The notes under the pieces are model-generated. The model was not told the origin of the DNA, did no database searches, and saw only the letters and a program-made list of their open reading frames with translations. A stretch of 33,407 nucleotides of DNA, from NCBI RefSeq assembly GCF_016863315.1, contig NZ_BOOQ01000065.1, positions 1 to 33,407 on the forward strand, written 5' to 3'. Shown piece by piece: positions 1-33,407 of this stretch. The first letter of the stretch is position 1, and each line of letters opens with the position of its first letter. This DNA is from Planotetraspora silvatica. Lineage in GTDB: Bacteria > Actinomycetota > Actinomycetes > Streptosporangiales > Streptosporangiaceae. A program made the position numbers and the translations under genes.

Positions 1-514
1 CTAGCCGCAGGCTCGCGGCGTGGCTCGTGTCGCCGAACAGCCGCTTGCCGGCGCCGAGGACGACGGGGTAGACCATGAGCCGATACTCGTCGACGAGGCC
101 ATGCTCGGCGAGCGTCCGGACGAGTTGCCCGCTGCCGTTGACGAGGATGTCGCCGTCCGACCGCCGCTTGAGCTCCACGACCTCCTCGGCGATGTCTCCC
201 CTGATCACGGTGGAGTTGCTCCATCCCGGCTCGCCCAGCGTCGTGGAGACGACGTATTTCGGCATGCCATTCATCCTGTCGGCGAAGCCCATCGGATCAG
301 TCCTCGTCGGCCAAGCCGCCGCGAAGCCCTCATAGGTGACGCGGCCCAACAGGAGAGCGCTGGCGGCGAAGATCTCGTCGAGCTTGAACTTGTGGCCGTC
401 CTCGCCGCGATCGAACTGGAAGGCCCAGCCCGAGCGGTCGAATTCCGGATGGTCACCGGGACCTTCCATGACCCCGTCGATAGTCAGGAACTGCGACACG
501 ACGATCTTCGACAT
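1..514 (-). CDS. Dihydrofolate reductase-like (RibD C-terminal domain) protein, partial
   Basis: The minus-strand frame opens at ATG 514 with a strong AAGGAGG ribosome site about 7 bases upstream and stays open to the left edge, so 171 residues are visible and the C-terminus is missing. It begins MSKIVVSQFLTIDGVMEGPG, the typical first strand and loop of the DHFR-like/RibD-C family. It continues with a LLLGRVTYEGF helix, a PKYVVSTTL strand, DILVNGSGQLVRTL (the glycine-rich NADPH-binding stretch) and GLVDEYRLMVYPVVLGAGKRLF, which is near the family's end. Family members are about 180-190 residues, so little is lost. These proteins are cytosolic and presumed NADPH-dependent reductases, but the substrate is unknown. 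A truncated homologue of the same fold lies at 6378-6605. Fold assignment is secure; the reaction is not. Confidence 0.9.
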   Translation of the reverse strand, partial: MSKIVVSQFLTIDGVMEGPGDHPEFDRSGWAFQFDRGEDGHKFKLDEIFAASALLLGRVTYEGFAAAWPTRTDPMGFADRMNGMPKYVVSTTLGEPGWSNSTVIRGDIAEEVVELKRRSDGDILVNGSGQLVRTLAEHGLVDEYRLMVYPVVLGAGKRLFGDTSHAASLRL

Positions 515-1186
515 TCCGTCCTCCTTGCTGGGGATCAGCGCAATGGTGCGGCCGGCCCCGACCTTCAGGAGCGGTCGACGATCGGCCGTTCCGGGGGCGC
601 GGCGTTAACTGTGCTACCGAATACTAGTTCTGTCAAGGCAGAAAAAATTGTCGGTGCTCGTGTCTCGGATCTCGGTCCGTCACCTCGACCACAGCTTTCA
701 AGGCGGCCCGGCCCCGCAAGGCCAGTCACTTTCCTAGGGCATCCGTCAAGCATGTGGTGGGACAGAACCGTCAATCATGTCGCGGGACTGGACAAGACGC
801 TGACGCTGATGTGTGACCACCTACATGTCGCGTGGTCAGCGTGTTAAAGATCGCGATCAGCGGACGCGTATGAGACGCGCGGCCGATGAGCAGCCCTTTC
901 TGAGCAGCATGCTCGGGCGATGCCGTGCTGACGTTGCCGCCTCCTGGTCTGCCCCCATCCTCCTTGTAGCTGCCGGTCCCCAGGTCGGGAGCGCCGTGTC
1001 AAGGGTCTGCGAAGCTGATCGCGAAGCGACGCCGTAGGCGTCCTTGACTCGGCGGGCACGGCCGGGACACTCAAGCAGCGAGGAGGACAAAGGACCCTGG
1101 CACGAAGTCTCGATGTCAAGACACCGCTGACCGCAATGATCGAGGTCCGAACGTACCGTCCATGGGTCTTGTGACAGGATCGCGTG
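515..1186. other. Intergenic region without a supported gene
   Basis: This 670-base stretch separates the DHFR-like gene from the divergent VOC gene. Frames on both strands give only arginine/serine-rich translations of the kind produced by non-coding high-GC DNA. A fairly strong ribosome-site-like GAGGAGGACAAAGG near 1080 is not followed by a convincing reading frame. The stretch may contain decayed mobile-element DNA, but nothing could be named. Confidence 0.5.
814..838. promoter_or_regulatory. Inverted repeat, possible operator
   Basis: TGACCAC (814-820) and GTGGTCA (832-838) form a perfect 7-bp inverted repeat with an 11-base centre, a size suited to a dimeric regulator. It lies about 300 bases upstream of the DHFR-like start and 350 upstream of the VOC start, so its target is unclear. 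Confidence 0.3.
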
Positions 1187-1582
1187 ATGCTGCAACTCAC
1201 CGATTTCATCATCGACTGCCCGGACACGATGAAGCTGGCGGCCTTCTACTCCGAGGTGACGGGCCGCCCGATCAAGGAAGGCAGCCACGAGAACTGGGCC
1301 GGCATCAAGTTCGGCGAGGTCGAGCTGGCCTTCATCCGGGTGGACGACTACCGCGCTCCGCAGTGGCCCGACAGCGAGCACCCCAAGCAGTTCCACCTCG
1401 ACTTCGAAGTGAACGAGATCGAGTCCGAGCAGCGCCGCGTCCTCGACCTCGGCGCGACGCTGCAGCAGGACTTCATCGGTCCCGACGGCTACGGCTGGCG
1501 GGTCTACACCGACCCGATCGGCCACCCCTTCTGCCTGTGCCGCAACAAGGGCGTCATCTGGACCGACCAGGGCCTGATCTAG
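1187..1582 (+). CDS. VOC (glyoxalase/bleomycin-resistance fold) family protein
   Basis: This 131-residue protein begins MLQLTDFIIDCPDTMKLAAF. It shows the two beta-alpha-beta-beta-beta modules of the vicinal-oxygen-chelate fold: FIIDCPD...LAAFYSEVTGRP, then KFGEVELAFIRV, then QFHLDFEVNEIESEQRRVLDLGA and GWRVYTDPIGHPFCLCR. It resembles the stand-alone Glyoxalase_6-like proteins common in actinomycetes. The likely metal or ligand positions are His in KQFHLDF and the acidic residues of the first module, but no enzymatic activity can be assigned. Start: ATG 1187 is preferred; a GTG directly before it (1184) would add one residue. It stands alone between long intergenic stretches, so no operon partner hints at a role. 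Confidence 0.85.
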   Translation: MLQLTDFIIDCPDTMKLAAFYSEVTGRPIKEGSHENWAGIKFGEVELAFIRVDDYRAPQWPDSEHPKQFHLDFEVNEIESEQRRVLDLGATLQQDFIGPDGYGWRVYTDPIGHPFCLCRNKGVIWTDQGLI

Positions 1583-1911
1583 CCCAGGCGTAGCCATGCC
1601 GGGTCGGGGTGGTCCCGCGAGTGAAGTCACCGCCCCTGCTGGGCTCGACTGGGTCGATGGCAGGCGGGGTGGGCACTCATCCAAGGACACCGCCGCCCTG
1701 TGCAGGTGATCGCCTCGATCTGGCGTGCCCGCTGCGGGACCTGTGTCGAGCACGCCCGCATCCACGCCCCCGGCCTTCGGCTGTCATCGTTGCTTTGCTC
1801 GGTCCTTGTCGGACTGTCCTGGCATCATGCACGCATGCTTCCCCTGCTTCCCCGCAACGGCGAAAAGACCCTTGATGCCGACGAGCAGCTCGCCGAGCTC
1901 GAGGCCGGCCA
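1583..1911. other. Intergenic region with a 27-residue upstream ORF
   Basis: No full-length gene is seen. A short frame from ATG 1835 to TGA 1918 (beginning MLPLLPRNGEKTLDADEQLA) has an acidic, Leu/Ala/Glu-rich end. Its stop overlaps the ATG at 1912 of the metallo-hydrolase in the arrangement AATGCTGA, which is typical of translational coupling. It could be a small leader protein or the tail of a gene that lost its front. The rest of the stretch shows nothing recognisable. Confidence 0.4.
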
Positions 1912-2727
1912 ATGCTGAGGCAGGTCGCACAGGGTGTGTGGGTCCATGAGAGCGAGTTCTGCCAGAGCAACGCCGTTGTCGTGCTGGGCCGGGGCGGCGT
2001 GTTGCTCATCGACGCCGGGATCCACGGCGATGAGATGGCGTGTCTCGCGAACGACCTGTCCGATGTGGGTCAGGCCGTGGTGGCCGGCTTCTCGACGCAT
2101 CCGCATTGGGATCACCTGCTCTGGCACGCGAGCCTCGGTGGAGCGCCGCGTTACGGCACCGCGCTTTGCGTGACTACTGCCCGAGACCGGCTGGCGGGCG
2201 GGATCGATCCGGTCCGGCTCGGCATCCCCGAGGACGTGCCGCTGGAACTGCTCGGGAACATCACCGGCCTGCCCGAGGCAACTGCACGAATTCCGTGGGA
2301 TGGCCCGGTGGTGCGGATCCTCGAGCATCAGGCCCACGCACCCGGCCACGCGGCGCTGCTGATTGAGGAACACCGGGTTCTCGTCGCCGGCGACATGCTG
2401 TCCGATGTGTTGATTCCGATGCTCGACGTGAACGGCACCGTTGACCCGGTTGAGAACTATCTCGCCGCGCTGCGGTTGCTCGAGAGCGTGGCGGGCGGCG
2501 TTGACATTGTCGTCCCCGGCCACGGGTCCGTCGGCGGATTCGACCAGGTACAGGCACGGATCGACCAGGATCGGGCGTACGTACTCGCGTTGCGGAACGG
2601 CCAAGTCCCCGCCGACCCACGGGTCGGCCCATCGGCCAAGCCTGGCTGGGAGTGGGTGAGCGACGTGCACGAAGGGCAACTCCAACGCCTTGCCCAAAGA
2701 AGCGAGCGCGACGGGACGCCCCGCTAG
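1912..2727 (+). CDS. Metallo-beta-lactamase-fold hydrolase
   Basis: A 271-residue protein. Its sequence shows the MBL-fold metal-site motifs in order: GGVLLIDAG near residues 28-36, the HxHxDH motif as HPHWDH at 63-68, a later HAPGHAALLI histidine, the bridging aspartate in VAGDMLSD, and a terminal VVPGHGSV. All metal ligands are present, so it should be an active hydrolase binding one or two metal ions, probably zinc. There is no signal peptide, so it is cytosolic. It has the length of generic MBL-fold hydrolases, so the substrate cannot be inferred. The start at ATG 1912 overlaps the stop of a short upstream frame. The first tRNA-Gly att remnant lies about 120 bases downstream of its stop. 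Confidence 0.9.
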   Translation: MLRQVAQGVWVHESEFCQSNAVVVLGRGGVLLIDAGIHGDEMACLANDLSDVGQAVVAGFSTHPHWDHLLWHASLGGAPRYGTALCVTTARDRLAGGIDPVRLGIPEDVPLELLGNITGLPEATARIPWDGPVVRILEHQAHAPGHAALLIEEHRVLVAGDMLSDVLIPMLDVNGTVDPVENYLAALRLLESVAGGVDIVVPGHGSVGGFDQVQARIDQDRAYVLALRNGQVPADPRVGPSAKPGWEWVSDVHEGQLQRLAQRSERDGTPR

Positions 2728-2846
2728 CGATCAGTGTGCGGCACGCGGTGGTCCCTGCCAGTGCCACACCCACGGTCACGCGCCTGCGCATCCTGCGGCC
2801 CCGCTTCACGATCTCGGCCAGGTGGGGAGGCTGCACGAAAGCGGCG

Positions 2847-2884
2847 GGGTGACGGGAATCGAACCCGCGCTGTCAGCTCGGGAA
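2847..2884 (-). repeat. tRNA-Gly(CCC) 3' fragment, att copy 1 (flank family III)
   Basis: The minus-strand complement of the tRNA T-arm, variable region and 3' anticodon stem is recognisable, but the acceptor end is altered and one base of the anticodon stem differs (CAGCTCGGGAA). Identity stops in the anticodon loop, as in the other copies. No 5' half of a tRNA follows, so this is an attachment-site relic and not a gene. Confidence 0.8.
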
Positions 2885-2970
2885 GTGCGTGGGTCACGGC
2901 CGTTAGGGGTGTTGACCTGGGCATGCGACCTGGCATGAGTGACCGTGGTTGACCCTTCGTCACCCTGGTT

Positions 2971-2990
2971 AATGGCCCGCTAATGGCCCG
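2971..2990. repeat. Arm-type doublet AATGGCCCG x2, period 11
   Basis: AATGGCCCG at 2971 and 2982, joined by CT. It begins exactly 87 bp to the right of att copy 1. Interpreted as an integrase or excisionase arm site; the same doublet recurs at 24111 at the same distance. Confidence 0.75.
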
Positions 2991-3279
2991 AGAGCCAGCC
3001 TGACTGGCTCAAGGTGGATCGATAGCGGGCGTGGATCTTGTCGGCCGAGCACCGCCACGCTCACGTAACCGGGCGCCAACGTAGGCCGCCAGCTCGTCCG
3101 GTTTTGACAAAACATTTGAGATCAAATATTGGCTCCCGGGACGATGTCGTACTGATGGAGAGTGCGAGGAGGATGGATCCAGGTAAAGGCCTTGTATTCG
3201 CGAGCGGGGCGACGGCTTTCCTCCCGAAGGCGGCGCTCACGAAGACGGAGATACCGCAGGCCTCCCTCCGATCCTGCAC
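2991..3279. other. Upstream region of the LAL regulator
   Basis: Contains an inverted repeat GAGCCAG/CTGGCTC just after the arm doublet and a promoter-like block at 3104-3132. A short frame from ATG 3154 or 3172, ending at 3283 and preceded by GAGGAGG, could encode about 40 residues, but its translation has no recognisable features. Confidence 0.4.
3104..3132 (+). promoter_or_regulatory. Promoter with a palindrome in its spacer
   Basis: A consensus -35 TTGACA (3104-3109) is followed 17 bases later by TATTGG (3127-3132), a weak -10. Between them lies the palindrome ATTTGA-GA-TCAAAT (3114-3127). A protein bound there would block RNA polymerase. The nearest downstream gene is the LAL regulator starting near 3280, so autoregulation or control by another factor is possible. 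Confidence 0.5.
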
Positions 3280-6174
3280 TTGACACGGGCTGACGTACGG
3301 GTGATTTATGGATTTATGGGGCATTCAACCCATGCTGACCGCGAAGCTGTCGACAGGTCCAATTTCTGCCGATCATCGTGGCCTGGTTGGCGTGGCCGCG
3401 CCCGGGAGTGGAAGCTTGTCGTCGGTTTGCTGCAGGCGGCCAAGGTCGGCCGGGGTGGGGTCTTACTGGTTGAGGGCCGGTCGGGCGTCGGAAAGAGTCG
3501 CATGCTCGGCATCACCGCCACCGCGGCAGCGGGGATGGGGCTAGGAGTCGCCCAGGGCGCGGCGGACGAACTGACCCAGCTGATACCGCTGGCCCCGCTG
3601 ACATCGGCGCTCGGGAAATCGGGCCGCGCGCTTCCCGCGGGCGGTCACATGAACATCTGTGGTCCGGCCGATCAGCGACTGCTGCTGGTAGAACAACTGC
3701 AGGGACCGTTGGAGCAGCGGGTGGCTCAGGAACCGATGCTTCTCGCGTTGGATGACGTGCAGTGGGCTGACCCGATAACTCTGCTGGCGTTGCGGTCGAT
3801 GACCAGAGATCTCGCCTCCTATCCGCTCGTCTGGATGCTGTCTCGTACGAGCGGCAGCGGCGACTGTCCGCGCCTCGACTGTCTGTTCGATGTGCTGGAA
3901 CGTGATGGCGCGATCCGGATCACGTTGGAGGCGTTGGACGAGCGAGCAGTGGCAGACGTCGTCACCGACGTCCTCGGGGCAGCGCCCGAACCGGACGTGC
4001 TGGCCCTGGCCGGCATCGTGGACGGCAATCCTTTCCAGCTCGTCGATCTCCTTGAGAAGCTCAAAAGCGAGGGCGTCTTCCAGATCGCCGATGGTCACGC
4101 GCGGATGGCGGCATGCCTGCCGCATGCTCAGGCAGTCACCCAGGAACGCCTGGAGGAGTTGTCCACACGGACCAGGCATCTGCTCCAGTGCGCCGGAATC
4201 TTAGGCCGTTCGTTCTCGGTGAAGGATCTGGCCGAAATGCTCGGCCAATCGACCAATGGTCTGTTGCCGATGCTGGAGGAGGCGACGTCGGCGGGCATCA
4301 TCGAACCCGCCGGGGAGGAGCTCACCTTCCGGCACGATCTGCTGTGGCAGGCGGTGATCGGGACCATCCCCACCCCGGTCCGCCGGTCCCTGCACCACGA
4401 CGCAGGGAAGATGCTGCTCAAACGCGGCGGGTCGGCCGTTCCCGCCGCCGCGCACCTGATTCACAGCGCCGGCCGCGGTGATACGTCCGCACTGCTCGGA
4501 TTGGACCAAGCGGCGCGGGAGGTGCTGCGGTCCTCACCGCAGACCGCCGCCGACCTCGCCCTGCGGGCGCTTGAACTCAGCGGCTCCGCCGACCCTGACT
4601 GGTTCGGTCGCGCCGCCACAGCGGTCGACGCCCTGACGGTGATCGGACGGCTGTCCGAGGCAGCCGATCTTGCCCGTGCCGCACTCGGCAGGGCCCCGCC
4701 TCTGCACGGCCCTCGCCTGCGATGCGCGCTGGCGCACATCCTGCTGCTGAGCGGCCGACCGGCGGATGCGGTATCCGAGGCCGAAAGCCTCCTCGCCCAA
4801 AAAGACCTGCCCGAGGACCTTCGCGGCATCGCCGAATGGACGATGTTCTGGGGGCTTACCTGCCTGAACGACTTCCGGAAAGGACGACAACGAGCGGAAG
4901 CCGTTCTGGCCGACCGCGAGCGGCACGCCGATGCCGCCGTCGTCGGAGCTCTCCTGTTGCTCGCTCGGTTCGCTATGGTCGATGGGCGGATCGCCGACTC
5001 GTTCGCGCATCTACGCGAAGCCTTGCACATCACCGACCGCGGCACCGTCGAAGCCATCCAGCGCCCGTATACGCGCCTGATACTGAGCCTCCACTACAGA
5101 GCCATGCGTGAGTTCGATGCGGCCGACATCGCCATCCAGGCCGCCGAGGAGGAAATCAACGACCTCGGGCTGACCGTGCTCGCCGCACAACCCGCACTGT
5201 TCCGCTCCGTGCTGAATCTGGGCGTCGGTCGACTTGATGACGCCGCCGCCGAGGCTCAGGCCGGGAAAATGATCGCCGAGGAGTTGGGCACGCACGGGTT
5301 CATCCGCGTCGGACTGTCCATGCTCGCTGTCGTTGCCCTGCGGCAGGGTGACCTCGACGCCGCGGTCGGGCACATCGAGCGATGTCAGTCCATCCCCGCC
5401 GCGCCCGAGATGTTGTTCGGATCGGTGTGGGAAAGGTGGGTGATGGCGGCGGTGGCCGAGGCCCAGGGTGATCCCGGGCGGGCGATCGAGATCCTCCACG
5501 CCATTTACACCGACGATGAGGAGCGGCGCTGGGCACTGCTCACGACGCCTCTTACGGCCGCCTGGATGACTCGGCTGGCGCTGGCCGCGGCGAACCGTCC
5601 GTATGCGCAGGCCATCGTTGACACGGCCGAGTACCTGGCCCGAAACAACCCGGACTTCCCCGTCTTCGCCATCACGTTCGCCCACGCCCGCGGCATTTTC
5701 CACCAGGACCCCGACGCGTTGGCCGCCGCCGCTGATCAGCCTGAGCCGTGGGCACGCGCCTTGGTCGCCGAAGACCTCGGCGTCTTGTGGGCCACCACGT
5801 CCGGCGCCGATGCCTCGGCGAAGGCCGTCGACAGCCTGGATGAGGCGCTCGACGGTTATGAGCGCATCGGTGCGCTCTGGGACGTGGCCCGGGTGCGAGC
5901 CCGGCTGCGGGCGCTTGGCGTACGGCGCCGCCACTGGACTCAATCCCAGCGGCCGACCTTCGGATGGGACAGCCTCACCGACACAGAACGCGCCGTCGCC
6001 GGCTTGATCGCCAGAGGGATGACCAACCGCCAGGCCGCCGAGCGGATGTTCCTGTCGCCTCACACGGTGTCCACCCACCTTCGCCGGATGTTCAGCAAAC
6101 TCGACATCGCATCCCGCGCCGAGCTGGCCTGCATCGTTGCCAAAGAATGCCCTGAGCTCATCAAGGGCGCTTAA
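3280..6174 (+). CDS. LAL-type (large ATP-binding LuxR) transcriptional regulator
   Basis: Up to 964 residues from TTG 3280. An N-terminal AAA/STAND-type NTPase domain carries a Walker A (GRSGVGKS, near residues 67-76) and a Walker B (LLALDDVQWAD, near 158-168). A long alpha-helical, TPR-like middle region follows. The C-terminus has a LuxR helix-turn-helix: LTDTERAVAGLIARGMTNRQ, then SPHTVSTHLRRMFSKLDI, near residues 898-957. Such proteins switch on genes for secondary metabolism or sugar use in response to an unknown ligand. The family usually begins with a LVGRxxE block; here it reads WRGRAREW near residue 38, so the true start may be GTG 3301, ATG 3316 or later. No target operon is adjacent on the same strand except perhaps the glycosyltransferase at 6685. 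Family assignment is firm; the start is uncertain. Confidence 0.92.
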   Translation: MTRADVRVIYGFMGHSTHADREAVDRSNFCRSSWPGWRGRAREWKLVVGLLQAAKVGRGGVLLVEGRSGVGKSRMLGITATAAAGMGLGVAQGAADELTQLIPLAPLTSALGKSGRALPAGGHMNICGPADQRLLLVEQLQGPLEQRVAQEPMLLALDDVQWADPITLLALRSMTRDLASYPLVWMLSRTSGSGDCPRLDCLFDVLERDGAIRITLEALDERAVADVVTDVLGAAPEPDVLALAGIVDGNPFQLVDLLEKLKSEGVFQIADGHARMAACLPHAQAVTQERLEELSTRTRHLLQCAGILGRSFSVKDLAEMLGQSTNGLLPMLEEATSAGIIEPAGEELTFRHDLLWQAVIGTIPTPVRRSLHHDAGKMLLKRGGSAVPAAAHLIHSAGRGDTSALLGLDQAAREVLRSSPQTAADLALRALELSGSADPDWFGRAATAVDALTVIGRLSEAADLARAALGRAPPLHGPRLRCALAHILLLSGRPADAVSEAESLLAQKDLPEDLRGIAEWTMFWGLTCLNDFRKGRQRAEAVLADRERHADAAVVGALLLLARFAMVDGRIADSFAHLREALHITDRGTVEAIQRPYTRLILSLHYRAMREFDAADIAIQAAEEEINDLGLTVLAAQPALFRSVLNLGVGRLDDAAAEAQAGKMIAEELGTHGFIRVGLSMLAVVALRQGDLDAAVGHIERCQSIPAAPEMLFGSVWERWVMAAVAEAQGDPGRAIEILHAIYTDDEERRWALLTTPLTAAWMTRLALAAANRPYAQAIVDTAEYLARNNPDFPVFAITFAHARGIFHQDPDALAAAADQPEPWARALVAEDLGVLWATTSGADASAKAVDSLDEALDGYERIGALWDVARVRARLRALGVRRRHWTQSQRPTFGWDSLTDTERAVAGLIARGMTNRQAAERMFLSPHTVSTHLRRMFSKLDIASRAELACIVAKECPELIKGA

Positions 6175-6377
6175 GCCCAGGTATGTCGTGAGCGCCGGAT
6201 GGTCTCCGATCGCCAACGCTTGGGCGGAGCCCATGTCGATCAACCCGAGATATCCCTCAACGGCGCACGCACGGCCGTAGTCGCCTTCCGAGTCCGGATA
6301 GTCCCGTGGTGCGCCTCGCTCGCCGCCCACCTCGCGGCGGTCCAGGCCGCCGAGCTCACCGACAAGAAGGAGCATTG
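6175..6377. other. Gap with a short coding relic
   Basis: Just before 6378 a frame reads SLAAHLAAVQAAELTDKKEH and stops with TGA, overlapping the next ATG (TGATG). This looks like the last 20-30 residues of a lost gene, possibly a MerR-type regulator tail, once translationally coupled to the DHFR-like gene. Identification is speculative. Confidence 0.3.
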
Positions 6378-6605
6378 ATGGACCCCGAATCGCCACAACT
6401 CGCCTTCATCATCGGCGGGGCGAACCTGGCCGCCAGGGCAATGGCTGCGGGCCTGGTCGACGAATGCCGGCTGTTCGTCTGGCCCATGATCGTCGGCGGC
6501 GGCAAACCGGCCCTGCCAGCGGGCATCCGCACCGACCTCGAGCTCCTCGACGAGCACCGATTCGACAACGGCGTCGTACGCCTCCGCTACCGCATCCCAA
6601 CATGA
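6378..6605 (+). pseudogene. Truncated dihydrofolate reductase-like (RibD-C) gene
   Basis: The 75-residue frame has an AGAAGGAG ribosome site and starts MDPESPQLAFIIGGANLAAR. It continues GLVDECRLFVWPMIVGGGKP, then LELLDEHRFDNGVVRLRYRI. This is only the last 40% of a DHFR-like/RibD-C protein: the NADPH-binding glycine motif and the final strands are present, but the N-terminal active-site half is absent. Because a ribosome site directly precedes the ATG, a small protein may still be made, but it could not form the fold. It is a different gene from the partial DHFR-like protein at the left edge; its C-terminal half follows the GGGKPALP subfamily. Confidence 0.75.
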
Positions 6606-6684
6606 CCGCTCCCCAGACCCCTTTCTCAGTAGTGCCGGTGGATGACGGTTCCTCCTAGCGCTGCAACGGCGCGGAGATCACAAT

Positions 6685-8181
6685 GTGACGGTGTCGGAAT
6701 CACGCGGGCGTACCTGGTCTCTTGCCGTTCCCTGGCTGGTAGTCGTGGTGGCCGGTTTGACGGTCGCTCTGTTGCTGGCGTTCTCTGGCGCATACGGCTT
6801 CCTGGGCGACGAGATGTACTTCGTCGTGGCGGGGCGGCATCCCGCTTTCGGCTACGTAGACCAGCCGCCGCTGACCCCGCTCCTGTCCGCCGCCTCGGTG
6901 GCCCTGCTGGGAGTCTCGCCGACCGCGGTCCGGGTGTTGCCGGCCCTGGAGACGGCGCTCATCGTCGTCCTCGTCGCGCTCATCTCGCGCGACCTCGGCG
7001 GGTCCCGGCGGGCGCAGTTCCTGGCGGCCGTCACGGCCGCTGTCTCCGGCTATCTCGCCGCCGGCCACATGGACACCACGACAGGTCTCGACCTGGTCGC
7101 CTGGGCGTTCATCCTGTGGCTGATGGTCCGGCTTCTCGCCGGTGCCGATCGGCGCCTGTGGCTGGTGGTGGGCCTGACCGCCGGCATAGGGCTGCAGAAC
7201 AAGGACACCCTGTTGTTCCTGGCCGCGGGGCTGGCCCTCGGCTTGCTCGTCGCCCGGCGCTGGGACGTCGTCCGCTCGGTGTGGCCGTGGGCGGCTGTTG
7301 GGATCGCTCTCCTGCTCTGGGCGCCGAACCTCGTCTGGCAGGCGGCGAACGGCTGGCCCCAGCTCACCATGGCCTCGCGCATCGCCGGGTACGCGGCCGA
7401 CAACCGCGCCCAGATCCTGCCCCTGCTCTGGCTCTTCACCGGACCGCTTCTGTTCGCTGTGAGCCTGGCCGGATCGGTCTGGCTTCTGCGCTCAAGGGAC
7501 GCGGTCCCGTGGCGGGCGATCGGCATAGCCGGCCCCGTGGCCCTCGCCTTCGTCGTCGTGACCGGGGGCAAGGCCTACTATGCGATCGGTAGCGCGGCCG
7601 TGTTCATGGCCGCCGGTTCGATCGTCATCGACCGCTGGCTCGCACGCGGCCATGCTCGTCTCAAGGGGTCGATCTTCGCCGTCGCAGCTGTGGTCTCGGG
7701 TCTGTTCCTCGCGTTCCTGACGCTGCCGGTTCTGCCTGTCGCCACCTATGCCGCCAGCACCCTTCCGGCCACGGTCCCGGACACCCCGAACCAGATCGGC
7801 TGGCCGACGTTCGCCTCCACGGTCGAGGGCGTGGTGGCTGCCCTGCCCGCCGACGAGCGCGCCCGGGCGGTGATCCTGACCAATGACTACAGTGAGGCGA
7901 GCGCACTCGACCTGCTCGGATCGGGGTTGCCGCCCGTCTACTCCGGTCACAACTCGTACTGGTCATGGGGCCCGCCACCGCCTCGACGCACGGTTGTCGT
8001 CCACGTCGGCGACTGGCGGCCCACCGACTGGAGCAGGTTCTTCGTCGGCTGCCACGACGTGGCCCGGATTGACAACGGAGTGGGCGTTCCGAACGGCGAG
8101 CAGGGTAAGGCCGTCTCGGTCTGCACCGGTCTGAGATCGTCGTGGACCGCGATGTGGCCCGGGCTCCGGACCATCAGCTAG
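6685..8181 (+). CDS. Family 39 (ArnT/PMT-like) membrane glycosyltransferase
   Basis: A 498-residue integral membrane protein with about ten to twelve hydrophobic segments. After TM1 the first extracellular loop carries the acidic motif GDEMYFVVAGRHP followed by GYVDQPPLTPLL. This is the signature of the ArnT-like GT39 family, which moves sugars from polyprenyl-phosphate donors to lipids or proteins outside the membrane. A GLQNKDTLLFLAAG segment follows further on. The C-terminal soluble domain (about residues 370-498, with ILTNDYSEASALDLL and VYSGHNSYWSWGPPP) is typical of actinobacterial members. The GTG start at 6685 follows a GGAGATC ribosome site. The acceptor is unknown. It stands alone, 80 bases after the DHFR relic, and is followed by the att copy 2 module. 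Confidence 0.9.
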   Translation: MTVSESRGRTWSLAVPWLVVVVAGLTVALLLAFSGAYGFLGDEMYFVVAGRHPAFGYVDQPPLTPLLSAASVALLGVSPTAVRVLPALETALIVVLVALISRDLGGSRRAQFLAAVTAAVSGYLAAGHMDTTTGLDLVAWAFILWLMVRLLAGADRRLWLVVGLTAGIGLQNKDTLLFLAAGLALGLLVARRWDVVRSVWPWAAVGIALLLWAPNLVWQAANGWPQLTMASRIAGYAADNRAQILPLLWLFTGPLLFAVSLAGSVWLLRSRDAVPWRAIGIAGPVALAFVVVTGGKAYYAIGSAAVFMAAGSIVIDRWLARGHARLKGSIFAVAAVVSGLFLAFLTLPVLPVATYAASTLPATVPDTPNQIGWPTFASTVEGVVAALPADERARAVILTNDYSEASALDLLGSGLPPVYSGHNSYWSWGPPPPRRTVVVHVGDWRPTDWSRFFVGCHDVARIDNGVGVPNGEQGKAVSVCTGLRSSWTAMWPGLRTIS

Positions 8182-8265
8182 ACGAATCGTCCGGCCATTG
8201 TCGTTCTACGACAACCTGACCAGCAGTTCCAGGACTTGCCTGTAGTGGACTTAGAAACAGGCTCT

Positions 8266-8285
8266 AATTGCACGTCAATTGCACG
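8266..8285. repeat. Arm-type doublet AATTGCACG x2, period 11 (left arm)
   Basis: AATTGCACG at 8266 and 8277, joined by TC. It lies to the left of terminator and att copy 2, where the end of an element's integrase gene would be, so it is read as the opposite-arm site. The same motif is seen as a doublet at 27674 and as a single copy near 22354. Confidence 0.7.
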
Positions 8286-8313
8286 GAAGATCGAAATGGC
8301 GCTAAAAAAGATC

Positions 8314-8351
8314 AAGGCCCGGGTCGAGAAACTACCTCTGACCAGGGCCTT
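8314..8351. terminator. Hairpin terminator of att module 2
   Basis: AAGGCCCGGGTC pairs with GACCAGGGCCTT (one mismatch in 12) across a 14-base loop, preceded by a run of A on the left. The same hairpin precedes att copies 4, 7, 8 and 10. Confidence 0.75.
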
Positions 8352-8357
8352 CGTCGT

Positions 8358-8401
8358 TGGAGCGGGTGACGGGAATCGAACCCGCGCTGTCAGCTTGGGA
8401 A
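8358..8401 (-). repeat. tRNA-Gly(CCC) 3' fragment, att copy 2 (flank family I)
   Basis: Complete 3' half on the minus strand: CCA end (TGG at 8358), acceptor strand, T-arm, variable loop and 3' anticodon stem. It ends in the anticodon loop TTCCC. The right flank begins GTCTTTCAACA, as in copies 3, 5, 6 and 9. Confidence 0.85.
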
Positions 8402-8491
8402 GTCTTTCAACAGCATGCGTGCTGACCTGCACAAACGCTGGCCTGGGCATATGTGGGTCGAAGTGAGTGAGTGACGGTCACGTCCCGCTGA

Positions 8492-8505
8492 GTGGTGTAA
8501 CTCCA
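8492..8505. mobile_element. IS256-like terminal repeat fragment
   Basis: GTGGTGTAACTCCA is identical to 25050-25063, where it precedes the start of an IS256-type transposase relic, and resembles known IS256-family ends. Here it abuts the interrupted arm region of att copy 2, and no transposase frame follows. Confidence 0.5.
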
Positions 8506-8560
8506 GCCGATCATGTGGGGTCGGCGAGCAGGGTCACGCTTCTGGAGGTGATGCCGGGCA

Positions 8561-9168
8561 CGCGGGCCAGTGGTTGATGAGCGCAGCCGCTCCCTACCGG
8601 GTCAGCGGTCGAACCACGCTTTAGCAGAGGGTAGGAGCAACAGAAGGAGTACGACGGCGGGCAGGACCAGGCTGTACATATTGGGAGGGGGGTCGAGCGT
8701 ACGTCCGGAGACGTAGGTGAGAGCCATGAGGCACTCGAGTCCAAGCGCGGCGATCCTGACCCGTCTTCTACGCGAGATCCATTTGCCTGCCCACCAGCCG
8801 ATCAGCACTGCGATCACAACGCTGAGGCCGAGAACCAGTGATGTCAGGACATCACCTTTGCCGCCCAATGCCGCTAGCGGAGCGATAAGCAGCACGCCGG
8901 ACAAGAGTCCCAGCGCCCCTTGAACGATCATGATGGACTGGGCACTTTTGACCGCGAGCGACATACGCTCGTTCTTCTCTGCAGCCTCAGCCACGGGACC
9001 TCTTGGGGGTTAGCAGTCTTATAGACACTGGACGTCTGGTCGTGTGTCTCATAGGCGCTGTGATGGTGATCAGAGCGTACTTTCTGTGACGTCATGGCAT
9101 CGGCCACGGGGTAGGCATGGTGTATGCCAAGGCACAGAAGAGCCCGAAGATCGCTTATGAACCCGCGG
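8561..9168. repeat. Duplicated 0.6-kb cassette, copy A
   Basis: This block matches 27747-28359, with the coding part differing at 14 of 393 bases. It contains the small membrane-protein gene and its upstream region. Both copies end in GAACCCGCGG, the T-arm sequence of the tRNA-Gly att core, so the right end of the block appears to be an old att junction. Confidence 0.85.
8602..8994 (-). CDS. Small four-helix membrane protein (paralogue A)
   Basis: A 130-residue protein of unknown function. The GTG start at 8994 follows an AGAGG ribosome site. About four hydrophobic segments are visible: SIMIVQGALGLLSGVLLIAP, then VLTSLVLGLSVVIAVLIGWW, then a weaker one around IAALGLECLMALTYV, then YSLVLPAVVLLLLLLP. 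A basic RRRRVR loop lies between the second and third, suggesting an inner-membrane topology with a positive cytosolic loop. A paralogue at 27788-28180 differs at nine residues; of 14 base differences in the coding part, ten change the protein and four do not. That points to relaxed or diversifying selection. Both copies lie immediately to the right of a tRNA-Gly att module, so this is cassette cargo. Confidence 0.75.
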   Translation of the reverse strand: MAEAAEKNERMSLAVKSAQSIMIVQGALGLLSGVLLIAPLAALGGKGDVLTSLVLGLSVVIAVLIGWWAGKWISRRRRVRIAALGLECLMALTYVSGRTLDPPPNMYSLVLPAVVLLLLLLPSAKAWFDR

Positions 9169-9186
9169 CGCAGCCCCAGTTTGGAA
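9159..9186 (-). repeat. Degenerate tRNA-Gly att core
   Basis: GAACCCGCG followed after a few changed bases by CAGTTTGGAA resembles the att core (GAACCCGCGCTGTCAGCTTG then GGAA). It lies 99 bp before the doublet at 9285, close to the 103 bp of family I, which supports it as a decayed att copy. Confidence 0.4.
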
Positions 9187-9284
9187 GATCTGTGTACATG
9201 ATCCTCTGAGCTGCTGCGACGCTGGTCACGCGCCCCATCGTCTCGCTCGTGACCTTCCGTGACTTGCCGTGAGTCACCGCTCTG

Positions 9285-9304
9285 ACGGGCACGTGACGGG
9301 CACG
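9285..9304. repeat. Arm-type doublet ACGGGCACG x2, period 11
   Basis: ACGGGCACG at 9285 and 9296 joined by TG. It is preceded by tandem GTGACTTGCC/GTGAGTCACC-like repeats, as in the intact family I and II arms. Confidence 0.7.
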
Positions 9305-9671
9305 GCTGCGGCTCACCGACGGTCCAGGTGTCTCGGTGGTTCTCAATATTTCGTAGCTGATCGCAGGGCCATGAGCCTGGGTGTGCCTTCTGGGCCAGCG
9401 ACCGTACGGCCGGAACCCTCCTGCCTTCTGAACCGGGCGCTAACTTCCAGTGGTGGAGACTCCTGCCACACTCACGGGTTCCGGGCCACGTGACAGGACT
9501 GTCTGGGAGCCGTCATGCTGGAGCAATTGTCAAGACCTGTGGATGAGGTGTCGGTCAGCAACGCCGACTGTTGATCTTGGAGTTGGCAGTGTTGCGGGCC
9601 CGTCGGCACCACGGCATCCGCGCTGGATGAGGATCCCGACTGTCGTCCTGCAGGCTGCCCCGTGGCGGGAT

Positions 9672-10469
9672 TCACGCGTGCGGCCGGTAGAAGGCGATGG
9701 CGTTGTCGTGAAGGACTCGGCGGGCGGCCTCCTGTCCCAGGGTGTCGAGCACGACGTCTAGGTCGCTGTCGGCGAACGGTCGGGGTGCCCGTGGGCAAGG
9801 AAGGTCGGTGCCGAAGAGTAGCGCGTCGGGATTGGCGCGCCATAGGCGACGCAGGGCCTGCCCGATATTGAAGTCCGTTCGGCCGAACCCGCTCGCCTTC
9901 ACCCGGACCCCGGCCTCCGCGAGCTTGACCAAAGTGGTCAGGCCAGCAGCGGAAAGGCCCAGGTGATCGATGCTCGCCGCAGGCAGGGAGGCGACAAGAT
10001 CGGCCAGGTCGTCGAGGTCTCGCGCGTCGACGTAGAGCTCCACGTGCCAGCCGACGGTCGTGTGCACCCGCCGCGCCGTCGCGGCGAGGTCATCGAGGAC
10101 GCCGCGGCCGCCCCGATGCAGGTTGAACCGGACGGCCCGCACTCCCGTCGCGTCCAGGGCCACGAGCTCCTCGTCGGTCACCGTCGCGGGCACCTGGGTG
10201 ACGCCGACCCACCCCGGCCCGAGCCGTTCGAGCGCGGCGAGAAGGTAGAACTGGTCGAAGCCTTGCGTGGAGGCGGACACCACCGCACCACCCGCCAGTC
10301 GGACCGGCAGCGCCCCAACGCGGGTCAGGTAGTCCTCGACGGTGAACATGTCCGGCAAGAACCCCGCGTTTGCCGTCATTGGGTAAGCGGGGTCGAAGAT
10401 GTGCATATGGCTGTCGAACACTGGCAGGACGTTCGCGTCATCGGGAACGCGGCGCTGCTCTACCTGCAT
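9672..10469 (-). CDS. Amidohydrolase-2 family metal-dependent hydrolase
   Basis: A 265-residue TIM-barrel protein. The N-terminal metal motif is FDSHMHIFDP, with the HxH pair. Later come GVRAVRFNLHRGG, a WHVELYVDARDL segment, SIDHLGLS (a barrel histidine) and the catalytic aspartate in LLFGTDLPCPRAP near the end. It resembles 2-pyrone-4,6-dicarboxylate lactonase-like and related amidohydrolases of aromatic or dicarboxylic acid catabolism; the exact substrate is not determined. ATG 10469 is chosen because GGAGAG precedes it and the homologous region starts soon after; the frame also runs upstream to 10586. A perfect 20-bp palindrome lies just upstream (10490-10509), suggesting repression by a dimeric regulator. 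The IS256 relic upstream truncates whatever gene, probably the regulator, stood next to it. Confidence 0.88.
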   Translation of the reverse strand: MQVEQRRVPDDANVLPVFDSHMHIFDPAYPMTANAGFLPDMFTVEDYLTRVGALPVRLAGGAVVSASTQGFDQFYLLAALERLGPGWVGVTQVPATVTDEELVALDATGVRAVRFNLHRGGRGVLDDLAATARRVHTTVGWHVELYVDARDLDDLADLVASLPAASIDHLGLSAAGLTTLVKLAEAGVRVKASGFGRTDFNIGQALRRLWRANPDALLFGTDLPCPRAPRPFADSDLDVVLDTLGQEAARRVLHDNAIAFYRPHA

Positions 10470-10489
10470 GACTCTCCTGACCCTCGCTA

Positions 10490-10509
10490 ATATCTTGACG
10501 TCAAGATAT
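10490..10509. promoter_or_regulatory. Perfect 20-bp palindromic operator
   Basis: ATATCTTGACGTCAAGATAT is a perfect palindrome 21 bases upstream of the amidohydrolase ATG. Its TCTTGA/TCAAGA half-sites are reminiscent of MarR-type operators. No regulator gene remains next to it, since an IS256 fragment begins about 107 bases farther on. Confidence 0.7.
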
Positions 10510-10616
10510 ATGACGTGCCATTCCGCTGTCGTCCCGGAGACCACATGCCCTCCCGCAGGGCGCGCCCCGGTGGGCAGCTCCACCAAACTCGCTCCTGCGC
10601 CTCGTGCCTACCTGGT

Positions 10617-11224
10617 TCATGCCGCTTGATCCTGGCGCTCGACGAGCAGGCCGCGTTCGAAGCGGGCTCCGGCGCGGACGAGCGCCACGAGATGGGGCGC
10701 GTTCACGGCTCGCCAGCGGGCCTGGGCGGACTCGATGAGCTTGAAGACCATGGCCAGTGCGGCGGCGCGGGAGCCGGCACCCTTGGTGACCTTGGTCCGC
10801 AGTCGCACGGTGGCGAAGGCGACTCGATCGGGTTGGTGGTCCGCAGGTGGATCCAGTGCTCGGCGGGGAAGTCGAAGAACGCGAGGAGTTCGTCCTCGTC
10901 GTCCGTGATCCGCTTGACGACCTTGGGGTACTTCGCCCCGTAGGCCCGCTCGAAGTCGCGGACGGCTTTGGCCGCGTGTTCCTTGTCCTCGGCGTTGTAG
11001 ATCTCCTGGATCGCGCGCTTGGCCGCGGGCTGGGCCGACTTCGGTAGCGCGTCGAGCACGTTGGCGGTTTTGTGAACCCAGCACCTCTGATGGCGGGTGT
11101 CGGGGAACGCCTCGTTCAGCGCATTCCAGAAGCCGAGCGCGCCGTCTCCGACGGCCAGGACCGGCGCCCGCATGCCCCGGCGGGCGCAGTCCCGCAGCAG
11201 GCCCGGCGGCTCATAGTGATGCAC
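10617..11224 (-). pseudogene. IS256-family transposase, 5'-truncated and frameshifted
   Basis: The C-terminal half of a MULE/IS256 transposase. One frame gives PVLAVGDGALGFWNALNEAF (containing the second catalytic Asp), RHQRCWVHKTANVLDALPKS and TTNPIES (containing the catalytic Glu). A -1-type shift near 10820 moves the rest to another frame, FATVRLRTKVTKGAGSRAAA to ERQDQAA and stop at 10617. The first 200 or so residues, with the first Asp, are missing at the 11224 side, where unrelated DNA begins. Upstream of the stop, GGTGGGCAGCTCC near 10570 may be a diverged terminal repeat. It cannot be active. Confidence 0.88.
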
Positions 11225-11281
11225 ACCCGCCGACTAAATAAGCGAGTTCGCCTCATACGTCACATATGGGACGATCCCGTC

Positions 11282-11914
11282 ATGCCTATCGACCAACATC
11301 TGCTTGCGCTGTTCACCGTGACCGCGATCATCGCCATGATCGCTCCTGGACCGGACATGTTGTTCGTTCTGGGGTGTGGGATGCGGGGTGGTCCACGCGC
11401 CGGCTTGCTCGCCACAGCCGGAGTGGCAACGAGCGAAGCCATCCACATTGCCGTGGCGGCCGCGGGACTAGCCGCCCTCTTCGCCGCGGTGCCGTTCGCC
11501 TTCACCGTGCTGCGCATCGCCGGAGCCGCTTATCTGATCTATCTCGGCATACAGATGATTCGTCACCGCAAGGGTGTTCAGGCTGAGGTGACGGTCGGCG
11601 GCGGTGGGATGTCGGGCCGCCGGGCGTACCTCAACGGCTTGTTGACCAACCTGCTGAACCCGAAGATGGTCACCTTTACGATCGCCTTCCTTCCCCAGTT
11701 CATCAACCCGCAACTGGGTCAGGTCTGGGTGCAGTTCGCGATCCTCGGCGCCATCCTGATCGCGTTGGAGTTCCTCGTCGACGGTACGGTCGGTGTGCTC
11801 GCAGGACGGATCGGAGGATGGCTTCGTCGCCGGCATACCGCTCGCCGTCGAATCGACGTCGCCACGGGAGGCGTATTCATCGGGCTGGGAGTACGACTGG
11901 CCGTCGAGCACTGA
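11282..11914 (+). CDS. LysE/RhtB-family amino-acid exporter
   Basis: A 210-residue membrane protein of normal LysE length with about six hydrophobic helices. It starts MPIDQHLLALFTVTAIIAMI and has the family's APGPDMLFVLGCGMRGGPRA loop after TM1. GVATSEAIHIAVAAAGLAAL, AAYLIYLGIQMIR and LNGLLTNLLNPKMVTFTIAF follow, the last containing the conserved NP motif. These proteins export amino acids or related compounds out of the cell; the substrate is unknown. ATG 11282 is chosen because family homology starts there; the frame continues upstream only into IS-relic DNA. It begins about 60 bases from the IS256 fragment, so the IS may have replaced its original upstream region. Confidence 0.9.
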   Translation: MPIDQHLLALFTVTAIIAMIAPGPDMLFVLGCGMRGGPRAGLLATAGVATSEAIHIAVAAAGLAALFAAVPFAFTVLRIAGAAYLIYLGIQMIRHRKGVQAEVTVGGGGMSGRRAYLNGLLTNLLNPKMVTFTIAFLPQFINPQLGQVWVQFAILGAILIALEFLVDGTVGVLAGRIGGWLRRRHTARRRIDVATGGVFIGLGVRLAVEH

Positions 11915-12201
11915 CATTGCGGCGGAGCGCACCCGGGCGCTTGGTTGGTGTTGTCCCCCAGCCAGGTGACTGCTATCGCCAATGAGTGTTCGAACGTTGC
12001 TCGTGGCTCGTTCCCGGGTTGGACGGAGGGCGGGGCTGCTCAGGCAGCTCCGCCCTTGCGCATATGGGGCAAAAGTTTCATAGGGCTGCGTGTAGGTCGC
12101 TGCACTGTTGCTGAATGTCATCGACATTTCCGAGCCTGTTGAGCCGCTGGCGTTGCCCGAACTGGTGAAGAAGCGTTGCCGCTTCTGATCGACGCAACCA
12201 C
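11915..12201. other. Intergenic region with a strong hairpin
   Basis: Contains the terminator-like hairpin at 12027-12056. Between about 12110 and 12188 a plus-strand frame reads NVIDISEPVEPLALPELVKK and then CRF and a stop. It looks like coding sequence from a lost gene, but it has no clear start and I do not recognise it. Confidence 0.4.
12027..12056. terminator. Strong hairpin downstream of lysE-like gene
   Basis: AGGGCGGGGCTGC and GCAGCTCCGCCCT pair over 13 positions with one G-U wobble and a TCAG loop. There is no U-tract, as is common in actinomycetes. It probably ends the LysE-type transcript. Confidence 0.65.
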
Positions 12202-12360
12202 GGGTGGTTGGTCGGCGGTCAGCAGGTGGTCTCCGCAGAGCGGACAGTGTGCGTCCTGCCTGGTGAGCAGGCGCAGCGTATACCGGTTCAGCGCGGGTTT
12301 GACCCGCGTGCGCCGCCGTGCCCAGTACTCGGCCAGGGCGGGGTCATCGGGGGATGCCCT
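12202..12360 (-). pseudogene. Group II intron reverse transcriptase/maturase, C-terminal HNH relic
   Basis: The minus strand reads DDPALAEYWARRRTRVKPAL, then TLRLLTRQDAHCPLCGDHLL, then TADQPP. This matches the end of the maturase and start of the HNH-type zinc motif (CPxCG) of bacterial group II intron proteins. The reading breaks off after QPP, and only about 50 residues remain. No intron domain V hairpin was recognised nearby. It is a dead fragment. Confidence 0.7.
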
Positions 12361-12466
12361 GCCCAGCGCACTACTGTGCGTGACATTCGGCCAGTGAGTC
12401 CCTTGAAATCCCCTTTACTAACGCAGGCCCCAGTGACCACCATGATTCCCTGTGATCACAAAGCTG

Positions 12467-12622
12467 ATGGAGCACTATACGAAGGAGACCTCCGAGAGTA
12501 CCCAGCTCACAAGGTCGCCTGCGGCGCGCATCCTCGACGTCGGGGGCGGCATGGGAGTGCACGCACAGTGGCCGGCCTCAGACGGCTACGGGGTGCATCT
12601 CATCGATCCGGTGCACGCGTGA
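12467..12622 (+). pseudogene. SAM-dependent methyltransferase stub
   Basis: The frame from ATG 12467 (or in-frame GTG 12452) reads MEHYTKETSESTQLTRSP, then AARILDVGGGMGVHAQWPAS, then DGYGVHLIDPVHA and stop. The middle is motif I of class I methyltransferases, and the acidic end of strand 2 (LIDP) follows correctly. The 20 or so residues that normally separate LTRSP from the glycine motif are deleted, and the rest of the enzyme is missing. The TGA overlaps the GTG start of the MFS transporter, so the stub may now serve to couple its translation. Confidence 0.7.
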
Positions 12623-13773
12623 GCGCAGCGCGGTTGATCTTCGCAGCGCAGGCCTTACGCGGTCTGGCGTACGGCCTGGCCGCCGTCCAGCTCGCCACGC
12701 TGCTGCGGGCCGAGGGGCTGCAGGCCGCCGGGGTCGGTCTCGTGCTGGCAGTCGTGATGGCCGGGGGCGCGCTGGCCAGCATCGCCCTGGCCCGCTGGGG
12801 CGACCGGTTCGGCCGTCGCCGCTCCTACGCCGTGTTGTACCTGGCCCTGGCTCTGTGCGGGTCGCTGATCGCGGTCGGAGCTCCCGTGTGGCTGCTGAGC
12901 CTGGCCGCTCTGTCGGGCGCGCTGTCGGTCGAGGTGGTCGAGTCCGGGCCGTTCACCACCGTGGAGCAGGTCATGCTGGATGGCAGCGGCGTGGCCGTGC
13001 GCGGCTTCGGCCTCTACAACGCCGTCGCCGCCGCCGCCGGGACCGCCGGCGCGCTGCTGGGCGCGCTCCCGCCCTCACGGTCGCTGCTCGGCGCAGTGTT
13101 GCTGGCCGTGGGCGTGGCTGGTGCATTGCTGGCCCTGCGGCTGCCCGCCTCGCTCGAGGTGGCCTCGGTTCAGGTCTACGCACCGGTCCGCCCCCGCCCG
13201 GTCGTGGTCCGGCTGGCGGCGCTGTTCGCCGTGGACAGCATGGCCGGAGGTTTCGTCGTGCAGGCCTACCTGGCCTACTGGCTGGGCGTCCACTACCAAG
13301 CCGACACGGCGAGCATCGGGCTGCTGTTCGCGGGCTGTGCCGTCCTGCAGGCCGCCTCCTTCCTGCTCGCGCCGGTCCTCGCGGCCAGGATCGGACTGCT
13401 GAACACGATGGTCTTCACCCATCTGCCGAGCAACCTGCTGCTCATCGGCGTCGCCTTCGCCCCAGGATTCCCCGTGGCGGCGTTGCTGCTGCTGGCCCGC
13501 GCCTGCCTGTCCTCGATGGACGTGCCCACCCGCCAGGCCTACGTCATGGCCATGGTCCCGCCCACCGAACGCACCACCACAGCCGCCATCACCAACACCT
13601 CCCGCTACCTGACCCGCCCCGCCGGTCCCGCGCTGGCCGGGCTGCTGCAGCCCCTCGGACTGGCCTGGCCCTTCCTCATCGCTGCGACCGCCAAGAGCCT
13701 CTACGACCTGGCCCTGTGGCGGATGTTCCGCCGCGTCGAACTCCCCTCTGGAGACGCATCGCGATCTGGGTGA
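12619..13773 (+). CDS. MFS transporter
   Basis: A 384-residue transporter with about 12 hydrophobic helices in two halves. The loop after TM2 carries the MFS signature as ARWGDRFGRRRSYAVLYLAL. The second half includes DSMAGGFVVQAYLAYWLGVH, and a TM10-11 loop reads SSMDVPTRQAYVMAMVPPTE, then RTTTAAITNTSRYLTRPAGP. This arrangement is typical of small-molecule or drug efflux members in actinomycetes and archaea. The substrate cannot be told. The GTG start at 12619 overlaps the TGA of the methyltransferase stub; the frame extends upstream to 12208, but that part is relic DNA. C-terminus ends soon after the last helix. Confidence 0.88.
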   Translation: MSAARLIFAAQALRGLAYGLAAVQLATLLRAEGLQAAGVGLVLAVVMAGGALASIALARWGDRFGRRRSYAVLYLALALCGSLIAVGAPVWLLSLAALSGALSVEVVESGPFTTVEQVMLDGSGVAVRGFGLYNAVAAAAGTAGALLGALPPSRSLLGAVLLAVGVAGALLALRLPASLEVASVQVYAPVRPRPVVVRLAALFAVDSMAGGFVVQAYLAYWLGVHYQADTASIGLLFAGCAVLQAASFLLAPVLAARIGLLNTMVFTHLPSNLLLIGVAFAPGFPVAALLLLARACLSSMDVPTRQAYVMAMVPPTERTTTAAITNTSRYLTRPAGPALAGLLQPLGLAWPFLIAATAKSLYDLALWRMFRRVELPSGDASRSG

Positions 13774-13965
13774 CCGGGCCCGGCCCAACAGGGCTGCACG
13801 CCCGGACGCCAGTTGAGTGCCCTCAGGCTGGCGGGCTCTGAGTGCGTCACCGCAGGAGTAGCGATCAGCAAGTGCCGCGCGCGACGTTAGGCTGTCGGTC
13901 CGCCGGAATATTTCCTTTTTCGACGTAAATCGTCGGCCTTGGTTGCTTCTCGTCGTGGGGGTGGC

Positions 13966-14567
13966 ATGCGCACAATCGCGCTGTTCGCTGCGTTCGTAGT
14001 GCTCGTTACCGGATGTTCATCACATCGCGACGACAACCCGAGGCGGCCGGCTTCCACAGCGCCGATGAACGCTCCAGACATCCCCGCCACAGCAGGCGTT
14101 CCCGGCGAGACATCGTCGCTGCCCGATCTCACCAAGAATGTCGAGGGCGCGATCCTTCTGCAACACGCCGACGATACGGCGCAATCCTGGAGCGGGGAAT
14201 TCAAGGTCGGGGGAGCCTTCCAAGTTGTCGGCGCCTGTGTCGGATCCCCCGACAAGCTCACCATCGAGGTCGGTGAGCGCGTGAGCGAGACGTCCGGTGT
14301 CAGCTTCGGGTGTTCAAACGGGCTGGTGCGTTTGGACGGGCCAGACGGTTACCTCAACGAACCCATTCCGGAGACTGAGCAGTCATACGCCTTAAGGTCA
14401 GCGTTCCGCAGGGCGCCAGGTGGAGCATTCTGGTGTCCAAGCGGTCTGTATCGCCGAGTGCCCCATCGACGCCCTTACCTGCCAGTTCCGCATCCTGCGC
14501 GCCGCCGACCTGCCTCAACCTGGACATGACGATCCCGGCGACCCCGCCACCTCCTGTAGTGGCCTAG
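13966..14567 (+). pseudogene. Secreted lipoprotein, probably frameshifted
   Basis: ATG 13966 begins MRTIALFAAFVVLVTGCSSH, a lipoprotein signal peptide with the lipobox LVTGC; Cys becomes the lipidated first residue. The mature part is Pro/Thr/Ser-rich and then reads SSLPDLTKNVEGAILLQHAD and GGAFQVVGACVGSPDKLTIE, a beta-rich domain with paired cysteines. From about 14392 the frame turns Arg/Pro-rich and ends at 14529. The alternative frame instead gives LKVSVPQGARWSILVSKR and continues to a stop at 14567. A one-base indel near 14392 is therefore likely. The family is unknown. Its relation to the next gene (14634) is probably as paired cell-surface proteins. Confidence 0.6.
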
Positions 14568-14633
14568 CCCGGCAGAAGCCGAGGCAACCTCGTCCGGCGG
14601 GCACTGCTGACGCGGTTCCACGGCGCGACGACC

Positions 14634-15206
14634 ATGGACCAGCTGCCACCTGAGGCGGCGCCGTTCACCAACGCGCGGATCGCGACCATTGGCCAGACGC
14701 AGATCGGCGCCCGGCCTGTCGACCACCCGGAGTGCCGGCAGTGGACCCAGGGCGTCTGGAGCGCCGCCCCCTTGAAGAACGAGTCCCACGGCGTACTCGG
14801 CGGCGCCTTCCTCGTCGACACCACCAACGGTGCCTTCGGTGGGCCGATGATGAGCGAGTCGATCGTGTACGCCTCCGCACCCGCCCTGGACCAACTGGCG
14901 GCCACCCCTCCCGGGCAGTGTGCCACCGTACGGCTGACCGATGGGCAGAACACGTGGACGGACCGCTATGAGCAGGTCGCGCTCCCACGTCCCGCGGGCG
15001 CGTGGGGATACCGCCTCCGGGACCCATCCGGAGGTTATCCGGTGACCTGGGCCGCCCTGATCCGACACGGCGACTACCTCATCGAGGTGCGCCTCGTCGC
15101 GCGCCCCTTCACGGCAGACAATCCCGACGCCTGGGCCAGCGAAAAGGCCATGCTTACCGACTTGGCCAGTCAGGCATACGCAAGGGCCGCTTCGATCCTG
15201 GGGTGA
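14634..15206 (+). CDS. Hypothetical extracytoplasmic-type protein, possibly 5'-truncated
   Basis: A 190-residue frame from ATG 14634. It reads like a soluble secreted sensor-type domain: FTNARIATIGQTQIGARPVD, CRQWTQGVW, SHGVLGGAFLVDTTNGAFGG, then GQCATVRLTDGQNTWTDRYE and GDYLIEVRLVARPF. Two cysteines in the first and third segments could bridge. No signal peptide precedes it, but the same frame is open upstream to a TAG at 14565 and reads NLVRRALLTRFHGATT, which looks coding. The original start and signal peptide were therefore probably lost together with the neighbouring lipoprotein's frame. I do not recognise the family; PknH-type sensor domains are one possibility. Confidence 0.6.
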   Translation: MDQLPPEAAPFTNARIATIGQTQIGARPVDHPECRQWTQGVWSAAPLKNESHGVLGGAFLVDTTNGAFGGPMMSESIVYASAPALDQLAATPPGQCATVRLTDGQNTWTDRYEQVALPRPAGAWGYRLRDPSGGYPVTWAALIRHGDYLIEVRLVARPFTADNPDAWASEKAMLTDLASQAYARAASILG

Positions 15207-15253
15207 CAAAGGCTAGCCGCCGTACCCAGACCGCGTGGGGACGCTTGAACACG

Positions 15254-15270
15254 TGCTGTCAGCTTGGGAA
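15254..15270 (-). repeat. tRNA-Gly(CCC) att copy 3, truncated core (family I)
   Basis: Only GCTGTCAGCTTGGGAA (anticodon-stem side) remains; the T-arm and acceptor end on the left have been replaced. The right flank GTCTTTCATCACCATGCGGT and everything after it match family I. Confidence 0.7.
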
Positions 15271-15372
15271 GTCTTTCATCACCATGCGGTCTGAGCTGGG
15301 GAAACGGTGACCTGGGCGTATGCCGGTCGAGTAACGGTGAGTCCCCGTGAATCCCCGCTGGTTGCCGACCGT

Positions 15373-15392
15373 ACGGGCACGCAACGGGCACG
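15373..15392. repeat. Arm-type doublet ACGGGCACG x2, period 11
   Basis: Copies at 15373 and 15384 joined by CA, exactly 103 bp from the edge of att copy 3. Confidence 0.75.
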
Positions 15393-15723
15393 GCATGGCA
15401 GCTGAGGGCCGGTGACGGATGGCGATGTGCGGAGGCGTGGCTCGGGGGCTCACAGATCCGAGTCGGCGGCCAGACCCACCCTCCAGACCCTGCCGGTCGG
15501 TCTGCGGCTGGGCGTCGTGCCGCGCTGGTCATCCCAGTGTGGTGGCGCGCCGGACCCCTGAAACCACCTTCGGCCGAGATCCGGTACTTCGGTGGGTATC
15601 ACCATGAGGCCATGAGGCCCGGCAGATCCTTGATCACCAATGAGCGCGTCCGTCGCGGCACGCAGCTTGGGTGTGGTGCTTCCGAGACGCCATGGCCGCC
15701 CGGGTAAAGGGATCCGGGCCTTC

Positions 15724-16257
15724 ATGCGTTATTGGGGCGTGGAGCAAAGAGGACAAGAATTCACCAAGTTCTACACCGCCTCCAAGGATGACTGCCTGCG
15801 GATCGTGCTGGTCAACGTCGGCGACAGACAACTCGCCGAGGACCTGGTGGCGGAGGCGTTCACCCGGGCCTGGACGTCCTGGCGCAAGGTGCGCGAGCAC
15901 CCTGTACCACGCGCCTGGGTGGTACGGACAGCGCTGAACGCCCACGTGTCCTGGTGGAGGCGCCGCCGGCGCGAGCTGACAGTGGACGATCCAACAGCGT
16001 TGACACGCCTGGAGGGCAGCCAGCTGGCGCGTTCGGCGGACCTGGGCCTCGACCAGGCGCTGGTTGCGGCGCTCCGGATGCTTCCGCTCAGGCAGCGCGA
16101 AGTGATCACGCTAAGGGTCTTCTTCGACCTGGATACCGATGCCACGGCGAAGCTGCTCGGCATCTCCCCGGGGACCGTTGGCGCGCACCTGCACCGGGCG
16201 CTGGCCACGCTCCGCACGCAAACACAATCCTTCAGCGACCAGGAGGTCACCTCATGA
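15724..16257 (+). CDS. ECF-type RNA polymerase sigma factor
   Basis: A 177-residue sigma-70-family factor with only domains 2 and 4. Region 2 reads DRQLAEDLVAEAFTRAWTSW, then PRAWVVRTALNAHVSWWRRR, containing the core-binding and -10-recognition helices. Region 4 reads LPLRQREVITLRVFFDLDTD, then LLGISPGTVGAHLHRALATL, the -35-recognition helix-turn-helix. ATG 15724 is used; an in-frame ATG at 15640 would add a non-homologous 28-residue tail. Its stop overlaps the start of the downstream membrane protein (ATGA at 16254), so the two are co-translated. The pair is the cargo of the cassette between att copies 3 and 4. It may alter host gene expression, but its regulon is not visible. Confidence 0.9.
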   Translation: MRYWGVEQRGQEFTKFYTASKDDCLRIVLVNVGDRQLAEDLVAEAFTRAWTSWRKVREHPVPRAWVVRTALNAHVSWWRRRRRELTVDDPTALTRLEGSQLARSADLGLDQALVAALRMLPLRQREVITLRVFFDLDTDATAKLLGISPGTVGAHLHRALATLRTQTQSFSDQEVTS

Positions 16258-16889
16258 ACGACGACGACATGCTGGCGGCAATGCGAAGCTCCCTCACCAG
16301 CACCAAAGATGCCCTCACCCACGTGCACATGGACCAGCGGCCCGAAGCGATCATGGCCCGGGCCCGCGGACGCCGGCTGCGCGGCGTGGCGGGGGTGGGC
16401 ACGGGCGGCCTGGCGCTAGCAATTGGCTTGGCGCTGTCCTTGTCCGGCGGTACGTCTGTGGCGTCCGGCGGCCACCCTGGCGCTCCCAGCAGTTCGTCTG
16501 CCGCCCGGGCGGTCCACGTCAACCTGGCCGCATGGTCGGTCAATACGTCGCCGAACGGCTTGGTGGAGGTGACGATCCGCGAGCTGAAGGACCCAGCGAG
16601 GCTGGCCAAGACCCTGGCTGACGCCGGCGTCCCCGTGGTGCTGACGTCCGGCCCCGTGTGCACATCCGACGACCAGCTGCAGGTCTCCCAGGTGGTGCGC
16701 AAGCTGCCCGGGCCCGGCGGCCTTGTGATGAGCCTCAACCCGAAGGCGATGCCAGCCGGAACGGAACTGGTGATCGGGATCGGCACCCTCCGGATCGGAT
16801 CCGAGCAGGGGCCTGGTGCGGCGTTCGGCCTGCAAAAGAAGGGGTCGCCGCTGAACTGCTCCGGAAAGCCCAAAGTAGCCACCAAGTAG
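16254..16889 (+). CDS. Single-pass membrane protein, putative anti-sigma partner
   Basis: 211 residues. The cytosolic N-terminal part (residues 1-42) is short and ends in the basic stretch MARARGRRLRG. One transmembrane helix follows (about 45-65, GGLALAIGLALSLSGG). A Ser/Ala-rich linker and a soluble extracytoplasmic domain complete it (HVNLAAWSVNTSPNGLVEVT, LAKTLADAGVPVVLTSGPVC, and so on) with two cysteines. The ATGA overlap with the ECF sigma gene and the topology fit a membrane anti-sigma factor, and related proteins commonly follow such sigma genes in actinomycetes. No zinc-binding HxxxCxxC motif is present in the short cytosolic part, so direct sigma binding is an inference. It is followed by the integrase relic and terminator of att module 4. 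Confidence 0.75.
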   Translation: MNDDDMLAAMRSSLTSTKDALTHVHMDQRPEAIMARARGRRLRGVAGVGTGGLALAIGLALSLSGGTSVASGGHPGAPSSSSAARAVHVNLAAWSVNTSPNGLVEVTIRELKDPARLAKTLADAGVPVVLTSGPVCTSDDQLQVSQVVRKLPGPGGLVMSLNPKAMPAGTELVIGIGTLRIGSEQGPGAAFGLQKKGSPLNCSGKPKVATK

Positions 16890-16976
16890 CTCCCATCCCA
16901 CTGGCCGCAAGCCAGGACGGCCAACCACACGACGGTCTGAACCGTGAACCCCGTGCCGGCGGGCTCACGGTCCAGG

Positions 16977-17050
16977 CGGCTATCGCCGACGCGCTGGGCA
17001 GGCTCGCCACGGAGGCGCTGAGCAAGGAAGATCCAGATGGATCGGGCACG
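16977..17050 (+). pseudogene. Tyrosine integrase C-terminal tail relic
   Basis: The plus strand reads AIADALGRLATEALSKEDPD and then GSGT, nearly identical to the end of the integrase relic at 27380-27463 (AIADALGKLAKEALTKEDPD). The stop codon is lost here, and nothing of the catalytic domain remains. The GGGCACG at its end matches the doublet motif of the right arm at 15373, so the two ends of this cassette belong together. Confidence 0.8.
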
Positions 17051-17078
17051 GAAGATCGAAAAGGTGTCCAAAAAGATC

Positions 17079-17116
17079 AAGGCCCGGGTCGGGAATCATC
17101 CTCTGACCTGGGCCTT
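17079..17116. terminator. Hairpin terminator of att module 4
   Basis: AAGGCCCGGGTC pairs with GACCTGGGCCTT, one mismatch in 12, loop of 14. It lies between the integrase tail and att copy 4 and would end both the integrase transcript (plus) and a tRNA transcript (minus). Confidence 0.75.
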
Positions 17117-17122
17117 CTCGCG

Positions 17123-17166
17123 TGGAGCGGGTGATGGGAATCGAACCCGCGCTGTCAGCTTGGGAA
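17123..17166 (-). repeat. tRNA-Gly(CCC) 3' fragment, att copy 4 (flank family II)
   Basis: Full 3' half with CCA end, one base altered in the T-stem (GTGATGGGAATC). The right flank begins TCGGCTAGTGATCTACCCTC, shared only with copy 7. Confidence 0.85.
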
Positions 17167-17269
17167 TCGGCTAGTGATCTACCCTCTCTGAGCTGGGAAA
17201 CAAGGGGTGCAGCTCAGCGCTGGTCGAGTCCCCGTGACTTCCCATGAGTCCCCGCTGATCGCCGTTCAA

Positions 17270-17289
17270 TCTGGCACGCATCTGGCACG
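17270..17289. repeat. Arm-type doublet TCTGGCACG x2, period 11
   Basis: Copies at 17270 and 17281 joined by CA, exactly 104 bp from the edge of att copy 4. Copy 7 has the same motif at the same distance. Confidence 0.75.
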
Positions 17290-17439
17290 TGATCTAGTGT
17301 CGGATACGAAAAACGTTCGCCTGTTGTCCGTCTGGCTACGTGTTCAATGCCGGAGGGCTCGGGATGTAGGCGATTTCCATGTTGTGGCCGCCGTGCAGTG
17401 AGGTGACTGTTGGCGGGTTGGTCTGAGGGAGCTGGCGCG

Positions 17440-17874
17440 TTGTCGATTGAGGTCGATCAGGAGGTCTTCGCCGAGATAGAGGAATACATCTCTCATGAAA
17501 CGGTGATCATTGTCGGCGCGTCCGATCCTCGTGCAGCGGGGTACGGCCTTCTCCAGGCAGCCCGACGCTTCTCTTTTGTCGCTGAAGATGGGCGGGAAGT
17601 GAGCGTTGAGGAGGCGGAGTACGGTGATCTCTATACGCCGAACTATGTTTCGGACATACGCCTTGCACCCCGGGGCCCCTGGTTGTACGTGGATTGCAAG
17701 GGCTACGTCCCGCCGGCGATGGGCGAACGGATGATCGCGATCCTGGTCGAGGAGCTCGAACGAGTGGGTGTGAGCGGACGTATTGAGGTGCCCTCTCTCG
17801 ATGAGTTGAACGAGTATGTGCCGGCAATGTATTTGTTCCATGGCCTAAAGTTCTCGGTGATACCCTTCCCCTGA
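17440..17874 (+). CDS. Hypothetical 144-residue cassette protein
   Basis: Starts at TTG 17440 with a well-placed GGAG upstream (MSIEVDQEVFAEIEEYISHE); TTG 17410 in the same frame is an alternative. The protein is acidic and mixed alpha/beta: TVIIVGASDPRAAGYGLLQA, then FVAEDGREVSVEEAEYGDLY, then a strand WLYVDCKGYVPPAMGERMIA and VPSLDELNEYVPAMYLFHGL. There is no signal peptide or membrane segment, so it should be cytosolic. The family is not recognised; its size, acidity and solitary setting recall orphan immunity proteins. It fills the whole cassette between att copies 4 and 5, and its stop lies 16 bases before att copy 5. Confidence 0.7.
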   Translation: MSIEVDQEVFAEIEEYISHETVIIVGASDPRAAGYGLLQAARRFSFVAEDGREVSVEEAEYGDLYTPNYVSDIRLAPRGPWLYVDCKGYVPPAMGERMIAILVEELERVGVSGRIEVPSLDELNEYVPAMYLFHGLKFSVIPFP

Positions 17875-17890
17875 CCTGAGCCTTCGCGAG

Positions 17891-17934
17891 TGGAGCGGAC
17901 GACGGGAATCCAACCCGCGCTGTCAGCTTGGGAA
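17891..17934 (-). repeat. tRNA-Gly(CCC) 3' fragment, att copy 5 (flank family I)
   Basis: Full length with several base changes in the acceptor and T-arm (GCGGACGACGGGAATCCAAC). Only the right half of the usual terminator (GACCTGAGCCTT) precedes it. The right flank GTCTTTCACCACCATGCGGT is family I. Confidence 0.85.
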
Positions 17935-18036
17935 GTCTTTCACCACCATGCGGTCTGAGCTGGGGAAACGGGGACCTGGGCGTATGCCGGTCGAGTGACC
18001 GTGAGTCCCCGTCATTCCCCGCTGGTTGCCGACCGT

Positions 18037-18056
18037 ACGGGCACGCAACGGGCACG
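18037..18056. repeat. Arm-type doublet ACGGGCACG x2, period 11
   Basis: Copies at 18037 and 18048 joined by CA, 103 bp from the edge of att copy 5. Confidence 0.75.
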
Positions 18057-18133
18057 CGCCTTCCAAGGGCGTCGCGTTCGAAGTGGATTTCCGCGTGTGC
18101 CGTTAGACGGCTTACGTCCCGAATCCAAACGCT

Positions 18134-18322
18134 ATGATCAAGCGCATGCTTCGCATCGCCACTGCCAGTTTCTTCTCCCTCGGGATTCTCTTCCTTCTCC
18201 TTGGAATGATCCCCGCGAACGAACCTGGTGGAGGAGACGGCTCGTTTCGCCTGCAGATGGCGACGGTTTTCATGCTGGCCGCGATCGTCACCGCCGTGCT
18301 CTACCGCGGCGAAAAGAAGTAA
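18134..18322 (+). CDS. Small two-helix membrane protein
   Basis: 62 residues, starting MIKRMLRIATASFFSLGILF. The first hydrophobic helix covers about residues 7-27 and the second about 42-57 (QMATVFMLAAIVTAVLYR). A short acidic/glycine loop (NEPGGGDGS) lies between them, and the protein ends RGEKK. By charge, both ends would be cytosolic. No clear ribosome site is seen, and ATG 18146 is an alternative. A hairpin directly follows the stop. Function unknown; it is cargo in the stretch between att copies 5 and 6. Confidence 0.65.
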   Translation: MIKRMLRIATASFFSLGILFLLLGMIPANEPGGGDGSFRLQMATVFMLAAIVTAVLYRGEKK

Positions 18323-18343
18323 GCGCCTCCGACTGGGGGCGCT
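18322..18343. terminator. Hairpin after the 62-residue membrane protein
   Basis: AGCGCCTCC and GGGGGCGCT pair with one wobble around a GACT loop, starting at the stop codon of the small gene, and are followed by CGTTCT. Confidence 0.6.
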
Positions 18344-18534
18344 CGTTCTGTAGGCCGGGTTATGTTCACAGCGTTTCTCTGACCTGCGGCCGATCTCCGA
18401 AACCTAGCCTGAACTGGGATTTCATGTTCCAGCAGTTGCCAACAGTTGCGGAGATCTCTCGTACTCCGGCGGAACAAAGACGGAACAGAGGTGGCGTCTC
18501 AGGCGCAGTTCGCGGACCTGGAAGGTGTGGTCGG

Positions 18535-19059
18535 CTATTGGGAGGCCCAGGTCAAGAAGATGTCGCGGTCTTCAATCGGCCAGGCCACCTGAGCACCCGG
18601 CAGACGGCTTCTCGCTCTTCCTTGAAGGTAGCTAATGAAGGGGGCAGCGGGAGTTCCAATCCACTCCTCGGGAAACTCGGGGCAGGTCTGGTATTCGTAG
18701 CAGGCGATCGCCCAAAGGATGACGCCCGGATCCGGCTCTCCAGGAAGACGGTCGAAGGCATAGGACTGTACGGAGTGAAGGTCGGCCAAAGCCTCCTTAT
18801 CGAGCGCGGCGACCCGCTCGGCGTCGAGCGTGTCCAACTCGAACCCCACGTACCAGGCAGCCATGTCGAAATTCTGTCCCCACAAGATTCGGCCGAGATC
18901 ATCGGCTGTCTCCAGAGAAAGCACTACCCGCTCCAGTACCGCCGGATTCTCCGCCGATCTCCGATCAAACCGGTATCGCGCGTACTCCTCTCCTTCCCAT
19001 GCAAGAGCAGCGGTCAGCAGAGCATCAATGTGAATCTTGGGAAGCAAGAACTCGCTCAT
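18535..19059 (-). CDS. Hypothetical 174-residue cassette protein
   Basis: ATG 19059 gives MSEFLLPKIHIDALLTAALA, then RFDRRSAENPAVLERVVLSL, ETADDLGRILWGQNFDMAAW, VGFELDTLDAERVAALDKEA and WAIACYEYQTCPEFPEEWIG. It ends in the acidic/aromatic WPIEDRDIFLTWASQ. It is a soluble, mostly helical acidic protein with many Trp and Tyr. The longer frame to 19320 only reads through the tRNA-Pro relic and is rejected. I do not recognise a family. Transcribed leftwards, opposite to the small membrane gene, it occupies the segment ended on the right by a tRNA-Pro att relic. An accessory role such as orphan immunity is possible but unproven. Confidence 0.7.
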   Translation of the reverse strand: MSEFLLPKIHIDALLTAALAWEGEEYARYRFDRRSAENPAVLERVVLSLETADDLGRILWGQNFDMAAWYVGFELDTLDAERVAALDKEALADLHSVQSYAFDRLPGEPDPGVILWAIACYEYQTCPEFPEEWIGTPAAPFISYLQGRARSRLPGAQVAWPIEDRDIFLTWASQ

Positions 19060-19248
19060 GTAGCAGACCCTTCGTGTCGATAATTTCCACCCGATGGTTA
19101 ACAGTGCGTGCTTTGCCACATTGTTTGGGGCGCAACCCACAGCATTCTGTCTAACCATGCCGTTTGTCGTCGACCCAGTTGATCTAGCCGACATGAAGAA
19201 AGGCCTGTTGACCTGAGGTTTCCCTCTGATCGACAGACCTTGTTGCCT

Positions 19249-19290
19249 GTCGGGACGACAGGATTTGAACCTGAGACCCCTTGACCCCAG
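19249..19290 (-). repeat. tRNA-Pro(GGG) 3' fragment, att relic
   Basis: The minus strand reads TGGGGTCAAGG, then GGTTCAAATCCTGTCGTCCC and GACA. This is the 3' anticodon arm, T-arm and acceptor end of an actinobacterial tRNA-Pro. The 5' half is absent. As with the tRNA-Gly copies, the match starts in the anticodon loop, and an 11-bp-period doublet lies about 98 bp to the right (19388). Confidence 0.75.
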
Positions 19291-19387
19291 GAAGTGGGGG
19301 TAGGCGTTTTTGCAGCTCAACGGCCTTCAGGTAGCCATGCACGACGTTTGGTGACGTGCACGTTGTTCGGCTACGTGCATGACGTGT

Positions 19388-19407
19388 GGTCCCCAGGTGG
19401 TCCCCAG
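19388..19407. repeat. Arm-type doublet GGTCCCCAG x2, period 11
   Basis: Copies at 19388 and 19399 joined by GT, to the right of the tRNA-Pro relic. The motif differs entirely from the tRNA-Gly arm doublets, but the period is the same. Confidence 0.65.
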
Positions 19408-19530
19408 TCCTCTATACGTGGAGCACTCGATGTGTCCGGGAGTACGCCCCTGGTGGTGCCCTCCGTCAAGGACAGCCACCGGGCCATATGCGACACTCCG
19501 TGCGTGGGTAGTCAGAGGAGGGAACGGCTG

Positions 19531-19782
19531 GTGCCGCTGATGCGGCCCGCTTTTCGCGGCTTGTTGTGGGGACTATGCGCCGGCCTAGCCTTGGGCGTCA
19601 TCCTCACCCTGTGGCTGTTCCGCGACGGTCGATGGGATCGCGTCGTCTTCTTCCCCCTCTTAAGCGGCATGATCTGTGCCTTGAGCGAGATTCGCGAGGA
19701 AAGCAAGCGAAAAGCGAAGGCGGAGAGCCAGCCCGACGCCAAAGCGGATCAGAAAGGGCTTAGGTCGGGCGGAATGCCGTAG
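19531..19782 (+). CDS. Small membrane protein with charged C-terminal tail
   Basis: 83 residues from GTG 19531, which follows a strong AGAGGAGGG ribosome site. It begins MPLMRPAFRGLLWGLCAGLA. Two hydrophobic segments (about 8-27 and 36-50, VVFFPLLSGMICALSEI) flank a short RDGRWDR loop. A highly charged Lys/Glu/Asp tail follows, rich in EESKRKAKAESQPDAKADQK, probably cytosolic. No family recognised. It lies between the tRNA-Pro relic and att copy 6 and is similar in kind to the other small membrane cargo, though not in sequence. Confidence 0.65.
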   Translation: MPLMRPAFRGLLWGLCAGLALGVILTLWLFRDGRWDRVVFFPLLSGMICALSEIREESKRKAKAESQPDAKADQKGLRSGGMP

Positions 19783-19805
19783 GCACCCGAAGGCCGAACT
19801 GTCAT

Positions 19806-19818
19806 ATCAGCTTGGGAA
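19806..19818 (-). repeat. tRNA-Gly(CCC) att copy 6, truncated core (family I)
   Basis: Only the anticodon-stem end (TCAGCTTGGGAA) survives; the T-arm and acceptor part were lost. The right flank, GTCTTTCAACACCATGTGCC and onwards, is a full family I arm. Confidence 0.65.
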
Positions 19819-19920
19819 GTCTTTCAACACCATGTGCCCTGAACTGCGCAAACGCTGACCTGGGCATATGTAGGTCGAGTGACCGTGAGTCCCCGTGAGT
19901 CCCCGCTGCTGGCCGACCGT

Positions 19921-19940
19921 ACGGGCACGCAACGGGCACG
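19921..19940. repeat. Arm-type doublet ACGGGCACG x2, period 11
   Basis: Copies at 19921 and 19932 joined by CA, 103 bp from the edge of att copy 6. Preceded by a perfect tandem GTGAGTCCCC repeat of period 10. Confidence 0.75.
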
Positions 19941-19994
19941 CCAAACGCTCATCGTGTGCCAAGCATGACCGCACTCGCTATGCCTCTCGGATCG

Positions 19995-20375
19995 TCAGTT
20001 CTCCCGCGCGTGGGGCTCGTCCTCGGCCCAAGGGGCTTGGCGCTCGGTGCCGGTGTCGAAGAATGCGTTCAGGTAGTCCTTTGGTGCGAGGTCGCTGTCG
20101 CGTAGCAGAGAGAAGATCTCTGTACCGGACTGGATCGACTCGTCTGCCAAGTGGTAGGCCTGCGCAAGGTTCAGGTACTCGTACGGGCCCGCGTCGCAGT
20201 ACTCGGCGGCCTCCTGTTCCGCCAACTCGATGGCCTCCTCCAGAGAAGTAGCCCGCCAGACCGTGATGCGCTCCTCATAGCTGTCGTACGGCCCCTTCCA
20301 GCGGAAGACGCACCGCACCGCGTACCAATCAGCCTTGCTCTTCTTCGGCTTCTTGCCCCGTTTGCGCACCGGCAT
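19995..20375 (-). CDS. DUF4288-like small protein
   Basis: 126 residues beginning MPVRKRGKKPKKSKADWYAV, a very basic N-terminus. RCVFRWKGPYDSYEERITVW and RATSLEEAIELAEQEAAEYC follow. The pattern of a strand with Tyr-Glu-Glu-Arg, then a helix with EEAIELAEQEA, is that of the DUF4288 family, whose members often occur near toxin-immunity loci; family membership is from memory. The C-terminal part (IFSLLRDSDLAPKDYLNAFF) is acidic. There is no membrane segment. It points left, towards att copy 6's arm, and is the only gene between that arm and the partial module at 20686. Confidence 0.7.
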   Translation of the reverse strand: MPVRKRGKKPKKSKADWYAVRCVFRWKGPYDSYEERITVWRATSLEEAIELAEQEAAEYCDAGPYEYLNLAQAYHLADESIQSGTEIFSLLRDSDLAPKDYLNAFFDTGTERQAPWAEDEPHAREN

Positions 20376-20685
20376 GAGCCTATCGGGATGGCAGTGGTGA
20401 GCATCCGGCGGCGGTGACGGCCATCGTGTTCTCCGAGGGGAGGAGTTGGCGTTCGGGGAGCCGGGGGGGTGCAGTTTGCGTATGCCTTGCCTGACGACTT
20501 GCGGTTGAAGTAATCAGGCATCGCCGCAACCTGCGACAGAACCCTGAACCACCGCGATGACCTGCACCAACAGTCTCGGTGGTTCTCGGCATTTTGCGGC
20601 TGCTCACAGTGAGATCGTCAAGCAGGCACTCGGCGTGGAGGACGACGACGATGGTCCGCCACTCATTGGAACCAAGATCAACTGA

Positions 20686-20706
20686 TCTGGCACGAATCCT
20701 GGCACG
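20686..20706. repeat. Arm-type doublet TCTGGCACG/CCTGGCACG, period 12
   Basis: TCTGGCACG at 20686 and CCTGGCACG at 20698. The following GCGAGTGAGAAA and the CAAAGATCAA leading to the terminator are shared with the left side of att copy 8 (23900-23936), identifying both as family II left ends. Confidence 0.65.
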
Positions 20707-20734
20707 CGAGTGAGAAAGAGCCCCAGCAAAGATC

Positions 20735-20773
20735 AAAGCCCAGATCCCGAATCCATCGGTTGACCTGGGCTTT
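20735..20773. terminator. Hairpin terminator of the partial module
   Basis: AAAGCCCAG pairs perfectly with CTGGGCTTT. Compared with the AAGGCCC/GGGCCTT version of the other modules, one stem pair has changed on both sides (G-C to A-T), a compensatory change that supports a selected hairpin. Confidence 0.7.
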
Positions 20774-20853
20774 CGCGCACACCAGGCAGGAGATCACCGC
20801 GTAGAACAGACCGCTCTGGGCCAGCGCGCGAGTTGCCGACCTGTTCGGGCCGT

Positions 20854-21972
20854 CTACTGCGTCGAGGGTGCGACCCAGGAGCGCACCTGCTGGGCAAGCG
20901 CGGCCACGTGCTCAGGGGGTGTGGTCTTGACGATGCCGTGGCCAAGGTTGAAGACGAACGGGCCGCCGCCGAGAGCGCGCAGGATGCGGTCTGTTTCGGC
21001 GTGGAGTGCCGGGCCGCCCTTGACGAGGAGTTGAGGATCGAGGTTGCCCTGCACGCAGCGGCCCAACTCACGTTGCACCTTCTGCGCCGCCCATCCCAGC
21101 GGCACCGTCGAGTCGAGGCCGACACAGTCCACGCCGGTGGCCTGCACGAAGCCGTCGTACGCCAGCCCGGCACCGCGCGGGAACGCGATGATCGGAACGC
21201 TCGGATGCTTCGCCTTGAGCGCCGTGACGATGGCGGCGACTGGCTTGACGCACCAACGCTGGAAGAGCGGGTCCGGGAGTATCCCGGCCCAGCTCTCGAA
21301 CAGTTGGATCGCCTCGGCGCCTGCCTCGATCTGACGGTCCAAAAACTCGATGACGGCTGTCGTGAGCAGATCGATCAGGGGTTGGAAGCTGTCGGGGTCG
21401 CTCAGCGCCCATTGCTTGACGAGGGCGTGCTCGGAGTCGCCGCCGCCGCGCCCTTCGACCATGTACGTCGCGACCGTCCAGGGCGCACCGGCGTAGCCGA
21501 TCAGCGCCACATCGTCAGGCAAGGCGTGCGTGAGCTGCCGGACCGTCTCGTAGATCGGGGCGAGTTCTTCGTGCAAGCGAGACGCGCTCAAGAACTCGGT
21601 GATGTCCGACGCCGAACGGATCGGCGGTGTCAGAACCGGGCCATCACCTACCCGGTACTCCAGGGTCTGACCCAACGCCGCAGCGATCTGCGGAAGATCC
21701 GCAAACAAGATCGCCGCATCCAGCGGGAAGCGTCGGATCGGCTGCAGGGTGACTTCGACCGCGTGCTCGGGCGAATTACACAACCCCACCATCCCGCCGG
21801 CCGCCTCGCGAACGCCGTGATACTCAGGCAGATAGCGCCCAGCCTGCCGCATCAACCAGATCGGCGGCCGTTCCGTCCGCTCGCCCGCAAGCGCACGCAA
21901 CAGCAACTTCTTCGGTCGCACCCCACCAGGTGCATGATCCAGACCAACGTCGCCCCGCGTAGCGGTTTCCAC
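20854..21972 (-). CDS. hemE: Uroporphyrinogen decarboxylase, alpha-proteobacterial-like
   Basis: A 372-residue TIM-barrel enzyme that decarboxylates the four acetate arms of uroporphyrinogen III to give coproporphyrinogen III in cytosolic haem synthesis. The signature near the N-terminus is PPIWLMRQAGRYLPEYHGVR. The catalytic aspartate is in LDAAILFADLPQ. The substrate-site tyrosine lies in LIGYAGAPWTVATYMVEGRG, and the conserved histidine in FVFNLGHGIVK. All are present, so it should be active. The GTG start at 21972 has a GGACGGAAGAG ribosome site; the frame runs on to 22020. The PIWLMRQAGRYLPEY and VTLQPIRRFPLDAAILF wording is that of alpha-proteobacterial enzymes; actinobacterial HemE typically has PVWYMRQAGRSLPEY. 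This suggests horizontal acquisition and a second copy besides the host's own. It is the only metabolic enzyme of core type in the array. Confidence 0.9.
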   Translation of the reverse strand: METATRGDVGLDHAPGGVRPKKLLLRALAGERTERPPIWLMRQAGRYLPEYHGVREAAGGMVGLCNSPEHAVEVTLQPIRRFPLDAAILFADLPQIAAALGQTLEYRVGDGPVLTPPIRSASDITEFLSASRLHEELAPIYETVRQLTHALPDDVALIGYAGAPWTVATYMVEGRGGGDSEHALVKQWALSDPDSFQPLIDLLTTAVIEFLDRQIEAGAEAIQLFESWAGILPDPLFQRWCVKPVAAIVTALKAKHPSVPIIAFPRGAGLAYDGFVQATGVDCVGLDSTVPLGWAAQKVQRELGRCVQGNLDPQLLVKGGPALHAETDRILRALGGGPFVFNLGHGIVKTTPPEHVAALAQQVRSWVAPSTQ

Positions 21973-22391
21973 GCTCTTCCGTCCTGTTAGATGCACGAGC
22001 TCACCCGGCCTGATCGGCACGATCTGCCCGCGGTGAAGACGCCCTGCAGCCTACCAAGGGCCGCCGGCTGGGCCAGATCAGAGCGACAGACCATGGGCCA
22101 CAACAGGTTGACAAAATCGACGATTTCGCAGCCATGGGCCCGTTCGTGTTTGAGAGAGCCCAGGACGAAGCGGCGCTTGCGGCTGTGCCCGAGTTCCGTA
22201 CTCAGGAGCAGCGCGAGGCTCCGGTGGGGGGTTCTCGGCGATGGCATGCTTCCGGCGACCCCGTAGGTATCCCATGCAGTCGCGTAGCAGCGGCCGAGTC
22301 GGTTGGGGTGCGACGACGAGGGCGGCTCGGCGGTGGTCCTAGTCCCCGTGGGCTAATTGCACGCACGATCGAAATGATGTCGAGAAAGATC
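21973..22391. other. Upstream region of hemE and left side of att module 7
   Basis: The hemE promoter should lie here on the minus strand. No gene is supported. A TTGACA followed by the palindrome AAATCG-A-CGATTT sits at 22108-22126 on the plus strand. A single AATTGCACG half-site lies near 22354, just before the terminator of att copy 7. Confidence 0.45.
22108..22126 (+). promoter_or_regulatory. TTGACA with adjoining palindrome
   Basis: TTGACA (22108-22113) is directly followed by AAATCG-A-CGATTT (22114-22126). The arrangement resembles 3104-3132, but no acceptable -10 is found 17 bases on (GCCATG), and no plus-strand gene follows closely. It may be an operator serving hemE from the other strand. 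Confidence 0.3.
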
Positions 22392-22429
22392 AAGGCCCGG
22401 GTCGGGAATCATCCTCTGACCTGGGCCTT
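22392..22429. terminator. Hairpin terminator of att module 7
   Basis: AAGGCCCGGGTC and GACCTGGGCCTT, the same hairpin and loop as at 17079. Confidence 0.75.
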
Positions 22430-22435
22430 CGTGTG

Positions 22436-22479
22436 TGGAGCGGGTGACGGGAATCGAACCCGCGCTGTCAGCTTGGGAA
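22436..22479 (-). repeat. tRNA-Gly(CCC) 3' fragment, att copy 7 (flank family II)
   Basis: Perfect 3' half from the CCA end to the anticodon loop. The right flank TCGGCTAGTGATCTACCCTC is shared with copy 4. Confidence 0.88.
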
Positions 22480-22582
22480 TCGGCTAGTGATCTACCCTCT
22501 GCGAGCTGGGGAACAGGGGGTGCAGCTCAGGCGTGGTCGAGTCCCCGTGACTTCCCGTGAGTCCCCGCTGATCGCCGTTCAA

Positions 22583-22602
22583 TCTGGCACGCATCTGGCA
22601 CG
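22583..22602. repeat. Arm-type doublet TCTGGCACG x2, period 11
   Basis: Copies at 22583 and 22594 joined by CA, exactly 104 bp from the edge of att copy 7. Confidence 0.75.
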
Positions 22603-22724
22603 GTGATCAAGCGGCGCTCGGGGGGCGTTGTGCCGTGTCTGAGGTGCAGGCCAACATGTCCCGCATGAATGAGGGAACCTTGCGTTCTGTGTCGTCGTGG
22701 CGCGCCAGAAATTCAGCGCTCTAC

Positions 22725-22955
22725 TCAGGATCGTCTCCGTATACCAATGGAGACGTCTCCGAGAGCGTCGTTCCAGAAAGAGTCGGAGTCCTCGATCGCC
22801 GCAGGATCGATCGCGAGAAGCTCCAACCTCAGACGCTCCTCGACAAGGTCGTCCTGCCCGGCCAGCTCGCTGTAGGTGACGCGCGGGTTCTCCGGTGAGG
22901 GGCGTACAACCGCCGCCTGCGCCCCGACCAGGTGGACGTACTCCTGTGAGAACGG
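22725..22955 (-). pseudogene. 5'-truncated hypothetical gene
   Basis: The minus strand has an open frame between stops at 22956 and 22725. It reads QEYVHLVGAQAAVVRPSPEN, then PRVTYSELAGQDDLVEERLR, LELLAIDPAAIEDSDSFWND and ALGDVSIGIRRRS. The composition (acidic helices, few Arg/Ser runs) looks coding, but there is no ATG/GTG start with a ribosome site. It is probably the C-terminal end of a protein whose front was removed. The family is unknown. It lies in the cassette between att copies 7 and 8, upstream of and divergent from the RTX gene. Confidence 0.5.
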
Positions 22956-23026
22956 TCACACAACAAAATGCATGCGCCGGGAGTCATATACGAAAAAGGA
23001 CCCGCTAATGCCTCATGGAGGCTGTA

Positions 23027-23875
23027 ATGCCCTCTCCCCTCGTCAGCCGCCGGGTGACACGCACCGCATCGGCGCTCACGCTGGCTCTCGCCACGGGACT
23101 GTCCGTTCCGATCGTCCTGGCCACCACAGCAAGCGCCGCGACGCCGTCGGCCACCGCCGCGGTCAACGGCGCTCTTTTTTACAAGGCCGCCTCGGGCCAG
23201 GCCAACAAGGTGACCATCACCGAGTCGTTGACCAGCGACCACACGGCCATCACGTATGTGATCGACGACGTCGTCCCGATCCAGGCGAAAACCGGCTGCG
23301 CCCACCCCGCCGCCACAGACCACACCCGGGTCTCCTGCAAGGTCGCCCTCCCGGGCGCTCCGAACAGGTACGACACCTTGCGGATGGACCTCGCCGACGG
23401 CAACGACATCGTCGCCTTGAACAACACCACCGGCCAGTCCTACTACTTCAACACGATCTACCTTGGCATCGGCAAGGACAGGCTGACCGACACCGGCAAG
23501 GTCGACGGCAACTTCGTCTTGGGCCAGGCGGGCGACGACACCATCACGGTGGGCGAGGACGCGACGGTCTCCGCCGGTGACGGCAACGACACGGTCTACG
23601 CCAGTGGCTACGTCATCGTGGACGGCGGCAAGGGCAACGACGTGGTCCGTGGCGGCACCGGCAGGCAGGTCCTGTCCGGCGGCGACGGCAACGACAGGAT
23701 CTACGGCGGGACCGGCAGCGACGTGCTGTACGGAGGTAAGGGCAACGACGTCCTGTACGGCAACAGCGGCGATGACGAGCTGCACGGGAACAGCGGCAAC
23801 GACAAGCTGTACGGCGGCCCCGGCAAGGACAGGTTCTCCGGCGGCACCGGCAGGGACGCCATTCATCAGAGCTGA
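23027..23875 (+). CDS. Secreted RTX-repeat (hemolysin-type calcium-binding) protein
   Basis: 282 residues from ATG 23027, which has GGAGG five bases upstream; the in-frame ATG 23015 is less well placed. A Sec signal peptide is evident: two Arg near the start, a hydrophobic ALTLALATGLSVPIVLA core and a TASA-AT cleavage site near residue 38. A beta-rich domain with a Cys pair (GCAHPAATDHTRVSCKVALP) follows. The second half is a run of at least six nonapeptides of the GGxGxDxLY kind, for example GGKGNDVLYG and GNSGDDELHG, which fold into a calcium-binding beta-roll. Actinomycetes lack a type I RTX system, so this is a Sec-exported surface or extracellular protein. The short passenger has no recognised catalytic domain. 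It is cargo between att copies 7 and 8. Confidence 0.88.
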   Translation: MPSPLVSRRVTRTASALTLALATGLSVPIVLATTASAATPSATAAVNGALFYKAASGQANKVTITESLTSDHTAITYVIDDVVPIQAKTGCAHPAATDHTRVSCKVALPGAPNRYDTLRMDLADGNDIVALNNTTGQSYYFNTIYLGIGKDRLTDTGKVDGNFVLGQAGDDTITVGEDATVSAGDGNDTVYASGYVIVDGGKGNDVVRGGTGRQVLSGGDGNDRIYGGTGSDVLYGGKGNDVLYGNSGDDELHGNSGNDKLYGGPGKDRFSGGTGRDAIHQS

Positions 23876-23936
23876 CGGTTCTCACCGCCCAGGGAACTGC
23901 CCGGCACGCGAGTGAGAAACAAGCCCAACAAAGATC

Positions 23937-23974
23937 AAGGCCCGGGTCGGGAATTGTCCTCTGACCTGGGCCTT
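23937..23974. terminator. Hairpin terminator of att module 8
   Basis: AAGGCCCGGGTC and GACCTGGGCCTT again, followed by T. It lies downstream of the RTX gene and may terminate its transcript. Confidence 0.75.
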
Positions 23975-23980
23975 TGCGTG

Positions 23981-24024
23981 TGGAGCGGGTGACGGGAATC
24001 GAACCCGCGCTGTCAGCTTGGGAA
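23981..24024 (-). repeat. tRNA-Gly(CCC) 3' fragment, att copy 8 (flank family III)
   Basis: Perfect 3' half. The right flank begins GCGCATGGATCACGGCTGTT, close to those of copies 1 and 10. Confidence 0.88.
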
Positions 24025-24110
24025 GCGCATGGATCACGGCTGTTAGGGGTGCTGACCTGGGCGTGAGACCGGTCCTGAGTGACCGTGGTTGCCCCCTCGT
24101 CACCCTGGTT

Positions 24111-24130
24111 AATGGCCCGCTAATGGCCCG
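24111..24130. repeat. Arm-type doublet AATGGCCCG x2, period 11
   Basis: Copies at 24111 and 24122 joined by CT, exactly 87 bp from the edge of att copy 8. Motif and distance are identical to those of att copy 1. Confidence 0.75.
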
Positions 24131-24494
24131 GGGATCATGAGGTGTCTCCGGTGGACGAGGCCCCCGCACGTAGGGAAGTGCTAGTCCCCGTTGTGTCTGG
24201 CCGAGGGGTCGAAGGCGGACGGATATTCGCCCGGAGGGCATCGATGACCCAGGCGTGCAGCGCGCGAAAGGCCCCAGGGGTCAGCTGGTCGCGGATGGGG
24301 CCGCACCAGCGTGGCCACCCATGCCGCGCCGTGCCCATGACAGCGCATCTGAGTGCGGTGTTCGCGCCTCGTAAGACCTTTGGGGCCGAGGCTCGGCGAT
24401 CTCAAGGTAAGAACCGCGGTCCGGCGGATTCTAACGATGCGGGGGTCGGTCTGCCGTCGCTGCAGCACTCGGTTCCTTCGATTACTCACAGAGG
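24131..24494. other. Gap before the cupin gene
   Basis: A 67-residue minus-strand frame (24135-24338) reads MGTARHGWPRWCGPIRDQLT, then PGAFRALHAWVIDALRANIR. It looks partly coding and may be a gene remnant, but it has no ribosome site or recognised family. The rest should hold the promoter of the cupin gene. Confidence 0.35.
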
Positions 24495-25016
24495 ATGAAC
24501 ATGACGTTTCACATCTCCCCAGAAGCGGATGACCTTGCCACCACTCCCGGAGGCATCTACGTACCCGTCAACGGCGGGCGTACCAAGTGGTTTTCCGGCG
24601 ACGTTTATTCGGTGAAGCTGACGGCCGCGCAGACGAAAGGATCGCTGGGTGTCGTGGAAGCCTCCGTTCCGCCAGGCGGCGGCCCTGTAGCACACACCCA
24701 TGCCGACCAGGACGAGACGTTCTACCTGCTTGCGGGAGAACTCGAGTTCCTGGACGGTGATAGGACGTTCACCGCAGGGGTCGGTGACCTGGTCCACTGC
24801 CCGCGCGGCGTGCGCCACCGCTTTAAGAACGTCGGACTCCACACAGCCAGGATGCTGTTCTTCTACACACCTGGAGGCTCCGAGGGATTGTTCTTGGACG
24901 GCGGCGACGACCCGGAGCCGGGCGTCCAGGTCCCGACCTGGGGCCCAGAACGCTTCCAAGGGCACATGCTCGACCTCTTCGCGAAGTACGGCCTGGAGGC
25001 GTTGCCTGAAGGCTGA
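24495..25016 (+). CDS. Cupin-domain protein
   Basis: 173 residues from ATG 24495 (ATG 24501 is an alternative), preceded by ACAGAGG. The cupin motif 1 is visible as PVAHTHADQDETFYLLAGEL: His, His and Glu are metal ligands. Motif 2 follows as GDLVHCPRGVRHRFKNVG, with the fourth ligand His. Both metal-site motifs are complete, so it is likely a metal-binding beta-barrel related to quercetin-dioxygenase-like cupins. The C-terminal part (VQVPTWGPERFQGHMLDLFA) forms extra helices. Substrate and activity are unknown. It is single-gene cargo between att copy 8 and the IS256 and tRNA-Tyr relics. Confidence 0.88.
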   Translation: MNMTFHISPEADDLATTPGGIYVPVNGGRTKWFSGDVYSVKLTAAQTKGSLGVVEASVPPGGGPVAHTHADQDETFYLLAGELEFLDGDRTFTAGVGDLVHCPRGVRHRFKNVGLHTARMLFFYTPGGSEGLFLDGGDDPEPGVQVPTWGPERFQGHMLDLFAKYGLEALPEG

Positions 25017-25049
25017 ACGTCCCCGCGGAGCATGGTGACGTCCCCTAGG

Positions 25050-25350
25050 GTGGTGTAACTCCAAGCTGGTGAAGCAGCCCCGGACATGGGGCGAGCCATC
25101 GTGTGACGGTCAGCGAGTTCCCGACCAAAGGTTCTCGCGGAGGACATCACACGATGGCTCTGGATCAGTCTGCCCTGCTCGACCTGTTGGAGTCTTTGAA
25201 AGCCGCCGACGCCGACGATGCCATCCGCCACGCTCTGTAAGCAGTGCTGTAAGCGTTGATCGAGGCAGAGGCGACCGCTTTGATCGGCGCCGCCTCGCAC
25301 CAGCGCACCGATCAACGCAGTACGCACCGCAACGGGCACCGAGACAGGCT
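25050..25350 (+). pseudogene. IS256-family left end and transposase N-terminus, dead
   Basis: The terminal sequence GTGGTGTAACTCCA (25050) is followed at ATG 25154 by MALDQSALLDLLESLKAADA, then DDAIRHAL, stop, AVL, stop, ALIEAEATALIGAASHQRTD and RNGHRDRL. This is the well-known IS256-type N-terminus. In both places where a glutamine would be expected (HALQxVLQALIEAE) the codon is TAA. The sequence breaks off after about 65 residues. The C-terminal relic at 10617-11224 belongs to the same family but need not be the same copy. Confidence 0.85.
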
Positions 25351-25446
25351 GCTTGCAATATACGCGCAATGATCTTGGTGGCGGGACCCGGCGCGCAGGG
25401 GCATGTGGCAGGTCAGGATCTATGAGCGGACGGAAAAGGTCACGTG

Positions 25447-25501
25447 CTGTAAAACCGTCGGCTCAGCCTACGCAAGTTCGAAACTTGCACCTGCTACACC
25501 A
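25447..25501 (+). repeat. tRNA-Tyr(GTA) 3' fragment, att relic
   Basis: The plus strand reads CTGTAAAACCGTCGGCTCAG, a long-variable-arm segment, then GCAAGTTCGAAACTTGC (T-arm with a perfect 5-bp stem) and ACCTGCTACACCA with a CCA end. Anticodon GTA and the class II variable arm indicate tRNA-Tyr. The 5' anticodon strand does not pair (ACGTG against ACCGT), so an intact tRNA is not formed. A GTGGCAG at 25405 could pair with the acceptor strand CTGCTAC, but the total length would be about ten bases too long. Confidence 0.65.
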
Positions 25502-25506
25502 GCCAA

Positions 25507-25548
25507 AAGAGGCCCCTGATCAGCAGAGATGCCGGTCGGGGGCTTCTT
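25507..25548 (+). terminator. Terminator after the tRNA-Tyr relic
   Basis: AAGAGGCCCC pairs with GGGGCTTCTT (one G-U), followed by TG and T. A complement of this kind commonly follows a tRNA gene, so the relic may have brought its own terminator. Confidence 0.65.
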
Positions 25549-25597
25549 TGTTCATGATCCGTGAGCGACCGTGATTCCCCGCTGTTTCCCGTGGGAT

Positions 25598-25616
25598 ATG
25601 GCACGCCTGTGGCACG
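25598..25616. repeat. Arm-type doublet TGGCACG x2, period 11
   Basis: TGGCACG at 25599 and 25610, preceded by GTGATTCCCCGCTG-like arm repeats. It follows the tRNA-Tyr relic and its terminator, about 97 bp from the CCA end. Confidence 0.65.
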
Positions 25617-25697
25617 TGATCAAGCTCGTACCCATGCGCGAGAGGTGCTCCGTGAGCCTTCTGTTTACAAGGTCCCCAAACGATCTCCAACGGAGCC

Positions 25698-26234
25698 CTA
25701 CCAGCCGGCACCGGTCTGCCAGCGCTGAACCCATTCGATGAAGCCGATGGCTTCTGGACCGGGGTAGGGGGAGGCGCCGACGTCGGCAACAAACCAGATC
25801 TTCCCGCGTTGCGTGCCGGTGAGCACCAGGAGCCAGTATGAGAGCTCATCGTCTGTGCCCAAGACGATGGAGCCGTGGTTGTAGACGTCGGCGATGCGTT
25901 GGTCGGAATCAGGTGTGGAGTCGATTTCGTCCTCCCAGTGCCATGCGTGGTCGAGAGGGAAGGCGGCCCCCGGGATGCGATCTCCCTGGTCAGGCCAACC
26001 CGGTGGAAGCCAGCCGAGGGGCAGGAGGCCGCCATCCTCAGGGGGGCCCAAGGAGGAACCATTGGCGACCTCGGCGATGAACGTGCGATAGGGCTCAGGC
26101 AGGCGGGCACCGTTCTCGCCCTCCCAGGCTGCAACGCCTTCTAGTCCTAACGGGGGCTCTCGCCACTCAGCGGGAAACGCGGCCTGAAGCGCTTCGAGGT
26201 CCCCGGTAAGGGACGCGTCATTGGTTGCATCCAT
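25698..26234 (-). CDS. SMI1/KNR4 (SUKH) family protein
   Basis: 178 residues from ATG 26234. The SUKH pattern is visible: LEALQAAFPAEWREPPLGLE, then GVAAWEGENGARLPEPYRTF, IAEVANGSSLGPPEDGGLLP, and later IVLGTDDELSYWLLVLTGTQ and RGKIWFVAD. The E..LG..LP..Y..F....NG arrangement is diagnostic. SUKH proteins commonly act as immunity proteins against polymorphic nuclease toxins. No toxin gene lies beside it, so it would be an orphan immunity protein. The frame continues upstream to 26504 only through att copy 9. It is transcribed leftwards between the tRNA-Tyr relic and att copy 9. Family is firm; protection against a specific toxin is an inference. Confidence 0.85.
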   Translation of the reverse strand: MDATNDASLTGDLEALQAAFPAEWREPPLGLEGVAAWEGENGARLPEPYRTFIAEVANGSSLGPPEDGGLLPLGWLPPGWPDQGDRIPGAAFPLDHAWHWEDEIDSTPDSDQRIADVYNHGSIVLGTDDELSYWLLVLTGTQRGKIWFVADVGASPYPGPEAIGFIEWVQRWQTGAGW

Positions 26235-26342
26235 GGCCCAGTGGTACCAGATGCCTCTGCGGGACGCCTCACGGGACCAAGCGCCGACAACAAGCAGTGT
26301 CCGGGTCGCGAGACCGCCCCTGACCTGGTCTTTCGCGATGAT

Positions 26343-26383
26343 GGCGGGTGACGGGAATCGAACCCGCGCTGCCAGCTTGGGAA
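26343..26383 (-). repeat. tRNA-Gly(CCC) 3' fragment, att copy 9 (flank family I)
   Basis: The acceptor end is altered (GGCGGGTGAC without TGGAGC), T-arm intact, one base change in the anticodon stem (GCCAGCTT). The usual terminator to the left is degenerate (GACCTGGTCTTT). The right flank GTCTTTCAACACCATGCGGT is family I. Confidence 0.85.
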
Positions 26384-26485
26384 GTCTTTCAACACCATGC
26401 GGTCTGAGCTGGGAAAAGGCTGACCTGGGCGTAGGCGGGTCGAGTGACCGTGAGTCCCCGTGATTCCCTGCGGGTTGCCGACCGT

Positions 26486-26505
26486 ACGGGCACGCAACGG
26501 GCACG
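26486..26505. repeat. Arm-type doublet ACGGGCACG x2, period 11
   Basis: Copies at 26486 and 26497 joined by CA, 103 bp from the edge of att copy 9. Confidence 0.75.
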
Positions 26506-26523
26506 GCCCAGCATCAGGACCGT

Positions 26524-26991
26524 CTATGCCATGTCCGGCCGATCATGCTCCTGCGAGGGAACTAGCAGGATGTTGCCCAGGTCCCCGCACCTGCGGTGCC
26601 ACCACGGCCAGGTCTTCGGGGCGTGCGGGTTGGGCAGGGTGCGCGCCAGGAAGTCACAGTCGAGGTCTTTCACGATTGACGCGATTTCCCGAGCTGCCCG
26701 TCTGTCGAGGGCAGTGATGGCGCAATCGATGAGAAGTCGGTCGTCCCAGAGGTCGTATCCGGGGAGGTGAGGTTTCGGCAGGTAGAGCAGCCGCCCAGGA
26801 TGACGTAGGAAGAGTCGCCAGCGGAGGATGGCATCTTCGATCCGCCGGGCAGGCAGGCCGCGTTCAGCCTCGAAGCGAGCAACTTTGCGACGCGTGTGAG
26901 GTGAGAGTTCCGATGGTCGGCGCCGATATTCCAGCAGGTGGGATCGGCAGATGGCATCCAGACGTAGAGCAGCCGCCGACTTGCGGGGCAT
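26524..26991 (-). CDS. Hypothetical 155-residue basic cassette protein
   Basis: ATG 26991 has an AAGAAGAG ribosome site and gives MPRKSAAALRLDAICRSHLL. ELSPHTRRKVARFEAERGLP, RLLYLPKPHLPGYDLWDDRL and LIDCAITALDRRAAREIASI follow, and WPWWHRRCGDLGNILL lies near the end. It is rich in Arg, Trp and Pro and is probably helical. A CDFLARTLPNPHAPKTWPWW stretch near the C-terminus is distinctive. I do not recognise the family. The upstream extension to 27234 runs antisense through the integrase relic and is rejected. It is the only cargo of the cassette between att copies 9 and 10, whose two ends carry matching GGGCACG arm motifs. Confidence 0.7.
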   Translation of the reverse strand: MPRKSAAALRLDAICRSHLLEYRRRPSELSPHTRRKVARFEAERGLPARRIEDAILRWRLFLRHPGRLLYLPKPHLPGYDLWDDRLLIDCAITALDRRAAREIASIVKDLDCDFLARTLPNPHAPKTWPWWHRRCGDLGNILLVPSQEHDRPDMA

Positions 26992-27019
26992 GACTCTTCT
27001 TTCGCGGGTAGCGATCTCC

Positions 27020-27463
27020 GTCGAAAATTCTACTGTGAAGCCCACCGCGGAGCGGCAGCAGGCCGGCAAGCGCATCGTCTCCGTGCCCGAACTCCTCCTG
27101 CCGGATTTCCGGACGCCCCTGAACACGTACGCGGGGGAGGGGGATGAGGGCCTGGTGTTCATCGGGCCGAAGGGCGCCCAGCTACGGCGGACGAACTTCA
27201 CCCGGACATGAAGCAAGGCGATCAGCGCAGCCAAGCTTACGGGCTTCCACTTTCATGATCTGCGGCACACGGGAAACACCTTCGCCTCGCAATCCGGTGC
27301 GACTCTGCGAGAGCTAATGAACCGCATGGGCCACTCGACCACGCAGGCCGCGCTGATCTACCAGCACACCGCCATGGAGCGCGACCGGGCCATCGCCGAT
27401 GCGCTGGGCAAGCTCGCCAAGGAGGCGCTGACCAAGGAAGATCCAGATGGATCGGGCACGTAA
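27020..27463 (+). pseudogene. Tyrosine integrase, 5'-truncated with a nonsense mutation
   Basis: About 145 codons of the catalytic domain remain, in one frame. Early on it reads RIVSVPELLLPDFRTPLNTY and LVFIGPKGAQLRRTNFTRT. A TGA follows where Trp (TGG) is usual, then SKAISAAKLTGFHFHDLRHT, LRELMNRMGHSTTQAALIYQ and HTAMERDRAIADALGKLAKE, ending with TAA at 27461. The HxxR box (HDLRH), the GHS box and the tyrosine nucleophile (ALIYQH) are intact, but the first catalytic Arg and the arm-binding N-terminus are missing. It belongs to the integrases of actinomycete elements and points at att copy 10, the normal layout. Its last codons contain the left-arm half-site GGGCACG. Confidence 0.9.
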
Positions 27464-27471
27464 CGGGCTCT
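27454..27471. repeat. Left-arm half-sites GGGCACG/GGGCTCT, period 11
   Basis: GGGCACG at 27454 and GGGCTCT at 27465, overlapping the end of the integrase relic. They match the ACGGGCACG right-arm doublet at 26486 of the same cassette. Confidence 0.5.
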
Positions 27472-27499
27472 GAAGATCGAAAAGGTGTCCAAAAAGATC

Positions 27500-27537
27500 A
27501 AGGCCCGGGTCGGGAATCATCCTCTTACCTGGGCCTT
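27500..27537. terminator. Hairpin terminator of att module 10
   Basis: AAGGCCCGGGT pairs with ACCTGGGCCTT (one mismatch) around the usual loop. It directly follows the integrase relic. Confidence 0.75.
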
Positions 27538-27543
27538 TGTTAT

Positions 27544-27587
27544 TGGAGCGGGTGACGGGAATCGAACCCGCGCTGTCAGCTTGGGAA
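27544..27587 (-). repeat. tRNA-Gly(CCC) 3' fragment, att copy 10 (flank family III)
   Basis: Perfect 3' half with CCA end. The right flank begins GTGTATGGATCACGGCTCGT, like copies 1 and 8. No intact tRNA-Gly gene is found anywhere in the window; by the orientation it should lie further right. Confidence 0.88.
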
Positions 27588-27673
27588 GTGTATGGATCAC
27601 GGCTCGTAAGGGGGCTGACATGGGCTTCGAGCCGGTCATGAGTGACCGTGATTGACCTCTCTTCACCCTCCCT

Positions 27674-27693
27674 AATTGCACGCTAATTGCACG
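27674..27693. repeat. Arm-type doublet AATTGCACG x2, period 11
   Basis: Copies at 27674 and 27685 joined by CT, exactly 87 bp from the edge of att copy 10. Confidence 0.75.
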
Positions 27694-27746
27694 CTGATCA
27701 GGCGGGCACCCGCGCCACGGGCGTAGTTGCTGCTCAACTCCCACAC

Positions 27747-28359
27747 CGCGGGCCAGTAGTTGATGAGCGCAGTCGCTCCCTACCGGGTCAGCGGTCGAAC
27801 CACGCTTTAGCAGAGGGTAGGAGCAACAGAAGGAGTACGACGACGGGCAAGACCAGGCTGTACATGTAGGGAGGGGGGTCGAGCGTACGTCCGGAGACAT
27901 AGGTGAGAGCCATGAGGCACTCGAGTCCAAGCGCGGCGATCCTGACCCGTCTTCTACGCGAGATCCACTTGCCTGCCCACCAGCCGATCAGCAATGCGAT
28001 CACAACGCTGAGGGCGAGAACCAGTGATGTCAGGACATCACCTTTGCCGCCCGATGCCGTTAGCGGAGCGATAAGCAGCACGCTGGACAAGAGTCCCAGC
28101 GCTCCTTGAACGATCATGATGAACTGGGCACTTTTGACCGCGAGCGACATACGCTCGTTCTTCTCTGCAGCCGCAGCCACGGGACCTCTTGGGGGGTTAG
28201 CAGTCTTACCTAGACACTGGACGTCTGGTCGTGTGTCTCATAGGGGCTGTGATGGTGATCAGAGCATACTTCCTGCGACGTCATGGCATCGGCCACGGGG
28301 TAGGCATGGTGTATGCCAAGGCACTGAAGAAGAGCCCGAAGGTCCTTATGAACCCGCGG
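27747..28359. repeat. Duplicated 0.6-kb cassette, copy B
   Basis: Second copy of 8561-9168. It begins 54 bases after the arm doublet at 27674 and ends in GAACCCGCGG. The DNA to the right (TTAATAG...) differs from that beside copy A. Confidence 0.85.
27788..28180 (-). CDS. Small four-helix membrane protein (paralogue B)
   Basis: 130 residues, GTG start at 28180. It is the same protein as at 8602 with nine substitutions, among them Glu3Ala, Ser20Phe, Gly33Ser, Ala41Thr and Leu43Ser, most of them in or next to the hydrophobic segments. The reading frame is intact in both copies despite the decay all around, which argues that the protein is still used. The function is unknown. Confidence 0.75.
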   Translation of the reverse strand: MAAAAEKNERMSLAVKSAQFIMIVQGALGLLSSVLLIAPLTASGGKGDVLTSLVLALSVVIALLIGWWAGKWISRRRRVRIAALGLECLMALTYVSGRTLDPPPYMYSLVLPVVVLLLLLLPSAKAWFDR

Positions 28360-28766
28360 ATTAATAGAAGACGGTTCGATCGAGGTCTAGGGCTTTGACC
28401 TGGAGATGCGGTGTCCGTGGACGTCCGCCGAGTCCCGCCGTCGTTCGCCACACTCCCGTGCGGACACGCACAGTTTCCCTGGACTGATCGTCCCGTATGC
28501 CTCGACCCACCGCGGAGCGGCAGCGGGCCGGCGACGGAGGGACAAGCCCGTCTTTGCGTGTACGTCAGCCGGTCGCCGTTCCTCGATCATCGGACGCCAA
28601 CGGGGACAGACGGGCTTGAGCCGTAGGAGCTGGTCTGCTGGGCTTGCCTGGGTCGTGGCAGGCGGGACGATCAGGCGCCCACCCCAGGCAGCTACGGACC
28701 TGGCTCCTGCTCCTGGGCGATCATCCCGGAGCCGAGGCCCCCGCCGGAGGCGCGTAATTTGATGGG
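28181..28766. other. Cassette upstream region and non-coding DNA
   Basis: Up to 28359 it is the promoter side of paralogue B. From 28360 to 28766 no gene is supported; frames are Arg/Ser/Pro-rich. AAGCCCGTCT (28544-28553) and AGACGGGCTT (28608-28617) form a perfect 10-bp inverted repeat with a 54-base centre, perhaps a long hairpin or a mobile-element remnant. Confidence 0.45.
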
Positions 28767-28967
28767 GTGCTCTTCTTACGTCGCGTCGTCGCGTGGCTCG
28801 GTGCACTCGTCCTTGTCGTAGTCCTCGTGGCGAGTGATCCAGTGCGAGTGCTGTGGGCTTTGCTGAGCAGTTTGTTGGGCAGGCGGGGAGGCAAGGGCCG
28901 ACATGCGGGCGGAAGCGGAGTAGCTGGCGATCACCCGGAGAGCACCGAGGGACCTCGTAACGGTTGA
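28767..28967 (+). CDS. Small single-helix membrane protein
   Basis: 66 residues from GTG 28767, beginning MLFLRRVVAWLGALVLVVVL. One strong hydrophobic helix (about 8-23) and a second weaker stretch (VRVLWALLSSLLG) are followed by a basic, glycine-rich tail (RRGGKGRHAGG) and an acidic end. There is no obvious ribosome site; a GGGG lies just before the start. Small proteins of this type occur in actinomycete conjugative elements, but no homology can be claimed. It lies upstream of the three-gene defence operon and reads in the same direction. Confidence 0.5.
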   Translation: MLFLRRVVAWLGALVLVVVLVASDPVRVLWALLSSLLGRRGGKGRHAGGSGVAGDHPESTEGPRNG

Positions 28968-29290
28968 GGCTGCTGGCAGGCGCGGGTGTGGTCGGCGGCG
29001 TGACGCGAGGTGGGCGCGTGCGCTTGGGCATGGCGATGCTGTGTACGGCGGGCGGCCCGAGCTGCCGTCGGCCGGGACCGGCCCCCAGGCCGCATGCCCG
29101 GCCGGCGAGCGGGCGTAGGGCCGCTCGGCGGCGCGGAGCGCCGCCCTTGATCCCTATAAGCCCAATTCGGCAGAGAAGCACTTGTGGCGAACTCGTTGCG
29201 AGTGGGTCTGTAACGAAAGAGCCGCTTGGGGCGATCTCCTTAAGGCCCCCGCTCCCTCGGCAGGAAGGCGACTCAGGTCGATGGCATGTC
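28968..29290. other. Leader region of the defence operon
   Basis: The frame of the first operon gene is open here back to TTG 28964, but its translation (GGGVRLGMAMLCTAGG-like, Arg/Pro-rich) looks non-coding. The hairpin GGCGGCGC/GCGCCGCC at 29127-29145 (loop GGA) may separate this region from upstream transcription. To its right the base composition drops and coding begins. Confidence 0.5.
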
Positions 29291-30664
29291 GTGTCGAGCG
29301 AGAATGAGAAGTCGACCGTGGCGTTAGAGCCTCTTTCGGATTTAGGCGAACCGCTCGAAGACGCCGGTGCCTTGACTCAGTCGCGCTTCCGCTACCAATG
29401 TGAATGTATCGCAGCCGTATGCATTGCGATGCTGGTGAGGGATGAAATTGAGAGTGTTACTTGCGAGTGGCACGAGGACTACATCATCTCTTTCCGTGGC
29501 GGCCAACTAGAGTTAGTTTCCGTCAAGCATCGCGAATCCGGACGCGGCCCCTGGTCGCTCAATGAGTTGTGTACTCGTGGTGGGCTCATACACTTGTTTG
29601 ACAGGTGGCGGCTTGCACGAGCGAATTCAACTTGCCGTATCAGCACCAACGCGGGATTGAAGACCGGCCCGCACGAAGCTGATGAGCTAGCTACAGCGTG
29701 CGCTCGTGTTCAGTCAGGTGAGCCTGGTGCCGAAGAGGAGATCGCGCAGTTCGGGGACCTGATCGTTGATGTGTTGCTATCTGAGAGGCAGCGCCAATCG
29801 GACTCCTCAGCACCAGGTGGCAAAGAGTCTACTAAGAGACGTGGACGTCGACAGGACTCACGACAGCTACGAATAGATGAGCAACTTGACCCGGCCGTCA
29901 CAGCACTTCGTAATGAGATGTGCCAGTTTCTTGCGTGTCTCCAGATAGAGAGCGATCTCCCTCCGCGCAGCTATATCAGCTCTCATAACATTCTGAAGCT
30001 GATGGCCCCAGCGCTTGTGGATCTTGGTAGAGACGACGCTGACGCCGAAGCCTGCTACAACACTCTTCTGCCGAAGATAGAGCAGGCTAATCGAGATCAC
30101 GATAGTCAGCCGCGGTCGATGGCAGCGTATCTGGCCAATCCTCGCCGGCTAGCTTTCGACAGCCAAATGATTGAGAAGATCGGCCGAAGGACTTTAACGC
30201 GGACGGATGTCAAGAATTGCCTGGTCAGTAGACACTCGGCCGGAGTGCGCCTAACCTCCCTTCCTGCTTCGCCAACCGTCAATTTGCGTTCCAGTCGTCT
30301 AGTCAAGAAGATGCAAGCGGGTGGCCTGGGACCAACAGCCGTAAATGCGGCCGTTCGCCTCCGAAGCCATTGGATCGCAGCGTGGGCAGAATTCCGGACG
30401 GACCTTCCCGGCGATGCCGCCGAACTTGCCGACCTCAAGGCACGAGTAGCGCACTTGGCTGCGCTCGCAGAAGCCGAGACCCGGCCGGCGGAGAGCTATG
30501 GCGTAGAAATGAATCGGCTTTTGGCCACACTGCTGCATCCCGAAAAACTCGGACGTCAGTTCCCTATGAGGCTTGATCCACTTCATCTATTGGGCCTGGC
30601 GTACGAACTATGCGACGAGTGCTTGATCTGGTTCAGCGAGCCATTTGAACTCGAGGCCGGATGA
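29291..30664 (+). CDS. lmuA: Cap4/DUF4297-like nuclease effector of a Lamassu-type system
   Basis: About 457 residues if started at GTG 29291 (GTG 29318 is an alternative; neither has a strong ribosome site). The N-terminal domain has the arrangement of Cap4/DUF4297 PD-(D/E)xK nucleases. A helix with a conserved Glu (FRYQCECIAAVCIAMLV, Glu near residue 38) comes first. Then comes CEWHEDYIISF with Asp near 63, then LELVSVKHRE with the catalytic Lys near 79. Long helical regions follow (for example LRNEMCQFLACLQIESDLPP and DVKNCLVSRHSAG), which should contact the partner proteins. In Lamassu, LmuA cleaves DNA when released by the SMC-like complex, killing or halting the infected cell. The stop overlaps the next ATG (ATGATG). 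Codon use is clearly less GC-rich than in region 1. Confidence 0.8.
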   Translation: MSSENEKSTVALEPLSDLGEPLEDAGALTQSRFRYQCECIAAVCIAMLVRDEIESVTCEWHEDYIISFRGGQLELVSVKHRESGRGPWSLNELCTRGGLIHLFDRWRLARANSTCRISTNAGLKTGPHEADELATACARVQSGEPGAEEEIAQFGDLIVDVLLSERQRQSDSSAPGGKESTKRRGRRQDSRQLRIDEQLDPAVTALRNEMCQFLACLQIESDLPPRSYISSHNILKLMAPALVDLGRDDADAEACYNTLLPKIEQANRDHDSQPRSMAAYLANPRRLAFDSQMIEKIGRRTLTRTDVKNCLVSRHSAGVRLTSLPASPTVNLRSSRLVKKMQAGGLGPTAVNAAVRLRSHWIAAWAEFRTDLPGDAAELADLKARVAHLAALAEAETRPAESYGVEMNRLLATLLHPEKLGRQFPMRLDPLHLLGLAYELCDECLIWFSEPFELEAG

Positions 30665-31236
30665 TGTCCGAACCGATTAGGGCGAAGATTGAGGAGGCTG
30701 CAGCTCAGGCGCAAGCAGCTACTCGCAATGAAATGGAATATCACCAAGCGCGCGTACTCATCTTGATTAACTCATTTGTGCGCGGACAGAATAAGCCATT
30801 TAGTGGACTCACGAAGCTTGCAAAATTAGATTTCTTGCTGCGATACCCGAATTTTATGGAACGGCTGCTACCAAACGGGCAAGAAAGCTGGAGCGAGGAA
30901 ACGCGCCCAACGTCAATGGAACGCCAGGCGGTTGAGAGTAGGATGATCCGGTACAAATATGGACCGTGGGATGATCGGTATTACCCTATTCTGGGCGCTC
31001 TAGTTGGCCGACGCCTTGCAGAGTACGTACCCCGATCGTCGGGGTTAGCCATCCGACTTACAGTTGACGGGCGTCGTCTGGCGCGCGCTTTGGCCGCAGC
31101 CCCTGAGTGGGAAATCGTTGCGGCGCGCGCCGAATTACTCAGAGAACACTTTAATATATCCGGTAATCGTCTAAAAGACATGATCTACACTTACCTGCCT
31201 GACGCGGTGGACCGTCCATGGCGAAGCGAGATCTGA
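30661..31236 (+). CDS. lmuC: Middle component of a Lamassu-type (ABC-3C) system
   Basis: 191 residues from ATG 30661, overlapping the effector's stop; ATG 30664 is also possible. It starts with a Lys/Gln/Glu-rich helix, then HQARVLILINSFVRGQNKPF, TKLAKLDFLLRYPNFMERLL, MIRYKYGPWDDRYYPILGAL and LAIRLTVDGRRLARALAAAP, and ends in a helix-rich region. The pattern of an N-terminal helix ending in SGLTKLAKLDFLLRYP and a winged-helix-like middle is that of the small partner coded between nuclease and SMC-like ATPase in ABC three-component systems. It is thought to bridge effector and ATPase. It overlaps the effector gene and lies one base from the ATPase gene, so the three are one transcript. Assigned by position and pattern, not by a catalytic motif. 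Confidence 0.75.
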   Translation: MMSEPIRAKIEEAAAQAQAATRNEMEYHQARVLILINSFVRGQNKPFSGLTKLAKLDFLLRYPNFMERLLPNGQESWSEETRPTSMERQAVESRMIRYKYGPWDDRYYPILGALVGRRLAEYVPRSSGLAIRLTVDGRRLARALAAAPEWEIVAARAELLREHFNISGNRLKDMIYTYLPDAVDRPWRSEI

Positions 31237-31237
31237 T

Positions 31238-33178
31238 ATGACAACTCATCTGCAAATTCGCGAGCTCGTGATTACTACCAGGACGGGCGAGTACTCGTAC
31301 CCCTTTCATGGAATCACGGCCTTCGTTGGCCCTGTTGGTGCCGGTAAAAGCACAATGCTGGAACTGATTAAACATGTCCTGGGTGGTTCAGCTACCTTGA
31401 CTCAAGTCATCGAAGAAAACGTACTCCGCGCTCGGTTGCATATTGAAGCTGGAGAGCGGCGTCTTGTGCTTCAGCGGGCCACGCAAGGGCGAATGAACAC
31501 TGTTGATGTATATGAAGCTGCGAGCGGTGAGTTGGTTGGCACATTTCCTGTCCGCGAGGGAGGGGGGCGAGATTCCCTCTCTAGCCTGTTGTTGAGCGCT
31601 CTCGGGCTTCCCGTCTTGACGATTCCGCGCAGTCGCACGCGGGCCGGATCGGCAACATCGTCTCTCACGTTCAATGACATCTATTCGTACGTCTACTTGC
31701 AGCAGGCGGAGATCGATCGATCTGTCGTTTATCATCTGGAAAATTATCGCGAACCGAAGCGTCGAGCGTCCTTTGAGATTATGTTCGGATTGACGGATTC
31801 GGAATTAATCGATCTCGAATTGCGGCGGGGTGAGATCGCAGATGCTCTGCGTGCCGCACGGGAACGCGCTGCGACCGTGAAGACGTTCCTGCAAGAAGCC
31901 TCCGTTGGCGATGAGCGAGAACTCTCAATAGAACGTCAGCGACTGGAGGAAGAGGCTGGGTCTGCTAGGCAGCAACTCTCGATACTTCGAAACGAAGTAG
32001 AGGAGCTTTCCGCGGCTGATGACGCACTTCGGGAAGAGATCCGACTAGCGGACAAGGAAGCTGAGGCCGCCAGAGAGGCTGTGGATGCTGCTTCCTCCGC
32101 AGTTGCTAGGCGGAGTGCCCTTGTCGCTCAGCTTCAACTTGATATCGCTCGACAGGATCGCCTAGCGGTTGCAGCGCGACAGTTGTCGCCTATCGAATTC
32201 CATATTTGCCCTCGTTGCCTTCAGTCCTTAGATAATCGGGAAGTGCAGACTGATCTGTGCCGTGTTTGTCTCCAGCCGGACGCGACAACATCAGAGGCAA
32301 CTGTTGCAGAACGAGATGAAGCAATCAGACAGCTAGAATCTCAGCTGTCGGAAGCCGAGCAACTTCTCGAAGTGGATCGAGCGCAACTGAGTCGTCTGGC
32401 TGGCCAGGCGCGCGGCTTAGATATGATCGCCAATGGACTGCGCACGGAGCTGGATATGCGGACACGGGATTTTGTGTCCCCACGTTTCGAGTCGATTGCT
32501 CAAGCATCCGCTTCGGTTGCAAGCGCAGAAGCAAAGCTTGAGGCAGTGGACCGTGTTAGCTCTTACTGGATTCAGTTTAGGGAGCTTGAGGCGCAGATCG
32601 TTGCACTTAATGAGGAGGGGCAACGAGTGGCCGAGGGGATTGAAGCGGCTCGAGATCGACTAGCTGGTCGACGTCAAAGGGTTAGTGAACTTAGCGACCT
32701 GTTTGATGAGATCGTTCAGTTCTTAGAAGTGCCCTGGTATCAGAGCGCGCGTATTGATCAGGAGACCTATCTACCGATCGTGAATGGCCGGCCATTCGAT
32801 AGGCTAGCAGTGGCGGGTGGGGTGAAGACACTGGTTAACCTCGCTTACCATTTGAGCCTACTTACGTATAGTCTGCCGCGTTTCGATACTTATTTGCCTG
32901 ATCTACTCATCGTCGACTCTCCACGCAAGAATATCGGTGCGGCGGCAGAAGACAGGGCTCTTACTGAGCGCATATATCGGCGCTTCCGGATGCTCTCCGA
33001 CATGCCGAATCGTCGAGTTCAGGTCATTATCGCCGATAACGATCTGCCGAGAATCGCGACTAAGTTTGTGAACGAGATTCACGTCGACTATGACAACCCC
33101 TCTGTCCCGGAAGTAGCTCATCCTGGCCCTGATGCCGTGGAGCGCATTGGAGTGAAGAGCACCGATCGAGAAGGTTGA
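31238..33178 (+). CDS. lmuB: SMC/Rad50-like ATPase of a Lamassu-type system
   Basis: 646 residues. The head carries Walker A as GPVGAGKST at residues 31-39. The rest of the lobe reads RLVLQRATQGRMNTVDVYEA and LTFNDIYSYVYLQQAEIDRS, the latter a Q-loop-like region. A long coiled coil runs from about 190 to 470. It is broken near the middle by a zinc-hook-like pair: CPRC at 324-327 and CRVC at 341-344. The C-terminal lobe has VAGGVKTLVNLAYHLSLLTY (signature helix) and Walker B LLIVDSPRKN (Asp560), where Ser follows the Asp instead of the usual Glu. In Lamassu the LmuB dimer senses foreign DNA ends or structures and releases the nuclease. It begins two bases after the lmuC stop codon. Confidence 0.85.
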   Translation: MTTHLQIRELVITTRTGEYSYPFHGITAFVGPVGAGKSTMLELIKHVLGGSATLTQVIEENVLRARLHIEAGERRLVLQRATQGRMNTVDVYEAASGELVGTFPVREGGGRDSLSSLLLSALGLPVLTIPRSRTRAGSATSSLTFNDIYSYVYLQQAEIDRSVVYHLENYREPKRRASFEIMFGLTDSELIDLELRRGEIADALRAARERAATVKTFLQEASVGDERELSIERQRLEEEAGSARQQLSILRNEVEELSAADDALREEIRLADKEAEAAREAVDAASSAVARRSALVAQLQLDIARQDRLAVAARQLSPIEFHICPRCLQSLDNREVQTDLCRVCLQPDATTSEATVAERDEAIRQLESQLSEAEQLLEVDRAQLSRLAGQARGLDMIANGLRTELDMRTRDFVSPRFESIAQASASVASAEAKLEAVDRVSSYWIQFRELEAQIVALNEEGQRVAEGIEAARDRLAGRRQRVSELSDLFDEIVQFLEVPWYQSARIDQETYLPIVNGRPFDRLAVAGGVKTLVNLAYHLSLLTYSLPRFDTYLPDLLIVDSPRKNIGAAAEDRALTERIYRRFRMLSDMPNRRVQVIIADNDLPRIATKFVNEIHVDYDNPSVPEVAHPGPDAVERIGVKSTDREG

Positions 33179-33179
33179 G

Positions 33180-33196
33180 TGGGATCTTATATCCCA
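33180..33196. terminator. Short hairpin between convergent genes
   Basis: TGGGAT (33180) and ATCCCA (33191) pair around a 5-base loop just after the lmuB stop, in the 27-base gap before the end of the minus-strand gene. Weak and without a T-run. Confidence 0.35.
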
Positions 33197-33205
33197 GTAT
33201 CGAGC

Positions 33206-33407
33206 TTATTCGAGCAACTCCGGACGTCGCATTGAGAGAGCGCGTCGCGCCCCTAGATAGTGCTCATGAAAGTCCGCTGCGAGGGCCTCGTGACGATAGC
33301 GCTGGCGTAAGACGCGGTCTAGATCTCCGGCCCGGTTGACGAGATCGGTGAGCGACTTGCGTTCGATGTCGAAGGCACTCATGCCCTGCTCGACGGCGGC
33401 GTCTAGG
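33206..33407 (-). CDS. Hypothetical protein, C-terminal part only
   Basis: The minus-strand frame enters from the right edge and ends with TAA at 33206. It reads AAVEQGMSAFDIERKSLTDL, then VNRAGDLDRVLRQRYRHEAL, AADFHEHYLGARRALSMRRP and ELLE. It is charged and helical without membrane segments. The codons are well chosen and there are no stops, so it is probably real. The family cannot be recognised from this tail. It converges on the defence operon with a gap of under 30 bases, so it may be part of the same island. Confidence 0.6.
   Translation of the reverse strand, partial: LDAAVEQGMSAFDIERKSLTDLVNRAGDLDRVLRQRYRHEALAADFHEHYLGARRALSMRRPELLE

What the first reader, a model, noticed from the sequence alone, without database searches (positions are those of the whole stretch)
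2847..27693. Array of ten tRNA-Gly(CCC) att remnants in 25 kb
The 3' half of one tRNA gene recurs ten times on the same strand, each copy with the same right boundary inside the anticodon loop (TTCCC) and none with a 5' half. This is the expected product of repeated site-specific integration into one tRNA gene, each event leaving a copy. Ten copies in 25 kb, separated by 0.8-7 kb of cargo, is unusually dense. The cassettes amount to a tandem set of cis-mobilizable-element-like units. Two further tRNA relics (Pro, Tyr) show that other integrases used the same zone.
Basis: partly seen in the sequence, partly recalled or inferred. Interest (0 to 1): 0.88.

Follow-up and report, generated by a model that had tools for sequence, protein, structure and literature searches.

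The report
Cassette array anchored on tRNA-Gly gene
Next to one tRNA gene, soil actinobacteria stack small gene packets that mostly lost their own insertion enzyme yet appear to be cut and rejoined at a copied piece of that tRNA, so genes are gained, lost and shared between genera in an integron-like way.

Summary
Ten same-strand sites in the window carry the 3' half of tRNA-Gly(CCC), two of them only part of it. Each is followed by an arm of about 120 bp; nine of the ten arms end in tandem repeats of about 10 bp. The intact tRNA lies on another contig (C57), beside a full integrase and RepSA/FtsK genes: a pSAM2-like AICE (actinomycete integrative conjugative element), whose other end is very probably window 27544.

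The array is a stack of integrative elements (accretion), mostly reduced to integrase-less cassettes. Three integrase clades with different arm repeats share one core. In P. phitsanulokensis four adjacent cassettes are absent exactly between two cores, and the rightmost element appears as a 1.6-kb deletion form. A 780-bp single-gene cassette without integrase or recognisable second arm occurs in 11 genomes with mostly different neighbours; its breakpoints lie in about 12-14 bp of the anticodon arm, and it is more conserved than adjacent chromosomal genes.

So 'CIME-like array from repeated integration' is right in kind. But it is widespread in Streptosporangiaceae, and at least one cassette moved rather than merely decayed. 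Accretion and CIMEs (cis-mobilizable elements) are known; density, one-armed cassettes and the shared core make this a new variant. Excision was not tested.

The parts
2847..3002 (+). att site 1: core plus P arm, cde type (AATGGCCCG x2)
   Evidence: nhmmer cde model 144 bits; core 38/44
8256..8490 (+). att site 2: P' arm (AATTGCACG x2), hairpin, core 44/44, truncated a-type P arm without the terminal repeats
   Evidence: nhmmer pp 145 bits, a 100 bits
15245..15392 (+). att site 3: anticodon-side part of core plus a-type P arm (ACGGGCACG x2)
   Evidence: nhmmer a 134 bits; 14993-15404 has a 95% identical copy on contig C68
17039..17289 (+). att site 4: P' arm part, core, b-type P arm (TCTGGCACG x2)
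   Evidence: nhmmer b 162 bits, pp 131 bits; left border of the four-cassette indel
17864..18056 (+). att site 5: core 41/44 plus a-type P arm
   Evidence: nhmmer a 162 bits
19805..19940 (+). att site 6: about 14 bp of core plus a-type P arm
   Evidence: nhmmer a 119 bits from model position 31
22326..22601 (+). att site 7: P' arm (one AATTGCACG), hairpin, core 44/44, b-type P arm
   Evidence: nhmmer b 158 bits, pp 139 bits
23902..24141 (+). att site 8: P' arm part, core 44/44, cde-type P arm
   Evidence: nhmmer cde 167 bits, pp 135 bits; right border of the indel
26276..26505 (+). att site 9: hairpin relic, core 39/44, a-type P arm
   Evidence: nhmmer a 162 bits, pp 78 bits
27428..27704 (+). 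att site 10: P' arm, core 44/44, cde-type P arm (AATTGCACG x2)
   Evidence: nhmmer cde 168 bits, pp 141 bits; probable left end of the AICE that ends at the tRNA on C57
17123..23980 (+). block of four cassettes present here and precisely absent from P. phitsanulokensis
   Evidence: hybrid junction in L076 at 5957: left flank 93% to window 16600-17122, right flank 86% to window 24025-24200
26930..27412 (+). 3' remnant of a tyrosine integrase gene (matches C57 integrase residues 262-424; broken)
   Evidence: tblastn 43%
22436..23980 (+). cassette with an RTX-repeat protein gene (23015-23875)
   Evidence: PF00353
23981..27543 (+). two cassettes: cupin (24501-25016) with SUKH protein (25698-26234, minus); then a cassette with integrase remnant; most of both about 98% identical and in the same order in P. 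phitsanulokensis
15227..17122 (+). cassette with sigma-70-family factor (15724-16257) and following ORF (16254-16889)
   Evidence: PF08281, PF04542
28964..33178 (+). Lamassu-like cargo (LmuA 28964-30664, LmuC 30661-31236, LmuB 31238-33178) in the rightmost element
   Evidence: PADLOC LmuB 1.2e-101, LmuA 1.5e-21, LmuC 2e-7

Best explanation
The window is the tRNA-near part of an accretion array on tRNA-Gly(CCC). SHOWN: (1) three clades of tyrosine integrase, with different arm repeats, share one core that starts at the anticodon loop; full integrase genes lie in some tRNA-proximal and a few internal units. (2) RepSA, FtsK and integrase genes sit at the intact tRNA on C57, and a 1.6-kb unit of P. 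phitsanulokensis matches window 27544-28278 at one end and C57 6643-7281 at the other. (3) One block of four cassettes is present or absent between two species with both borders at cores. (4) At least one integrase-less single-gene cassette recurs across genera with changed neighbours and breakpoints inside about 12-14 bp of the core. INFERRED: an element integrates at the anticodon loop and restores the tRNA with its own core; internal deletion removes backbone, integrase and often P'; later elements insert between the old one and the tRNA. Integrases of resident or incoming elements then recombine pairs of cores, so that runs of cassettes, alone or joined to an autonomous element, are excised, deleted or carried to other hosts by AICE transfer.
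For: Ten sites. Intact tRNA with integrase, RepSA (8.5e-103) and FtsK on C57. Both ends of that element match one unit of P. phitsanulokensis, 91% over 739 and 91.5% over 639 aligned positions. Hybrid junction at a core. Of seven near-full-length integrase ORFs, the six with a classed P' repeat fall in clades that agree with the class (a 2, b 2, d 2); the seventh (G013), unclassed by the strict motif rule, groups with a at 0.884. Arm classes at the two ends of a unit agree in 16 of 31 scorable units against 9.8 expected, p = 0.014. Of 104 closed units of 300 nt or more, 6 have at least 85% of an integrase by tblastn, 29 a fragment, 69 none. 780-bp cassette: 28 of 341 family genomes have a match, 11 of them near full length at 83-100% (G013 is the query); att models match on both sides in 8 of the 11; no two of the 11 share more than 108 nt of flank directly beside it at matching positions; identity 85.6-92.9%, above dcd in 10 of 10 genome pairs and above pit in 6 of 6.
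Against: In 15 of 31 scorable units the two arms belong to different integrase clades, so many units are fusions rather than one element. The first version of that test with five classes gave 13 of 31 against 7.4 expected, below the permutation maximum of 18. Of 15 closed tRNA-proximal units, 12 lack a full integrase. No excised circle or attP junction was seen; reads were not available. The C65-C57 link is inferred: the contig ends do not overlap. Homologous recombination between arrays could move some cassettes. Right neighbours of the 780-bp cassette are not wholly unrelated: G013 and G377 share 108 nt (84%) just behind the arm, and G013 and G383 share 382 nt (81%) about 0.75-0.83 kb further on. 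In G255 and G286 the right half-core is degenerate and only weak partial att matches are found.
Confidence: 0.82

Rival explanations
1. Pure decay: whole AICEs stacked up one after another and each shrank in place; small cassettes never moved after losing their integrase, and sharing between genomes is common descent.
For: Integrase remnants in 24 of 89 internal units; the blocks shared with contig C21 of P. phitsanulokensis keep their order; one AICE is seen in a full and a deleted state.
Against: The 780-bp cassette is closer between genera than adjacent chromosomal genes in 16 of 16 comparisons, its tree splits genus g6 (G074 pairs with G047 of g44, support 0.997), and its flanks mostly differ.
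Confidence: 0.2
2. Homologous recombination between arrays, using the repeated cores and arms as homology, shuffles the cassettes; no integrase acts on the integrase-less units.
For: Arms of one type are similar over about 120 bp and occur in many copies.
Against: At the right end of the 780-bp cassette the shared sequence stops at TCAGCTTGGGAA, and the neighbours begin with a, b or cde arms that are unlike each other; that leaves about 12-14 bp of homology.
Confidence: 0.15
3. An integron-like system: cassettes defined by core plus P arm alone are true non-autonomous units, captured and shuffled in trans by the AICE integrases.
For: Of 109 cores found by core sequence alone, 94 keep a full P arm and 51 a full P' arm (45 both, 49 P only, 6 P' only, 9 neither; exact p = 2e-9). 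Mostly one- or two-gene cargo, including two recognisable toxin-type genes with partners in neighbouring cassettes of G019.
Against: P' lies on the integrase side, so deletions that remove the integrase would take it anyway; a unit is only counted if its cores survive. No in trans reaction was observed.
Confidence: 0.35
4. Assembly artefact: repeated att sequences collapsed or mis-joined.
For: The genome is a 117-contig draft, and one P. kaengkrachanensis contig begins with an inverted copy, which I dropped.
Against: Same arrangement inside long contigs or near-complete chromosomes: G034, G378, G383, G283, G151, G019.
Confidence: 0.03

Closest known systems
CIMEs and accretion at ICE sites (Streptococcus thermophilus ICESt1 family; IME/CIME review PMC5704250, passages read)
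   Same: Integrase-less units between att sites, derived by deletion, stacked by site-specific integration, mobilised with a neighbour.
   Different: Here ten sites in 25 kb, units down to about 0.6 kb, three integrase clades on one core, and units that often keep only one arm.
AICE accretion in Streptomyces (tRNA-Arg array, PMC9513070; tandem AICEs in Frankia and S. avermitilis, PMC3218068; passages read)
   Same: Actinomycete conjugative elements at a tRNA gene, different integrases at one site, defective elements and a remnant between repeats.
   Different: In the passages read, one to three elements plus a remnant, or two in tandem; here gene-sized cassettes, one of them shared between genera.
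Dehalococcoides ssrA genomic islands (PMC3146451, passages read)
   Same: Tandem islands bounded by copies of the 3' end of one RNA gene; 15 islands without integration module, called possible CIMEs.
   Different: Serine recombinase, tmRNA gene, copies within 100 kb; no one-arm gene cassettes described in the passages read.
Acinetobacter dif (pdif) modules (PMC7885321, PMC13141974; listing and start of abstract only)
   Same: Small modules between short recombination sites, shuffled by recombinases encoded elsewhere.
   Different: XerC/D sites on plasmids; here a tRNA-derived core with arm repeats on the chromosome.
Chromosomal integrons (PMC11551772, listing and start of abstract only; attC biology recalled)
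   Same: Arrays of small gene cassettes, some with toxin-antitoxin-like genes (for integrons recalled).
   Different: Phage-type integrases, tRNA-derived core, cargo on both strands (25 against 14), growth next to a tRNA.

Membership tests
CIME (cis-mobilizable element), internal units | bounded by att sites of an integrative element on both sides | tested here: met
   104 closed units of 300 nt or more in 22 genomes; window sites. Units are defined by these sites, so this is met by construction; the sites themselves are real
CIME (cis-mobilizable element), internal units | no own integration gene | tested here: met
   86 of 89 internal units lack a full integrase; 0 of 57 internal units up to 2 kb have one
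CIME (cis-mobilizable element), internal units | no own transfer genes | tested here: inconclusive
   30 window ORFs scanned gave no FtsK or Rep match; other ORFs and relatives not scanned systematically
CIME (cis-mobilizable element), internal units | derived from an ICE/AICE by deletion, retaining attL and attR | tested here: met
   Shown for one element; integrase fragments in 24 of 89 internal units; 62 of 89, the 780-bp cassette among them, show no integrase trace
CIME (cis-mobilizable element), internal units | mobilised in cis by an element at the same site | not testable with these tools
   needs excision and transfer assays
AICE, rightmost element (window 27544 to C57 7281) | pSAM2-type Rep, FtsK-type translocase, tyrosine integrase at a tRNA 3' end | tested here: met
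   RepSA 8.5e-103, FtsK_SpoIIIE 4e-13, Phage_integrase 5.6e-16 on C57; integrase stop 93 nt from the core
AICE, rightmost element (window 27544 to C57 7281) | one continuous element between att sites | tested here: inconclusive
   Contigs not joined; same arm class at both ends and a homologous 1.6-kb unit with both ends
integron | recombination sites are attC hairpins next to an IntI integrase | tested here: inconclusive
   Sites are tRNA-Gly 3' halves with arm repeats and the integrases found are phage-type at the tRNA, which speaks against it; attC and IntI were not searched with models
integron | cassettes read in one direction | tested here: not met
   25 ORFs same strand as cores, 14 opposite, in integrase-less units up to 3 kb of 21 gene-called loci
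dif/pdif modules | 28-bp XerC/XerD sites as borders | tested here: inconclusive
   Borders are tRNA-Gly(CCC) sequence, which speaks against it; Xer sites were not searched

The most novel reading that the evidence does not exclude
A tRNA-anchored, integron-like cassette system: non-autonomous single-gene cassettes that need only the anticodon-arm core and one (P) arm are inserted into and excised from internal cores of the array in trans by three AICE integrase clades, giving a family-wide exchangeable gene store. Cassettes like the 780-bp one, whose right half-core could not restore the tRNA, would be confined to internal sites.
Probability: 0.35. Interest if true: 0.82.

Novelty: new variant of a known kind. 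Interest (0 to 1): 0.62.

Why it matters
It gives a natural record, probably ordered by age from the tRNA outwards, of how conjugative elements turn into small movable gene packets. It shows that a single gene can spread between actinobacterial genera with tRNA-site breakpoints and without its own integrase. The open question of whether decayed CIMEs remain mobile becomes testable with defined, sub-kilobase substrates and three integrases that share one core but have different arms. It also accounts for varied cargo beside this tRNA (toxin-type genes, a Lamassu-like system, metabolic genes).

Tried and rejected
Chance matches: rejected. Assembly artefact: rejected on long contigs and near-complete chromosomes; the inverted start of one P. 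kaengkrachanensis contig (L079 plus strand) was dropped; it was still listed but formed no closed unit. A matched-arm test with five classes was weak; merged to three classes it is modest. Retention of the P arm is biased because sites were found by core-plus-arm models; it was repeated with core-only detection, leaving out cores under 36/44 and cores within 180 nt of a locus start or 220 nt of its end. An early reading that sites at 15227 and on C68 share a left neighbour but differ in the arm (note) was dropped: the copies are 95% identical across the arm too. The 780-bp cassette looked non-coding at first because the codon model missed it; it has one ORF of 171-179 aa in the five copies first compared, with no Pfam match for the one copy scanned. 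Integrases counted as at least 85% are by coverage; the one in L096 has a stop inside. Plasmid search with the C57 integrase: 83 of 72,556 records match, best 77% in an 11.85-Mb Nonomuraea record, the other 82 under 60%; no free form of this element recognised. Names: 24 stretches of named genomes hold core plus a-type arm; the genus Planotetraspora follows from contig lengths shared; that the species may be P. silvatica is only by elimination among named species. Papers: eight searches; no title or abstract start in their listings, most of them capped, describes this array, and Planotetraspora with genomic island returned 0 papers. The library lacks most subscription papers, so absence from print is not claimed.
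Full report
WHAT IS THERE. The window is the whole of contig C65 (33,407 bases) of an 8.66-Mb, 117-contig draft genome (contig length). Ten sites on the + strand carry the 3' half of tRNA-Gly(CCC). A core-only scan gives nine with 31-44 of 44 matches against at most 27 in 20 shuffles, and profile models add the tenth at 19805. Nine cores end at TTGGGAA, the complement of the seven-base anticodon loop; the one at 2841 ends at TCGGGAA. No intact tRNA is in the window. The intact gene is on C57 at 7237-7310, and further partial copies lie on other contigs.

ANATOMY OF A SITE. Right of the core lies an arm of about 120 bp that ends in tandem repeats of ACGGGCACG (type a), TCTGGCACG (b), or AATGGCCCG, AATTGCACG or AATGGCACG (c, d, e); nine of the ten window sites have such repeats, the truncated arm at 8358 does not. 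Left of many cores lies a second arm (P') with similar repeats, then a GC-rich hairpin, then the core. These have the layout of arm-type integrase sites; that they bind integrase is inferred. Seven near-full-length integrase ORFs end 66-95 nt from a core. They form three clades. In the six with a classed P' repeat the clade agrees with the class: a in G019 and G089, b in G034 and G002, d in G000 and G074. The seventh, in G013, has an unclassed P' and groups with a at 0.884.

THE TRNA END. C57 carries, in order, ORFs with UTRA, FtsK_SpoIIIE, RepSA (8.5e-103) and Phage_integrase matches, then a d-type P' arm, the core and the intact tRNA. Window 27544 has a d-type P arm and is followed by a Lamassu-like LmuA/LmuC/LmuB set at 28964-33178. 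A 1,643-bp unit of P. phitsanulokensis matches window 27544-28278 at 91% at its left end and C57 6643-7281 at 91.5% at its right end. So the two contigs very probably hold the two ends of one AICE, and the relative is an internal-deletion form of it. The contig ends do not overlap, so this remains an inference.

UNITS BETWEEN CORES. In 22 genomes (own plus 21 relatives, mostly chosen for high copy number) I found 160 att remnants and 104 closed units of 300 nt or more. By tblastn coverage, 6 of the 104 have at least 85% of an integrase (not always in an open frame: the L096 copy has a stop), 29 a fragment, 69 none. Of 15 closed tRNA-proximal units three have a full integrase; of 89 internal units three do. 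None of the 57 internal units up to 2 kb has one. With core-only detection, of 109 cores 45 have both arms in full, 49 only P, 6 only P', 9 neither. This asymmetry fits selection for P-arm cassettes, but it also fits deletions that start on the integrase side. Arm classes at the two ends of a unit agree in 16 of 31 scorable units (9.8 expected, p = 0.014) and disagree in 15, so a good part of the units are fusions.

GAIN AND LOSS AT CORES. Searching window 1-20000 and 20001-33407 in the four sister genomes shows no long colinear copy among the listed matches; homologous blocks are scattered over several contigs. On contig C21 of P. phitsanulokensis, which holds its tRNA-Gly(CCC), the shared blocks (1097-1640, 15655-16980, 23930-28278) keep the window's order, while others lie elsewhere (1895-2745, 98%, on C13). 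At its core L076:5957 the left flank is 93% identical to window 16600-17122 and the right flank 86% identical to window 24025-24200, while the non-corresponding flanks align at 50% and 52%. Thus four cassettes (17123-23980) are present in one and absent in the other, with both borders at cores. Beyond the next two shared cassettes and the left end of a third, the two arrays differ towards the tRNA, as expected if new elements enter there.

A CASSETTE THAT MOVED. A 780-bp cassette has a b-type P arm, one ORF of 171-179 aa in the five copies first compared, no integrase fragment and no recognisable P' arm. Searched in 341 genomes of the family, 28 match at E up to 1e-20, 11 of them near full length at 83-100% identity, the query copy in G013 included. 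Of these 11, eight have att-model matches on both sides, G073 on one side clearly, and G255 and G286 only weak partial ones. The right half-core (in G013 AATAGAGCGATCTGCATTGTCAGCTTGGGAA) is shared with small changes; TCAGCTTGGGAA is intact in eight of 11. The arm that follows is, by model in the eight, type a in six, b in one (G081) and cde in one (G179). Flanks mostly differ. The exceptions are 108 nt (84%) shared by G013 and G377 just behind the arm, 382 nt (81%) shared by G013 and G383 further right, shorter stretches, and on the left att-like or longer stretches at non-matching distances, up to 524 positions at 71%. In the five genomes compared, cassette identity (85.6-92.9%) exceeds that of dcd, beside the tRNA, in 10 of 10 pairs and of pit in 6 of 6. 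In the cargo tree G074 groups with G047 of another genus at 0.997. I read this as horizontal movement with breakpoints inside about 12-14 bp. Its degenerate half-core could not rebuild the tRNA, so it should sit only at internal sites or travel joined to a neighbour; that is inference. Other cassettes are shared between genera over most of their cargo, but often not up to the left core.

CARGO. Among 30 window ORFs scanned: glyoxalase, metallo-hydrolase, AAA/LuxR regulator, RibD_C, PMT_2, amidohydrolase, transposase fragment, LysE, MFS, sigma factor, uroporphyrinogen decarboxylase-like, RTX repeat, cupin, SUKH, Cap4-nuclease-type and AAA proteins; the rest without a match or with weak ones. 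In G019 four successive units of 0.9-2.4 kb carry an HTH gene; a Gp49-like gene with an HTH gene; a PIN-domain gene with a small unmatched partner; and a DUF6247 gene with a small unmatched partner plus a further 381-aa ORF. Only the second and third have a recognised toxin-type family. The DUF6247 pair recurs in the unit next to the tRNA in G047. Among 50 cassette proteins 38 Pfam families matched; of the 25 shown, 15 matched one protein each.

HOW COMMON. With up to 3 mismatches in a 31-bp core, 324 of 341 family genomes have a match, the intact tRNA included; by hand count from that table 61 have five or more, and the window's genome has the most, 15. The sampled genomes outside the family have at most two. 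Near-complete chromosomes show the same clusters, with a few copies far away, and G151 has 13 sites in 30 kb.

VERDICT. The array is real and comes from repeated site-specific integration plus internal deletion. This is accretion with CIME-like units, known from streptococci, Streptomyces and Dehalococcoides (PMC5704250, PMC9513070, PMC3146451; passages read). What goes beyond those passages is the density of gene-sized, often one-armed, integrase-less cassettes, the three integrase clades sharing one core, and the movement of at least one such cassette between genera. Whether integrases act on the one-armed cassettes in trans is the open and testable point.

Noticed in passing
window 19249-19410: A second att family: 3' half of tRNA-Pro followed by an arm with GTGGTCCCCAG repeats; 11 matches, itself included, to parts of it in the own genome and three near-complete copies within 8 kb of P. 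kaengkrachanensis C15. It may form arrays of its own.
   Followed up: partly
window about 25446-25501 and 25524-25615: A tRNA-Tyr-like 3' half (read by eye) next to a b-type arm without core, perhaps a trace of another integration site.
   Followed up: no
window 28964-33178: Lamassu-like operon (LmuA, LmuC, LmuB) of lower GC (about 0.55-0.59) as probable cargo of the tRNA-proximal AICE.
   Followed up: partly
window 8561-9141 and 27747-28330: Two copies (96-97% identical in two blocks) of the segment behind two different sites: the same DNA under an a-type arm and under a d-type arm.
   Followed up: no
window 20653-20777: A P' arm with hairpin but no core: a fused or eroded border inside a unit.
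   Followed up: no
L022 (own genome C41 128001-148000), sites at minus 9506 and 10718: A similar cassette at tRNA-Gly(TCC); 600 of 987 nt of its cargo are 97% identical to sequence in a CCC-type array of P. mira, suggesting a switch of target tRNA.
   Followed up: no
G034 C1 6973289 and 6974792 (L142): Two core copies with arms 5.7 Mb (by coordinates) from the tRNA in a single-contig chromosome, with no tRNA gene in the 20 kb fetched: a displaced or secondary array.
   Followed up: partly
L079 (P. kaengkrachanensis C31 1-3300): Contig start holds exact inverted copies of neighbouring sequence, probably an assembly artefact.
   Followed up: partly
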